Positions 1-46,770 of a stretch of DNA of 46,770 nucleotides are shown here, in pieces. How positions within the stretch are numbered: position 1 is the first letter of the stretch; each line of letters opens with the position of its first letter. The position numbers were made by a program, and so were the translations under genes. The notes below the pieces were generated by a model. It did not search any database and was not told the DNA's origin. It worked only from the letters and a program-made list of their open reading frames with translations. Source of the stretch: Caldifarciminota bacterium (GTDB taxonomy: Bacteria; Hydrothermota; Hydrothermia; LBFQ01). The stretch is taken from assembly GCA_027002825.1 (NCBI GenBank), contig JALWZG010000078.1, positions 1-46,770 of the forward strand, read 5' to 3'.

Positions 1-73
1 CCCCCTCCCTCAGGAGGTGGTACTCCCTTATGGCGCGTGATACCTTTTCAAGTTTGGATAAGGTGTTGGGCAT
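1..73 (-). CDS. Partial ORF running off the left edge (MPNTLSKLEKVSRAIREYHLLREG...), coiled-coil-like; either the next gene or the frameshifted continuation of the HAMP protein
   Basis: Read from the reverse complement of 1-73; +1 frame relative to the HAMP-protein ORF; open to the window edge. Confidence 0.35.
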   Translation of the reverse strand, partial: MPNTLSKLEKVSRAIREYHLLREG

Positions 74-647
74 TCCTCCGGGTGCGTTCCAGGTCCTTTG
101 CGAGCTCGGAAAGGGCCTCTCCGAGGATCTGGAAATCCCCGAGCAGGGGAGTTCTCTTGACGAACACCCCCAAGCGCATCCGCTCTATGAAATCCACCGC
201 CACCCTCAAACCCCTCCTAAACCTCAGGAAATCAAGCGTTATGAGGGATATGGCCAGGGCTATAAACGCCGTGGGTATAAGGAGCATCCAAAAGGGTATG
301 TCCGTTTTGAGATCGGTGATGAGTCTTTCACTGTGGGAGAGGGTGGCGCTCACGTAGTCGGCAAACCTGCGATCCTCGGCGTGTTTCTGAAGGCTGTCCA
401 CCAGGCTTTTGAGCCTTTCGTCCCCCAAGGCCAGGGCCTCATCCTTCAGCAGGGAGAGGGTGGAGGAAACACCCACGTGATCATCCACAGCCCTGTAGTA
501 CTCCAGCCTGAGTAGGTTTTCCCTGAAGGCGTAAATCCGGGTTTTCCTACCGTAGGCGTTCAGGGAGTTGAAAACGGACAGGAGAAACCAACCACCCGAC
601 AAGAACGCCAGAAACACGAATACGCCTGCCAAAGCCGTTCCTCTCAT
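48..647 (-). CDS. Membrane protein with two TM segments and a C-terminal HAMP-like domain (sensor-like, no output domain in this frame)
   Basis: ORF 199 aa; N-terminal TM, extracytoplasmic helical region, second TM (WMLLIPTAFIALAISLITL), then RFRRGLRVAVDFIERMRLG...LGEALSELAKDLERTRR, which resembles HAMP. Confidence 0.6.
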   Translation of the reverse strand: MRGTALAGVFVFLAFLSGGWFLLSVFNSLNAYGRKTRIYAFRENLLRLEYYRAVDDHVGVSSTLSLLKDEALALGDERLKSLVDSLQKHAEDRRFADYVSATLSHSERLITDLKTDIPFWMLLIPTAFIALAISLITLDFLRFRRGLRVAVDFIERMRLGVFVKRTPLLGDFQILGEALSELAKDLERTRRNAQHLIQT

Positions 648-1573
648 ATCCCCTCCCTTATCTCCCTTCTGACCTCTTTTATCATATCCTTTATCCCTTT
701 CGGTATCCTCACGGAGCGATGCTCCTTGAGCGTGTCCTCTATAACGTCAAGGAGGCTCTCAAGTATGTATATGCCGCGTCTCTTTGACGCGTTTATGATA
801 AGGGTGTTTTCCCTCGGATCCACGAGACCTATTATGGGGTCAAGTATGGGATCCGCATAGCTGCGGTTGAGCATGTGCTTCCTGAGCTCTAAGGGGAAGT
901 CCTTGATATGCCTGTTGAGTGTGGAGTATATCTCCAGGACTTTTCTGTACAGCCTCCTGAAGAGGTACTCGTAGCTCTTCTCAAAGAGCTGGTCCTTTAC
1001 GTTGAACACCTTGAACTCGTAGAGACCCCCTTCCGCGCTCAGCAGATCCGAGAGAGGAAAGCTCTCGCCCTTGGAGAACGTCCCAGCGTGGAGACCTTCT
1101 ATGAAGACGGAGGAGAAGGAAAGTGGGGATATACACCTCAAAATACCTGAGAACTCTATGTTTGAGAGCTCGTCAACCACCTTCATGGGGTAGGGCGTTA
1201 TGGTGTCCATGATGAGGGAGGACCTGTGGAAGGTGGAGACTACCATTACAACATCTCCGTTAAGGGGGGAAAAGGAGTACCTGTAGGGTTTTATCTGGCG
1301 TTTGGCGCTCTGCTCTTTGAAGAAATCGTCCCCCTCATAGGCGAACATGCTGTCCTCCTCAAAGAGGACGCTGTCCACGATCTCCCCGTATTCCACGAAG
1401 TTGAACACCTTGACGTTTGAGGACCTCAGCAGGAGGATTCCGCTCAGCTCCTTCCTCTTCAGGTCCCTCAAGACCTCCAGGATCTGCGCCCACCTACCCC
1501 TCCCGTCGTAAATGGGGGCGGTCAGGAAATCACTTAAGATTTCCAATACGTCGGAGGTCTTCAAGTATGTCAT
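644..1573 (-). CDS. Hypothetical protein with two possible PATAN/DUF4388-like segments
   Basis: ORF 309 aa overlapping the downstream gene by 4 nt; LSGILLLRSSNVKVFNFVEYGEIVDSVLFEE and FSGILRCISPLSFSSVFIEGLHAGTFSKGE look like 'sGiL.l......v.f..G.iv' modules. Confidence 0.5.
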   Translation of the reverse strand: MTYLKTSDVLEILSDFLTAPIYDGRGRWAQILEVLRDLKRKELSGILLLRSSNVKVFNFVEYGEIVDSVLFEEDSMFAYEGDDFFKEQSAKRQIKPYRYSFSPLNGDVVMVVSTFHRSSLIMDTITPYPMKVVDELSNIEFSGILRCISPLSFSSVFIEGLHAGTFSKGESFPLSDLLSAEGGLYEFKVFNVKDQLFEKSYEYLFRRLYRKVLEIYSTLNRHIKDFPLELRKHMLNRSYADPILDPIIGLVDPRENTLIINASKRRGIYILESLLDVIEDTLKEHRSVRIPKGIKDMIKEVRREIREGI

Positions 1574-1847
1574 GTTTCAGCTTTTCGTGTTCAACCGCTC
1601 TGAAGAACCTGTACTCCAATATCTCCCCCCGCGTCAAGGCATTTTCAACTTCAGCCGGAGGGTTTTCAAGGATTTTCAAAAGGGCTTCCTTTATGTTATC
1701 GGAGGAGTCCAGAAGAAGTATGGAAGACTCCCAATCGTCTCCTTTTCTCCTGATGAGAAAGAGGCCGGGGGACTCCGGTGCAAACCTCTCAACCGCGTAC
1801 TCGTCAAAATCGTACACATCATGCCATTTCGGCCAGGCCTTTTTCAT
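1530..1847 (-). CDS. Hypothetical protein, possibly a degenerate GIY-YIG-like fold
   Basis: Start chosen at MKKAWPKWHD (11 nt after a TATACT hexamer); APESPGLFLIRRKG...LLLDSSDNIKEALLKIL resembles the 'APe.PGvYeir...yvG.s.nlr.rL' pattern. Confidence 0.4.
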   Translation of the reverse strand: MKKAWPKWHDVYDFDEYAVERFAPESPGLFLIRRKGDDWESSILLLDSSDNIKEALLKILENPPAEVENALTRGEILEYRFFRAVEHEKLKHDILEDLRRIGNLK

Positions 1848-1915
1848 AATCACCGAGTAGTATAAAGCGGACTCATGCGTCCCTTTCAACGGGATCTCCG
1901 CAGTCGTTTCAACTT

Positions 1916-1921
1916 TATAAT
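1916..1921 (+). promoter_or_regulatory. -10 hexamer TATAAT of tRNA-Glu
   Basis: TATAAT 9 nt upstream of the tRNA 5' end. Confidence 0.55.
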
Positions 1922-1930
1922 ACCGTCCTC

Positions 1931-2002
1931 GGCCCCATCGTCTAAGGGCTAGGACGCCACTCTTTCAAGGTGGTAGTGCGGGTTCGAGTCCCGCTGGGGC
2001 CA
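1931..2002 (+). tRNA. tRNA-Glu(TTC)
   Basis: Acceptor GGCCCCA/TGGGGCC, anticodon arm CCACT-CTTTCAA-GGTGG (TTC), T-arm GCGGGTTCGAGTCCCGC; CCA not encoded; followed by T8. Confidence 0.95.
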
Positions 2003-2010
2003 TTTTTTTT

Positions 2011-3327
2011 ATGCCCCTCAGGAGGTACTCCCTTCCGCAGATGTGGAAGCTCTGGAGTGAGGAGGAGAAGTTCAGGACGTGGGCGAGGGTTGAGTGGGCG
2101 GTGGCCAAGGTCCAGGAAGAGCTGGGCATAATCCCGAAGGTGGGGCTGTCGGAGTCCCTTGAGAGGCTCTTGGAGGATGAGGCCTTCTGGGGGGAGGTCC
2201 CCCGGCTCGTTGAGGAGAGGGAGAGGGTGTACGACCACGACGTCCTGGCGTTTTTAAGCGTCATAGAGGAAAGTTTGGAGGGAGGGGGGAATTACCTCCA
2301 CTTCGGCATGACATCCTCCGATGTGGTGGATACGGCCAACTCGCTGAGACTGAAAAGGGCGATTGAGCTGATACTTGAGGAGCTTGAAGGTCTTGCCGGA
2401 GCGCTTTTCGCGAAGGCGCAGAAGTACAAGTACACCCCGGTTATGGGGAGGACACACGGGGTCTTCGCCCAACCCACGACCTTTGGTTTGAAGTTCTTAG
2501 GCTTTTACTCCGAGGCCCTGAGAAACGTTGAGAGGTTGAAAAGGGCGTTGGAGGAGGTGTCCTTCGGGAAGATATCCGGTGCTGTGGGGAATTATGCCCT
2601 CAACCCCCCAGAGGTTGAGAGAAGGGCGTTGGACCTGCTCGGACTAAAACCCGAACCCGTATCCACCCAAATAATACCGAGGGATAGGTTCGCTTACGCC
2701 TTGGGCGTCTTGGGTTTGGTGGGCGCTTTCCTTGAGAGGTTGGCCCTTGAGATAAGACTCTCGGCCCGAACGGAAGTGGGGGAGATGCACGAGCCGTTCA
2801 AGGAGGGGCAGAGGGGATCTTCGGCCATGCCTCACAAGAAAAACCCCATAAAAAGCGAGAGGCTTACGGGTATAGCCCGTCTCCTGAGGGGTTGGGCGTT
2901 GGCCGAAAACGAGAGCATCGCCCTCTGGCACGAGAGGGATATAAGCCACTCCTCCGTTGAGAGGTTTACCCTCCCGGACGCGACCACCACTCTGCACTAC
3001 GCCTTGAGACTCGCCAAGGACCTGGTCAAAGACCTGGTGGTGGATGTGGAGAGGGCCGGGGAGAACATGAAGAGGTTTGGTGACTTTTACCTCTCGTCCG
3101 TCCTGCTCAAGCTCATAACCGGGAAAGGTGTTTCAAGGGATAAGGGATACGGGTGGGTAAAAGAGGTGTCCCAGAGGGCGTTTGAAAGGGGTGTCAGCAT
3201 ATACGAGGAGGCCATATCCCATCCCGAAATCTCCAAATACCTCTCCGAGGAGGAGCTCAAAGAGGGGCTGAAAGTTGATTTTAAGAGGTATGTGGACGAG
3301 ATTTTCAGCCGCTTTGCGGAAGGTTGA
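2011..3327 (+). CDS. purB: Adenylosuccinate lyase
   Basis: MPLRRYSLPQMWKLWSEEEKFRTWARVEWAVA...; signature GSSAMPHKKNPIKSE. Confidence 0.95.
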   Translation: MPLRRYSLPQMWKLWSEEEKFRTWARVEWAVAKVQEELGIIPKVGLSESLERLLEDEAFWGEVPRLVEERERVYDHDVLAFLSVIEESLEGGGNYLHFGMTSSDVVDTANSLRLKRAIELILEELEGLAGALFAKAQKYKYTPVMGRTHGVFAQPTTFGLKFLGFYSEALRNVERLKRALEEVSFGKISGAVGNYALNPPEVERRALDLLGLKPEPVSTQIIPRDRFAYALGVLGLVGAFLERLALEIRLSARTEVGEMHEPFKEGQRGSSAMPHKKNPIKSERLTGIARLLRGWALAENESIALWHERDISHSSVERFTLPDATTTLHYALRLAKDLVKDLVVDVERAGENMKRFGDFYLSSVLLKLITGKGVSRDKGYGWVKEVSQRAFERGVSIYEEAISHPEISKYLSEEELKEGLKVDFKRYVDEIFSRFAEG

Positions 3328-3381
3328 CACCTTCTCAAAAACTCCCCACACCCGTGCAGTTCTGCAGTATACTAACGTCCT

Positions 3382-4629
3382 ATGCGTAAACTTCTGAGCC
3401 TGAGTGTTTTGTCCCTTTTTATAAGCGCGGGGATTGTCCTCTTCGCCCAAAGCGATACGCCCGCCCCTCAGTCGGCCGGAGAGTCTTTGGAGGCGGAGCT
3501 ACCCGAGCCTCAACCCGAGGCCGAGGAGTCCGACGTAACGGTTGAGGCGGGTGGAGGGGAAACCGAAGGAGGTGCCGGAGAGACCCAGGAAGGAGCGCCC
3601 CTTGAACTGAAAGAGGGGCCGTACACCTTTGAGATTCTCCCCCAGAGCCTTGACAGCTATTACCCACCTGTGGGTAAGAGGGCCAGGGTTTATCCCGCCT
3701 ACATGGACACACTCGGTAGGAGGTTTTACGATCTGCTCGTGGACCTCAAGAGTCTTCATCTGGACAGGGATGCCGCCGAGGTTTCCTACTTCGCCTTTAA
3801 GGATTACTACGAGTTCGTAGCGGAGCTCGTACCGGAGTGGAAGGACAGGTTCCTGCTCTCGGATGTGGAGGCCCTCGGCAGGGAGTTGGGTTTTATAAAG
3901 GATACGACCGACACCACACAGACGGCAGAGGGAGAGAAGGGAGAAAAGCCCATAGGGGAAACGGAAAGGGTGAGCGAACGGGCGTTGTACCTCGTGAGGA
4001 AGATAGAGTACTCCTGTAGGGTATGCCATCTGACGGAGATCCCAAGGGTTTACGCCAGGTATTACTGGAGGACAAAGGACAACAAGTTCTCCGTTGCACA
4101 CTTCATGGTCAGAGATCCGATAAAGAAGAGGAAGATGAAGTACAGGGAGTTTAAACGCCTGTTGCAGGAGGACTACTACACGATCCTCAGGAGCATAGAC
4201 AAGGGTTCAAGGAAACAGCTGAGGGAGAGCGTCAGGAGGTTCATAAAGAGGTTTAACTACAACCAAAGCCTCTGCAGCAAATGCCATACGATGGATCCTT
4301 ACCTCTTCACCACACCCACCATAGCGGAGCTGGTGAGCGATCTGGACAAGGAGGCCCACAAGAGGGTTCCGAGTAAGGGCGTTTTGAGGAAAACCCTCTC
4401 ATCCCTCTACGTCCAGAACTGCAAAGCCTGTCATAGGGCGCACCTACCTCTGACCTACGTCCAGAGGTGGTGGTACGGGGAGTTTGACATACCACCCGAA
4501 GCCCCACAGGTTGAGGAGAGCGCTCCTGTCCTCTCTGAGCCTACGGATGATGAGCCACCCCTTGAAGAACAGCCCCCCGGTGAGCAACCGGTAGAGGGGG
4601 AGCAGCCTCAGGAGGGGGGTGCGCAGTAG
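3382..4629 (+). CDS. Exported triheme c-type cytochrome with acidic Pro/Glu-rich segments at both ends
   Basis: Conventional signal peptide MRKLLSLSVLSLFISAGIVLFA; three CXXCH motifs: CRVCH (4015-4029), CSKCH (4273-4287), CKACH (4420-4434). Confidence 0.85.
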   Translation: MRKLLSLSVLSLFISAGIVLFAQSDTPAPQSAGESLEAELPEPQPEAEESDVTVEAGGGETEGGAGETQEGAPLELKEGPYTFEILPQSLDSYYPPVGKRARVYPAYMDTLGRRFYDLLVDLKSLHLDRDAAEVSYFAFKDYYEFVAELVPEWKDRFLLSDVEALGRELGFIKDTTDTTQTAEGEKGEKPIGETERVSERALYLVRKIEYSCRVCHLTEIPRVYARYYWRTKDNKFSVAHFMVRDPIKKRKMKYREFKRLLQEDYYTILRSIDKGSRKQLRESVRRFIKRFNYNQSLCSKCHTMDPYLFTTPTIAELVSDLDKEAHKRVPSKGVLRKTLSSLYVQNCKACHRAHLPLTYVQRWWYGEFDIPPEAPQVEESAPVLSEPTDDEPPLEEQPPGEQPVEGEQPQEGGAQ

Positions 4630-4644
4630 GACACCTGCAGGGTC

Positions 4645-4935
4645 ATGTTGGGTATTTTGATCGTGGAGGTTTACCTTCCCTTTGTGAGGTCGTTGAAGGA
4701 GAAAAGGAAACACATCTACCGCCTGAGGGCGATATCAAGGGAGTTCAACGCCGCCTTCTCCGAGATAGAGAACCATGACAAGTGGCAAATAGCCACGGTT
4801 GTCTACGTTCTTGTGGGAAACGGCGCGAGAAACCTTGACTCCTCCCTTGAGAGGATACTGGACCGCATAGACGAACGGTACGAGATCCTCGGTAGCAAAA
4901 AGAGCATAGAACCGATAGCCCTGGACATACTGTGA
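4645..4935 (+). CDS. DUF503 family protein (YlxP-like)
   Basis: MLGILIVEVYLPFVRSLKEKRKHIYRL...RNFNAAFSEIENHDKWQIA-type DUF503 pattern. Confidence 0.85.
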   Translation: MLGILIVEVYLPFVRSLKEKRKHIYRLRAISREFNAAFSEIENHDKWQIATVVYVLVGNGARNLDSSLERILDRIDERYEILGSKKSIEPIALDIL

Positions 4936-5777
4936 AGGGTTCGCTGAGCGGCGTGTTAAAAGAGCTGGAACGTCTGGAGACGGAGAAAAAGGCTTATGAC
5001 CTGTCGCAGATGGATCCCTACGAGATAGTGAGGGTTTCCGTAGAGGATAACGCAAGGGGCGTGTTGAAAATACTTGAGGTGAAAGATGAGATCGTAGCCC
5101 TTGCGCGCGCATGGGCGGATACGCTTATGGGGGATGGGAGGGTGATCCTCCTCGGAGCGGGGACATCGGGAAGGCTTGCCATAATGGAGGCTGCCGAGAT
5201 GTATCCAACCTTCGGAATAGGAAGGGATAGGGTTTTAGGGTTTATAGCGGGTGGTAGGGAATCGGTTTTCGCGTCAAAGGAAGGGGCGGAGGACAAACCC
5301 TCATCCGGTAAAAGGCTTATGAGTGTGTTGAGGGTGGGGAAAGGAGACTTGGTAGTAGGTCTATCGGCATCGGGCAGGACGCCCTACGTCAGAGGGGCGA
5401 TAGAAAAGGCCATGTCCCTCGGAGCGAAGACCGCGGTGATCACCACCAACCCGTGCGGGGTTGTACCCGTGAAAGCGCATGTAAAGATATGTGTTGAGGT
5501 GGGACCGGAGATCCTTCCCGGTTCAACGCGGATGAAATCGGCGAGTGTTCAAAAGGTGGTTCTGAACACCGTATCCCTTCTCGCTGCCGTGTTTATGGGT
5601 AAGGTGGAAAGGGGTAGGATGGTTTCCATGGTGCCGACGTCCGAAAAGCTAAAAGGACGCGCTGTGCGCACGCTTATGGAGGAGTTTTCGCTGGGGCAGG
5701 AGGAGGCGATAGAGGTTTTGGAAAGGAACAGGTGGAATCTCCATGAAGCTTTTAAGGACCTGGAGAAGGGGGGATAG
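4932..5777 (+). CDS. murQ: N-acetylmuramic acid 6-phosphate etherase
   Basis: GAGTSGRLAIMEAAEMYPTFG and PEILPGSTRMKSASVQKVVLNTVS signatures; GTG start overlapping the upstream stop. Confidence 0.9.
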   Translation: MKGSLSGVLKELERLETEKKAYDLSQMDPYEIVRVSVEDNARGVLKILEVKDEIVALARAWADTLMGDGRVILLGAGTSGRLAIMEAAEMYPTFGIGRDRVLGFIAGGRESVFASKEGAEDKPSSGKRLMSVLRVGKGDLVVGLSASGRTPYVRGAIEKAMSLGAKTAVITTNPCGVVPVKAHVKICVEVGPEILPGSTRMKSASVQKVVLNTVSLLAAVFMGKVERGRMVSMVPTSEKLKGRAVRTLMEEFSLGQEEAIEVLERNRWNLHEAFKDLEKGG

Positions 5778-6348
5778 GTTTCTCATCCTCGCCGCTTTTG
5801 CGGTTTCCCTCTTATGGGTGTTGGCCTTCCGACTCCCACACCTCTTTTGGGCGATCGTTTTACCCACGTCCCTCCTGATGCTGCTTTTCGGTTTTGTATA
5901 CGGTGGCCTCGCCGTGATCAGACCAACATTCAGGGATCTGGTGGTGGGGGTTTTTGTAGGTGTGGTTATGGGGATTTTAACACGTGTGGGTATGGGTTTT
6001 CCGTTTTTCGCTCCTCTTCTGGAGGACACGGTCAAGCCCCTTCTGGAGTTCAGGTATCACTTTCCGGCGGTGATTTTCGTCGCGTTCTGTGAAGAGGTGT
6101 TCTGGAGGGGGACGCTTCAGAGGTGGGCGATGTTTTCCTGGGGAAAACTACAGGGTTTTTTGTCCGTGGTTTTTCTGTACGCTTTTCTGCATCTGGTGTG
6201 TGCGGGGTGGACACTATCCCTAATAGCCCTTCTCTTGGGGGCGATATGGGGTTTTATGTTTGTCCTTTTCAAGGATTTAACACCTTCACTTGTGAGCCAT
6301 ACGGTTTGGGACATCCTCCTCCTTATCGGTCTAAAAGCGGTGGTATAA
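5743..6348 (+). CDS. CPBP family intramembrane metalloprotease
   Basis: Multi-TM protein with EEVFWRG, FLHLVCAGW and SHTVWDILLL motifs. Confidence 0.8.
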   Translation: MKLLRTWRRGDRFLILAAFAVSLLWVLAFRLPHLFWAIVLPTSLLMLLFGFVYGGLAVIRPTFRDLVVGVFVGVVMGILTRVGMGFPFFAPLLEDTVKPLLEFRYHFPAVIFVAFCEEVFWRGTLQRWAMFSWGKLQGFLSVVFLYAFLHLVCAGWTLSLIALLLGAIWGFMFVLFKDLTPSLVSHTVWDILLLIGLKAVV

Positions 6349-6394
6349 AGGAGGAGGGAGCAAAAGCGTCAAAACCATATCCTTACCTCCTTTT

Positions 6395-7558
6395 TCACCA
6401 TACCGGTCTTCCCTCCGGGTCTATCTTGAAGAGAAAGAGCCTGAAGTTGTTATCCCCTTCCCCTTCAACTTCGCTCGCACCCACAAGGAGCAGATTCCCA
6501 TCGCTAAGGCTTATCACATTCCCAAATATGTGGGACAGACCCCAGAAATAGTTGCGGGCCTTTATCACGTTCCCGTTCCCGTCTATCTTCACCATCCCTA
6601 TAATGTATCCGCTCAAGGTGTTGTTCCCGAAAAGCATATACGTGTTATCCGAGGCCTTGACTATGCTGAAGTTATACCCTCCAAACCTCTCAAGTGAATC
6701 CCCAGGCGAGTAATAATCCTTCATCCACCTTATGTTCCCGTTCGTATCAACCCTTACAACGGTTGGCGTTATACAGCCGCACCTCTCGTTGCCGTTCTCC
6801 ACCGCCACGAGAATATCCCCGTTTTCCGCCACCTCAACGCTGCGGACCGATAACAAAACCCTACCATCCGCAAAGGGAAGTTCCACCTTCCTAACCCAAA
6901 CCGTATCACCAAGCGTATCAACCTTGAAAAGCAACACACCATCCTTTCTGTCCCCAGCTATCACATACCCATCCCCCACATCCTTAACAGCCCCAGGAAG
7001 GGCGTCTATACCAGAACACGCCATCCATCCCTCCACCCTGTCCTCAAAAACCTGCCTCAGACACAAACCCTCATCACTCTCCCAAAGCACCAAAAACGAC
7101 CTACTCCTCTTATCGTAGAGCATAACGTCGTTCTCATCAACTATCTCCCTGTTGTACCCCAGATCTATCGTCCTCTCAATTTTGCCCTTGGAAAGGGAAA
7201 ATATGTGAATCCCAAACCTGTTCTTCACCGCAACCCTCTCGTTGTCAAGGGCCACTATGTTCGTCCCATCAGCCCTGTGCGGTATGTAATGCACGGCAAG
7301 GGATTCTCCAGAGGGACTCACCAACACTATCACCGTGTTCATCTTGTCCCCTGCAAAGTCGCTCACGCCGGTCGCCGCATACCTGCCGTCAGGCATCTCT
7401 ACAACATCGTGCCCGTCCCATATCTCCCCGTCAAATCCGAAAAGTCTCACATGCTCAGGAGCCACATATCCCGGATAATCGCTCAGATCCTTCTTCCTAC
7501 AGCCTAAAAGGAGTGCAATCGCAAGTGTAGAGAACAAAAAGGTATACGTCCATCTCAT
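6395..7558 (-). CDS. Lipoprotein with beta-propeller-like repeats
   Basis: MRWTYTFLFSTLAIALLLGC lipobox; repeated VDTNGNIRW / VDTLGDTVWVRK / IDGNGNVIKARNY segments. Confidence 0.65.
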   Translation of the reverse strand: MRWTYTFLFSTLAIALLLGCRKKDLSDYPGYVAPEHVRLFGFDGEIWDGHDVVEMPDGRYAATGVSDFAGDKMNTVIVLVSPSGESLAVHYIPHRADGTNIVALDNERVAVKNRFGIHIFSLSKGKIERTIDLGYNREIVDENDVMLYDKRSRSFLVLWESDEGLCLRQVFEDRVEGWMACSGIDALPGAVKDVGDGYVIAGDRKDGVLLFKVDTLGDTVWVRKVELPFADGRVLLSVRSVEVAENGDILVAVENGNERCGCITPTVVRVDTNGNIRWMKDYYSPGDSLERFGGYNFSIVKASDNTYMLFGNNTLSGYIIGMVKIDGNGNVIKARNYFWGLSHIFGNVISLSDGNLLLVGASEVEGEGDNNFRLFLFKIDPEGRPVW

Positions 7559-7665
7559 CGCACGACCTTCCAGACTACCCCTTCCCCCAAGACACCTGTA
7601 GGGGAAAAGGTCATGGGAACCAAACATTTTACACTTGTCCGATGGAAGCGTAGACGGTTCACTCG

Positions 7666-7671
7666 TATAAT
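7666..7671 (+). promoter_or_regulatory. -10 hexamer TATAAT, 9 nt before the amidase ATG
   Basis: CTCGTATAATACAGGCAGC-ATG. Confidence 0.6.
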
Positions 7672-7680
7672 ACAGGCAGC

Positions 7681-9852
7681 ATGTTCGTTCTTTTGATCGC
7701 AGGTCCTTCTGCTGATGAGCTCGCGAGGTTGAAGAGGCTGGAAGCCTACTTTGAAGAGGCGGAAAAGACTACGGGCGTTGAGTCGGATCTCCTCAGGGTC
7801 ATATCCTACAGGCTGACGAGGTTTTACCACATACTTCCCGATGAGAAGCACGCGCACGCCGTTCCCCAGTACGGTGTGATGGGCATATTCCACCTAAAGG
7901 AGGCCTCCCGTGTCTCCGGTCTATCCGAAGATCTCATAAGGCGGGATGAGAGGGCGAACGTGCTGGCCGCTGCCCACCTCTTGAAAAATTACATTGATAT
8001 GTGCGGTGGGGATATCGTATGCGCCCTTCAGAAGTACGCCCCACCGGGAGCGGAAAAACCCTTTGCCAGGGATATCCTTCTCCTCAAGAGAAGGGGGATA
8101 AAGGACGCCGTTGTACACGTGGAGCCCGACGCAGATCTGGTCATACCGAAAGAGCTCCTGACGGGCGACGGAGGGGATTACGGACTTATGAGCTGCCCCC
8201 CTGGACCGGAGTTCCCGGAGGTTGAACAGTGGACACCCGCACACTCCTCAAACTACACGTCCGCCAACAGACCCACCGATTACCCCATACAGTACATGAT
8301 AATGCACACCGTTCAGGGCAGCTACTACGGAGCGATAAGCTGGTTTCAAAACTCCTCTGCGAACGTTTCCGCCCACTACGTACTGAACTCCGAGTGTACC
8401 AACTGCCAGACGAATTCGGGAACCGGATACAACGACGGCGCGCCCGTGGGTGAGGCGACACAGATGGTTTGCCACAAGGACATAGCATGGCATGCGGGAA
8501 ACTGGACCTACAACACCCAGTCCATCGGCATAGAGCATGAGGGGTTCGTAGAGTACAACGGATGGTACACCGACACACTCTACAGGAAATCGGCTTACAT
8601 AAGCCGCAGCGCCGCGAACACCTTTGGCTTCCCAAAGGACAGGGTCCACATAATAGGACACAACGAGGTTCCGGGTGCAACCCATACGGATCCAGGCCAG
8701 TACTGGGACTGGGGGTACTACATGGCGTTGGTAAACGGTTTACCCGCAGCGGACACGATAGTGGACGACCTCTCCCAGGGCTTCAGAAAATACGGTCCGA
8801 GCAAGTACTGGTACTACGATTCCGCAAACGGATACGGACTTTACGGCCATATGTGGCACACGGGATCCTGGGCGGGAGTGGCCAACTGGGCCAAATGGAC
8901 GCCCAACCTACCCGTTGCCGGCCAATACGAGGTCCTGGCCTACATACCCTCCGGTGCCCAGTACGACGCCTATGTGCCTTACGTAATAAAGCACGCCGGT
9001 GGAGTTGATACCGTATGGGTGGACCAGGGGAACTACGACGGCCAATGGGCCAGCCTCGGAATTTACAACTTCAACGCCGGATCCTCCGACTACGTCATAC
9101 TGCTTGACTCCTCCACGATAAGCGGGGACAGGATCGCATTTGACGCCATAAAGTGGCACCTGATCTCGGGTGCGCCCTCATGCACCACCGTTGTGGATGA
9201 CGGCGATCCGGGATGGTTCCCTTACGGAAACTGGTCCCTGAGCAGTCTTCCGGGATACAACGGCGATTACAGATACGCCACCATAGGATCACCGGCCGAC
9301 TCCGCCAAGTGGTTCGCCCCTCTCAACTGCAACGGCGGATATCTGGTGTACGCGTGGGTTAGAAAAGGGACGAACAGGACCACCGCCGCCCATTACAGGA
9401 TTTACGCCGATGACGGTGTGCATGACGTGTACATAAACCAGTACGGAAACTCCAACGATACGGGCTGGATATTCCTTGATACGGTATGCACGGATACCAT
9501 GCACGTCATGCTTTACGATAACGCACCGGACGGATCGGTTGTGATAGCAGATGCCATAAAGTTTGAGTACGACCCCGGAGTGTACTGCTCTCCCCTTGGG
9601 GACACAACCCTTAGCGTCGTTGAGGGGAAAGGCGATATAACCATCTCCTATGAGAACTCCGAAATAGTCCTAAAGGTACCGTACGTGCAAGATGTGACCT
9701 TCGGCATATACGATGTGACCGGGAAGAGGGTCTACGGAAAGGTCTTCAGGTCGGTCGTCGGTTGGATTAGGATCCGACCTCCTGTCGGCCTGAAGAGGGG
9801 TGTTTACTTCATAACCGCCAACGGAAAAGCGGTAAAGGTCGTCATCAGGTGA
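7681..9852 (+). CDS. N-acetylmuramoyl-L-alanine amidase (Amidase_2) with N-terminal degenerate transglycosylase-like domain, two golvesin/xanthan-lyase-like domains and T9SS-type-A-like C-terminal domain
   Basis: YMIMHTVQG...SIGIEHEGF...HIIGHNEVPGATHTDPG; duplicated 'VDDxxxxFxxYG...DAIKW/F' modules; C-terminal IYDVTGKRVYGK...LKRGVYFITANGKAVKVVIR. Confidence 0.85.
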   Translation: MFVLLIAGPSADELARLKRLEAYFEEAEKTTGVESDLLRVISYRLTRFYHILPDEKHAHAVPQYGVMGIFHLKEASRVSGLSEDLIRRDERANVLAAAHLLKNYIDMCGGDIVCALQKYAPPGAEKPFARDILLLKRRGIKDAVVHVEPDADLVIPKELLTGDGGDYGLMSCPPGPEFPEVEQWTPAHSSNYTSANRPTDYPIQYMIMHTVQGSYYGAISWFQNSSANVSAHYVLNSECTNCQTNSGTGYNDGAPVGEATQMVCHKDIAWHAGNWTYNTQSIGIEHEGFVEYNGWYTDTLYRKSAYISRSAANTFGFPKDRVHIIGHNEVPGATHTDPGQYWDWGYYMALVNGLPAADTIVDDLSQGFRKYGPSKYWYYDSANGYGLYGHMWHTGSWAGVANWAKWTPNLPVAGQYEVLAYIPSGAQYDAYVPYVIKHAGGVDTVWVDQGNYDGQWASLGIYNFNAGSSDYVILLDSSTISGDRIAFDAIKWHLISGAPSCTTVVDDGDPGWFPYGNWSLSSLPGYNGDYRYATIGSPADSAKWFAPLNCNGGYLVYAWVRKGTNRTTAAHYRIYADDGVHDVYINQYGNSNDTGWIFLDTVCTDTMHVMLYDNAPDGSVVIADAIKFEYDPGVYCSPLGDTTLSVVEGKGDITISYENSEIVLKVPYVQDVTFGIYDVTGKRVYGKVFRSVVGWIRIRPPVGLKRGVYFITANGKAVKVVIR

Positions 9853-9861
9853 GGGCCACCG

Positions 9862-9867
9862 TAGAAT
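9862..9867 (+). promoter_or_regulatory. -10 hexamer TAGAAT, 8 nt before the wecB-like GTG
   Basis: GTAGAATAAGCACCT-GTG. Confidence 0.5.
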
Positions 9868-9875
9868 AAGCACCT

Positions 9876-10961
9876 GTGAAGATAGTTCTCGTCGCGGGGG
9901 CGAGGCCAAACTTTGTAAAGCTCTCGCCCCTTTTTTACGCCTTGAGGCGTTTCGGTGAAAACCCCCTCGTGATCCACACGGGCCAGCACTACGATTACGA
10001 GCTCTCACAGGCGTTTTTTGAAGACTTTGACCTCCCCGAACCCGACTTTTACTTCGGTGTGGGCTCGGATACAAATCTGAAGCAGATCTCAAAGATGCTC
10101 TCCAGAGCGGAGGACGTCCTGAAGGGGATAAAACCGGACGTCGTCGTCGTGTTCGGGGATGTGAACTCCACGCTGGCCTTGGCCGTCGCGAGTAAGCACC
10201 TCCGGATAACCCTTGCCCACGTTGAAGCGGGTTTGCGCAGTAGGGATTGGAGCATGCCTGAGGAGATCAACCGTATAACGACGGACGCCCTATCGGACAT
10301 CCTGTTCTCCCCCTCATACGATGCAACCGAGAACCTTTTGGAGGAGGGCAAGCCTCCGGAGAGCATCTTCACCGTCGGAAACATAATGATAGACAGCCTC
10401 ATAAAGGTGAGGCCGAAGGCCGAAGCGGCCGAGTTCTGGAAGGAGTTGGGCTTGAACAGGGGCGGGTACCTGCTCGCCACCCTCCACAGGCCTGTAAACG
10501 TGGACGACGAGCGACGGCTCAGGAGGATCATCTCCGTTTTAAACGAACTTCACAGGAGGTACCCCGTAGTCCTACCCCTCCACCCCCGCACAAAGAAGAA
10601 CATGGATAGGTGGGGCATAAAGGCGGATTTCATCGCCATAAAACCCCTCAGATACGTACACTTCCTCTCCCTTATGCTCGGAAGCGCCTTGGTGATAACC
10701 GATTCGGGGGGTGTTCAGGAGGAGACCACCTTCCTAGGAATCCCCTGTATAACCCTCAGACCCAACACGGAAAGGCCCATAACCGTAAAGATGGGGACGA
10801 ACGAGCTGGTTAAATCCCCGGAGGACCTCTTTGAGGCCGTTGAGAGGAGGTTTGGGAGGTTCAAAAAGACGGAAATACCACTCTGGGATGGCAGGACGGC
10901 CCTGAGGATTTCAAAGGTCCTCCTCTCCCTTTCCGAAAGGGGGAACTTTTCCTCCTTATAA
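9876..10961 (+). CDS. wecB: UDP-N-acetylglucosamine 2-epimerase (non-hydrolysing)
   Basis: GARPNFVKLSPL, HTGQHYD, HVEAGLRS, TDSGGVQEETTFLGIPCITLRPNTERP. Confidence 0.93.
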   Translation: MKIVLVAGARPNFVKLSPLFYALRRFGENPLVIHTGQHYDYELSQAFFEDFDLPEPDFYFGVGSDTNLKQISKMLSRAEDVLKGIKPDVVVVFGDVNSTLALAVASKHLRITLAHVEAGLRSRDWSMPEEINRITTDALSDILFSPSYDATENLLEEGKPPESIFTVGNIMIDSLIKVRPKAEAAEFWKELGLNRGGYLLATLHRPVNVDDERRLRRIISVLNELHRRYPVVLPLHPRTKKNMDRWGIKADFIAIKPLRYVHFLSLMLGSALVITDSGGVQEETTFLGIPCITLRPNTERPITVKMGTNELVKSPEDLFEAVERRFGRFKKTEIPLWDGRTALRISKVLLSLSERGNFSSL

Positions 10962-10962
10962 T
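10957..10962 (+). promoter_or_regulatory. -10 hexamer TATAAT of tRNA-Cys, overlapping the wecB stop codon
   Basis: TTATAATTCC 10 nt before the tRNA; TAA stop at 10959-10961 lies inside. Confidence 0.5.
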
Positions 10963-10972
10963 TCCAGCCTAA

Positions 10973-11046
10973 GGTGGCGTAGCCAAGCGGTCTAAGGCGG
11001 CGGTTTGCAAAACCGCTATTCCGGGGTTCGAATCCCCGCGCCACCT
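10973..11046 (+). tRNA. tRNA-Cys(GCA)
   Basis: Acceptor GGTGGCG/CGCCACC, anticodon arm GCGGT-TTGCAAA-ACCGC (GCA), T-loop GGTTCGAATCC. Confidence 0.95.
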
Positions 11047-11047
11047 C

Positions 11048-11503
11048 TTGTTCAAATTGACCCTAAAGGTGGAGTACGCTTTAAAGGCGTTGGTGAGGTT
11101 GGGTATTGAGGGAAAGCCCCTGAACGTCTCCCAGATCAGCAGGCTGGAGCATATACCGAGCAGCTTTTTAGAGCAGATACTCGTAAGGCTGAGGCGGGCG
11201 GGTTTAGTGCGGAGCATAAGGGGGAAAAAGGGTGGGTACGTCCTGGCCATCCCCCCCACGGAAATAAACGTCTTACAGGTGATAGAGGCCGTTGAGGGTA
11301 GGTACGGCCTTGTGAAGTGTATGGTGCCGGGAAGTGAAAAGGAGTGCATGGTTCCCGTGATGAGCTGTGTGCTTAGGAGTGTCTGGAACAGGCTCCAGGA
11401 CAGGATAGTGGAAATCCTGTCAACCATAACGGTTCAGGATATAATGGAGGAGGCCTTACCCAAGGAGGGCTTTGTAAAGAAGAGGAAGGTTGGTGTACCT
11501 TAA
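11048..11503 (+). CDS. Rrf2 family transcriptional regulator with IscR-like cysteines
   Basis: TTG start; MFKLTLKVEYALKALVRLG...IPSSFLEQILVRLRRAGLVRSIRGKKGGYVLA; C-(8)-C-(6)-C cluster ligand pattern CMVPGSEKECMVPVMSC. Confidence 0.9.
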   Translation: MFKLTLKVEYALKALVRLGIEGKPLNVSQISRLEHIPSSFLEQILVRLRRAGLVRSIRGKKGGYVLAIPPTEINVLQVIEAVEGRYGLVKCMVPGSEKECMVPVMSCVLRSVWNRLQDRIVEILSTITVQDIMEEALPKEGFVKKRKVGVP

Positions 11504-12238
11504 ATGTTCCAGGTTAAACCTGCACACCCTTCCCATGAGGGATCTCAAACCCGGAGGGTTTGGGGGGACCTCCACACCCATCCACTCCAAGAGTTCAACA
11601 TCCCTCTCCGAGAAGACACCCGTGATACTCGTGTAGATGGGGACGCGGTCTCTCAACCCCATCTCCAAATCCAGAACCCTTTCCGGGAAAAAGGTTATCT
11701 GTGATACGAGGAAGTCCATACCGAGGGAGATCCTCCTCTCAACCCTCTCCAGCTCACCTCTCCTCTCCGGAATGACTATTCCCCCCACCCTCTCAAACCT
11801 CCTTTTCGCTATCGGTATGGCCGTCTCAACGGTGTGGGCGTTGGGAGGTATGGGATAGCCTGAGAAGGGTTTGCCCACCAGAACCACCCCCTTAACAACC
11901 CGCGATGCCTCAATCGTCCATTCCTCAAATACCTCTCTGTCAACCGTTGACACGTATTTGCTCAGAACCACATCGCACCCAAGGGAGCGCAACCTCAGGG
12001 CGAATTCCAGAACGTCCGTCTTCTCTTTGAAGGGTACAGGCCTCCTTCCCCTCCCGGCTTCGGGGTGAACCTCCGGTACAAGGGCCACACCCCCAAGGAG
12101 CTTCAGAAGGTTTAGGGCGCTCTCCGTGTAGGAGGCCGTTTTATCCTCATCCCAGGATTTCGGGGGTGGCAGGACGGTTATCAGGGGGGGATACCTCACT
12201 CCACCTCCTTCAGAACCTCCTTCAAGTAGGCCGGCCAT
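11456..12238 (-). CDS. Methylenetetrahydrofolate reductase-like protein
   Basis: TIM-barrel-like sequence with PPLITVLPPPKSWDEDKTA...MDFLVSQITFFPERVLDL (MTHFR-like FxxxQxxF segment); short for MetF. Confidence 0.55.
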   Translation of the reverse strand: MAGLLEGGSEGGGVRYPPLITVLPPPKSWDEDKTASYTESALNLLKLLGGVALVPEVHPEAGRGRRPVPFKEKTDVLEFALRLRSLGCDVVLSKYVSTVDREVFEEWTIEASRVVKGVVLVGKPFSGYPIPPNAHTVETAIPIAKRRFERVGGIVIPERRGELERVERRISLGMDFLVSQITFFPERVLDLEMGLRDRVPIYTSITGVFSERDVELLEWMGVEVPPNPPGLRSLMGRVCRFNLEHLRYTNLPLLYKALLG

Positions 12239-12411
12239 TTTGAGTAGCGTTTGTACATCACCTTATCGTATTTCCACCTCATCCTCCTCAACTCGGTTTT
12301 CGTCTTGGATATCCTCCTGCTGAGTATGGTCACCGTGTACGCGTTCAGTATGACGCTGACCAGGAGCATAAACGATACGATCACCAGGTGGAGTATATCC
12401 CGTGGCTTCAC
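12196..12411 (-). CDS. Small single-TM coiled-coil protein, candidate FtsL
   Basis: 71 aa directly downstream of rsmH (4-nt overlap); TM ILHLVIVSFMLLVSVILNAYTV followed by helical ISKTKTELRRMRWKYDKV. Confidence 0.5.
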   Translation of the reverse strand: MKPRDILHLVIVSFMLLVSVILNAYTVTILSRRISKTKTELRRMRWKYDKVMYKRYSKWPAYLKEVLKEVE

Positions 12412-13343
12412 ATCACCCTCCTCGGAAAGGGGTGTGCAAACCCCTCATCCTCCATAAGTTCGGAGGCGTCAACCTCACCCGTCTTGACGTAGGCCCGTAG
12501 TTTTGCGGACCTGCTGCGGGGATTTCTCGCCACCTCTTCCGGTGAAGGGGTGATGGGCTTTTTGAAGAGGGGTTTGACAAAACCGTAGTGTTTTAGGGAC
12601 TTGAGCATCCTGTCCTCAAGGGAGTGATAGGAGATGGCGACCAGTATTCCCCCGATCCTCAGGTGTTTGAGGGAGAGGGCCAGACCTTTCCTCAGGTTTA
12701 TCAACTCCTTGTTTACGTGTATTCTCAGCGCCTGCCACACCCTCGCCTTGGCCCTGCGCCTGAGCTTTGGTGGGTACATCCTGTCCACTATCCCGGCTAG
12801 CTGAGATGTGGTCTCGATCGGTCGCGCCCTCACTATTTCCCTCGCCATCCTACGGCTTTTTCTCTCCTCACCGAAAACCCTCAGGACCCTCTCTATCTCC
12901 CCCTCATCCGCCTCGTTCAAAAAGACGTAGGCGGGTTCTCCCTCCTTCGGGTTGAACCTCAGGTCCAAAACCTCCTCCCTTTTGAAGGTGAACCCCCTCC
13001 CCGTACCTTCAAGGGAAAAGGAGGAAATACCGAGGTCAAACAGAACCCTGTCAACGCCCACCACACCCACTTTCAGGAGTCCTTCGTCCATCCTCTCGTA
13101 GCCCAAATTGAGCAGACGCACGTTGGCGGTTGGAGGTAGGGATTCGGAGACTATCCTGTAGACCTCCGGATCCTTTTCAAAACCTATCACAACGCCCGGG
13201 TACACCTTTTTTGCAATTTCAAGGCCGTGTCCTCCGAATCCGAAGGTCGCGTCCACTACGGTCAGACCGGGCCTCAGGTCCATAACCCGGAGGGTCTCGT
13301 GTAGGAGGACGGGAACGTGATAACCCTCTAAAACCCCACCCAT
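12408..13343 (-). CDS. rsmH: 16S rRNA (cytosine(1402)-N(4))-methyltransferase
   Basis: GYHVPVLLHETL...VVDATFGFGGHGLEI...RVLFDLGISSFSLEGTGRGFTF...ISYHSLEDRMLK. Confidence 0.95.
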   Translation of the reverse strand: MGGVLEGYHVPVLLHETLRVMDLRPGLTVVDATFGFGGHGLEIAKKVYPGVVIGFEKDPEVYRIVSESLPPTANVRLLNLGYERMDEGLLKVGVVGVDRVLFDLGISSFSLEGTGRGFTFKREEVLDLRFNPKEGEPAYVFLNEADEGEIERVLRVFGEERKSRRMAREIVRARPIETTSQLAGIVDRMYPPKLRRRAKARVWQALRIHVNKELINLRKGLALSLKHLRIGGILVAISYHSLEDRMLKSLKHYGFVKPLFKKPITPSPEEVARNPRSRSAKLRAYVKTGEVDASELMEDEGFAHPFPRRVM

Positions 13344-14101
13344 ACGTCCAGGCGCACCTCGCTCCATTCCACCTTGAAATCCCCCCTATCGTCGGAAAAC
13401 GGGAAAAAGGTTACGTCAAAACCGAAGTCGTATCCGCCCAGCCTCTCCCTCTCTCCGAGTGAAACGACCGGCGTATAAAGGCTATCGTAAAAGAAACCTC
13501 CTCCGAGTTTTATGCGTCTGTGCCGTGTTATGTTCGTCTCGTACCTGACCAAAAGTGAAGGCTTGTACCTGTTGGAAAGGTACAGGTTTACCGAGGACAT
13601 TCGGGGATCGGGTACGGCCAAGAAGACGGCCACATCCCCAACCAAATCCCCACCCCCTATGGTGTAAAAGATTCCGCCGCTCACGTAGGCGAGGTATCCG
13701 TACCTCAACGTAAAGTCCACTCCACCTCCCCTGTCCTCAGGCGTTAAAACGGCGGATACACCGGCGGAAAACCATCCGTTGGGTGAGAAGGCCAAACCGC
13801 CTCCGTAGCCGAAGTTTTTGTACCTGTAAAGGAGCGTATCCACCCTAACGTCTCCCAAGGCATCGTTGTTGTAGAAAAGGGATATGGCCAGCCTGCCCGT
13901 TGAGTAGGATATAAAGGAGCTGCCGGGGTTCAGGATGTACTCCTCACCGAAGGCCATCTGCTGGTACCCGGCAAACCCGTACCTATCGTAGGCCGGGACG
14001 GATATACTCCAGAAAACCGCCCTCGCGTTCACACCGAGGTGGCCGGAGAACCCCACCTCTCCCGTGTGAAAGGAGGCAAAGTAAGGGTAAAGGGGGAACA
14101 T
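13328..14101 (-). CDS. Predicted outer-membrane beta-barrel protein (PorV/PorQ/FadL-like possibility)
   Basis: Alternating hydrophobic/aromatic strands, C-terminal VRLDVWVGF; ILNPGSSFISYSTGRLAIS loosely PorV-like; in-frame TAA fixes the start at 14101. Confidence 0.5.
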   Translation of the reverse strand: MFPLYPYFASFHTGEVGFSGHLGVNARAVFWSISVPAYDRYGFAGYQQMAFGEEYILNPGSSFISYSTGRLAISLFYNNDALGDVRVDTLLYRYKNFGYGGGLAFSPNGWFSAGVSAVLTPEDRGGGVDFTLRYGYLAYVSGGIFYTIGGGDLVGDVAVFLAVPDPRMSSVNLYLSNRYKPSLLVRYETNITRHRRIKLGGGFFYDSLYTPVVSLGERERLGGYDFGFDVTFFPFSDDRGDFKVEWSEVRLDVWVGF

Positions 14102-14109
14102 GAGCGTTT

Positions 14110-14115
14110 ATTATA
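14110..14115 (-). promoter_or_regulatory. -10 hexamer TATAAT (minus strand), 8 nt before the ATG at 14101
   Basis: CTATAATAAACGCTC-ATG on the minus strand. Confidence 0.55.
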
Positions 14116-14181
14116 GCCCCGTTTTAAAACCCATGCCCGGTGAAGGCCCTCCGGCCTCTTTCAAAAACCGCAAACACAACT

Positions 14182-14210
14182 TTCAAAAATCGGAAATTCG
14201 GCTTTAAAAT
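14182..14210 (+). promoter_or_regulatory. Promoter TTCAAA-17-TAAAAT, 9 nt before the ATG at 14220, with an upstream copy of the -35 region
   Basis: TTCAAA 14182-14187, TAAAAT 14205-14210; direct repeat TTTCAAAAA(C/T)CG at 14159 and 14181. Confidence 0.5.
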
Positions 14211-14219
14211 ATCTGAATC

Positions 14220-14981
14220 ATGAGGGACGAAGTTCGGAGAATCCTGAAGATGTTGGAAGAGGGGCGCATAACGGCCGAGGAGGCCGAAAGACTCATAAAC
14301 GCGATAGAGGAGGGTGAGAGAAAGCGAAGGGGAGGTTCCAAGGGGGAGGGTGTACACCGCAACGGTGGAACCGTCTCCTTTGAGGAGGCCATATCCAATC
14401 TCGTGATGGGAGTGCTTTCCACGACCTTCAAGGCGCTCTCCCAGACCTTCCGTTTTTTACCCGTACCCGGAACGGGTGATCTGGGAAAGGTCTTCGCAGA
14501 GATGGCGGAGGGTATAGATAGGTTTGGACCGGAGAACGTGGAGCTCCCGGAGGACGCATATGTTGTAAAGATCCTTGAGGGAAATGTGGATGTCAGGACA
14601 TCTCCGGACTCACACCTGGAGCCCGGGACTTACAGGAGAAAGAGGCTTGTGGTCCCTCCTGGGGCGAACGTTGCCGTTTTCGTGGTTGACGGGAACATAT
14701 CCATAACGGGGGATTACGGGGAGATAGTGGCCCAGACCGTGGACGGGAATGTGGAGATCAAGGGGAGATTCTCCCGTTCGCTCGTTAGCGTCGTAGACGG
14801 GGACGTGGACGTGGAGTTCTCCGGTAAAGGCCTGACGGTGGACATGAGGGTCTTCAGCGGAGAGATCTTGGCCGACGCACCCATGGACGGGTCCGGTCGG
14901 ATGGTCTTGGGGGACGGAAGTTCACTCCTTGAGGGAAGGATAGTGGACGGGAATCTTCGTGTGGTTTTTGAAGGGGGTTGA
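14220..14981 (+). CDS. SHOCT-like N-terminal helix-turn plus DUF4097-like beta-helix protein
   Basis: EVRRILKMLEEGRITAEEAERLINAIEEGE, then repeats VEGNVDV/VDGNISI/VDGNVEI/VDGDVDV. Confidence 0.75.
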   Translation: MRDEVRRILKMLEEGRITAEEAERLINAIEEGERKRRGGSKGEGVHRNGGTVSFEEAISNLVMGVLSTTFKALSQTFRFLPVPGTGDLGKVFAEMAEGIDRFGPENVELPEDAYVVKILEGNVDVRTSPDSHLEPGTYRRKRLVVPPGANVAVFVVDGNISITGDYGEIVAQTVDGNVEIKGRFSRSLVSVVDGDVDVEFSGKGLTVDMRVFSGEILADAPMDGSGRMVLGDGSSLLEGRIVDGNLRVVFEGG

Positions 14982-14991
14982 TGTCCGGGTA

Positions 14992-14997
14992 TATAAT
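14992..14997 (+). promoter_or_regulatory. -10 hexamer TATAAT, 7 nt before the ATG at 15005 (likely true subtilase start)
   Basis: GTATATAATACCGGCG-ATG. Confidence 0.45.
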
Positions 14998-15004
14998 ACC
15001 GGCG

Positions 15005-17308
15005 ATGCTTTGGGTTTTGAACAGCATCCCACCTTTGTGGATAAACGGTCATGAGGTTGGACCCGTGAAAAGCGGTATAACGGACGTGAAATACCACGTG
15101 CTGCAGTTCTCCGGTCCGGTCTTCCCCCACCAAAAGGCCGAACTGCGCTCCATGGGTATAAGGTTTTACAACTACTATCCCAAGAACGCCTTTCTGGTGA
15201 AGGCGCCTCCCAAAGCCTTAAGGGAGGCCTTGAGAAAACCTTATGTGGCGAGGGTTGTTCCCCTACTCCCGGCCTACAAACTCCCGTTGCACTTCCGTGA
15301 AAAGCTGAACACGTGCTATTACAGGGAAGGGGATTCCTACAGGGTCAGGCTCGTACTGGCGGATCCCGGGGACGTGCAGAGCGTCAGGAGAGTCGCAGAG
15401 GCGTCCGGCTTAGAGGTGATATCCACCGATGCCCACGTTCCCTATGTAGAGGTTTCCGGAGAGGTTTCCAAAATCCTTCCCCTCTCCGAAAACGAAGACG
15501 TGATATACCTGGAGTTCAGGCACCCCTTGGTGCTTTTCAACAACAGGAAGGCCGTGGTCCATCAATCCGGATTTTTCACCGACCTGCAAGACGTATCCGA
15601 CCCCAACGATACCGTGGTCTGGAAAAAGGGGATAAAGGGGCAGAACGAAATACTCGGCCACAACGATGATGGACTTGACAGAAACCACTGCTTCTTCTCC
15701 GGAAACGTGGGTGGGCAGCCCAAGGTAGTGGACCTCTGCGATTACGACTCAGGTGGATGCGGCGTGGCGGGTCTACCGGCGGGGAGTGGATGTGATGGGT
15801 TTCCCCCTGGGACCGGTTGCCACGGAACGCACACGGCGGGAACCGCTTTGGGCTACTCGGACGCCACCTCTTCGGCCTCCGAAACCTACAAAGGCCTCGC
15901 CCCTATGGCCCGCCTCATATCCCAAACACCCCTGGCAGGGGGGTCCGCCGGGTTTACCACCGTCCTTCAGGACGCCTACGATCGGGGGGCGAGGGTCCAC
16001 ACCAACAGCTGGGGAAGCGTCTGTTTCTTCGGGTTTTGCGCGCCTTCGGATTACTCAACGGAATCCCGCGCAACCGACCTGTTCGTCTGGAACAACCCGG
16101 ATATGACGGTCGTTTTCGCCGCGGGAAACCACGGGGACGCCACCTGTATAAGCGGCTGCTATCGTGAGGCCTCGGATCCCGCGTCCGCCAAAAACGACAT
16201 AACCGTGGGGGCTATGGAGAGGACCTCGGACGCCAAGACCAGCTGGAGCGCCTACGGCTCCTACCCCTCGGGGAGGTTCAGCGTGGATCTCATGACGGTC
16301 GGAGGTCTGACATATTCCGCCGAGGGAGGTACACCGTGCGATATTACGACGTCCAACACGTGGGAAGGCACGTCTATGGCGGCACCGGCCGCAGCCGGTG
16401 CGGCTCTTCTGATAAGGCAGTATTACAGGGAGGGGTGGTATGGAGACGGGACACAGGGTTCGGCGGCCTCCCACAACCCTTCGGCGGCTCTGGTAAAGGC
16501 CTCACTTCTGGCTTCCGCCGTGCCGATATCGGGCGATGGGGACAACGGTGGGGACAACCCTGTTCCGAACGGGAACGAGGGTGCTGGTAGGTTGGTTCTT
16601 GACAACGTGATGTATTTCTCTCCGGAGGACGATTGGAACAGTCCTGCGGATTCCTCGGACGTGAGGAAGTCAAGGCTGTGGTTTGTGGACAACACGTCAG
16701 GGATAAGCACATCGCAGCAGCACACCTACAGCATAGACATATGCAACCAGAACGTTGTGACGAGGTTTGTGCTGGTCTGGAGCGATTATCCTGGGTCAAC
16801 GGGGTGTGCGAGGGGGGGTGGATGCCTTGTGAACGACCTTGACCTTGAGGTTTTGGGTCCTGGGGGTGAGGTTTTCATAGGGAACGCCCCCACCTCTGGT
16901 GTTGACAACCTGACACCGGATGACAACACCATTTCACCCGACAGGGTCAACACTTGGGAGATCGTCCGTATAAAGAACGCCACACCCGGAACCTACACCG
17001 TGAGGGTTAAGGGTTATAACGTCCCCCAGGGTCCACAGCCCTATGCCCTCGTCGTATCAGGCGGATTGGGACCTTGCACGGCGGTGGAATCCATAGAGGT
17101 GGAAAAGACCGGAACAAACCTGACGGTTGAAGGGCGCACACTGAAGGTTGAAGGGAAGGGGAGGATAACCGTTTATACGGCCGACGGTAGAAAGGTCGTT
17201 GAGCGGACGTTTAACGGTCGCACGGACATAACCTTAAAGCCCGGTGTGTACTTCGTCAGACTCTCATCCAAAGGAGTCTCCCGCCTTGCGAGGTACGTTA
17301 TAAGGTGA
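15005..17308 (+). CDS. S8 subtilisin-like serine peptidase (kp43-like layout) with T9SS-type-A-like C-terminal domain
   Basis: Catalytic Asp (HNDDGLD), His (GCHGTHTAGT), Ser (GTSMAAPAAAGAAL); C-terminal VYTADGRKVVERTF...LKPGVYFVRLSSKGVSRLARYVIR; ORF is open back to a TTG at 14978. Confidence 0.88.
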   Translation: MLWVLNSIPPLWINGHEVGPVKSGITDVKYHVLQFSGPVFPHQKAELRSMGIRFYNYYPKNAFLVKAPPKALREALRKPYVARVVPLLPAYKLPLHFREKLNTCYYREGDSYRVRLVLADPGDVQSVRRVAEASGLEVISTDAHVPYVEVSGEVSKILPLSENEDVIYLEFRHPLVLFNNRKAVVHQSGFFTDLQDVSDPNDTVVWKKGIKGQNEILGHNDDGLDRNHCFFSGNVGGQPKVVDLCDYDSGGCGVAGLPAGSGCDGFPPGTGCHGTHTAGTALGYSDATSSASETYKGLAPMARLISQTPLAGGSAGFTTVLQDAYDRGARVHTNSWGSVCFFGFCAPSDYSTESRATDLFVWNNPDMTVVFAAGNHGDATCISGCYREASDPASAKNDITVGAMERTSDAKTSWSAYGSYPSGRFSVDLMTVGGLTYSAEGGTPCDITTSNTWEGTSMAAPAAAGAALLIRQYYREGWYGDGTQGSAASHNPSAALVKASLLASAVPISGDGDNGGDNPVPNGNEGAGRLVLDNVMYFSPEDDWNSPADSSDVRKSRLWFVDNTSGISTSQQHTYSIDICNQNVVTRFVLVWSDYPGSTGCARGGGCLVNDLDLEVLGPGGEVFIGNAPTSGVDNLTPDDNTISPDRVNTWEIVRIKNATPGTYTVRVKGYNVPQGPQPYALVVSGGLGPCTAVESIEVEKTGTNLTVEGRTLKVEGKGRITVYTADGRKVVERTFNGRTDITLKPGVYFVRLSSKGVSRLARYVIR

Positions 17309-18155
17309 TCCGGGGTAGGAGGGCGGTCAGAAGGGAAAAGGCCGCCCTCCCGTTTGGATGCGCCAAAAGGCTCCTCAAGGCGTAGAGGAGGGCATCCCTC
17401 CTCCTTCCCCTCCTCCTGGCCATATCGGAGAGGAAGGCGTACAGATTGGACGAAACCCTTTTGTAAATCCCATGGGGCGCATAACCCCTTATCTCCTCAA
17501 GCACCCTTTCCCTCAGCCCCAGCTCTTCCTGCCTCCTTCTTAGACTGTCCTCCCGGTTCATGTAGTGGGCCAGACCGGGGAAGTCCTCGTAATCCAGACC
17601 GTATCTGAGGACAAGCCTGAGCGAGAACTCCCAGTCCTCCAGCAGGGTCAACCTCTCGTTGAATCCACCGAGGTCCAAAAAGACCTCCCTCCGCAACATC
17701 AGTGATCCCACCTGTGGGATCACGCCTTCCCTGGAGAAGGGGTAGAGAATGCGTTCCCTTAAAGGTTTTTCACTCCTTCCGTACGCGAGACCCATACCTC
17801 TTCCGGTTTTGTCCAAAACGAGGACGTTGCACATGGTGGCCGGAGCTCCCGTCCTCTCCATTCTCATCACCTGGCGTTCTATCTTCCCCTCCAAATACTC
17901 GTCGTCATCGTCAAGGAAGGTTATGAAAGGGGCATCGGTCAGAAGCGCCAGACGGTTTCTCACGTAAGACGGGTTTCCCGTGTGGTCAAACCTGAAAACC
18001 TTAACCTTTGGCAGATCCACGGAGACGGGTGGATCGCTGCCGTCATCGCCCACCAAAACCTCAACTTCAACGTCCGCTTTTAAAGCGCTTCTGACAGCCC
18101 TCTCCAACAGCTCATGCCTGTTGTAGGTGGGTATAAGGACGGCTACCCTTACCAC
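17298..18155 (-). CDS. Family 2 glycosyltransferase
   Basis: VAVLIPTYNRHELLERAVRSAL...VLVGDDGSDPP...FITFLDDDDEYLEGKI. Confidence 0.88.
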   Translation of the reverse strand: MVRVAVLIPTYNRHELLERAVRSALKADVEVEVLVGDDGSDPPVSVDLPKVKVFRFDHTGNPSYVRNRLALLTDAPFITFLDDDDEYLEGKIERQVMRMERTGAPATMCNVLVLDKTGRGMGLAYGRSEKPLRERILYPFSREGVIPQVGSLMLRREVFLDLGGFNERLTLLEDWEFSLRLVLRYGLDYEDFPGLAHYMNREDSLRRRQEELGLRERVLEEIRGYAPHGIYKRVSSNLYAFLSDMARRRGRRRDALLYALRSLLAHPNGRAAFSLLTALLPRITL

Positions 18156-19126
18156 AGGGCCTCGTAGACCACCATACCCTTTCGTGAAGCGGCGAAGATG
18201 TACCTACCCTTCACCACTATATCGAACACGTAATCCCCCTTGTATATCGGAGGTCGGTAGTAGGCCACCTCCACCTTCTTGAACGGATCCACGACGCTTA
18301 TACCCCCGTCTCCGAACGCCACGTATACCAGTCTGTTTATAGCCCTGACGTTCAGGACGGATCCCCTACCCTTTGCTACCCGCACGAGCTTGGGTTCCCT
18401 CACGTCCGATACGTCGCACAGGGCGATACCGTCCCTCCCCAAGGCCACGTAGGCTATATCCCCTTCAACGTCAACGCTTATGGCGAAGGGGACAACCGTC
18501 TTTCCGTCTTTATCCTTGAACTTCAAAGGGAGATGGCTTACAAGCCTGGGCTTGCGGGGGTTGGAAACATCGTATATCTTCAGGCCGGATCTACCCGCCG
18601 CCACGTACGCGTACCTACCCCTTACGGATATTCCCCTGGTAAATCCACCCGTCTTCGTAAGGCTTACCAACCTAGGTCTTTTCGGATTGGCCACACTGAC
18701 TATGGCAAAGCCGCTGTCCCCTACGGTTACGTAGAGGTAATTACCCTTTCTGACGATCGCCATGGCCGTGTCCTTCAGGTTGAGGCTGGTGATCTCGGAG
18801 GCTGTGTTCGGGTTTGAGACGTTGAAGACGGAAAGCCCTTTGTACCCGTGGGCGGCGTAGAGGTATCCACCCCTCTCCTCAAGTCCAAGGGGAAAGTTGG
18901 TGGTGCTTATGGTCGTTTCCCTGAAAAGGCTTTCCGGCTGCGATATATCCACGACGTAAATCCTGCGCAGAGATGAGAGATAGGCGTACCTCTTTCCCAC
19001 GGTTATGGAGAAACAGGGTGTGGGGAGTCTTAAACGTTTTACAAGCCTTATGTTTGAGGAATCGGGCAGGTACTTCTCCTTCTCCGAAGGTACGTTCCAC
19101 TGCTGCGAGATGAGGACCAAGAGCAT
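18149..19126 (-). CDS. LVIVD-repeat beta-propeller protein
   Basis: Tandem blades 'vrGryAYVA.g..GL.IyDVSnP..P.lvs'; in-frame TAA fixes the start at 19126. Confidence 0.8.
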   Translation of the reverse strand: MLLVLISQQWNVPSEKEKYLPDSSNIRLVKRLRLPTPCFSITVGKRYAYLSSLRRIYVVDISQPESLFRETTISTTNFPLGLEERGGYLYAAHGYKGLSVFNVSNPNTASEITSLNLKDTAMAIVRKGNYLYVTVGDSGFAIVSVANPKRPRLVSLTKTGGFTRGISVRGRYAYVAAGRSGLKIYDVSNPRKPRLVSHLPLKFKDKDGKTVVPFAISVDVEGDIAYVALGRDGIALCDVSDVREPKLVRVAKGRGSVLNVRAINRLVYVAFGDGGISVVDPFKKVEVAYYRPPIYKGDYVFDIVVKGRYIFAASRKGMVVYEALW

Positions 19127-19132
19127 ATTGGT

Positions 19133-19138
19133 ATTTTA
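19133..19138 (-). promoter_or_regulatory. -10 hexamer TAAAAT (minus strand), 6 nt before the ATG at 19126
   Basis: CTTAAAATACCAAT-ATG on the minus strand. Confidence 0.5.
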
Positions 19139-19144
19139 AGCCTG

Positions 19145-21475
19145 TCAGAAGGTCATACCCAACTGGAAGTGGGGCGTCCACCCGCGGGAGGGTTCGTCAA
19201 AACCGTAGGCTATGTCCACACCCATTATTCCCAAAAGGGGTATCTGGGCCCTGAAACCCACACCGGCCGAACGCTTCACATCCATCGGGTCAACTGTCCT
19301 CAGCTCCCACCACACGTTGCCGGCCTCCGCAAAAGCCAAGAGGTAGAAGTTTTCGCTCGGCCTTATACGGAACTCATAGGTTAATACGGAGAACACCTTC
19401 CCGCCGATCGTCATACCCCCCACCCTCGTACCCACACTCCTGAGAGGGTATCCCCTCAGACCGTAAAACCCCACGTCCCCGAGGAGGAAGTACTCAAAGA
19501 AAGGTATGGAGGCGTCCGAGTTGAAACCCGTCAAAAGACCACCCCTTATTCGGAAGGCGTTTATGACCTTGTCCCCTCCCCAGAAGGGAAAGGGTTTGAA
19601 GAACTGCCCCTCGGGAAAATGTCTGAAGAAATGCACATCACCGCCGAGTGGTCCACCCACCATGTCCAGCTGGTAGGAGAGGCGGATACCGTTCATGGCG
19701 TTGAAAATCCTATCCCTTGAGTCGTAATAAACCGTTCCGGAGAGTGTGGACATGAATATGCCCGCGTTCTTATCGTTCCAGAAATCGTAAAAGGGTTGAC
19801 CCTCGTATTTGGGGTTTATCCCGTAGAGCCTTATCCTTTCGAGTTTGTAAAAACCGCTCACACCCCAGTACGTCCCGAAGATCTTCCTTCCAAGGCTAAC
19901 CTGACCCCCTATGCTGTTCTGCCAGAAGTCAAAGTAGTAGCTCGTGAGATAGTAAACGCTACCACCTACACTTATGGGTTCACCCCTAAACCAAGGTTCT
20001 GAGAAGGAGATGCGGAAGTTCTTCCTCCACGTACCGTACTCCAAAATCAGGGCCACGTTCTGACCTCTGCCGAGGAAGTTGGGTTGCTGGAGGGACAGGT
20101 TTCCGAACAGACCTTCAAGTTGACTGTAGCTAACCCCCGCGCTTATCTGCCCCGTGGGTCTCTCCCTCACGTGAACGTTCAGGTCTATCCAGAGGGAATC
20201 GTCGGGGACGGGAGAGAAATCGGGTTGGACGATTTCAAAGTAGTTCAGGAAATAGAGGTTCCTGATGCTCCTTATGAGTTTGGAGCGTGAGAAGTACTCA
20301 CCCGGAAACATCCAAAGCTCCCTCCTTATAACCCTCTCATAGGTTCTGGTGTTGCCGAAGATGTTCACAAGCCTGACCTTAACCCGCCAGTTCTCCGTTA
20401 TTGAAAACCTGAGGTTTATCAGGCTGTCCTCAACATCCCTTCTCTCGTCCACCCTCGCGTAAATGTATCCGGAGTCGGCGTAAAGCCCCAATACCTCCTG
20501 TTTTATCATGTTATACTTGCTCTGGGAGTAGAGGGTGGGGTCCAGGGCGTGGGCGGCGCCGTACCAAAACCTGTACTTTATCCTGTCCCACCAAGAAACC
20601 CTTTTCCTCACCCTCTCCGCCAGCTCACGTAGGGTTTTCCCGTCAAAGACCTCATTTCCCTCAAACTCAACATCCCCGAACCTGTACCTCTTCCCCTCGC
20701 TGAGGAAAACGACCAAACCCATAAACCCCTTCTCCATCTTGACCGTTTTGAAGGAGTCCACCTTGGCGTCGGGATAGCCGTGATCGTGGTAAAACCTCTC
20801 AATCCTCCTCAGATCCTCTTCCCACTTCTCCTCATCAAAGATGTACCAACTCGTAAAACGCAACCACCACCTGTAGGGCTTGGTGTGGATTATCCGGCTC
20901 AGGGTAAGGTCTGAGTAGGCCTTGTTCCCCTTGAACTCTATAAACCCGACCTTGAACTTCTCACCCTCCTTCACCTTGAACTTCACCTCCACCTCTCCCT
21001 TCTTGTCCGGCTTACCCACCTCGTACTCAACCTCCGCTTGGAGATAGCCCTTCTTGTGGTATATCCTCTCAACGAGACGCTTCATCTTAAAGAGGTTTCT
21101 CTCCGTCGCCGGCCTGTTTTTGAACACCTTGTTCAGGGTATCGGTGAAGGTCTTGGATTTCACCTTTTTCGCCCCCTCCACCTTTATCCTTTTGATGCGA
21201 GGAGCCTCCTTCAGGTCAAAGAGGAGGTCAAGGGTATCACCGCGAAGCATCCCGAGGACTTTTACATCGTCAAAAAACCCCAGATCCCACAGCCTTTTGA
21301 GGACATCCTTAAAACCCACAAATGTGATCCTCTGTCCCCTCTCCAACTTTATGGCGTTCCTCAGGACCTGGTGGTTGGTCCATCTCACACCGAGGAACTG
21401 GACCTCTCCCACGTAAACCTCTTTCGGCCTTTGGGAGGTATCAACCGGGGAAAGCACCGTAATCCATAACAACAT
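19145..21475 (-). CDS. bamA: Outer membrane protein assembly factor BamA / Omp85
   Basis: Repeated POTRA domains (YVGEVQFLGV..., RIKRIKVEGAKKVKS..., KVGFIEFKGNKAYSD..., RFGDVEFEGNEVFDG..., KVRLVNIFGNTRTYE...) and C-terminal 16-stranded-type barrel. Confidence 0.93.
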   Translation of the reverse strand: MLLWITVLSPVDTSQRPKEVYVGEVQFLGVRWTNHQVLRNAIKLERGQRITFVGFKDVLKRLWDLGFFDDVKVLGMLRGDTLDLLFDLKEAPRIKRIKVEGAKKVKSKTFTDTLNKVFKNRPATERNLFKMKRLVERIYHKKGYLQAEVEYEVGKPDKKGEVEVKFKVKEGEKFKVGFIEFKGNKAYSDLTLSRIIHTKPYRWWLRFTSWYIFDEEKWEEDLRRIERFYHDHGYPDAKVDSFKTVKMEKGFMGLVVFLSEGKRYRFGDVEFEGNEVFDGKTLRELAERVRKRVSWWDRIKYRFWYGAAHALDPTLYSQSKYNMIKQEVLGLYADSGYIYARVDERRDVEDSLINLRFSITENWRVKVRLVNIFGNTRTYERVIRRELWMFPGEYFSRSKLIRSIRNLYFLNYFEIVQPDFSPVPDDSLWIDLNVHVRERPTGQISAGVSYSQLEGLFGNLSLQQPNFLGRGQNVALILEYGTWRKNFRISFSEPWFRGEPISVGGSVYYLTSYYFDFWQNSIGGQVSLGRKIFGTYWGVSGFYKLERIRLYGINPKYEGQPFYDFWNDKNAGIFMSTLSGTVYYDSRDRIFNAMNGIRLSYQLDMVGGPLGGDVHFFRHFPEGQFFKPFPFWGGDKVINAFRIRGGLLTGFNSDASIPFFEYFLLGDVGFYGLRGYPLRSVGTRVGGMTIGGKVFSVLTYEFRIRPSENFYLLAFAEAGNVWWELRTVDPMDVKRSAGVGFRAQIPLLGIMGVDIAYGFDEPSRGWTPHFQLGMTF

Positions 21476-21484
21476 GGAAGAGGT

Positions 21485-21490
21485 ATTCTA
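21485..21490 (-). promoter_or_regulatory. -10 hexamer TAGAAT (minus strand), 9 nt before the bamA ATG
   Basis: GTGTAGAATACCTCTTCC-ATG; the TAG is also an in-frame stop. Confidence 0.55.
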
Positions 21491-21503
21491 CACTTGAACG
21501 AAG

Positions 21504-21577
21504 TGGGCGCGGGAGGAGTCGAACCTCCGACCTCTCGCATGTCAAACGAGCGCTCTAACCACCTGAGCTACGCGCCC
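21504..21577 (-). tRNA. tRNA-Val(GAC)
   Basis: Reverse complement GGGCGCGTAGCTCAGGTGGTTAGAGCGCTCGTTTGACATGCGAGAGGTCGGAGGTTCGACTCCTCCCGCGCCCA; anticodon GAC. Confidence 0.95.
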
Positions 21578-21642
21578 AAGCGAGGATGATATTATAAACC
21601 CGAACAACCGGTCGGTGGGAACACCGCTTTCCCTTTCGGCTC

Positions 21643-21648
21643 TATAAT
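21643..21648 (+). promoter_or_regulatory. -10 hexamer TATAAT, 16 nt before the rhodanese ATG
   Basis: CTCTATAATACAAGCTCAGGGAGAT-ATG. Confidence 0.5.
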
Positions 21649-21664
21649 ACAAGCTCAGGGAGAT

Positions 21665-22303
21665 ATGTTGGGGGTTTTGTCCTTTACGTTCATAAGCGCG
21701 GACAGTCTAGTGAAGCGCCTTGACAGTTTTACGGTTGTGGACGTTCGGAGCTCATATGAGTACAGGACCGAACACATAAAGGGGGCGATCTCTGCCCCCC
21801 TCAGATTCCTGAAGAAACACATAGAAAACGGTATAATACCCCTGGACAAACCCCTGGTCTTTTACTGCGGATGTCCCCACCACCTCTCGACCATGGCCGC
21901 CAAGATCGCCGAGGGTATGGGTATAGGGGATGTGTACGTCCTGGACGAGGGGTTCTTCGTCTGGAGGGATAGGGGTTATCCCACCGAAGGGGAGAGGAAG
22001 GGTAAAGAACCGAACTACTTTTACGTAAAGGGGTTTGTCAGGGTGGACGGACTTCCCCTGAAGTACGCCAGGATCTTCTTCGTGGAGAAGAAAAACGGAC
22101 AGGTTGAGATGGAGATAACGGACGGAAGGGGGTATTACGAGGGTAGGCTCCCCTTTTACGATATACAGCCCGGTGATACCGTCCTCCTTTACATAGGCAC
22201 ATCCTCCGACTATAAAATCTTCACCTTACCCCCGAAGAGGGGTGAGAAGTGGGGAGCTGTTATAAACGTTGAAGACAACTCTTTGAGGGTAGACCCCCTG
22301 TAG
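21665..22303 (+). CDS. Rhodanese-like domain protein with C-terminal beta-sandwich-like domain
   Basis: FTVVDVRSSYEYRTEHIKGAISAPL...VFYCGCPHHLSTMAAKIAEGMG...VLDEGFFVWRDRGYP. Confidence 0.82.
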   Translation: MLGVLSFTFISADSLVKRLDSFTVVDVRSSYEYRTEHIKGAISAPLRFLKKHIENGIIPLDKPLVFYCGCPHHLSTMAAKIAEGMGIGDVYVLDEGFFVWRDRGYPTEGERKGKEPNYFYVKGFVRVDGLPLKYARIFFVEKKNGQVEMEITDGRGYYEGRLPFYDIQPGDTVLLYIGTSSDYKIFTLPPKRGEKWGAVINVEDNSLRVDPL

Positions 22304-22334
22304 CAGAGCAAGGGGATTCAAAAAGGAGGAGTGT

Positions 22335-23636
22335 ATGGCTGTGTCCTTGGAGGAACTTCAGGAGAAGAAGATATCCGAGCTTTACGAGATGGCGAAGGAG
22401 CTCGGCATACAGGATTACGCCCAGCTGGAGAAGGAGGATCTGATAAAACGGATTTTGGAAGCGGAGAGCAAGAAGGAAGGCCTCATATGGAAGGAGGGTG
22501 TGCTTGAGATACACTCCGAGGGCTTCGGTTTTTTGAGGTCCCCGGCCAACAACTTAAACCCAAGCCCCGAAGACGCCTACGTCGCATCATCGGTTATAAA
22601 GAAACTCGGCCTCAGGCCGGGGGATTACGTGGAGGGTTTCGCCAAGAAGGCTACGGGGGATAAGGCCAAAAACGACCCCATGATCAAGATAATCAAGGTC
22701 TCAGGTTATCCCGTTGAGGTCAGTAAGGCGAGGCCGGTCTTTGAGAGGTTGACCCCCTACTACCCAACCGAGAGGATAAGGCTTGAGAATCCCGAAGACG
22801 ACGATATTTCCATGAGGATCGTGGACCTCTTCGTACCCGTGGGGAAGGGGCAAAGGGGCCTTATAGTGGCCCCTCCGAGATCGGGTAAAACCGTCCTGCT
22901 CCAGAAGATCGCCAAGTCCATCGTCAGGAATCACCCGGAGATCCATCTGATAATCCTCCTCATAGACGAGCGTCCGGAGGAGGTGACGGACTTTCAAAGG
23001 GTCGTCCCCCAGGCCGAGATCTTTTACTCAACCTTTGACCAAACACCTGAGAAGCACACCCACATGGCCGAGCTCGTCCTTGAGAGGGCGAAGAGGTTGG
23101 TCGAGGCCAAAAGGGATGTGGTCATACTTCTGGACTCACTGACACGTCTGACCAGGGCGTACAACCTCATAACCCCGTCAACGGGCAAGACCCTTTCCGG
23201 TGGTATAGAGTCCGCCGCCTTTGTCAAACCCAAAAAGTTCTTCGGAGCCGCGAGGAACATAGAGGAGGGTGGTAGCCTTACCATACTGGCCACCGCCCTG
23301 ATCGAAACCGGCTCCAGGATGGACGAGGTCATATTTGAGGAGTTCAAGGGTACGGGGAACATGGAGCTGGTCCTTAGCCGACAGTTGGCCGAGAGGCGTA
23401 TATTCCCGGCCATAGACCTCCACAGGTCGGGTACGCGAAAGGAGGAGCTCATACTGTCCCCCGAGGAACTCGAAAAGGTGTGGTACATACGGAAGGTCAT
23501 ATCCTCGCTTTCAACCATAGACGCCATGGAGTTGATAAAGCGGCGTATGGAGAAGTACCCCACAAACGCCGAGTTCTTGCAATCCCTAATGTACGAACCC
23601 CTTGAGCCACCTACCAAGGAAAGCATCTACGGATGA
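22335..23636 (+). CDS. rho: Transcription termination factor Rho
   Basis: GFGFLRSPANNLNPSPEDAYVASSVIKKLGLRPGD; GQRGLIVAPPRSGKTVLLQKIA; LIDERPEEVTDFQR; preceded by AAGGAGG. Confidence 0.97.
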   Translation: MAVSLEELQEKKISELYEMAKELGIQDYAQLEKEDLIKRILEAESKKEGLIWKEGVLEIHSEGFGFLRSPANNLNPSPEDAYVASSVIKKLGLRPGDYVEGFAKKATGDKAKNDPMIKIIKVSGYPVEVSKARPVFERLTPYYPTERIRLENPEDDDISMRIVDLFVPVGKGQRGLIVAPPRSGKTVLLQKIAKSIVRNHPEIHLIILLIDERPEEVTDFQRVVPQAEIFYSTFDQTPEKHTHMAELVLERAKRLVEAKRDVVILLDSLTRLTRAYNLITPSTGKTLSGGIESAAFVKPKKFFGAARNIEEGGSLTILATALIETGSRMDEVIFEEFKGTGNMELVLSRQLAERRIFPAIDLHRSGTRKEELILSPEELEKVWYIRKVISSLSTIDAMELIKRRMEKYPTNAEFLQSLMYEPLEPPTKESIYG

Positions 23637-24325
23637 AAAGGGTTCGGGCGATAGTGTTTGACCTGGACAACACGCTCGTGGACTTCATGAGGATGAAGAG
23701 GGAGGCCGTGAGGGCGGCGGCGGAGGCGATGGTGGGGGCCGGATTGAGGATGAGGCCTGAAGAGGTTTACGAGGAGATCTTCAAGATTTACGAAAAGGAG
23801 GGTATAGAGGACCAGACCGTCTTCAACAAACTCCTGGAAAAGATACTGGGCAGGGTTGACTGGCACATACTCGCATCGGGTATAGTGGCCTACAGGAGGT
23901 CCAAGGAGGCGAACCTGAGACCCTACCCAAACGTGAAAAAACTCCTTGTGGAACTCCTGAAAAGGGGTTATAAACTGGCGGTGGTATCGGATGCCCCACG
24001 CCTTCAGGCCTGGACCAGGCTCGTTGAGGCATCCCTGGACCCCTTTTTTGACGTCGTTATCACCTATGAGGATACCTATGAGAGAAAACCGGCTGCCGCC
24101 CCTTTTAAGAAGGCCCTGGAAGGTCTGGGAGTGGAACCGGAGAGGGCGGTGATGGTGGGCGATTGGGCTGAAAGGGACGTGGTGGGGGCGAAGACGTTGG
24201 GTATGATAACCGTGTTCGCGAGGTACGGGGATACCTTCGGGACGGAGAACTCCGGGGCCGATTACGAGGTTGAGGATCCCCTTGAGATACTGGAGATAGT
24301 TGAGGGGTTAAACCGGGAGACTTGA
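23633..24325 (+). CDS. HAD family hydrolase
   Basis: IVFDLDNTLVDFM...VVSDAPRLQAW...KPAAAPFKKALEGLGVEPERAVMVGDWAERDVVGAKTLGM. Confidence 0.9.
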   Translation: MKRVRAIVFDLDNTLVDFMRMKREAVRAAAEAMVGAGLRMRPEEVYEEIFKIYEKEGIEDQTVFNKLLEKILGRVDWHILASGIVAYRRSKEANLRPYPNVKKLLVELLKRGYKLAVVSDAPRLQAWTRLVEASLDPFFDVVITYEDTYERKPAAAPFKKALEGLGVEPERAVMVGDWAERDVVGAKTLGMITVFARYGDTFGTENSGADYEVEDPLEILEIVEGLNRET

Positions 24326-24351
24326 CAGGACCTGAGCCGCAGCGTTAAAAT
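24322..24351 (+). promoter_or_regulatory. Promoter TTGACA-18-TAAAAT, ending 6 nt before the ATG at 24358
   Basis: TTGACA 24322-24327 (overlaps the HAD stop codon), TAAAAT 24346-24351. Confidence 0.7.
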
Positions 24352-24357
24352 ACGCAA

Positions 24358-26832
24358 ATGTTCCTGTCCTTAGTCTTGGCGTCAAACTGGTACATAGTGA
24401 GGTTTGGGGATGTGAGGCGGTACGGGATAAACGACGGGAAGGTCCTTTGGAGGTTCCTGAGGGAGAGGTTTGAGGGTTTGGCCAAAAGGGTGAAGGCCGA
24501 GAACCTCGCCGATAGCGTGATCCCCCTTCCCACGGCGAACGCCCTCGCCGTCTTAACGGATAAGGGTAGGGTTTCGGCCATAGTTGAAAGGTTGTCCGCT
24601 GAGTCCTATAGGGAGGTGGATTACGTGAGCCTCGTTAAACCCATAGGCGGTGAGGTACCCCTTTCAACGGGTTCTTGGGCTTTGGACAGGGTTGGGGCGG
24701 ACTCGGCGTGGGCGCATGGTTATGACGGGGGAGGTGTTATCGTCGTGGTTATGGATACGGGCGTGGACACCACACACCCTTACATCGTATCAAAGTGGTC
24801 CGGCCTCTGGTACGATCCCGTTGAGAGAAACCCCAGGCCCGTTGAGAGCTCCTTCCCGCACGGCACAATAGTGAGTGGGGTTATAGTGGCCGACAGCACC
24901 GGGATAGCGCCGGGGGCCAGGCTGGCGGTCGTCAGGATGTTCGGGAAATACCTTACATCCTCCGAGATAACCACACACCTCGGATTCCAAAAGATACTTG
25001 AGTGGAAGATAGACAGCGGATACAACATAAGGGTGTACAACGGCTCCTGGAAGAGCGGAGGGCCGGAAGGTTCTTTGGAGTACTGGAACGACGTTTACCT
25101 GCTCAGATTGGCCGATATCATTCCGGTTTTTGCCCTCGGAAACACACCGGATGTCAACTTCTCACCCGGAAACTACCCCACGGTCATAGGTGTGGGGGCG
25201 ACCTATCAGAGCGACTCCATCGCCCACTTCTCCTCCGAGGGCCCCGCCCCCAACAGACCCCCATGGAACGACCCCGCGTACTGGCCCTACCCCTCCTGGA
25301 ACCTCCTCAAACCGGATGTGGTCGCCCCCGGAGTTGGGGTTCTGACGACCATGCCCGGAGGTGGGTTTCAGGCCTGGTCGGGTACATCCCTTTCATCCCC
25401 CCTTGTCGCAGGGGCTGTTGCGCTGCTCCTTCAGAAGGACCCTACCCTGACGTTTGAGGAGGTACATCGCCTTTTGCGGGAGGGGGCGGATACAGTTCCG
25501 TGGGGGTCTCCCTATCCCAACAACACCTACGGATGGGGGAGGTTGAACGTCTTCAACTCCCTGAACCTTCTCTCCCCTAACCCGCTGAGCGTAAAGGTGG
25601 TGGGGTGGGGTATAGAGGACGGTAGGTTTGACGGGGATGACACCCTTGTGGTGCGGGTTTTCAACCACTCCTCCTCCTCAATTTCCGCCGATTTCCACCT
25701 CACCACTCCCAACCCCTCCGTCTCAATCCCAAACCCGACCACTACGGCCACCCTACCCCCAAACGACACCTCCGTCCTCAGGTGGGGTGTTTCGGCCTTT
25801 TCCCTGGAGGACGGCGAAGAGGTACCCTTTTCCCTCCTGATAACCTCCGGAAGCGACAGCGTCCTCAACCACCTGCTCGTCTTCTACGGTAACCCCCAGA
25901 GGGGGTACGTTGACGTGGACACAGGGGCTTTGGACATATCGCTCACCCGAACGGGTAAGTGGTTCAGAATGCTCTACGAGGGAACCTCCCTGCTGTATTT
26001 GGGAAGCTTCGCCTTTGCCACGGACAGCGCGTACGTGGTTGACGCTTGGGTGGACACACTTTACAACGATCGGGATTTCTCCCCTTTGGGGACGTTTGAG
26101 GTCTTCCCCTTTGTCCCACAGGGGTGGTACATCCTTCAGGACGATTCGGGGCATCCCAACCCGAAAGGCCTGACGTTCAGGACGGCCGCCTATGCCTATC
26201 CTGGACTCGGTGAGGTGTTCCTCTCCTTCACGGTTAAGAACACCACATCTTCAACCCTGAGCGGTTATACGGCGTTTTTTGCCGATCCCGATGTCGGTAG
26301 ACCCTACAGGGACACGGGCTACACCTTTGTGTCCGAGAGGTGTATGTTGGTGGGAGCAACCGACGGCTCGTTCAACGGCTACATAGGGTTTCAGACGTCC
26401 AACTTGCCGGCAAACCTATCCTTTATAAGGAACGATGTGTGGTACGACTCCCTCTCCGATCGCACGAAGTGGAGGTTTATGAAGGGTGAACTCTCGTTTT
26501 ACGCCGATTCAACAAGGGACTGGTCCCTTGTCATATCCGCAGGTCCCTACACCCTAAACCCAGGTGATTCGGTCATGATGCACCTGAAGGTGTTTTACTC
26601 CCCCTTCCCCATCTGTCCCTTTGCCGTCTCTCAGGAGCTGAGGAGGGGCAGCGGAGGACCACCCTTTGAGGTTCACGGTTCAAGGGTCATCGCAAAGGGG
26701 AATCTCGTGATTTACGACGCGTCCGGCAGGAGGTTGTACATGCTGGAGGAGGGGGAAGGCATCCTCCTGAAGGGCGGTGTGTACTTCGTGAAGGGTGATA
26801 AGGGGTATCACAAGTTGCTGGTTAGGCCCTGA
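24358..26832 (+). CDS. S8 subtilisin-like serine peptidase with T9SS-type-A-like C-terminal domain
   Basis: VIVVVMDTGVDTTHP, FPHGTIVSGVI, SGTSLSSPLVAGAVALL; C-terminal VIYDASGRRLYML...LKGGVYFVKGDKGYHKLLVRP; in-frame TAA fixes the start. Confidence 0.9.
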   Translation: MFLSLVLASNWYIVRFGDVRRYGINDGKVLWRFLRERFEGLAKRVKAENLADSVIPLPTANALAVLTDKGRVSAIVERLSAESYREVDYVSLVKPIGGEVPLSTGSWALDRVGADSAWAHGYDGGGVIVVVMDTGVDTTHPYIVSKWSGLWYDPVERNPRPVESSFPHGTIVSGVIVADSTGIAPGARLAVVRMFGKYLTSSEITTHLGFQKILEWKIDSGYNIRVYNGSWKSGGPEGSLEYWNDVYLLRLADIIPVFALGNTPDVNFSPGNYPTVIGVGATYQSDSIAHFSSEGPAPNRPPWNDPAYWPYPSWNLLKPDVVAPGVGVLTTMPGGGFQAWSGTSLSSPLVAGAVALLLQKDPTLTFEEVHRLLREGADTVPWGSPYPNNTYGWGRLNVFNSLNLLSPNPLSVKVVGWGIEDGRFDGDDTLVVRVFNHSSSSISADFHLTTPNPSVSIPNPTTTATLPPNDTSVLRWGVSAFSLEDGEEVPFSLLITSGSDSVLNHLLVFYGNPQRGYVDVDTGALDISLTRTGKWFRMLYEGTSLLYLGSFAFATDSAYVVDAWVDTLYNDRDFSPLGTFEVFPFVPQGWYILQDDSGHPNPKGLTFRTAAYAYPGLGEVFLSFTVKNTTSSTLSGYTAFFADPDVGRPYRDTGYTFVSERCMLVGATDGSFNGYIGFQTSNLPANLSFIRNDVWYDSLSDRTKWRFMKGELSFYADSTRDWSLVISAGPYTLNPGDSVMMHLKVFYSPFPICPFAVSQELRRGSGGPPFEVHGSRVIAKGNLVIYDASGRRLYMLEEGEGILLKGGVYFVKGDKGYHKLLVRP

Positions 26833-26833
26833 T

Positions 26834-27832
26834 TCACCTTAGTGGGATCTCCTCCCATTCCACGGGTATATCCGGGCGTCTGGTGGCGGATACGAAGGTT
26901 TGACCCCTAAGGCTTTTTATCACACCCTCTATACCCTCCCTGTCAAGGTAGACGAAAGGCTCGTCCAGAACCATAACGGGTGAATCCTGGAGCTTCCTCT
27001 CAAGGAGATCCCTTACAAAGAGGACTATGGCGAGGTGTATCCTCCTCTTCTGTCCCTCTGAGGCGAACAGCTTTACGGGTTTGCCACCGAGGAGGAGGTC
27101 AAACCTGTCCCTGTGGGGACCAAAGGAGACCCTCCCCATCTCCATCTCCTTCCGGGAGAGGTTGAGCAGGGTTTTGCCGTCGGGAACGTTCGGTCTGTAG
27201 GAAAGTTTGAAACCTCCGGGTAGGAAATCGTATTTGATCTTCGTGTTTATGAGGGAGACGAACTCCGAGCGCTTTTTCACCAATCCGTCCACGTACCTGG
27301 ACATCATCCTGTTTATGGGCAGGGGATCACCCTTTCCCTGGAGCAGGATCTTTTTTTCCTTCAGGAGTTTTTTGTACTCGCTCAGGAGGGAAAAGTACTC
27401 CCCGTCCAAAAGGGAGAGCGCCCAGTCAAAGAACTTCCTCCTCTCCGCAGGGGGACCGTCCACGAAGGCGTGTTCCCTTGAGCTAAAGGAGAGGACGACA
27501 AACGTGTTGAAGACGTCCTGATACGTCCTCAAGGACCTACCGTCCTTTTTGAAGATCTTTTTCGCCGTGTTCCCCCTCTCGTCTATTTCAACGTACGCCG
27601 TCAGGTTTATGGGGGTCTCCATCCTCGTGATCCTGGCCTCAAGGAAGAAGTGCCTCTCCCCCCATTTCACAAGGGCGTAATCCCTGACCCCTCTGAAGGA
27701 CCTCGGTACGGACAGGTAGGCTATGGCCTCCAAAAGTGAGGTCTTCCCCACACCGTTGGGGCCGAGGACGAGGTTGAAACCCTCGGAGAAGTGAAAGCTT
27801 CCCCGCAAGTTCCGGAAGTTTATGCACTTCAA
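26834..27832 (-). CDS. recF: DNA replication/repair protein RecF
   Basis: MKCINFRNLRGSFHFSEGFNLVLGPNGVGKTSLLEAIAYLSVPRSFRG; SEGQKRRIHLAIVLFVRDLLE; VMVLDEPFVYLD. Confidence 0.85.
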   Translation of the reverse strand: MKCINFRNLRGSFHFSEGFNLVLGPNGVGKTSLLEAIAYLSVPRSFRGVRDYALVKWGERHFFLEARITRMETPINLTAYVEIDERGNTAKKIFKKDGRSLRTYQDVFNTFVVLSFSSREHAFVDGPPAERRKFFDWALSLLDGEYFSLLSEYKKLLKEKKILLQGKGDPLPINRMMSRYVDGLVKKRSEFVSLINTKIKYDFLPGGFKLSYRPNVPDGKTLLNLSRKEMEMGRVSFGPHRDRFDLLLGGKPVKLFASEGQKRRIHLAIVLFVRDLLERKLQDSPVMVLDEPFVYLDREGIEGVIKSLRGQTFVSATRRPDIPVEWEEIPLR

Positions 27833-27837
27833 CCTCT

Positions 27838-28656
27838 TCAGGTGTATGGCCCTTCCTCCTCCCTTGAGAAAACCTCTGCTATCAAGGCGTAGTCCTCTTC
27901 TGAGAGGGTGAATTCGGGCGACCTGAGGTTTTCCAGTAGGTGGTCCTCCCTTTCCGTCTTGAAGATCACGATAACCTTCCTGTGCCTGGTGAGGAAGTTC
28001 AGGACCACCTGAGGGACGGTCATGCCGTACTTCTGTGAGATCCCCTTTAGAACGTCCATCTTTTCACCTGAGGGCCACCTTCCTCTCCACAGGGGGAGAT
28101 ATCCGCTCAGGGTTATTCCCTTTTCCTGCGCGTAGGGGAGGAGTTTACCCTCAACCTCCCTGAAGTTGTCCAGGTTGTACTCTATCTGGTTGTTGACTAT
28201 ACGGATGTACTTCAGGGCTTCCTCCATCTCGCCTATGGAGAAGTTGCTGACACCGGCGTAGGCTATCTTTCCCTCCTCCATCAGATAGGCGAAGGCCTCC
28301 ATCGTTTCGCCAAGGGGGTACGTCCCATCGTACCAGTGGAGCAGGTAGAGGTCAACGTAGTCCGTCCTGAGCCTTCTCAAGCTCCTCTCCAGGGAGGTGA
28401 TAGTCCCCTTAAAAGAGGCGTTTTGGGGCATGACCTTTGTGGTTATGAAGACCTCATCCCTTCTACCCTTCACGGCTCTACCCACGATCTCCTCCGCCCC
28501 CTCGTACATCTCCGCCGTGTCTATGTGCCAAAGCCCCTCGTCTATAGCCCTCCTGATCGTCCTCTCCATGGCCGAGGGGTCCCGCACATCCCAAGTCCCC
28601 AAGGCGAATACGGGCAGGTTTTCCCCTGTCTTATCCAGCTCTATCTCCGGAAGCAT
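27838..28656 (-). CDS. Aldo/keto reductase
   Basis: GTWDVRDP...HIDTAEMYEGAEEIVGRAV...EVFITTKVMPQN...DLYLLHWYDG; AYAGVSNFS. Confidence 0.93.
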   Translation of the reverse strand: MLPEIELDKTGENLPVFALGTWDVRDPSAMERTIRRAIDEGLWHIDTAEMYEGAEEIVGRAVKGRRDEVFITTKVMPQNASFKGTITSLERSLRRLRTDYVDLYLLHWYDGTYPLGETMEAFAYLMEEGKIAYAGVSNFSIGEMEEALKYIRIVNNQIEYNLDNFREVEGKLLPYAQEKGITLSGYLPLWRGRWPSGEKMDVLKGISQKYGMTVPQVVLNFLTRHRKVIVIFKTEREDHLLENLRSPEFTLSEEDYALIAEVFSREEEGPYT

Positions 28657-28675
28657 CGGGGAATTCTAAAGGGTT

Positions 28676-29005
28676 TCATCGGCTGAGGAGGACCATGAGC
28701 AGGATTCCTGCACCACCCACAAAAACCCCAAGCACTCCGCCGTTAAAGGCCTTTTTCCTGCTCCTCGGCTTGAGCTCCGGTACAGGTGTGAGGTTTTCCG
28801 CAACCCCCGTATAGACCAAACATCCCAGACCACCGGCCGCCGCGGCCGATAGGAAGGGAAAAGCCCCTCCCAATGGAGATGCGGCGGCGTATCCGAGGAC
28901 CTCCAGGCTTGAGACTGCGCAACAGGAGGACACATACCAGAAATCGTCAAAGTTTTTCGGTATCACCGTATCGGGGGCGGACGCGAGCAGAAGGATGAGG
29001 GACAT
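28676..29005 (-). CDS. Small hypothetical membrane protein
   Basis: 109 aa, two to three hydrophobic segments; TAGAAT 8 nt upstream. Confidence 0.5.
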   Translation of the reverse strand: MSLILLLASAPDTVIPKNFDDFWYVSSCCAVSSLEVLGYAAASPLGGAFPFLSAAAAGGLGCLVYTGVAENLTPVPELKPRSRKKAFNGGVLGVFVGGAGILLMVLLSR

Positions 29006-29013
29006 AAGTGAGT

Positions 29014-29041
29014 ATTCTAACCCCGAGTTCGTCCTTAGAAT
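29014..29041. promoter_or_regulatory. Back-to-back divergent -10 hexamers TAGAAT (minus 29019-29014; plus 29036-29041)
   Basis: Minus: TAGAAT then 8 nt then ATG(29005); plus: TAGAAT then 5 nt then ATG(29047). Confidence 0.45.
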
Positions 29042-29046
29042 GGGGG

Positions 29047-30033
29047 ATGTTTGTGCTCTCGTTTACCGTCCACGCTGTCGGTGATGTGATGTTGGGATCG
29101 GTTACTCCCCGCCCTATCCTACCCCCGGACAGTGGGAAGGTCTTTGTGGAGAGCATAGGAGGGTATTTGACCGGGGGAGACGTGGTCTTCGGAAACCTTG
29201 AGGGTACCTTTATCAGGCCGGGTATGAGACCCTCAAAATGCTCGGAGAGGTCAAGGAAAGCGGGGAGATGCTATGAGTTCGGTATGCCCAGCCACCTCGC
29301 CCCCGTTTTGAGGGACCTCGGATTCACGGTTATGAGCCTTGACAACAACCACTCCCTTGACTACGGATGGGAAGCCTACAACCTCACGAGGTCCCTTTTG
29401 GACAGTCTCGGAATAACACCGGTTGGGAAGAGGGAGTACGCCGTTCTGGACGTCGGGGGGTTGAAGGTGGGTGTCATAGCCTTCGGTTTCGGTGGTAGCT
29501 CCTGGCACATAAAGGATGTGGAACAGGCGAAAAAACTCGTAAGGGAGTTGGACGAGAGGGCGGACGTGGTGATCGTCTCCTTCCACGGGGGTGCGGAGGG
29601 GAGAAGGGCGTTGCACGTGAAGGACCGGGTTGAACGGTTTTACGGTGAGAACAGGGGAAACGTCGTCGCGTTCTCCCGCGGTGTGGTTGACGCGGGGGCG
29701 GACCTCGTAATAGGACACGGGCCGCATGTCCTGAGGGCGTTTGAACTTTACAAGGGTAGGCTCATAGCCTACTCCCTTGGCAACTTCCTCACATACGGAA
29801 ACGTAAGCCTGAGGGGGTATAACGGCATAACGGTGATCTTAAAAGTGGAGATGGACAGTACGGGTAGGTTTCTGAGGGGACAGGTGGTACCCGTAGTGCA
29901 GAAGAGACCGGGGATACCCACGTATGATCCAAGTGCAAGGGCCGTGAAGCTCCTGCAGAGACTGATGGAGGAGGATTTTCCGAACACACCGCTCATCCTC
30001 CGGGACGACGGGGTTCTCCTTCCAAGGGAGTGA
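29047..30033 (+). CDS. CapA family protein (PGA_cap metallophosphatase-like)
   Basis: VHAVGDVMLGS...GDVVFGNLEG...VMSLDNNHSLDYG...VIVSFHGGAEG...VIGHGPHVLRAFE...YSLGNFLTYGN; ORF also open to a GTG at 29008. Confidence 0.9.
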   Translation: MFVLSFTVHAVGDVMLGSVTPRPILPPDSGKVFVESIGGYLTGGDVVFGNLEGTFIRPGMRPSKCSERSRKAGRCYEFGMPSHLAPVLRDLGFTVMSLDNNHSLDYGWEAYNLTRSLLDSLGITPVGKREYAVLDVGGLKVGVIAFGFGGSSWHIKDVEQAKKLVRELDERADVVIVSFHGGAEGRRALHVKDRVERFYGENRGNVVAFSRGVVDAGADLVIGHGPHVLRAFELYKGRLIAYSLGNFLTYGNVSLRGYNGITVILKVEMDSTGRFLRGQVVPVVQKRPGIPTYDPSARAVKLLQRLMEEDFPNTPLILRDDGVLLPRE

Positions 30034-31150
30034 TCACGATTTTCCTACCGTAAAGGCCCCAAAAGAGGGAAGTGGCGAGGGCGAGGGTTGCCGCCCAGAG
30101 AAAGGGGAACGTGTACTTCAGACCGTAAAGGTAGCCGGCTATCGGTGGGCCCACTATCCTGCCAAAAGATGAGGCCGATTGAAATGCCCCCATGACGAAG
30201 CCCCTGTCCTCAACACCCCTTGAGAGGAGGCTCAAAACCGCGGGTTGGGTCAGTCCAAAGGCCATGACCAAAAGCACGACGACGGCCACGAGAGATGGGA
30301 AGTTCGGTGAGAGGGGAACCAGGAGGGATAGGATTACGGTGACGGAGAAGGAAAGGGCTATGAGACTACCCTCTCCCACCCTCTTGGCCACTTTAACCGC
30401 ACCCGCCTGAACTGTCGCCCCGCACAGACCGGCAACCCCCATGAGATAACCCATCTCCCTCGCACCGAGGCCAAACCTATCGTTCACCAGAAGGGCCAAA
30501 ATTGACTCAAAGTTCACCATTATGAGCGTACCCACAAAACCCAACGCTACGAGTACCTTTTTGTCGGACGGCAACCCAAACGGGTTTACCCCACGGGATG
30601 GGGAGCGGGAGACGATGTTCCGGACCTTTAAAAGGGCAAAGGCAAACGCCGTCAGAGCTATCGCACCGGATACGAAAAAGGGAAAGGTCAAGCCGAAGTT
30701 GGAGGCCAACCCTCCGATAAAGGGGCCGAAGACCATACCACTCCCGAGGGCCGCACCGTAAAATCCGAAATTACGGGTCACCTTTTCGGGCGGGGATACC
30801 GCCCCTATGTAGGCGCTTGAAGAGGGAAGGGCGGCCGCCGAAAGCAGACCTCCGGCAAACCTTACGAGTACGATGTACCACACCGCAGGCACAAGAGGTA
30901 GCAGGAAGGATGTCAAGGCAAAACCCAAAGCGCCCACGGTTATACCCCACTTGTACCCAAACCTGTCGGAAAACCTCCCCCATAGGGGGGCGGAGAGGAA
31001 CTGCGCCACGGGATAGGCCGCGAATATCACGCCTATCTCAAAGGGGGAGGCCCCAACCTCCAGGGCCCAGAAGGGGAGGATGGGAAAGAGGAGGGAAAAA
31101 CCCATCATCACGACGAAGACGACGAAGACAACGGCGAGTATTCCACCCAT
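29993..31150 (-). CDS. MFS transporter (drug-efflux-like)
   Basis: 12-TM-type sequence; SAPLWGRFSDRFGYKW between TM2 and TM3; RLVRFAGGLLSAAALP. Confidence 0.88.
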   Translation of the reverse strand: MGGILAVVFVVFVVMMGFSLLFPILPFWALEVGASPFEIGVIFAAYPVAQFLSAPLWGRFSDRFGYKWGITVGALGFALTSFLLPLVPAVWYIVLVRFAGGLLSAAALPSSSAYIGAVSPPEKVTRNFGFYGAALGSGMVFGPFIGGLASNFGLTFPFFVSGAIALTAFAFALLKVRNIVSRSPSRGVNPFGLPSDKKVLVALGFVGTLIMVNFESILALLVNDRFGLGAREMGYLMGVAGLCGATVQAGAVKVAKRVGEGSLIALSFSVTVILSLLVPLSPNFPSLVAVVVLLVMAFGLTQPAVLSLLSRGVEDRGFVMGAFQSASSFGRIVGPPIAGYLYGLKYTFPFLWAATLALATSLFWGLYGRKIVITPLEGEPRRPGG

Positions 31151-31158
31151 AAGCGGTT

Positions 31159-31187
31159 ATTGTACACCCGCTTGAACGTTCGTTCAA
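31159..31187 (-). promoter_or_regulatory. Promoter TTGAAC-17-TACAAT (minus strand) for the MFS transporter, overlapping a perfect palindrome
   Basis: Minus -35 at 31187-31182, -10 at 31164-31159, 8 nt to the ATG at 31150. Confidence 0.55.
31172..31187. promoter_or_regulatory. Perfect 16-bp inverted repeat TTGAACG-TT-CGTTCAA; candidate repressor operator
   Basis: 7-bp arms, 2-nt spacer, in the divergent MFS/coiled-coil intergenic region, overlapping the minus -35. Confidence 0.55.
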
Positions 31188-31213
31188 AAACCTGCGCCCT
31201 TAGAATAAACGCA

Positions 31214-31549
31214 ATGGCCCATAAGCGCACGCATGAGGAGAGATGGATGGTTGACGAGGCCCTGAAGTACGAAAAGGATGCCGAGGTGTTGATCCGTGAA
31301 GCGGAGGAGAGGGCGAGGAGGACGGTTCAAGCGGCCGAGGAAAAGGCCCGTAAGATGGTGGAGATGGCACGTATCAAAGGTGAGAGGATGGTGAAGGCCG
31401 CGCGCACCAAGGCCAGAATAGACGCCGAGAGGAAAGGGGAGGAGATACTCCGGGAGGCCGAGAGGGTGTCCCAAGCCATCCTTTCCGAGAGGGAGCGGAG
31501 GGTAAAGAGCATATCTGAAAAACTCGTGGAGGCGGTCCTGTCGACTTGA
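31214..31549 (+). CDS. Coiled-coil protein resembling V/A-type ATPase subunit H/G
   Basis: DAEVLIREAEERARRTVQAAEEKARKMVEMARIKGERMVKAARTKARIDAERKGEEILREAERV: Ala-rich hendecad-like repeat; TAGAAT 7 nt before the ATG. Confidence 0.6.
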   Translation: MAHKRTHEERWMVDEALKYEKDAEVLIREAEERARRTVQAAEEKARKMVEMARIKGERMVKAARTKARIDAERKGEEILREAERVSQAILSERERRVKSISEKLVEAVLST

Positions 31550-32229
31550 GGGGAGAGCTCTACGTAGTGGCCACACCGCTGGGAAACCTGAGGGATATAA
31601 CCCTTAGGGCGGTTGATGTCCTCAGGAGTTGCGATCTTCTACTGTGTGAGGACACGCGCAGGGCCAAAAACCTCCTCAAGGCTTACGGGATATCCAAACC
31701 CATGCTCTCCCTCTTTGAAGGGAACGAGGAGAGGAGGACGGAGGAGGTTTTGGAGTACCTTTTGGATGGGAAAAGGGTTGCCCTCATAAGCGATGCGGGA
31801 ACCCCTCTTATATCCGATCCCGGCTACAGGTTGGTCAGAAGGTGTAGGGAGATGAACATCCCCGTTTATCCCGTCCCCGGTCCCTCGGCCGTGATAGCGG
31901 CCCTTTCCGTCTCCGGTCTTGGGACGGACAGATTCGCCTTCTTCGGGTTTCCCCCGAAGAGGAAGGGTAAGAGGTTAAGGCTTCTGGAGGAGGCGGCGAG
32001 GTTTGACGGAACCGTGGTGTTCTACGTCTCCCCCCACAGGGTCCGTAGTTTTTTGGAGGAGGTGCTACGGGTGTTCGGAGATAGGACGGTGTGCGTGTGT
32101 AGGGAGATGACCAAAATGCACGAGGAGTACATATTCGGCAGGCTCTCGGAGGTTAAGGAGAGGGTGAAGGAGAGGGGGGAGATCGTCCTCGTCATAGGGA
32201 AACCGTCTACTTCCCAAGGAGCTTCCTGA
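31546..32229 (+). CDS. rsmI: 16S rRNA (cytidine(1402)-2'-O)-methyltransferase
   Basis: LYVVATPLGNLRDITLRAVDVLRSCDLLLCEDTRRAKNLL...ALISDAGTPLISDPGYRLV...PGPSAVIAALSVSGL. Confidence 0.95.
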   Translation: MRGELYVVATPLGNLRDITLRAVDVLRSCDLLLCEDTRRAKNLLKAYGISKPMLSLFEGNEERRTEEVLEYLLDGKRVALISDAGTPLISDPGYRLVRRCREMNIPVYPVPGPSAVIAALSVSGLGTDRFAFFGFPPKRKGKRLRLLEEAARFDGTVVFYVSPHRVRSFLEEVLRVFGDRTVCVCREMTKMHEEYIFGRLSEVKERVKERGEIVLVIGKPSTSQGAS

Positions 32230-34285
32230 GCTCGTTGACGGACATGAGGATCTTTCTCGGCCTTGAGGGGACACCCTCGCTCTTTGATATAAAGCCCAAC
32301 CTTTCGAGTTGGTCCACTATTTTTGCCGCCCTCGGATATCCCACACCCATCCTCCTCTGGAGCAAGCTGACGGAGGCGTATCCGGTTTCCTCAAAGATCC
32401 GGGCGGCCTTCAGGACAAGGGGATCGAGCTTGGTAAGGCTTACCTCTCCTGCCTTTTCCTCATCATCCTCAAACCCGAAGGGGTAGTAATCCTTTACTGT
32501 CCGCATCAGGAATTCCCTTAGGTTTTCCCTTGGGCCGAACACCCTTTCGTAGATACCCATAAGGCGTTCCAGCCTGACGGTGTGCGCCGGCTCGTCCTCC
32601 CTGAAGAGGGCGGTGAGGACACCCTCCTCGTCGGCCTCCTTCACAAACATCTGGGATTTGGCGTAGGGGACTCCCCAGAGTTTTGAGAGGTTAAAGGATA
32701 TCCACGATAGAACCAGTGACCTTACGTCCTCAGGCGAGGTGTAATATCCGTGAACCCTGACGGGTTGGGAGCTTTCGGGCGTGATTATCAGCATATCACC
32801 TTTACCCAACAGCCTCTCCGCACCTTCCCTGTCGAGTATGGTCCTGGAGTCAAACCGGGAGGCCACCTTTAGGGCGATCCTGGTGGGAAAGTTGGCCTTT
32901 ATGACGGGCTTTATCACATCAACCGACGGTCTTTGTGTGGCCACTATCATGTGTATTCCGACCGCCCGCGCCATCTGGGCTATCCTCTGTATGGCCTCTA
33001 CGGTGTCCTTCGGCGCCTGCATGATCAGGTCCGCCAGCTCGTCTATTATCACGGTTATATAGGGCATGCTTTCCATCTTCAGGCGCTTTGCTTTGGCGTT
33101 GTAGGTTTCTATGTCCTTCGCCCCCACGGAGGACATCAGGGTGTACCTCTCCGTCATGATCTCCACGAGCTTTTTGAGGGCGTGTACGGCGTGCGGGACC
33201 ATCTTCGCAACCGGCATGAGGAGATGGGGCACACCCTCAAAGACGGAGAGTTCAACCATCTTGGGGTCTATCAGGACGAGCCGTAGGGTCTCAGGTGTGT
33301 TCTTCCGTATCAGACCCGATATAACGGTCAGGAGGAGGACGCTCTTTCCGGATCCCGTCGCCCCACCTATGAGGATGTGTGGGGCTTTGTGTACGTGTAC
33401 CGAGTAGGGCCTTCCGAAGACGTCAACCCCTATGGGGACGGTTAAGACTCCGCCCTTTGAGAGGTGGACCTCGGCATCCTTGAAGGTGAAGACCTCCCGC
33501 CTATCGTTCGGCACTTCTATGCCTATGTTCCCGCTGGGTAGGGGCGCCACTATACGCACGGGTTTTTTGAGGGAGATGTGCAGGTCGTCCGCCCTGCTCA
33601 CAACCGAACTGACCTTAACACCTGGTGCGGGGACAAACTCGTAGAGGGTGAGGACGGGTCCCCTCCAAACCTTCACTATCTCCCCCTTGATCCCGAACTC
33701 AAGGAGCTTGGAGAGAATGGCCTTTTTGGTGGATTCCACCTCTCCATCCGTTTTGTCCGGAGGTGGGTGTTGCGGATCCCCTGGGGGGGGTTCACCTCCT
33801 TCCTCTTCATCCCTCGGTATAACGGGTGGTGGGACCTCCTCAACTTCCTCCGGTATCGGGGGTGGCGGCGTCTTCTCCTCCATCCCGGCGACTTCCCCTT
33901 CTTTTGAGGTCCTGTTCAAATCCGGTAGGCGCACATAACGGATCAGCAGGGGTATCGGGGACACGGCCACACCCAAAACACCTATTGGCATCCTTCCGAC
34001 CATCAGGTTGAACACACCCAAGAGTAGGAGAAAGGGGGAGATCCAACAGGCCTCGTGTACGCGCCTAAAGGTGTGAACACCCATCCAGAGCAGGGGGATT
34101 AGAGGGGAGGGACCGAAGAGGTCCCTCATGGGGGAAAAAAGGGGTGAGAACAGGTAAGACAAACCGGCAACGACGAGGGCTGAGATGATGAGGAGGCGAT
34201 AGGACCCTCCCTTCGGTGTTCTCAAAAACAGCCAGTAGAGTAAACCCCACAGGAGGACGTCTACCAAAAGCAGGACCACTCGCAA
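32207..34285 (-). CDS. ftsK: DNA translocase FtsK/SpoIIIE
   Basis: N-terminal TM helices, Pro/Glu-rich linker, GGATGSGKSVLL Walker A, VTVIIDELADLI Walker B, C-terminal gamma winged helix (SLLQRRMGVGYPRAAKIVDQLERLGFI). Confidence 0.96.
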   Translation of the reverse strand: MRVVLLLVDVLLWGLLYWLFLRTPKGGSYRLLIISALVVAGLSYLFSPLFSPMRDLFGPSPLIPLLWMGVHTFRRVHEACWISPFLLLLGVFNLMVGRMPIGVLGVAVSPIPLLIRYVRLPDLNRTSKEGEVAGMEEKTPPPPIPEEVEEVPPPVIPRDEEEGGEPPPGDPQHPPPDKTDGEVESTKKAILSKLLEFGIKGEIVKVWRGPVLTLYEFVPAPGVKVSSVVSRADDLHISLKKPVRIVAPLPSGNIGIEVPNDRREVFTFKDAEVHLSKGGVLTVPIGVDVFGRPYSVHVHKAPHILIGGATGSGKSVLLLTVISGLIRKNTPETLRLVLIDPKMVELSVFEGVPHLLMPVAKMVPHAVHALKKLVEIMTERYTLMSSVGAKDIETYNAKAKRLKMESMPYITVIIDELADLIMQAPKDTVEAIQRIAQMARAVGIHMIVATQRPSVDVIKPVIKANFPTRIALKVASRFDSRTILDREGAERLLGKGDMLIITPESSQPVRVHGYYTSPEDVRSLVLSWISFNLSKLWGVPYAKSQMFVKEADEEGVLTALFREDEPAHTVRLERLMGIYERVFGPRENLREFLMRTVKDYYPFGFEDDEEKAGEVSLTKLDPLVLKAARIFEETGYASVSLLQRRMGVGYPRAAKIVDQLERLGFISKSEGVPSRPRKILMSVNELRKLLGK

Positions 34286-34329
34286 TTCGGTATTGTATGG
34301 CAGAAAGACCGGTGTTCAAGGTCAGACCC

Positions 34330-34335
34330 TATAAT
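34330..34335 (+). promoter_or_regulatory. -10 hexamer TATAAT, 8 nt before the sodC ATG
   Basis: CCTATAATACCATCCT-ATG. Confidence 0.55.
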
Positions 34336-34343
34336 ACCATCCT

Positions 34344-34880
34344 ATGAGAAAAGTCGCGTTTTTTGTCGTTTTGGGTGCTTTCGCCGTAGGGGCGACGGAC
34401 AGGCCGGACGTCGTGATGAAGGCCAAGGCCCACGTGCGCAGCTTCCCAGGCGCCAAGGTAAAGGGAATTGACGGTGAGGTTTACTTTTACCAATACGGTG
34501 ATATGAGCGTCCACGTCTTCGGCGAGATAAGAAACCTGCCGAAGAACAAAACCTTTGCCCTGCACGTCCACCAGTTCGGGGACTGCTCCTCCCCCAAAGC
34601 ACCGGGAGGGCATTTTGACCCGTACATGAGCGGAAAACACGGACATCCCACAGCACCCATAGGCACACACCACTCCGGTGATCTGCCCAACATAAGGAGC
34701 GATTCAAAGGGGATCGCCAAAGTGGACTTCAAGACCAAAGCCTTTACGGTGATACCTTCACCCTACTCCGTCCTCGGACGTTCGGTCGTAATACACGCCG
34801 GTGTGGACGACTACAAAACGCAACCGGCCGGTGGGGCGGGTGAGCGTATAGGATGCGGGGTCATAGGGGTTGTGAAGTAG
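34344..34880 (+). CDS. sodC: Exported Cu/Zn superoxide dismutase
   Basis: FALHVHQFGDCSSP, GGHFDP, HGHPTAPIGTHHSGDLPN, VVIHAGVDDYKTQPAGGAGERIGCGVIG; N-terminal signal. Confidence 0.93.
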   Translation: MRKVAFFVVLGAFAVGATDRPDVVMKAKAHVRSFPGAKVKGIDGEVYFYQYGDMSVHVFGEIRNLPKNKTFALHVHQFGDCSSPKAPGGHFDPYMSGKHGHPTAPIGTHHSGDLPNIRSDSKGIAKVDFKTKAFTVIPSPYSVLGRSVVIHAGVDDYKTQPAGGAGERIGCGVIGVVK

Positions 34881-36204
34881 TCGGCACCTTCACCCTGTAC
34901 TCCCCCGTAAAACACATATGACAGAAGGAGGGTAGCTCCCTTTTGTACCTCTCAAGCGGTAGGTAGAGCAGGGTGTCCGCCCCTATGAACTCCGTTATCC
35001 GCCGCAGGCTCATCCTCGCCGCGGCGAGTTCCCCCTTTGTGGGTGTGTCTATGCCGAAATAACATGGTGAGATGACCGGGGGGGAGCCTATCCTCACGTG
35101 GACCTCCTTTGCACCCGCCTCACGCACCATCTTGACGATCTCACCCATGGTGGTCCCCCTCACCAGGGAGTCGTCCACGAGGATCACCCTCTTACCCTTT
35201 AAAACGTAGGAGACCGGGAAGAGCTTTGCCCTGACCGTCCTCCTCCTCATGTCCTGGGAGGGTTGTATAAAGCTCCTGCCCGCGTAATGGCTCCTTATCA
35301 GGCCCATCTGAAAGGGAATCCCGGATTTTCTGGAGTACCCTATGGCGTAAATGGTTCCGGAGTCGGGTACGGGTACGACCACATCACCTCCGATCCCGTC
35401 CACCTCCGCCAGTATTTCACCGGCGATCAGCCTCCACTCGTAAACCGACCTTCCGAAGATCTTGCTGTCGGGACGTGCGAAGTAGACGAGTTCAAACGAA
35501 CACGGCAGGCTCTCCTTAACCTCAAACCGGAAGTTCTTCTCCCCATCGCCGACGATGATACCCTCTGCCCTCTCCACCTCCCTGACAACGTCAACACCCG
35601 CCTGACGTAAGGCCGAATCCTCAGATGCAAACCACACCTCATCCCCCCTTCTGCCCATCCAAAGTGGCCTGAAACCGTATCCGTCCCTGAAGGCTACGAT
35701 CTCATCGCCGTCCAGAAGCAGAACCGTCCAGGCACCCTCAACCTTCCTGTAGATCTTCTCCAGTCTCTCGGTGGGATCACCCGTTTCCTTGGCGTACATT
35801 AGGAGGAGGACCTCGGAGTCCGAGGTGGACCGGAACACGACACCCTGTCTTTGGAGTTCCGCCTTTATCTCGGCGTAGTTTGTAAGGTTGCCGTTGTGGA
35901 CGAGGGCTATCATCTTTCCGTTTATAAACCCCACGAACGGCTGTACGTTTTCGGGTCTGTAGCTTTCACCGTGGGTTGAGTACCTCGTGTGGGCAACGGC
36001 CGCCTTCAGGAGAGGATCCTTTTTGTAGCGGTTGAAAACCTCCGCTACCAACCCCACATCTTTGAAGCTCACGATCCCCCCCTCCACCGTTATACCGGCG
36101 AAACCGCTCGCCTCCTGGCCCCTGTGCTGCAGTCCCTGTAGCACCGAGATCACATCGCTCAGCCTAACACCTTTTCTGCTCCTTACACCCACCACGCCAC
36201 ACAT
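34861..36204 (-). CDS. purF: Amidophosphoribosyltransferase
   Basis: MCGVVGVRSRKG (N-terminal Cys), HTRYSTHG, VPVPDSGTIYAIGYS, VILVDDSLVRGTTM. Confidence 0.97.
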   Translation of the reverse strand: MCGVVGVRSRKGVRLSDVISVLQGLQHRGQEASGFAGITVEGGIVSFKDVGLVAEVFNRYKKDPLLKAAVAHTRYSTHGESYRPENVQPFVGFINGKMIALVHNGNLTNYAEIKAELQRQGVVFRSTSDSEVLLLMYAKETGDPTERLEKIYRKVEGAWTVLLLDGDEIVAFRDGYGFRPLWMGRRGDEVWFASEDSALRQAGVDVVREVERAEGIIVGDGEKNFRFEVKESLPCSFELVYFARPDSKIFGRSVYEWRLIAGEILAEVDGIGGDVVVPVPDSGTIYAIGYSRKSGIPFQMGLIRSHYAGRSFIQPSQDMRRRTVRAKLFPVSYVLKGKRVILVDDSLVRGTTMGEIVKMVREAGAKEVHVRIGSPPVISPCYFGIDTPTKGELAAARMSLRRITEFIGADTLLYLPLERYKRELPSFCHMCFTGEYRVKVPTTSQPL

Positions 36205-36251
36205 CGGGGTGGGTTATTCTAAGGCCTTCACGGAGACGGCTTTTTCAAAGT

Positions 36252-36257
36252 TATAAT
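36252..36257 (+). promoter_or_regulatory. -10 hexamer TATAAT, 9 nt before the purS ATG
   Basis: GTTATAATCCTCACCCC-ATG. Confidence 0.55.
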
Positions 36258-36266
36258 CCTCACCCC

Positions 36267-36509
36267 ATGCTGTTCAGGTACAGGGTTATAGTTATGCCCA
36301 AAGGGGATCTGCTCGATCCCCAAGGTAGGGCTGTAAGGGGCGTCCTCAAGGACCTCGGTTGGGAGGTCTCCGACGTCAGGATAGGAAAGAGCATAGTGGT
36401 TGAAGTGAGGGCAAGGGATGAGGATGAGGCGGAGAGGATTCTGGGTGAAATGGCAGAAAGGGTACTCTCAAATCCGCTCGTTGAGGACTACGAAATAGAG
36501 AGGTTATGA
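36267..36509 (+). CDS. purS: Phosphoribosylformylglycinamidine synthase subunit PurS
   Basis: 80 aa; VIVMPKGDLLDPQGRAVRGVLKDLGW...VRIGKSIVVEV. Confidence 0.92.
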   Translation: MLFRYRVIVMPKGDLLDPQGRAVRGVLKDLGWEVSDVRIGKSIVVEVRARDEDEAERILGEMAERVLSNPLVEDYEIERL

Positions 36510-37453
36510 TGTACGATTTGGGGAGTCTGATCTTCGTCGCCCTTTTCATCCTCGTCGTCGTGTTTCTGGTTTACAGGTACGGAACACAGGAAATACTGGT
36601 GGAGAGGGGAGGAGACATAAGGACTGCGAGGAGGATAATCCTAACCCCCCAACTCGTCGTGGGGATCTCGGTCTCCTTTGTTATCCTCCTCCTCTTCCTC
36701 TCCATAAAGGCCGTACCTCAGGGAAACGCCGGTGTGAAGTTCAACCCCCTCTTCAGGAGGTACACCATAGTGAAGGAGGGAGTGGTCTTCGTCCTTCCCT
36801 TCGTTGAAAAGGTGTACCTGTACGATCTCAAAACCCGTGAGATAACCCTAAGCCCTTCAAAAAAGCGCAAGGGTGAAGGGACGGTCTGGGGTGTGAGTTC
36901 CGACGGTATAACGGTTGGTGTGGAGGCGACCATGTGGTACAAGCTGAGCTCGGACAGACTCATGGACGTCCACAGGAACTTCGGTCCGGATTACGAGGAG
37001 AAGTTGATAAAGCCGACCTTCATAGCCGCCGTTAAACGCGTGATCTCAAAGTACAAGGCGGAGAACCTGATAGCCTTCAGCCAGCACAGAATAGAGTACG
37101 ACCTAAAGGAGTACATAAAGGGAAAAATAGAGCCTTTCGGCTTTACGTTTGTAGACGCCGTGATAAGGGACGTCAAGCTGTCGCCCGATTACGAGAAGGC
37201 GCTGGAGGAGAGGAGGATAGCCGAACAGGAGGCTCTGAAGATGAAATACGACATAAAGAAGGAGAGTCTGAAGGTTGAGAGGATGATGGTTGAGGCGAGG
37301 GGTAAGGCGAAGGCCCTATCCGTCATAGGTGAGGTGATCAGAAAGAACCCCAAGATACTGACCTACATGTACATAGAAAAGTTGGGCGATAAGATAAAGG
37401 TGCTGATAACGGATCAGAAAAACCTCCTCAACGTTGAAAAACTGGAAAAATAA
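36506..37453 (+). CDS. SPFH/prohibitin-family protein
   Basis: N-terminal TMs; VPQGNAGVKFNPLFRRYTIVKEGVVFVLPFVEKVYLYDLKTREITL; RRIAEQEALKMKYDIKKESLKVERMMVEARGKAKAL. Confidence 0.87.
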   Translation: MMYDLGSLIFVALFILVVVFLVYRYGTQEILVERGGDIRTARRIILTPQLVVGISVSFVILLLFLSIKAVPQGNAGVKFNPLFRRYTIVKEGVVFVLPFVEKVYLYDLKTREITLSPSKKRKGEGTVWGVSSDGITVGVEATMWYKLSSDRLMDVHRNFGPDYEEKLIKPTFIAAVKRVISKYKAENLIAFSQHRIEYDLKEYIKGKIEPFGFTFVDAVIRDVKLSPDYEKALEERRIAEQEALKMKYDIKKESLKVERMMVEARGKAKALSVIGEVIRKNPKILTYMYIEKLGDKIKVLITDQKNLLNVEKLEK

Positions 37454-38603
37454 GGGCAACCTTAAAATCTCCGAGTTGGTCAACACGGTTTTCCTCATAA
37501 GCGGTATTGTCCTGACGGCCACGGCCGTCTTCATGACCTTTGGCGCCCTCTGGGGACCGTTCCTCCTCCTGATACTCGCGACCATGTCCTTTTACAGGGC
37601 GGGTGAGAGGTTTTGGAGTTATGTATCCTTGAGCATAGCAGTTATGGTGATCCTCAAGATGGCCTCAAGCGTGTTGTGGCCCATCGCCCTCGCCCTCATA
37701 ATCGCCTTCATATTCCTTCCGGTAGTTCGGAGACTTGAGAGGTTGGGGATTCCGAGGGGTGTCAGCGCCGCCGTGATCACACTGGGTATGTTCCTCTTCA
37801 GCGTCCTCCTCAGCGCAGTTGTGGGTTATCAGATATACCTTCAGATAAGCGATATCGTCAAAAAGACAAAGGTTTTAATAGAAGCCGTAGCGGTTCTGGG
37901 TAAGAATTTGGAGGATTACGGCATCCCCCCTGAGGCCATAGGCCTGGCGGAAAACGCCGTAAAGGGCGTGTTGGAAACCCTACCGGGTGTTGAGGGTTTT
38001 CTGGCCAAACTCCCCTCCATACTCTCCTCCTCCGTGGAGATGCTCTTCACAACGGCCATGGGGATTGTCATAGGTTTTTACGCCCTGAAGGATACGGATA
38101 CCCTCGTTTCGGAGATGAACAGGTTGATCCCGGACGATTTCAAGGGAATACTCTCGGAGATGTACATCGTGATGTCCCGCTACTTCAGGGGACAGGTGAC
38201 AGTTGCGTTTGTGGTGGGGGTGTTCGTGGGCGTTGGGCTTCAGGTGTTGGGTATAAAGTACGGGTTCTTGATAGGTTTCCTCGCAGGCGTTTTCAACCTT
38301 GTGCCGAACATAGGTTTTGCCTTGACCGTCATATTCGGCCTACCCATAGTCCTGCTCTCCGAGCCGAGCCTGTTCTGGGCCGTGTTGAAGTTCTCCCTGG
38401 TCCTCGCCTTGGATCAGCTCCTTGAGACCCTTGTGCTGACACCGAGGATACTCGGTAAGAGTGTGGGGATACACCCGGTTCTGGTAATGCTCTCCCTTAT
38501 AGCGGGTGCCACGCTTTTCGGGGCTTTGGGGGTTATACTGGCGGTTCCGGTCGTGGCGTTCCTGAGGTCCCTATGGATAAACAGGATAAAAAAACGCCTC
38601 TGA
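37434..38603 (+). CDS. AI-2E family transporter (permease)
   Basis: Multi-TM; VFNLVPNIG...VLALDQLLETLVLTPRILGKSVGIHPVLVMLSLIAGATLFGALGVILAVPV. Confidence 0.92.
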   Translation: MKNWKNKGNLKISELVNTVFLISGIVLTATAVFMTFGALWGPFLLLILATMSFYRAGERFWSYVSLSIAVMVILKMASSVLWPIALALIIAFIFLPVVRRLERLGIPRGVSAAVITLGMFLFSVLLSAVVGYQIYLQISDIVKKTKVLIEAVAVLGKNLEDYGIPPEAIGLAENAVKGVLETLPGVEGFLAKLPSILSSSVEMLFTTAMGIVIGFYALKDTDTLVSEMNRLIPDDFKGILSEMYIVMSRYFRGQVTVAFVVGVFVGVGLQVLGIKYGFLIGFLAGVFNLVPNIGFALTVIFGLPIVLLSEPSLFWAVLKFSLVLALDQLLETLVLTPRILGKSVGIHPVLVMLSLIAGATLFGALGVILAVPVVAFLRSLWINRIKKRL

Positions 38604-39247
38604 CGGGTGTGGATGTGGGGGGTAGCCGTCTTGACAGGCTTGGGAGGGAGGTGCTGCTTTACGCCCTATCGCGTAAGGGGGGGAGGAAGACCTACGTGGA
38701 ATTCGGACCGGGAAAGGGAAGGTTGGCCTTGGCGATCGCCCTCCTCGGATACGATGTGCATCTCTACGAAAGGAAAGGCGAGCTTGAAGGACATTACAGG
38801 AAGGTGGTGGACTGCACGGATATGGGTTTAAAGGTGAGATTCCACATAAAGGACATAACCCACATCACCTACAGGGATCTCCCCGACGGTATATCCGTAT
38901 TTGTGGCCTCAAGGGTTTTGCACTACCTCAGATACGGTGATGCCCTCAGGGTCCTAAAGGTTGTCAGGGCGAAGATGGAGAGGGGAGGGAGGCTCTTCAT
39001 GATGTTCTCCGGTATATCCTCTCCCCTATCCGAAGGGTATCCGGACGTTGGGAAACCCGTTGAGATGAGGTTTTCCCATCTATCGCGCGATGTGGCCGGG
39101 AGGTTCGGGATAGGCGAGAGGGTTTGTCTGTACGGCGAGGAGGACGTGCGCAAACTCCTCTCAGAAGTGGGAGGGTTGGAGGAGATCCTCCTCCAAAGGA
39201 CAAAATTCGGCAACGTACTGGCCGTGTACGGAAAGGGGAAGGTTTAG
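38573..39247 (+). CDS. Class I SAM-dependent methyltransferase-like protein
   Basis: TYVEFGPGKGRLALAIALLGYDVHLYER; ISVFVASRVLHYLRYGDALRVLKVVRAKMERGGRLFM. Confidence 0.75.
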   Translation: MDKQDKKTPLTGVDVGGSRLDRLGREVLLYALSRKGGRKTYVEFGPGKGRLALAIALLGYDVHLYERKGELEGHYRKVVDCTDMGLKVRFHIKDITHITYRDLPDGISVFVASRVLHYLRYGDALRVLKVVRAKMERGGRLFMMFSGISSPLSEGYPDVGKPVEMRFSHLSRDVAGRFGIGERVCLYGEEDVRKLLSEVGGLEEILLQRTKFGNVLAVYGKGKV

Positions 39248-39260
39248 ACCTCCCCCATCC

Positions 39261-41411
39261 TCACCTTACCACCACCTTGTGGACCTTGCCACCGCTCACC
39301 ACGAAGTATATACCGGTGCGCAGGGACACCTCCTTTCCGGCCTTGAACCTTCCGAGAAGCCTTCCGGAGGCGTCGTAAAGCGAGGAGTTCCTCTGGAAAG
39401 TCAGTGTGTTTCCGCTCAGGAGATAGGGCAGGGTTCGGTTGCGGGGTTTGGTCATCTCGCCGAATTCCAAGGTTTGCTCGTTACCACACGGACCGGCATC
39501 CGCGGCCACAAGGCTGTAAGGTTGGGTTCCACCCGGTTTGGGGTTGTTAAGGGCCACGCCTGCAACCTTTATCGTCCATGTCCCCCTGCGCGCGGGGGAT
39601 ACGTAGACCACTTCCGTCGGGTTTGTGTAATCCCTTGAGGTGGGGTTGGGTGTAGAAACACCGTTTGTGTCCATAACGTTCCCCTTGAAGACCAACCCCT
39701 CAGGTGATATTACGATGAGATCCAGGTCGTTCTGGAGGTAGGCCCCAGGTGCATCCGTCCAGCTGAGGACGACCTTGACGTAATCCGTCATCACGGACTC
39801 GCTACATCCCAGATCCACGTGAAAGACGGCCGTGTCCCCTTGGGATATACCCACCGTGTCGTCCACCACGAAGAGCCTGTGTTTGTACTCGGGTGGGGCG
39901 TTCCTGAAGTACATAGCCTTGCTGAGGTTTATCCTGCCGAAACCCACCTCGCCGTTAGGGGGTGGAGGCTCGTTTGCGAGGGGCTCCGCCGCGAGGATGA
40001 GCATGGCCTTCAGTAGAGAGCCTTGGGGGGTGAAGGCGTCCGAGGGCGTGGCCTGACCGCTGGGATAAAACCCATCCCTGAAGTACTGCCTGACCAGAAG
40101 GGCGGCACCGGCTGCGGCCGGCGCGGCCATGGACGTGCCCTGGAAGGAATAACCCGTCACCCTGCAGGAGGGTGTCCTATCGGTCCGGTTCTTCGCAGAG
40201 GTTATGAACCCCCACCTGTAATCCCCTCCGGGTGTCATGACCTCGGGCTTTATACGTCCGTCGTAAGCCGGTCCCTGCGAGGAGTAATAGGCCCTGTACT
40301 CATCGTACCCCCCGGATACGTTGAAGGGCCCCGTCGCTCCCACACTCAACACGTTTTTGGCCGTCGCGGGTGATCCCAGGGTGCGATCCTCGTAAGCCCC
40401 ATCCGAGCTGTTGTTCCCCGCGGCCACCACAACAAGGGCATCGGGATAATCCCACATGAAACGGTCAACATCTCTCGCCGAAGAGGTGTACGAGTTCCAA
40501 GGACTGCCGAAGGACATGTTTATCACCCGTGCCCCGTCGGGGTAGAAGTAGTTGGTGAGTATATCGTAAAGCGTTGAGGAATAACACACGCTGTTGCAGT
40601 TGCCGCAGGAGGGACTGCCAACATCCCCGAAGACCACCTTGGCCCCGTAGGCCATTCCCTTGAACCTGTGATAAAGGGACGCCGTGGTATCCGGATATCC
40701 AAGAAACGTGCCGGACACGTGGGTTCCATGGGAGAGATCACACGTCGCAAAATCGTCGGCATACGAGCTCAGGACATGGTAGGCTATAACCTTCCTGTGT
40801 GCCGGACCGGGTGTGATCACGGTCGTGTCCCTGAAGAAACATGAATAGTAGTCAAGACCCGTATCCATCACACCCCCTATCTCACCCTCACCCGTTATGC
40901 CGTTCTCCCACACCAGTGAGTCCCCGGCGACGTGCGTTTGTATGGACCACCTGGTGTTCTGGTTGTAGAAGTACATCCTGAAGTCCGGCTCCACCGAGGA
41001 TACGTGTGGGGACTTCGCCAGGTCCAGGGCCACGGAGAGGACGTCCTGTGGGGAGACGTATATTTTGTAACGGGGGATTTCGGGGTCCTTGAACTCCTCA
41101 GGCACAAACCCGCGCGCCGTCAGAAGATCCAGCAGGTGTGCCGGGTTTTCTCCGGGAAACCCCGATATTATCAACCTTACTCTGCCGGAATAGATGGCGT
41201 CTTCAAGATGGCCCTCAAAGATGGCCCGGCTGACCTTCAGCTCAACCGGTACAGGGGATGTCTTGAAGGGTAGCTTTGTCCCTTCCGGAACGTACGCTAT
41301 ATAACCGTATCCCGGAACGTACTCGTACACGCCAACGCCGTAGTCCCGGAGGGTGGACACATCCGCCCTCCCGTCAACCAACATCCAACCTCCTATCACA
41401 AGGGCAAACAT
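39261..41411 (-). CDS. S8 subtilisin-like serine peptidase (kp43-like layout) with T9SS-type-A-like C-terminal domain
   Basis: GEIGGVMDTGLDYYSCFF, DLSHGTHVSGTF, GTSMAAPAAAGAALL; C-terminal SLYDASGRLLGRFKAGKEVSLRTGIYFVVSGGKVHKVVVR; start set by TATAAT 9 nt upstream (ORF open to 41450). Confidence 0.9.
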   Translation of the reverse strand: MFALVIGGWMLVDGRADVSTLRDYGVGVYEYVPGYGYIAYVPEGTKLPFKTSPVPVELKVSRAIFEGHLEDAIYSGRVRLIISGFPGENPAHLLDLLTARGFVPEEFKDPEIPRYKIYVSPQDVLSVALDLAKSPHVSSVEPDFRMYFYNQNTRWSIQTHVAGDSLVWENGITGEGEIGGVMDTGLDYYSCFFRDTTVITPGPAHRKVIAYHVLSSYADDFATCDLSHGTHVSGTFLGYPDTTASLYHRFKGMAYGAKVVFGDVGSPSCGNCNSVCYSSTLYDILTNYFYPDGARVINMSFGSPWNSYTSSARDVDRFMWDYPDALVVVAAGNNSSDGAYEDRTLGSPATAKNVLSVGATGPFNVSGGYDEYRAYYSSQGPAYDGRIKPEVMTPGGDYRWGFITSAKNRTDRTPSCRVTGYSFQGTSMAAPAAAGAALLVRQYFRDGFYPSGQATPSDAFTPQGSLLKAMLILAAEPLANEPPPPNGEVGFGRINLSKAMYFRNAPPEYKHRLFVVDDTVGISQGDTAVFHVDLGCSESVMTDYVKVVLSWTDAPGAYLQNDLDLIVISPEGLVFKGNVMDTNGVSTPNPTSRDYTNPTEVVYVSPARRGTWTIKVAGVALNNPKPGGTQPYSLVAADAGPCGNEQTLEFGEMTKPRNRTLPYLLSGNTLTFQRNSSLYDASGRLLGRFKAGKEVSLRTGIYFVVSGGKVHKVVVR

Positions 41412-41420
41412 ACTTCTGCT

Positions 41421-41426
41421 ATTATA
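41421..41426 (-). promoter_or_regulatory. -10 hexamer TATAAT (minus strand), 9 nt before the ATG at 41411
   Basis: CCCTATAATAGCAGAAGT-ATG on the minus strand. Confidence 0.5.
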
Positions 41427-41466
41427 GGGTAGCGCGCAGGACGGATGCAAACGAACTTTTCAACGG

Positions 41467-41472
41467 TAAAAT
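41467..41472 (+). promoter_or_regulatory. -10 hexamer TAAAAT, 9 nt before the nuoA ATG
   Basis: GGTAAAATATCCGGCCT-ATG. Confidence 0.45.
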
Positions 41473-41481
41473 ATCCGGCCT

Positions 41482-41835
41482 ATGGGTGAACTCTGGAAGC
41501 TGGGGATAATGCTCCTTGTAGGTCTGTTGGTGGCGTATGGGGGACTGATAGCGTCTCTGATCTTCGGCCCACGCCGACCCACGAGGACCAAAAACTACCC
41601 CTATGAGTCCGGTGTAAAGGTGAAGGAGGGGGGACACGGGAAGGTGGCCGTGAAGTACTTCTTGGTGGCCCTACTCTTTTTGGTGTTTGACGTTGAGGCC
41701 GTCGTCCTCTTCCCGTGGGCGGTTGAGCTGGTGGATATGAGGCTGATCGCCGCCCTTGAGGGTGCGCTGTTTTTGGTGGTCCTCGTCGTCATATACCTTT
41801 ACGCCCTGGGTAAAGACGCCATAAAGTGGGTTTAG
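41482..41835 (+). CDS. nuoA: NADH-quinone oxidoreductase subunit A
   Basis: NYPYESGVKVKEGGHGKVAVKYFLVALLFLVFDVEAVVLFPWAV; three TMs. Confidence 0.93.
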   Translation: MGELWKLGIMLLVGLLVAYGGLIASLIFGPRRPTRTKNYPYESGVKVKEGGHGKVAVKYFLVALLFLVFDVEAVVLFPWAVELVDMRLIAALEGALFLVVLVVIYLYALGKDAIKWV

Positions 41836-42531
41836 GGCGTCCCTCAGGAAACTGGAGTACATCTCCCCTTTGTGGGGGTGCAATCTGACTTCCACCACTT
41901 TGACGTTTTCGGGAACAGGCGCGACTATCTCCTCACCTCGGGCCAACACCAGAACACCCACTTCCCGAAGCGCCTTCCCAAACCTTTCAACATCCCCTTC
42001 GGAGGGTTCCGAAAACTCGTTTTTCCTTAGTACACATGGCACACCGATACCCAAACCCTCAAGGAAGACTTTGAGGACGGGTGTGGAAACGCAGGCCTTT
42101 CCCTCAAACCTTACCGAGAAGAGCGAGTCCACCCTCAAAAGGAAATCCCTGAATCTCCCGGTTTTGTACTCACTTCCCTGACACATCTTCAGGGCGCTGT
42201 CCAAAACTTCGGCAACCTTTACGACTCCGTCCCTGTAAAGCCAGAAGTGGGGCTCCTCCAGAGCAACGTTTACACCCCTCCACCCCTGCGCCCAACCGTC
42301 AAGGCCCTTTACCTTTACGAACGCGCATGCGTTTTCAACCTTCACCACATCCTTCGGAGAAGGTTCGTAATCGTGGGTATGGCCTTTGCCCTCGGCCACG
42401 ACGTAGTACTTACACGTCGGACACATCTCCAGGGCTATGCTGTGAAGGGGAGGGTTGGAGAGGGCGATGTAATCGCCCCTTTTACCCGAACATCCGATCA
42501 GTAGAACGGTCAGGATGAGCAGAACCCTCAT
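41671..42531 (-). CDS. Metal ABC transporter substrate-binding lipoprotein (ZnuA-like), with about 46 C-terminal residues encoded antisense to nuoA
   Basis: Lipobox MRVLLILTVLLIGC; SIALEMCPTCKYYVVAEGKGHTHDYEPSPKDVVKVENACAFVKVKGLDGW. Confidence 0.65.
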   Translation of the reverse strand: MRVLLILTVLLIGCSGKRGDYIALSNPPLHSIALEMCPTCKYYVVAEGKGHTHDYEPSPKDVVKVENACAFVKVKGLDGWAQGWRGVNVALEEPHFWLYRDGVVKVAEVLDSALKMCQGSEYKTGRFRDFLLRVDSLFSVRFEGKACVSTPVLKVFLEGLGIGVPCVLRKNEFSEPSEGDVERFGKALREVGVLVLARGEEIVAPVPENVKVVEVRLHPHKGEMYSSFLRDALNPLYGVFTQGVKVYDDEDHQKQRTLKGGDQPHIHQLNRPREEDDGLNVKHQKE

Positions 42532-42896
42532 CTGATGGACTCAACGGCCGCCTTTAAGGTGTCAAGGGCAAGGGTGGCACACTTGAACCTCCCCCTCATT
42601 ATGTCCGGTCCCACCTTCTCCTCAAGGAATTTGTAATCCAAATCCAATATCTCTTCGGCGGTTTTGCCGTCGCTCGCCTCCGCCACCATGGAGGCACAGG
42701 CCTGTGAAACCGTACAACCCTCCCCCGTGAAGGACACGCTCAGCGTGCCATCGGGGTTCCTCTTCAGGTATATCACCACCACGTCGCCGCATCCGGGGTT
42801 CCCTCCCTTTAAGACCACGTCCGCATCCTCCATCTCCCCCCTCCTCCGGGGTCTGTGGTAGTGGTCCAAGATGTAGTCCAGAAACTCCTGCATCAC
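42528..42896 (-). CDS. Fe-S cluster scaffold protein (IscU/SufU/NifU-N)
   Basis: LDHYHRPRRRGEMEDAD...GGNPGCGDVVVIYL...GEGCTVSQACASMVAE...RFKCATLALDTLK. Confidence 0.93.
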   Translation of the reverse strand: MMQEFLDYILDHYHRPRRRGEMEDADVVLKGGNPGCGDVVVIYLKRNPDGTLSVSFTGEGCTVSQACASMVAEASDGKTAEEILDLDYKFLEEKVGPDIMRGRFKCATLALDTLKAAVESIR

Positions 42897-43165
42897 CTTC
42901 CGCTTTGGACAAACCCGTTGTAATGGCGTGTGAACTTGGACTTCAGGCGAGCCACCTTGTTGGGGTGGAAGATCCTCCTCTGGGCCATCTTGTCAAGGAC
43001 GGAGTAAAGCTCTCTCAGAATCTCCTCCTTCTCCTGGGGGTTTTCCGCCCTGCGGAACTTCTTTCTCAGGCTTCTGAAGAGGTTTTTCCACCTGAGGTTT
43101 CTGAGCCTTCTCCTCTCCTGTCTTCTCTGCGTTCTCAGGACGGAGAGCTTCTTTTTAGCCGCCAT
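42893..43165 (-). CDS. rpsT: 30S ribosomal protein S20
   Basis: MAAKKKLSVLRTQRRQERRRLRNLRWKNLFRSLRKKF...LDKMAQRRIFHPNKVARLKSKFTRHYN. Confidence 0.93.
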   Translation of the reverse strand: MAAKKKLSVLRTQRRQERRRLRNLRWKNLFRSLRKKFRRAENPQEKEEILRELYSVLDKMAQRRIFHPNKVARLKSKFTRHYNGFVQSGR

Positions 43166-43173
43166 AACCGTTT

Positions 43174-43179
43174 ATTATA
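43174..43179 (-). promoter_or_regulatory. -10 hexamer TATAAT (minus strand), 8 nt before the rpsT ATG
   Basis: CGTATAATAAACGGTT-ATG on the minus strand. Confidence 0.55.
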
Positions 43180-43188
43180 CGGAGGAAA

Positions 43189-43494
43189 TCACGACCTGAA
43201 AAACGAGTAGGAGGCCATGAGGAAAAAGGGAAAGGCCAGGGCGGGGTCTTTCAAGCTGTAGTAGGTGTAAAGGCCGAGGGCGATGTTGGCCGCTCCTATC
43301 GCCTTGAGGGCAAAACCCACAAAGGTGTGTTTTACCAGACGTCTGACCCACGAGACGGTGAGGACGGCGAACAGGACGAGGAGCATGAACTCAAGGGCTA
43401 CGACGGATACATCCCTCGGTTTGTCATCCCCCCCCCAGAGGAAGAGAAGGGCGCCAAAACCCGCGGGCAGGAGGGAGAGGAGGATCTTCTTCAA
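43189..43494 (-). CDS. Small hypothetical membrane protein (about 4 TM), coupled to lpdA
   Basis: 101 aa hydrophobic; start overlaps the lpdA stop by 4 nt. Confidence 0.6.
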   Translation of the reverse strand: MKKILLSLLPAGFGALLFLWGGDDKPRDVSVVALEFMLLVLFAVLTVSWVRRLVKHTFVGFALKAIGAANIALGLYTYYSLKDPALAFPFFLMASYSFFRS

Positions 43495-44867
43495 TTTACG
43501 ATATGAACGGCCTTCTTCAGGACGTTTGCGGCGGCCTCCATCAGGGCTTCTGACGTCGTCGGATGCGGATGCACCACGCTTTCCAAATCCCCGACGGTCA
43601 GTCCCCTCTCAAGGGCGAGGGTGGCTTCCGAGACTATGGCCGAGGCCTCCGGCGATATAACGTGTACGCCGAGCAATTCCCCTCTTCCGCGCTCGGACAC
43701 CACCTTTACAACCCCTTCAACTCCCCCCATGGTATGCGCCCTTCCAAGGGCGGATAGGGGGAACTTTCCGACGACCACATCGTACCCCATTCCTCTGGCG
43801 TCCTCCTCGCTGAGGCCGACCGTGGCGTATTCGGGGTAGGTGTATACGACAGCCGGAACGTACTTCCAGTTTTTCCGCACGTCCAAACCGGCGGCCACCT
43901 CCGCCGCGAGGATTCCCTCCTTCTGTGCGCGGTGGGCCAGCATGGGACCGGGTGTTATGTCCCCTATGGCCAGGACACCGGGTAGGTTCGTCTCCATCCT
44001 CCCGTTCACCGTTATAAAACCCCTTTCGTCCATCCCTATACCCGTACCCCTCAGGAATTCGGTGTTCGGTATTCTACCGACGGCCACGAGTACCTTATCG
44101 TATTCCTCCTTCACCTCTCCCCCTTCGGATGCGAGTACAACCGCACCGTCTTCCCCAACCTCTTTGACGGTCGTTGATAACCTTATGTCTATCCCCTCCT
44201 TTTTCAGGATACGGGCGTAAAGGTTGGCCATCTCCCTGTCCGTTCCCGGCAGGATCTGATCCATTATGTCCACCACCACCACCCTTTCCGTGCCGAGTTT
44301 TTTGTAAACGTACGCGAACTCCAGACCGACGGCCCCTGCTCCCACGATTAAAAGGCTTTGGGGTATCTCACCCAACGCCACGGCATCGTTGCTGTCCCAT
44401 ATCCTCTCCCCGTCTCGCTCCAACCCTTTCAGATAACGGGGTCGTGAACCCGTGGCGAGTATGACGTTTTTGGCCTCAACCGTAAGTCTCCCCTTTTCCG
44501 TTCTCACCTCAACCTTTCCCGGCGCGATCAGCCTTCCCTCACCTCTTATCAGCTCAACCCCGTTCCTCTTGAAGAGGAACTCCACGCCCTTAACCAACCT
44601 GTTCACCACCCTTTCCTTCCAGGAGTTGAGTTTCCGGATATCAACACCGATTTCGGCTCTTACACCGAATTTGCCGGCACCCCTGATGGAATCCACCGTG
44701 TGGGCCGCATGGAGCAGGGCCTTTGTGGGTATGCACCCGACGTTCAGACATACACCCCCAACCCTCCATTTCTCCACAACAAGGGTTTTAAGTCCGAGCT
44801 GACCTGCCCGTATGGCGGACACGTACCCTCCGGGACCGGCGCCTATGATTACGAGGTCGTACCTCAT
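43491..44867 (-). CDS. lpdA: Dihydrolipoyl dehydrogenase
   Basis: MRYDLVIIGAGPGGYVSAIRAGQLG...GGVCLNVGCIPTKALLHAA...HPHPTTSEALMEAA; TAGAAT 7 nt upstream of this ATG. Confidence 0.93.
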   Translation of the reverse strand: MRYDLVIIGAGPGGYVSAIRAGQLGLKTLVVEKWRVGGVCLNVGCIPTKALLHAAHTVDSIRGAGKFGVRAEIGVDIRKLNSWKERVVNRLVKGVEFLFKRNGVELIRGEGRLIAPGKVEVRTEKGRLTVEAKNVILATGSRPRYLKGLERDGERIWDSNDAVALGEIPQSLLIVGAGAVGLEFAYVYKKLGTERVVVVDIMDQILPGTDREMANLYARILKKEGIDIRLSTTVKEVGEDGAVVLASEGGEVKEEYDKVLVAVGRIPNTEFLRGTGIGMDERGFITVNGRMETNLPGVLAIGDITPGPMLAHRAQKEGILAAEVAAGLDVRKNWKYVPAVVYTYPEYATVGLSEEDARGMGYDVVVGKFPLSALGRAHTMGGVEGVVKVVSERGRGELLGVHVISPEASAIVSEATLALERGLTVGDLESVVHPHPTTSEALMEAAANVLKKAVHIVN

Positions 44868-44874
44868 GGACGGA

Positions 44875-44880
44875 ATTCTA
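44875..44880 (-). promoter_or_regulatory. -10 hexamer TAGAAT (minus strand), 7 nt before the lpdA ATG
   Basis: CGTTAGAATTCCGTCC-ATG on the minus strand. Confidence 0.5.
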
Positions 44881-44937
44881 ACGGTGTATTGGACAGGGAT
44901 TGTCGCGGATGTCAACCCCCCGCTCCGATTTCACAGG

Positions 44938-44943
44938 TAGAAT
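44938..44943 (+). promoter_or_regulatory. -10 hexamer TAGAAT, 8 nt before the ATG at 44952
   Basis: GGTAGAATCCCCTCCG-ATG. Confidence 0.5.
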
Positions 44944-44951
44944 CCCCTCCG

Positions 44952-46770
44952 ATGGAGAAGCTCTTCTACCCCGACAGCATTATTGTCTTTGGAGCCTCCC
45001 CTCGGAAGGGGAACCTCGGTCGGGTGATAGTCGGGAACCTCCTGCGCTTCGGTTATCCCGGAAGGATATACATGTACTCCCCTCGCGGGGGCGTCCTCTA
45101 CGGCCAGCAGATCATAAGCGACCTAAACGAGGTCCCTCCGGGCATAGACCTCGCCGTCATAATAACCCCCGCCAACACCGTCCCCCACATCCTTGAGGTC
45201 TGCGGCAAGAAGGGTATAAAGCGGGTGGTGATAGAGTCGGCCGGATTCGGTGAGTTTGCCGAGGAGAGGAAGGTATTGGAGAGGCAGATGTTAGACATAG
45301 CCGAGGAGTACGGCATGAAGCTGGTGGGACCGAACGGCCTCGGCATAATCAACCTTGAGAAGGGGGTGGTCCTCCCCTTCACGGCCATGTACCCGGAGAC
45401 CACGAAGGCCGGGAACATCTCCATCCTCTCCCAGAGCGGGGGGATAGGCCTCTCCTACATAGACCTCCTGTCCTTTGAGAACCTCGGCGTCAACAAGTTC
45501 GTGAGCCTCGGAAACAAGCTCCAGATGGACGAGAACGACTTCCTTGAGTACCTGAACGCCGACCCCTCCACCCGTATCATCGGCATGTACCTTGAGGGGA
45601 TAAAGGACGGTAGGCGGTTTATGGAGGTGGGGAGGCACGTCACCAAGCCCGTAATAATCCACAAGTCCAACACCGGCAAGTCCAGTCAGGGGATAGCGAA
45701 GTCGCACACGGCCTCCCTCGCCGTAGATGACCGGATAGTGGACGCCGCCACCAAGCAGCTCGGCTTCGTCCGGGTGCATACCCTCCACGATATGATAAAC
45801 GCCGCCAAGGCCTTCTCCCTCCCGCCCATGCGGGGGAACCGCCTCGCCATAATCTCCAGGTCCGGGGGACACGCCGTCGTGGCGGCCGACGCCGTGGACG
45901 AGTACGGCTTTGAGCTGGTACCCTTCTCCGACCGCTTCCTGAAGGAGGTACGGAAGCACTTCCGGGCTAACGTCATAAACCCCACCAACCCCCTTGACCT
46001 CGGGGATATGTTTGACTTCAACCTCTACGTCGCCGTCATAGAGCAGGCCCTAAAAGAAACACAGTTGGACGGCCTCGTCTTCCTCCACGTCTACTCCCCC
46101 AACCAGGCCGATATCTCCCGCCCCCTCATTCCCAAGATAAAGGCCCTCTCCGAGAAGTACGACAAGCCCATAGCCGTGGTCATCTTCAGCACGCAGGAGG
46201 AGGTGGCCACCGTCAAGAAGATGTACGACTTCCCCCTCTTTGACGAGCCGGGGGACGCCCTCAAGGCCCTCGCTGTAAGCAGGGACTACTACATCTACAA
46301 GCCCCGCTTCATGGACACCCACAACCCGGCCGTGATAGACACCGAAAAGGTGGCCGAGCTCCTTGAGGGTAAGGAGAGGTTGGACTTAGTGGATGCCCTT
46401 AAGTTGGTGGAGGCCATAGGGATAAAGGTCGCCCCCTACCGCTTCGTACCCGCAGGTGAGGACCCCCTGAAGTACGCCTCCGACCTCAACTACCCTCTGG
46501 CCGTTAAGATAGTGGCCGACGAGGGCATACACAAGACGGACGTCGGAGGGGTGGCCCTTAACATAAAGGACGAGGAGATGCTCCTGAAGCGCGTAAGGGA
46601 TATGGAGGAGAGCGCCAAGGCCTACGGCATAGACTTCAAGGGTTTCCTGCTTCAGGAGATGGTGAGGAGCCGGAGGGAGCTGATAGTGGGGGCGAAGATG
46701 GACCGGCTCTTCGGCCACGTCGTCCTCTTCGGTCTCGGTGGCATAATGGTGGAGGTCTTCAAGGACGTCT
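44952..46770 (+). CDS. Acetate/acyl-CoA ligase (ADP-forming), CoA-binding plus ATP-grasp fusion; 3' end beyond window
   Basis: Uninterrupted frame from ATG 44952 to the window end (606 codons): MEKLFYPDSIIVFGASPRKGNLGRVIVGNLLRFGYPGRIYMYSPRGG...GPNGLGIINLEKG...SQSGGIGLSYIDLL...KSNTGKSSQGIAKSHTASLAVDD...LVDALKLVEAIGIKVAPY...YPLAVKIVADEGIHKTDVGGVALNI. Confidence 0.92.
   Translation, partial: MEKLFYPDSIIVFGASPRKGNLGRVIVGNLLRFGYPGRIYMYSPRGGVLYGQQIISDLNEVPPGIDLAVIITPANTVPHILEVCGKKGIKRVVIESAGFGEFAEERKVLERQMLDIAEEYGMKLVGPNGLGIINLEKGVVLPFTAMYPETTKAGNISILSQSGGIGLSYIDLLSFENLGVNKFVSLGNKLQMDENDFLEYLNADPSTRIIGMYLEGIKDGRRFMEVGRHVTKPVIIHKSNTGKSSQGIAKSHTASLAVDDRIVDAATKQLGFVRVHTLHDMINAAKAFSLPPMRGNRLAIISRSGGHAVVAADAVDEYGFELVPFSDRFLKEVRKHFRANVINPTNPLDLGDMFDFNLYVAVIEQALKETQLDGLVFLHVYSPNQADISRPLIPKIKALSEKYDKPIAVVIFSTQEEVATVKKMYDFPLFDEPGDALKALAVSRDYYIYKPRFMDTHNPAVIDTEKVAELLEGKERLDLVDALKLVEAIGIKVAPYRFVPAGEDPLKYASDLNYPLAVKIVADEGIHKTDVGGVALNIKDEEMLLKRVRDMEESAKAYGIDFKGFLLQEMVRSRRELIVGAKMDRLFGHVVLFGLGGIMVEVFKDV

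Follow-up and report, generated by a model that had tools for sequence, protein, structure and literature searches.

Ultra-short, uncharged N-termini on exported proteins of a WOR-3/Caldifarciminota bacterium are probably Sec signals reduced to their h+c core

Introduction

Canonical Sec signals combine a positively charged n-region with a hydrophobic h-region of roughly 7–15 residues. The minimal requirement of a bacterial Sec signal is an old question that has mostly been approached with mutants. Two described systems are close to the signals reported here. The first is a single protein, CsgC of Escherichia coli (MNTLLLLA|ALSSQ), which has been treated as mature at residues 9–110 (PMC4838910); the chain in PDB 2y2t starts at residue 9. 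The second is the Q-rule of Bacteroidetes, where Gln occupies +1 in about 71% of SPase I substrates. The same work, which makes no mention of WOR-3, reports that the rule does not extend to the FCB group in general (PMC5837995). Our search for literature on short or minimal signal peptides or leaderless genes in WOR-3 found nothing directly relevant.

Here, we analyze a window, i.e., the whole stretch of 46,770 nucleotides (contig JALWZG010000078.1), that is assigned to a WOR-3/Caldifarciminota MAG. A sequence-only reading had pointed to seven proteins with ultra-short N-termini and suggested that either two classes of export signal coexist or a non-classical minimal signal is in use. Genome-wide statistics cover 513 kb of stretches (~30% of the same genome), and E. 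coli (95 annotated proteins) and five Myxococcota loci (30 confident starts) provide the cross-phylum control.

Results

The short N-termini were found as described for all seven proteins, and each start follows a TANAAT -10 box by 6–9 nt. Three are encoded on the plus strand: an amidase (Amidase_2 + Golvesin_C) that starts at ATG 7681 with MFVLLIAGPSA (7681–7713; leaderless start P=1.00), 9 nt after a TATAAT (7666–7671); subtilase B (Peptidase_S8) with MLWVLNS (15005–15025; start P=0.98) and a TATAAT at 14992–14997; and subtilase C with MFLSLVLA (24358–24381; P=1.00), 6 nt after a TAAAAT (24346–24351), with an orthologue, MLLSFLAVGGWYVVDFGDVRRY, in L092. The remaining four lie on the minus strand. 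A barrel-like protein with no Pfam match begins with MFPLYPYFA (14075–14101; leaderless start P=1.00), 8 nt after a TATAAT (14110–14115); an LVIVD-domain propeller with MLLVLIS, then QQ (19106–19126; P=0.95), 6 nt after a TAAAAT (19133–19138); BamA, with five POTRA domains and Omp85, with MLLWITVLS (21449–21475; P=0.93), 9 nt after a TAGAAT (21485–21490); and subtilase D (Peptidase_S8) with MFALVIG (41391–41411; P=0.89), which has a TATAAT at 41421–41426.

The same window encodes two further short signals: MLGVLSFTFISADS / MLGVLSFTFISA on a rhodanese-domain protein (21665–21700, plus strand), for which an SD start is called with P=0.48 only, and MSLILLLASA (MSLILLLASAPDT) on a small protein outside the start-model scoring (28976–29005, minus strand). 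Another candidate, MFVLSFTVHAVGD at 29047, is doubtful as a signal because a PGA_cap domain begins at residue 7. Classical signals stand in contrast on a multihaem cytochrome (MRKLLSLSVLSLFISAGIVLFA, then Q; 3382–3447, plus strand), SodC (MRKVAFFVVLGAFAVGA; 34344–34394, plus strand), and two lipoproteins (MRWTYTFLFSTLAIALLLGC, 7499–7558, and MRVLLILTVLLIGC, 42490–42531, both minus strand).

The in-frame stops that had been reported upstream of five starts (amidase, with TAG at 7651, subtilase C, propeller, BamA, and barrel) are present, and no ATG, GTG, or TTG intervenes before the ATG. In subtilase C and the propeller (TAA) and in BamA (TAG), the -10 box itself begins with this stop codon; in the barrel gene, stop and box overlap. 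The upstream frame is open in subtilases B and D, with TTG candidates at 14978 and 41450, respectively; both starts are nonetheless supported because a perfect TATAAT adjoins each ATG, 7 nt before 15005 in subtilase B and 9 nt before 41411 in subtilase D. Upstream stops (5/7) together with -10 boxes (7/7) argue strongly against start-site misannotation, in agreement with the earlier reading.

Judged by their -10 boxes, the mRNAs of all seven genes look leaderless, which would account for stop, promoter, and start being packed together. The arrangement TANAAT-N6-9-start occurs 22 times in the window against 6.2 expected, and across the genome stretches about half of genes carry such a box 6–9 nt upstream and are predicted to be leaderless. 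Starts of short signals are mostly of this type (41 leaderless, 7 SD, and 1 unassigned; n=49). We considered leaderless initiation as the cause of short signals and rejected it, since SD-led short signals occur and, in other classes of the phylum, short signals are present with no detectable leaderless motif; the two are therefore separable traits.

Short signals were collected genome-wide as class S, whose definition includes the absence of K/R at positions 2–8, so that a positively charged n-region is missing throughout; the run is also without Arg and offers no Tat twin arginine. Class S makes up 54 of 341 confident starts, compared with 66 of 2110 internal Met of the same proteins (3.1%) and 3 of 95 annotated E. 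coli proteins (Fisher p=5e-4). Two of the latter are cytosolic false positives (FolK and HrpB) and the third is CsgC. None of the 30 confident starts in the five Myxococcota loci belongs to the class. False positives of the classifier amount to ~2–3% and include GlmS, a MobA-like protein, and a glycosyltransferase in this genome.

Short signals sit on extracytoplasmic proteins. Their carriers by Pfam include Omp85, OEP/TolC, OmpA, cytochrome c, DsbA-like, SLT, M23, Amidase_2, UshA-like, Poly_export, M14, and S8, and 11 of 12 proteins with a T9SS tail (Por_Secre_tail) have one. The uncharged non-polar run has a median of 9 residues including Met, with a core proper of 5–8. Leu reaches 0.31–0.55 per position at residues 2–6, versus 0.10–0.18 in cytosolic-like genes; at position 2, Leu accounts for 55% of members and Phe for 18%. 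The segment immediately behind the run is biased toward acidic residues, with a net charge of -0.69 per 15 aa compared with +0.12 deeper in the protein; in the comparison with cytosolic-like N-termini, p=0.012. Such a bias is expected for translocated mature N-termini. A small residue (A/S/G) is found at position 7 in 21/49 and at position 8 in 18/49, and the first polar residue is Gln in 8/49 where 2.4 are expected (p=0.003), six of the eight following S/G/A. Some members lack a good SPase I site where one is expected (MITFFVL|Q, MILFLLV|Q, and MLIFVFN|Q), and MLLWITVLS|PVD has Pro at +1; in some of these, cleavage may fall slightly further downstream, by a few residues, or not occur.

Lipoproteins behave differently. 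A lipobox scan of confident starts recovered 19 proteins, all with K/R-bearing, longer signals with Cys at residues 14–24 and none of the short class (Fisher, 1e-8). The suggestion that two classes of export signal coexist is thereby borne out, with lipoprotein (SPase II) signals classical in 19/19 and SPase I-type signals mostly ultra-short, and the split is sharper than the sequence-only reading could see.

BamA orthologues are equally short throughout the class and patchily so over the phylum; in the same order, 10/10 are uncharged and 9/10 have Q at residue 8. Orthologues of the same protein can also switch between classical and short signals within one genus. In the pair MIVLQLLS|QVV and MRGRMFAISIVFLIPSVLSG|QVV, the short form aligns with the h+c part of the classical signal, and a Skp-like pair offers a second example (MIAMLFLLA|QEVKIGYID and MKRNFKIFLFVFALPIFAQ|QKIGYID). 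At the level of sequence, these natural orthologue swaps show the short form as a classical signal minus its n-region.

Of the export machinery, we found SecY, SecA, SPase I (LepB), LspA, and TatC in this genome, each as a single copy. Neither a second translocon nor a duplicated SPase I was found in this genome (86% complete) or, generally, in relatives. We also considered a prlA-like SecY as an explanation of lax recognition and rejected it: the pore ring (I82, I86, I187, I191, I278, and I408, E. coli numbering) is intact in class members, and the single change in this genome, I187A, is not class-wide.

Discussion

We conclude that the ultra-short N-termini are most probably genuine, Sec-dependent signals of the SPase I type that have been reduced to the h+c core; passage through SecYEG, cleavage, and its exact site we infer. 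Such a signal would consist of Met, 5–8 residues that are mostly Leu/Phe/Val, and a small residue (A/S/G) at approximately position 7–9, often followed by Gln, with the mature domain beginning immediately behind it. The free N-terminal amine of Met would be the only possible positive charge, and the ordinary, single SecYEG/SecA and LepB would read the signal. Lipoproteins keep full-length, charged signals, which Lgt and LspA must hold as a membrane helix. Several points stand against this conclusion: the expected SPase I site is poor in some members, SecY has no consistent prlA-like change, and seven hydrophobic residues are too few to span a bilayer, so that the access of LepB to its site is hard to account for.

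The difficulty of fitting seven residues into the LepB active site, along with the poor -1/-3 residues of some members, speaks for a variant in which the signals target the membrane and export works without SPase I cleavage, the end persisting as a weak anchor or being trimmed by other proteases. A greasy end would then be left on outer-membrane barrels, TolC, and secreted T9SS-tail proteins, and the recurrent small residue plus Gln at the end of the run, which falls where classical orthologues are apparently cleaved, argues against it as well. We regard this variant as unlikely. Still less likely is a route other than SecYEG, e.g., an unknown translocon or a dedicated receptor for a short N-terminus. 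The class is large and lineage-specific and breaks two textbook rules (no n-region charge and a length under 12), yet SecY, SecA, SPase I, and TatC were each found only once, orthologues of one protein switch between classical and short within a genus, and E. coli handles CsgC. A separate pathway for the non-classical minimal signal that the earlier reading raised as an option is not needed, given this single machinery (LspA included), the orthologue alternation, and CsgC.

It is highly improbable that longer, real signals are concealed by wrong starts, by starts overlooked upstream, or by frameshifts or errors of assembly: the data are from a MAG and the frame is open for 10–70 codons upstream in some relatives, but -10 boxes and in-frame stops fix the starts, and at the levels of genus, family, and class, independent genomes with different DNA yield similar lengths. 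The classifier's few false positives speak for chance, i.e., ordinary hydrophobic N-terminal beta strands of cytoplasmic proteins, and individual members may yet be cytoplasmic. Taken over the entire class, chance is refuted by the five-fold excess over internal Met, a composition rich in Leu rather than Val/Ile, and the extracytoplasmic Pfam content.

Returning to Sec signals reduced to the h+c core, we tentatively propose that signal length sorts exports. Seven to ten uncharged residues might define the default SPase I route, with only long, charged signals reaching Lgt/LspA, so that Sec and LepB would be adapted to what could be the first genome-wide minimal-signal Sec system. A thin membrane was considered as a cause of short signals; the normal length of lipoprotein signals and SecY segments argues against it.

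A whole lineage appears to export most of its secreted and outer-membrane proteins with signals below textbook length. Its natural signals that lack an n-region are numerous and roughly half as long as usual, and they occur beside normal lipoprotein signals in one cell, and the minimal-signal question therefore becomes directly testable. Such proteins may well be labeled cytoplasmic by gene finders and by programs that predict signal peptides; the secretome of the phylum is therefore likely under-predicted.

Relative to known systems, the short signals resemble classical Sec/SPase I signals in placing an N-terminal hydrophobic core, in many members followed by small residues, on exported proteins, and orthologues align h+c to h+c; they differ in having no charged n-region, a total of ~7–12 residues, and a core of 5–8. 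Lipoprotein signals share the genome and the export problem with them but are charged and longer, and the short class has no lipobox Cys. As under the Q-rule of Bacteroidetes, Gln is enriched behind a small residue, both in short signals and in several classical ones; here, however, the enrichment is moderate and confined to a minority, and the rule does not hold despite the BamA proteins of the order. CsgC, a periplasmic protein, likewise has eight uncharged, Leu-rich residues. It is a single E. coli protein, whereas the short form is the default for the SPase I-type proteins of this lineage.

Start codons and putatively leaderless genes

The seven N-termini described in the sequence-only reading (those of the amidase, subtilases B, C and D, the LVIVD propeller, BamA and the beta-barrel protein) are present in the sequence exactly as given there. 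Genes were called on 513 kb of the same genome (1.72 Mb in 113 contigs), comprising the window, contig C78, and additional fetched stretches, and their starts were modelled with two motifs, TANAAT and AGGAGG. A TANAAT box ending 6-9 nt ahead of the start codon precedes about 49% of genes, and AGGAGG lies upstream of about 40%; within the window, TANAAT at this distance from a start codon was observed 22 times versus 6.2 expected. Matches to a -35 element are weak ahead of these starts. Because transcription from a -10 box at this distance begins at the start codon itself, the spacing suggests leaderless mRNAs, and about half of all genes in the window and in own-genome loci L020-L039 and L112-L131 appear to be leaderless. 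The motif was not detected when the phylum's other classes were pooled, and a literature search gave no report of leaderless genes in WOR-3, a name now placed under Caldifarciminota at NCBI and borne by the closest named records to the window BamA (76% identity to 'candidate division WOR-3' MAGs).

All seven starts are of the TANAAT type (P 0.89-1.00 in the start model), which supports the ATG chosen in that reading also for subtilases B and D, whose reading frames stay open upstream of it. Among the five remaining genes, four have an in-frame stop that overlaps the -10 box or forms part of it. Elsewhere in the window, the start of the PGA_cap (CapA-like) protein at 29008-30033 is uncertain between GTG 29008 and ATG 29047, with the domain starting at residue 7 counted from the latter. 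The longest ORF overstates the N-terminus of the lipoprotein at 6395-7627 (minus strand); its real start is probably the internal ATG 7558 (MRWTYTF...LLLGC), which has a Shine-Dalgarno.

A class of ultra-short leaders

We defined class S, the proteins of the ultra-short type, by (i) absence of K/R/D/E before about residue 9, (ii) a seven-residue stretch at the very N-terminus with mean hydropathy of at least 1.9, (iii) a first polar residue by about residue 17 at the latest, and (iv) no other transmembrane stretch. It comprises 54 of the 341 confidently started proteins in the 513 kb, relative to a background of 66/2110 internal Met positions in the same set and 3/95 annotated E. coli proteins in a control. 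We removed five members as probable false positives: GlmS, a MobA-like protein, a glycosyltransferase and two more. Among the 49 kept, residues 2-6 are Leu-rich and small residues become more frequent at 6-9; the median length of the uncharged non-polar run, Met included, is nine residues. The 15 residues behind the run carry a net charge of -0.69, versus +0.12 at residues 61-75 and +0.15 at the N-termini of cytosolic-like proteins (p=0.012 for the latter). Gln is enriched behind the run (8/49, p=0.003), which points to cleavage there, at a predicted position that stays tentative since several leaders have no good -1 residue.

Pfam scans of 30 members, those of the window included, matched Omp85/POTRA, subtilases, Amidase_2, LVIVD, rhodanese, peptidases M14 (Peptidase_M14), M1, M23 and S15, DsbA-like thioredoxin, cytochrome c, 5'-nucleotidase, TolC-type OEP, OmpA, SLT transglycosylase, Poly_export and TPR proteins, with some lacking any match; the cargo is mostly extracytoplasmic. 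By inspection, 11 of 12 Por_Secre_tail proteins of the genome carry a short uncharged leader. The T9SS-like Por_Secre_tail matches themselves (loci L008-L019) are mostly weak, and GVYFVR-type ends occur on window proteins. The 19 lipobox proteins, in contrast, all carry K/R in their n-region, with Cys at residue 14-24. A Fisher test of short versus classical signals in lipoproteins and in SPase I-type proteins gave p=1e-8, a conservative value because the classical non-lipoprotein set contains some membrane and cytosolic proteins.

Conservation and relation to classical signals

We collected BamA from 60 genomes across the phylum and read the N-terminus of about 50, with a start choice biased to hydrophobic leaders, a bias limited by near upstream stops in most genomes; one entry (G054) is wrong and another (G040) ambiguous. 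The leader is uncharged in 10/10 informative genomes of the window's order, and nine of these, including two near-identical pairs, have Gln at position 8 directly behind the run (MFVLFLA-Q, MILLLIG-Q, MWLFLTA-Q, MLIIILG-Q; hyphens mark putative cleavage sites). BamA in this order has diverged to about 42% identity, yet the leader pattern is kept. In the remainder of the class, leaders span 7-16 residues and contain at most one Lys, and other classes feature short forms (MIWILALFPYGE, MTSLLLALLLAT-Q, MIFFLLSLTVADI) as well as classical ones (MRKYWLTLIFLLVFTTSFA-Q, MKRFNILLILFFSSIFIFS-Q). An orthologue of the window's subtilase C, MLLSFLAVGGWYVVDFGDVRRY, is equally short, with a stop two codons upstream.

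Ultra-short and classical signals also occur on one family, as in the orthologue pair MIVLQLLS-QVV versus MRGRMFAISIVFLIPSVLSG-QVV. This natural swap within one genus lies between L032:9804-10829 and L111 (contig C34 of relative G003), with the +1 Gln in register. In a second comparison, Skp-like orthologues pair MIAMLFLLA-QEVKIGYID with MKRNFKIFLFVFALPIFAQ-QKIGYID. At the level of alignment, the two comparisons show directly that the short leader matches the h- and c-region of its classical counterpart and lacks the n-region and part of the core.

Proposed export route

Most likely, the short leaders are genuine Sec/SPase I signals of which only the hydrophobic and cleavage parts remain. The supporting steps established here are the start codon, the export-type cargo, lineage-wide conservation and homology to classical signals. 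Each leader would be recognized by SecA or SRP, inserted into SecY, and cleaved by LepB (SPase I). Lgt and LspA, which act inside the membrane, may need a full helix where LepB does not, which would fit the lipoprotein contrast.

In this genome, one SecY, SecA, SPase I, LspA and TatC each were found; relatives have a single SecY and, in most cases, a single SPase I, and across the class the pore ring of SecY has its normal residues. Thus, no second Sec system was seen in this incomplete genome or generally in its relatives, nor any obvious signal-suppressor SecY among pore rings across the class. Own-genome SecY (L071) has Ala at the position of E. coli I187, a change absent from the rest of the class. 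A second, distant SecY (L135) and an additional BamA in relative G003 probably stem from contamination (7%).

Comparison with known signals

Classical signals are described with a positively charged n-region (PMC10559633). Ultra-short signals fail this defining feature outright, their length is at or under the lower edge for classical Sec signals, and they appear to function like them. The E. coli control also gave periplasmic CsgC, MNTLLLLAALSSQ (L194:4962-5294, E. coli K-12 csgC), whose leader MNTLLLLA is eight residues long, uncharged, and exactly the kind found in this genome. With its mature form taken as residues 9-110 (PMC4838910; PDB 2y2t), there is precedent for an uncharged signal of eight residues, and CsgC offers a ready laboratory model for ultra-short leaders. 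What is new, as far as the literature was searched, is a lineage whose SPase I-type proteins usually carry the ultra-short signal.
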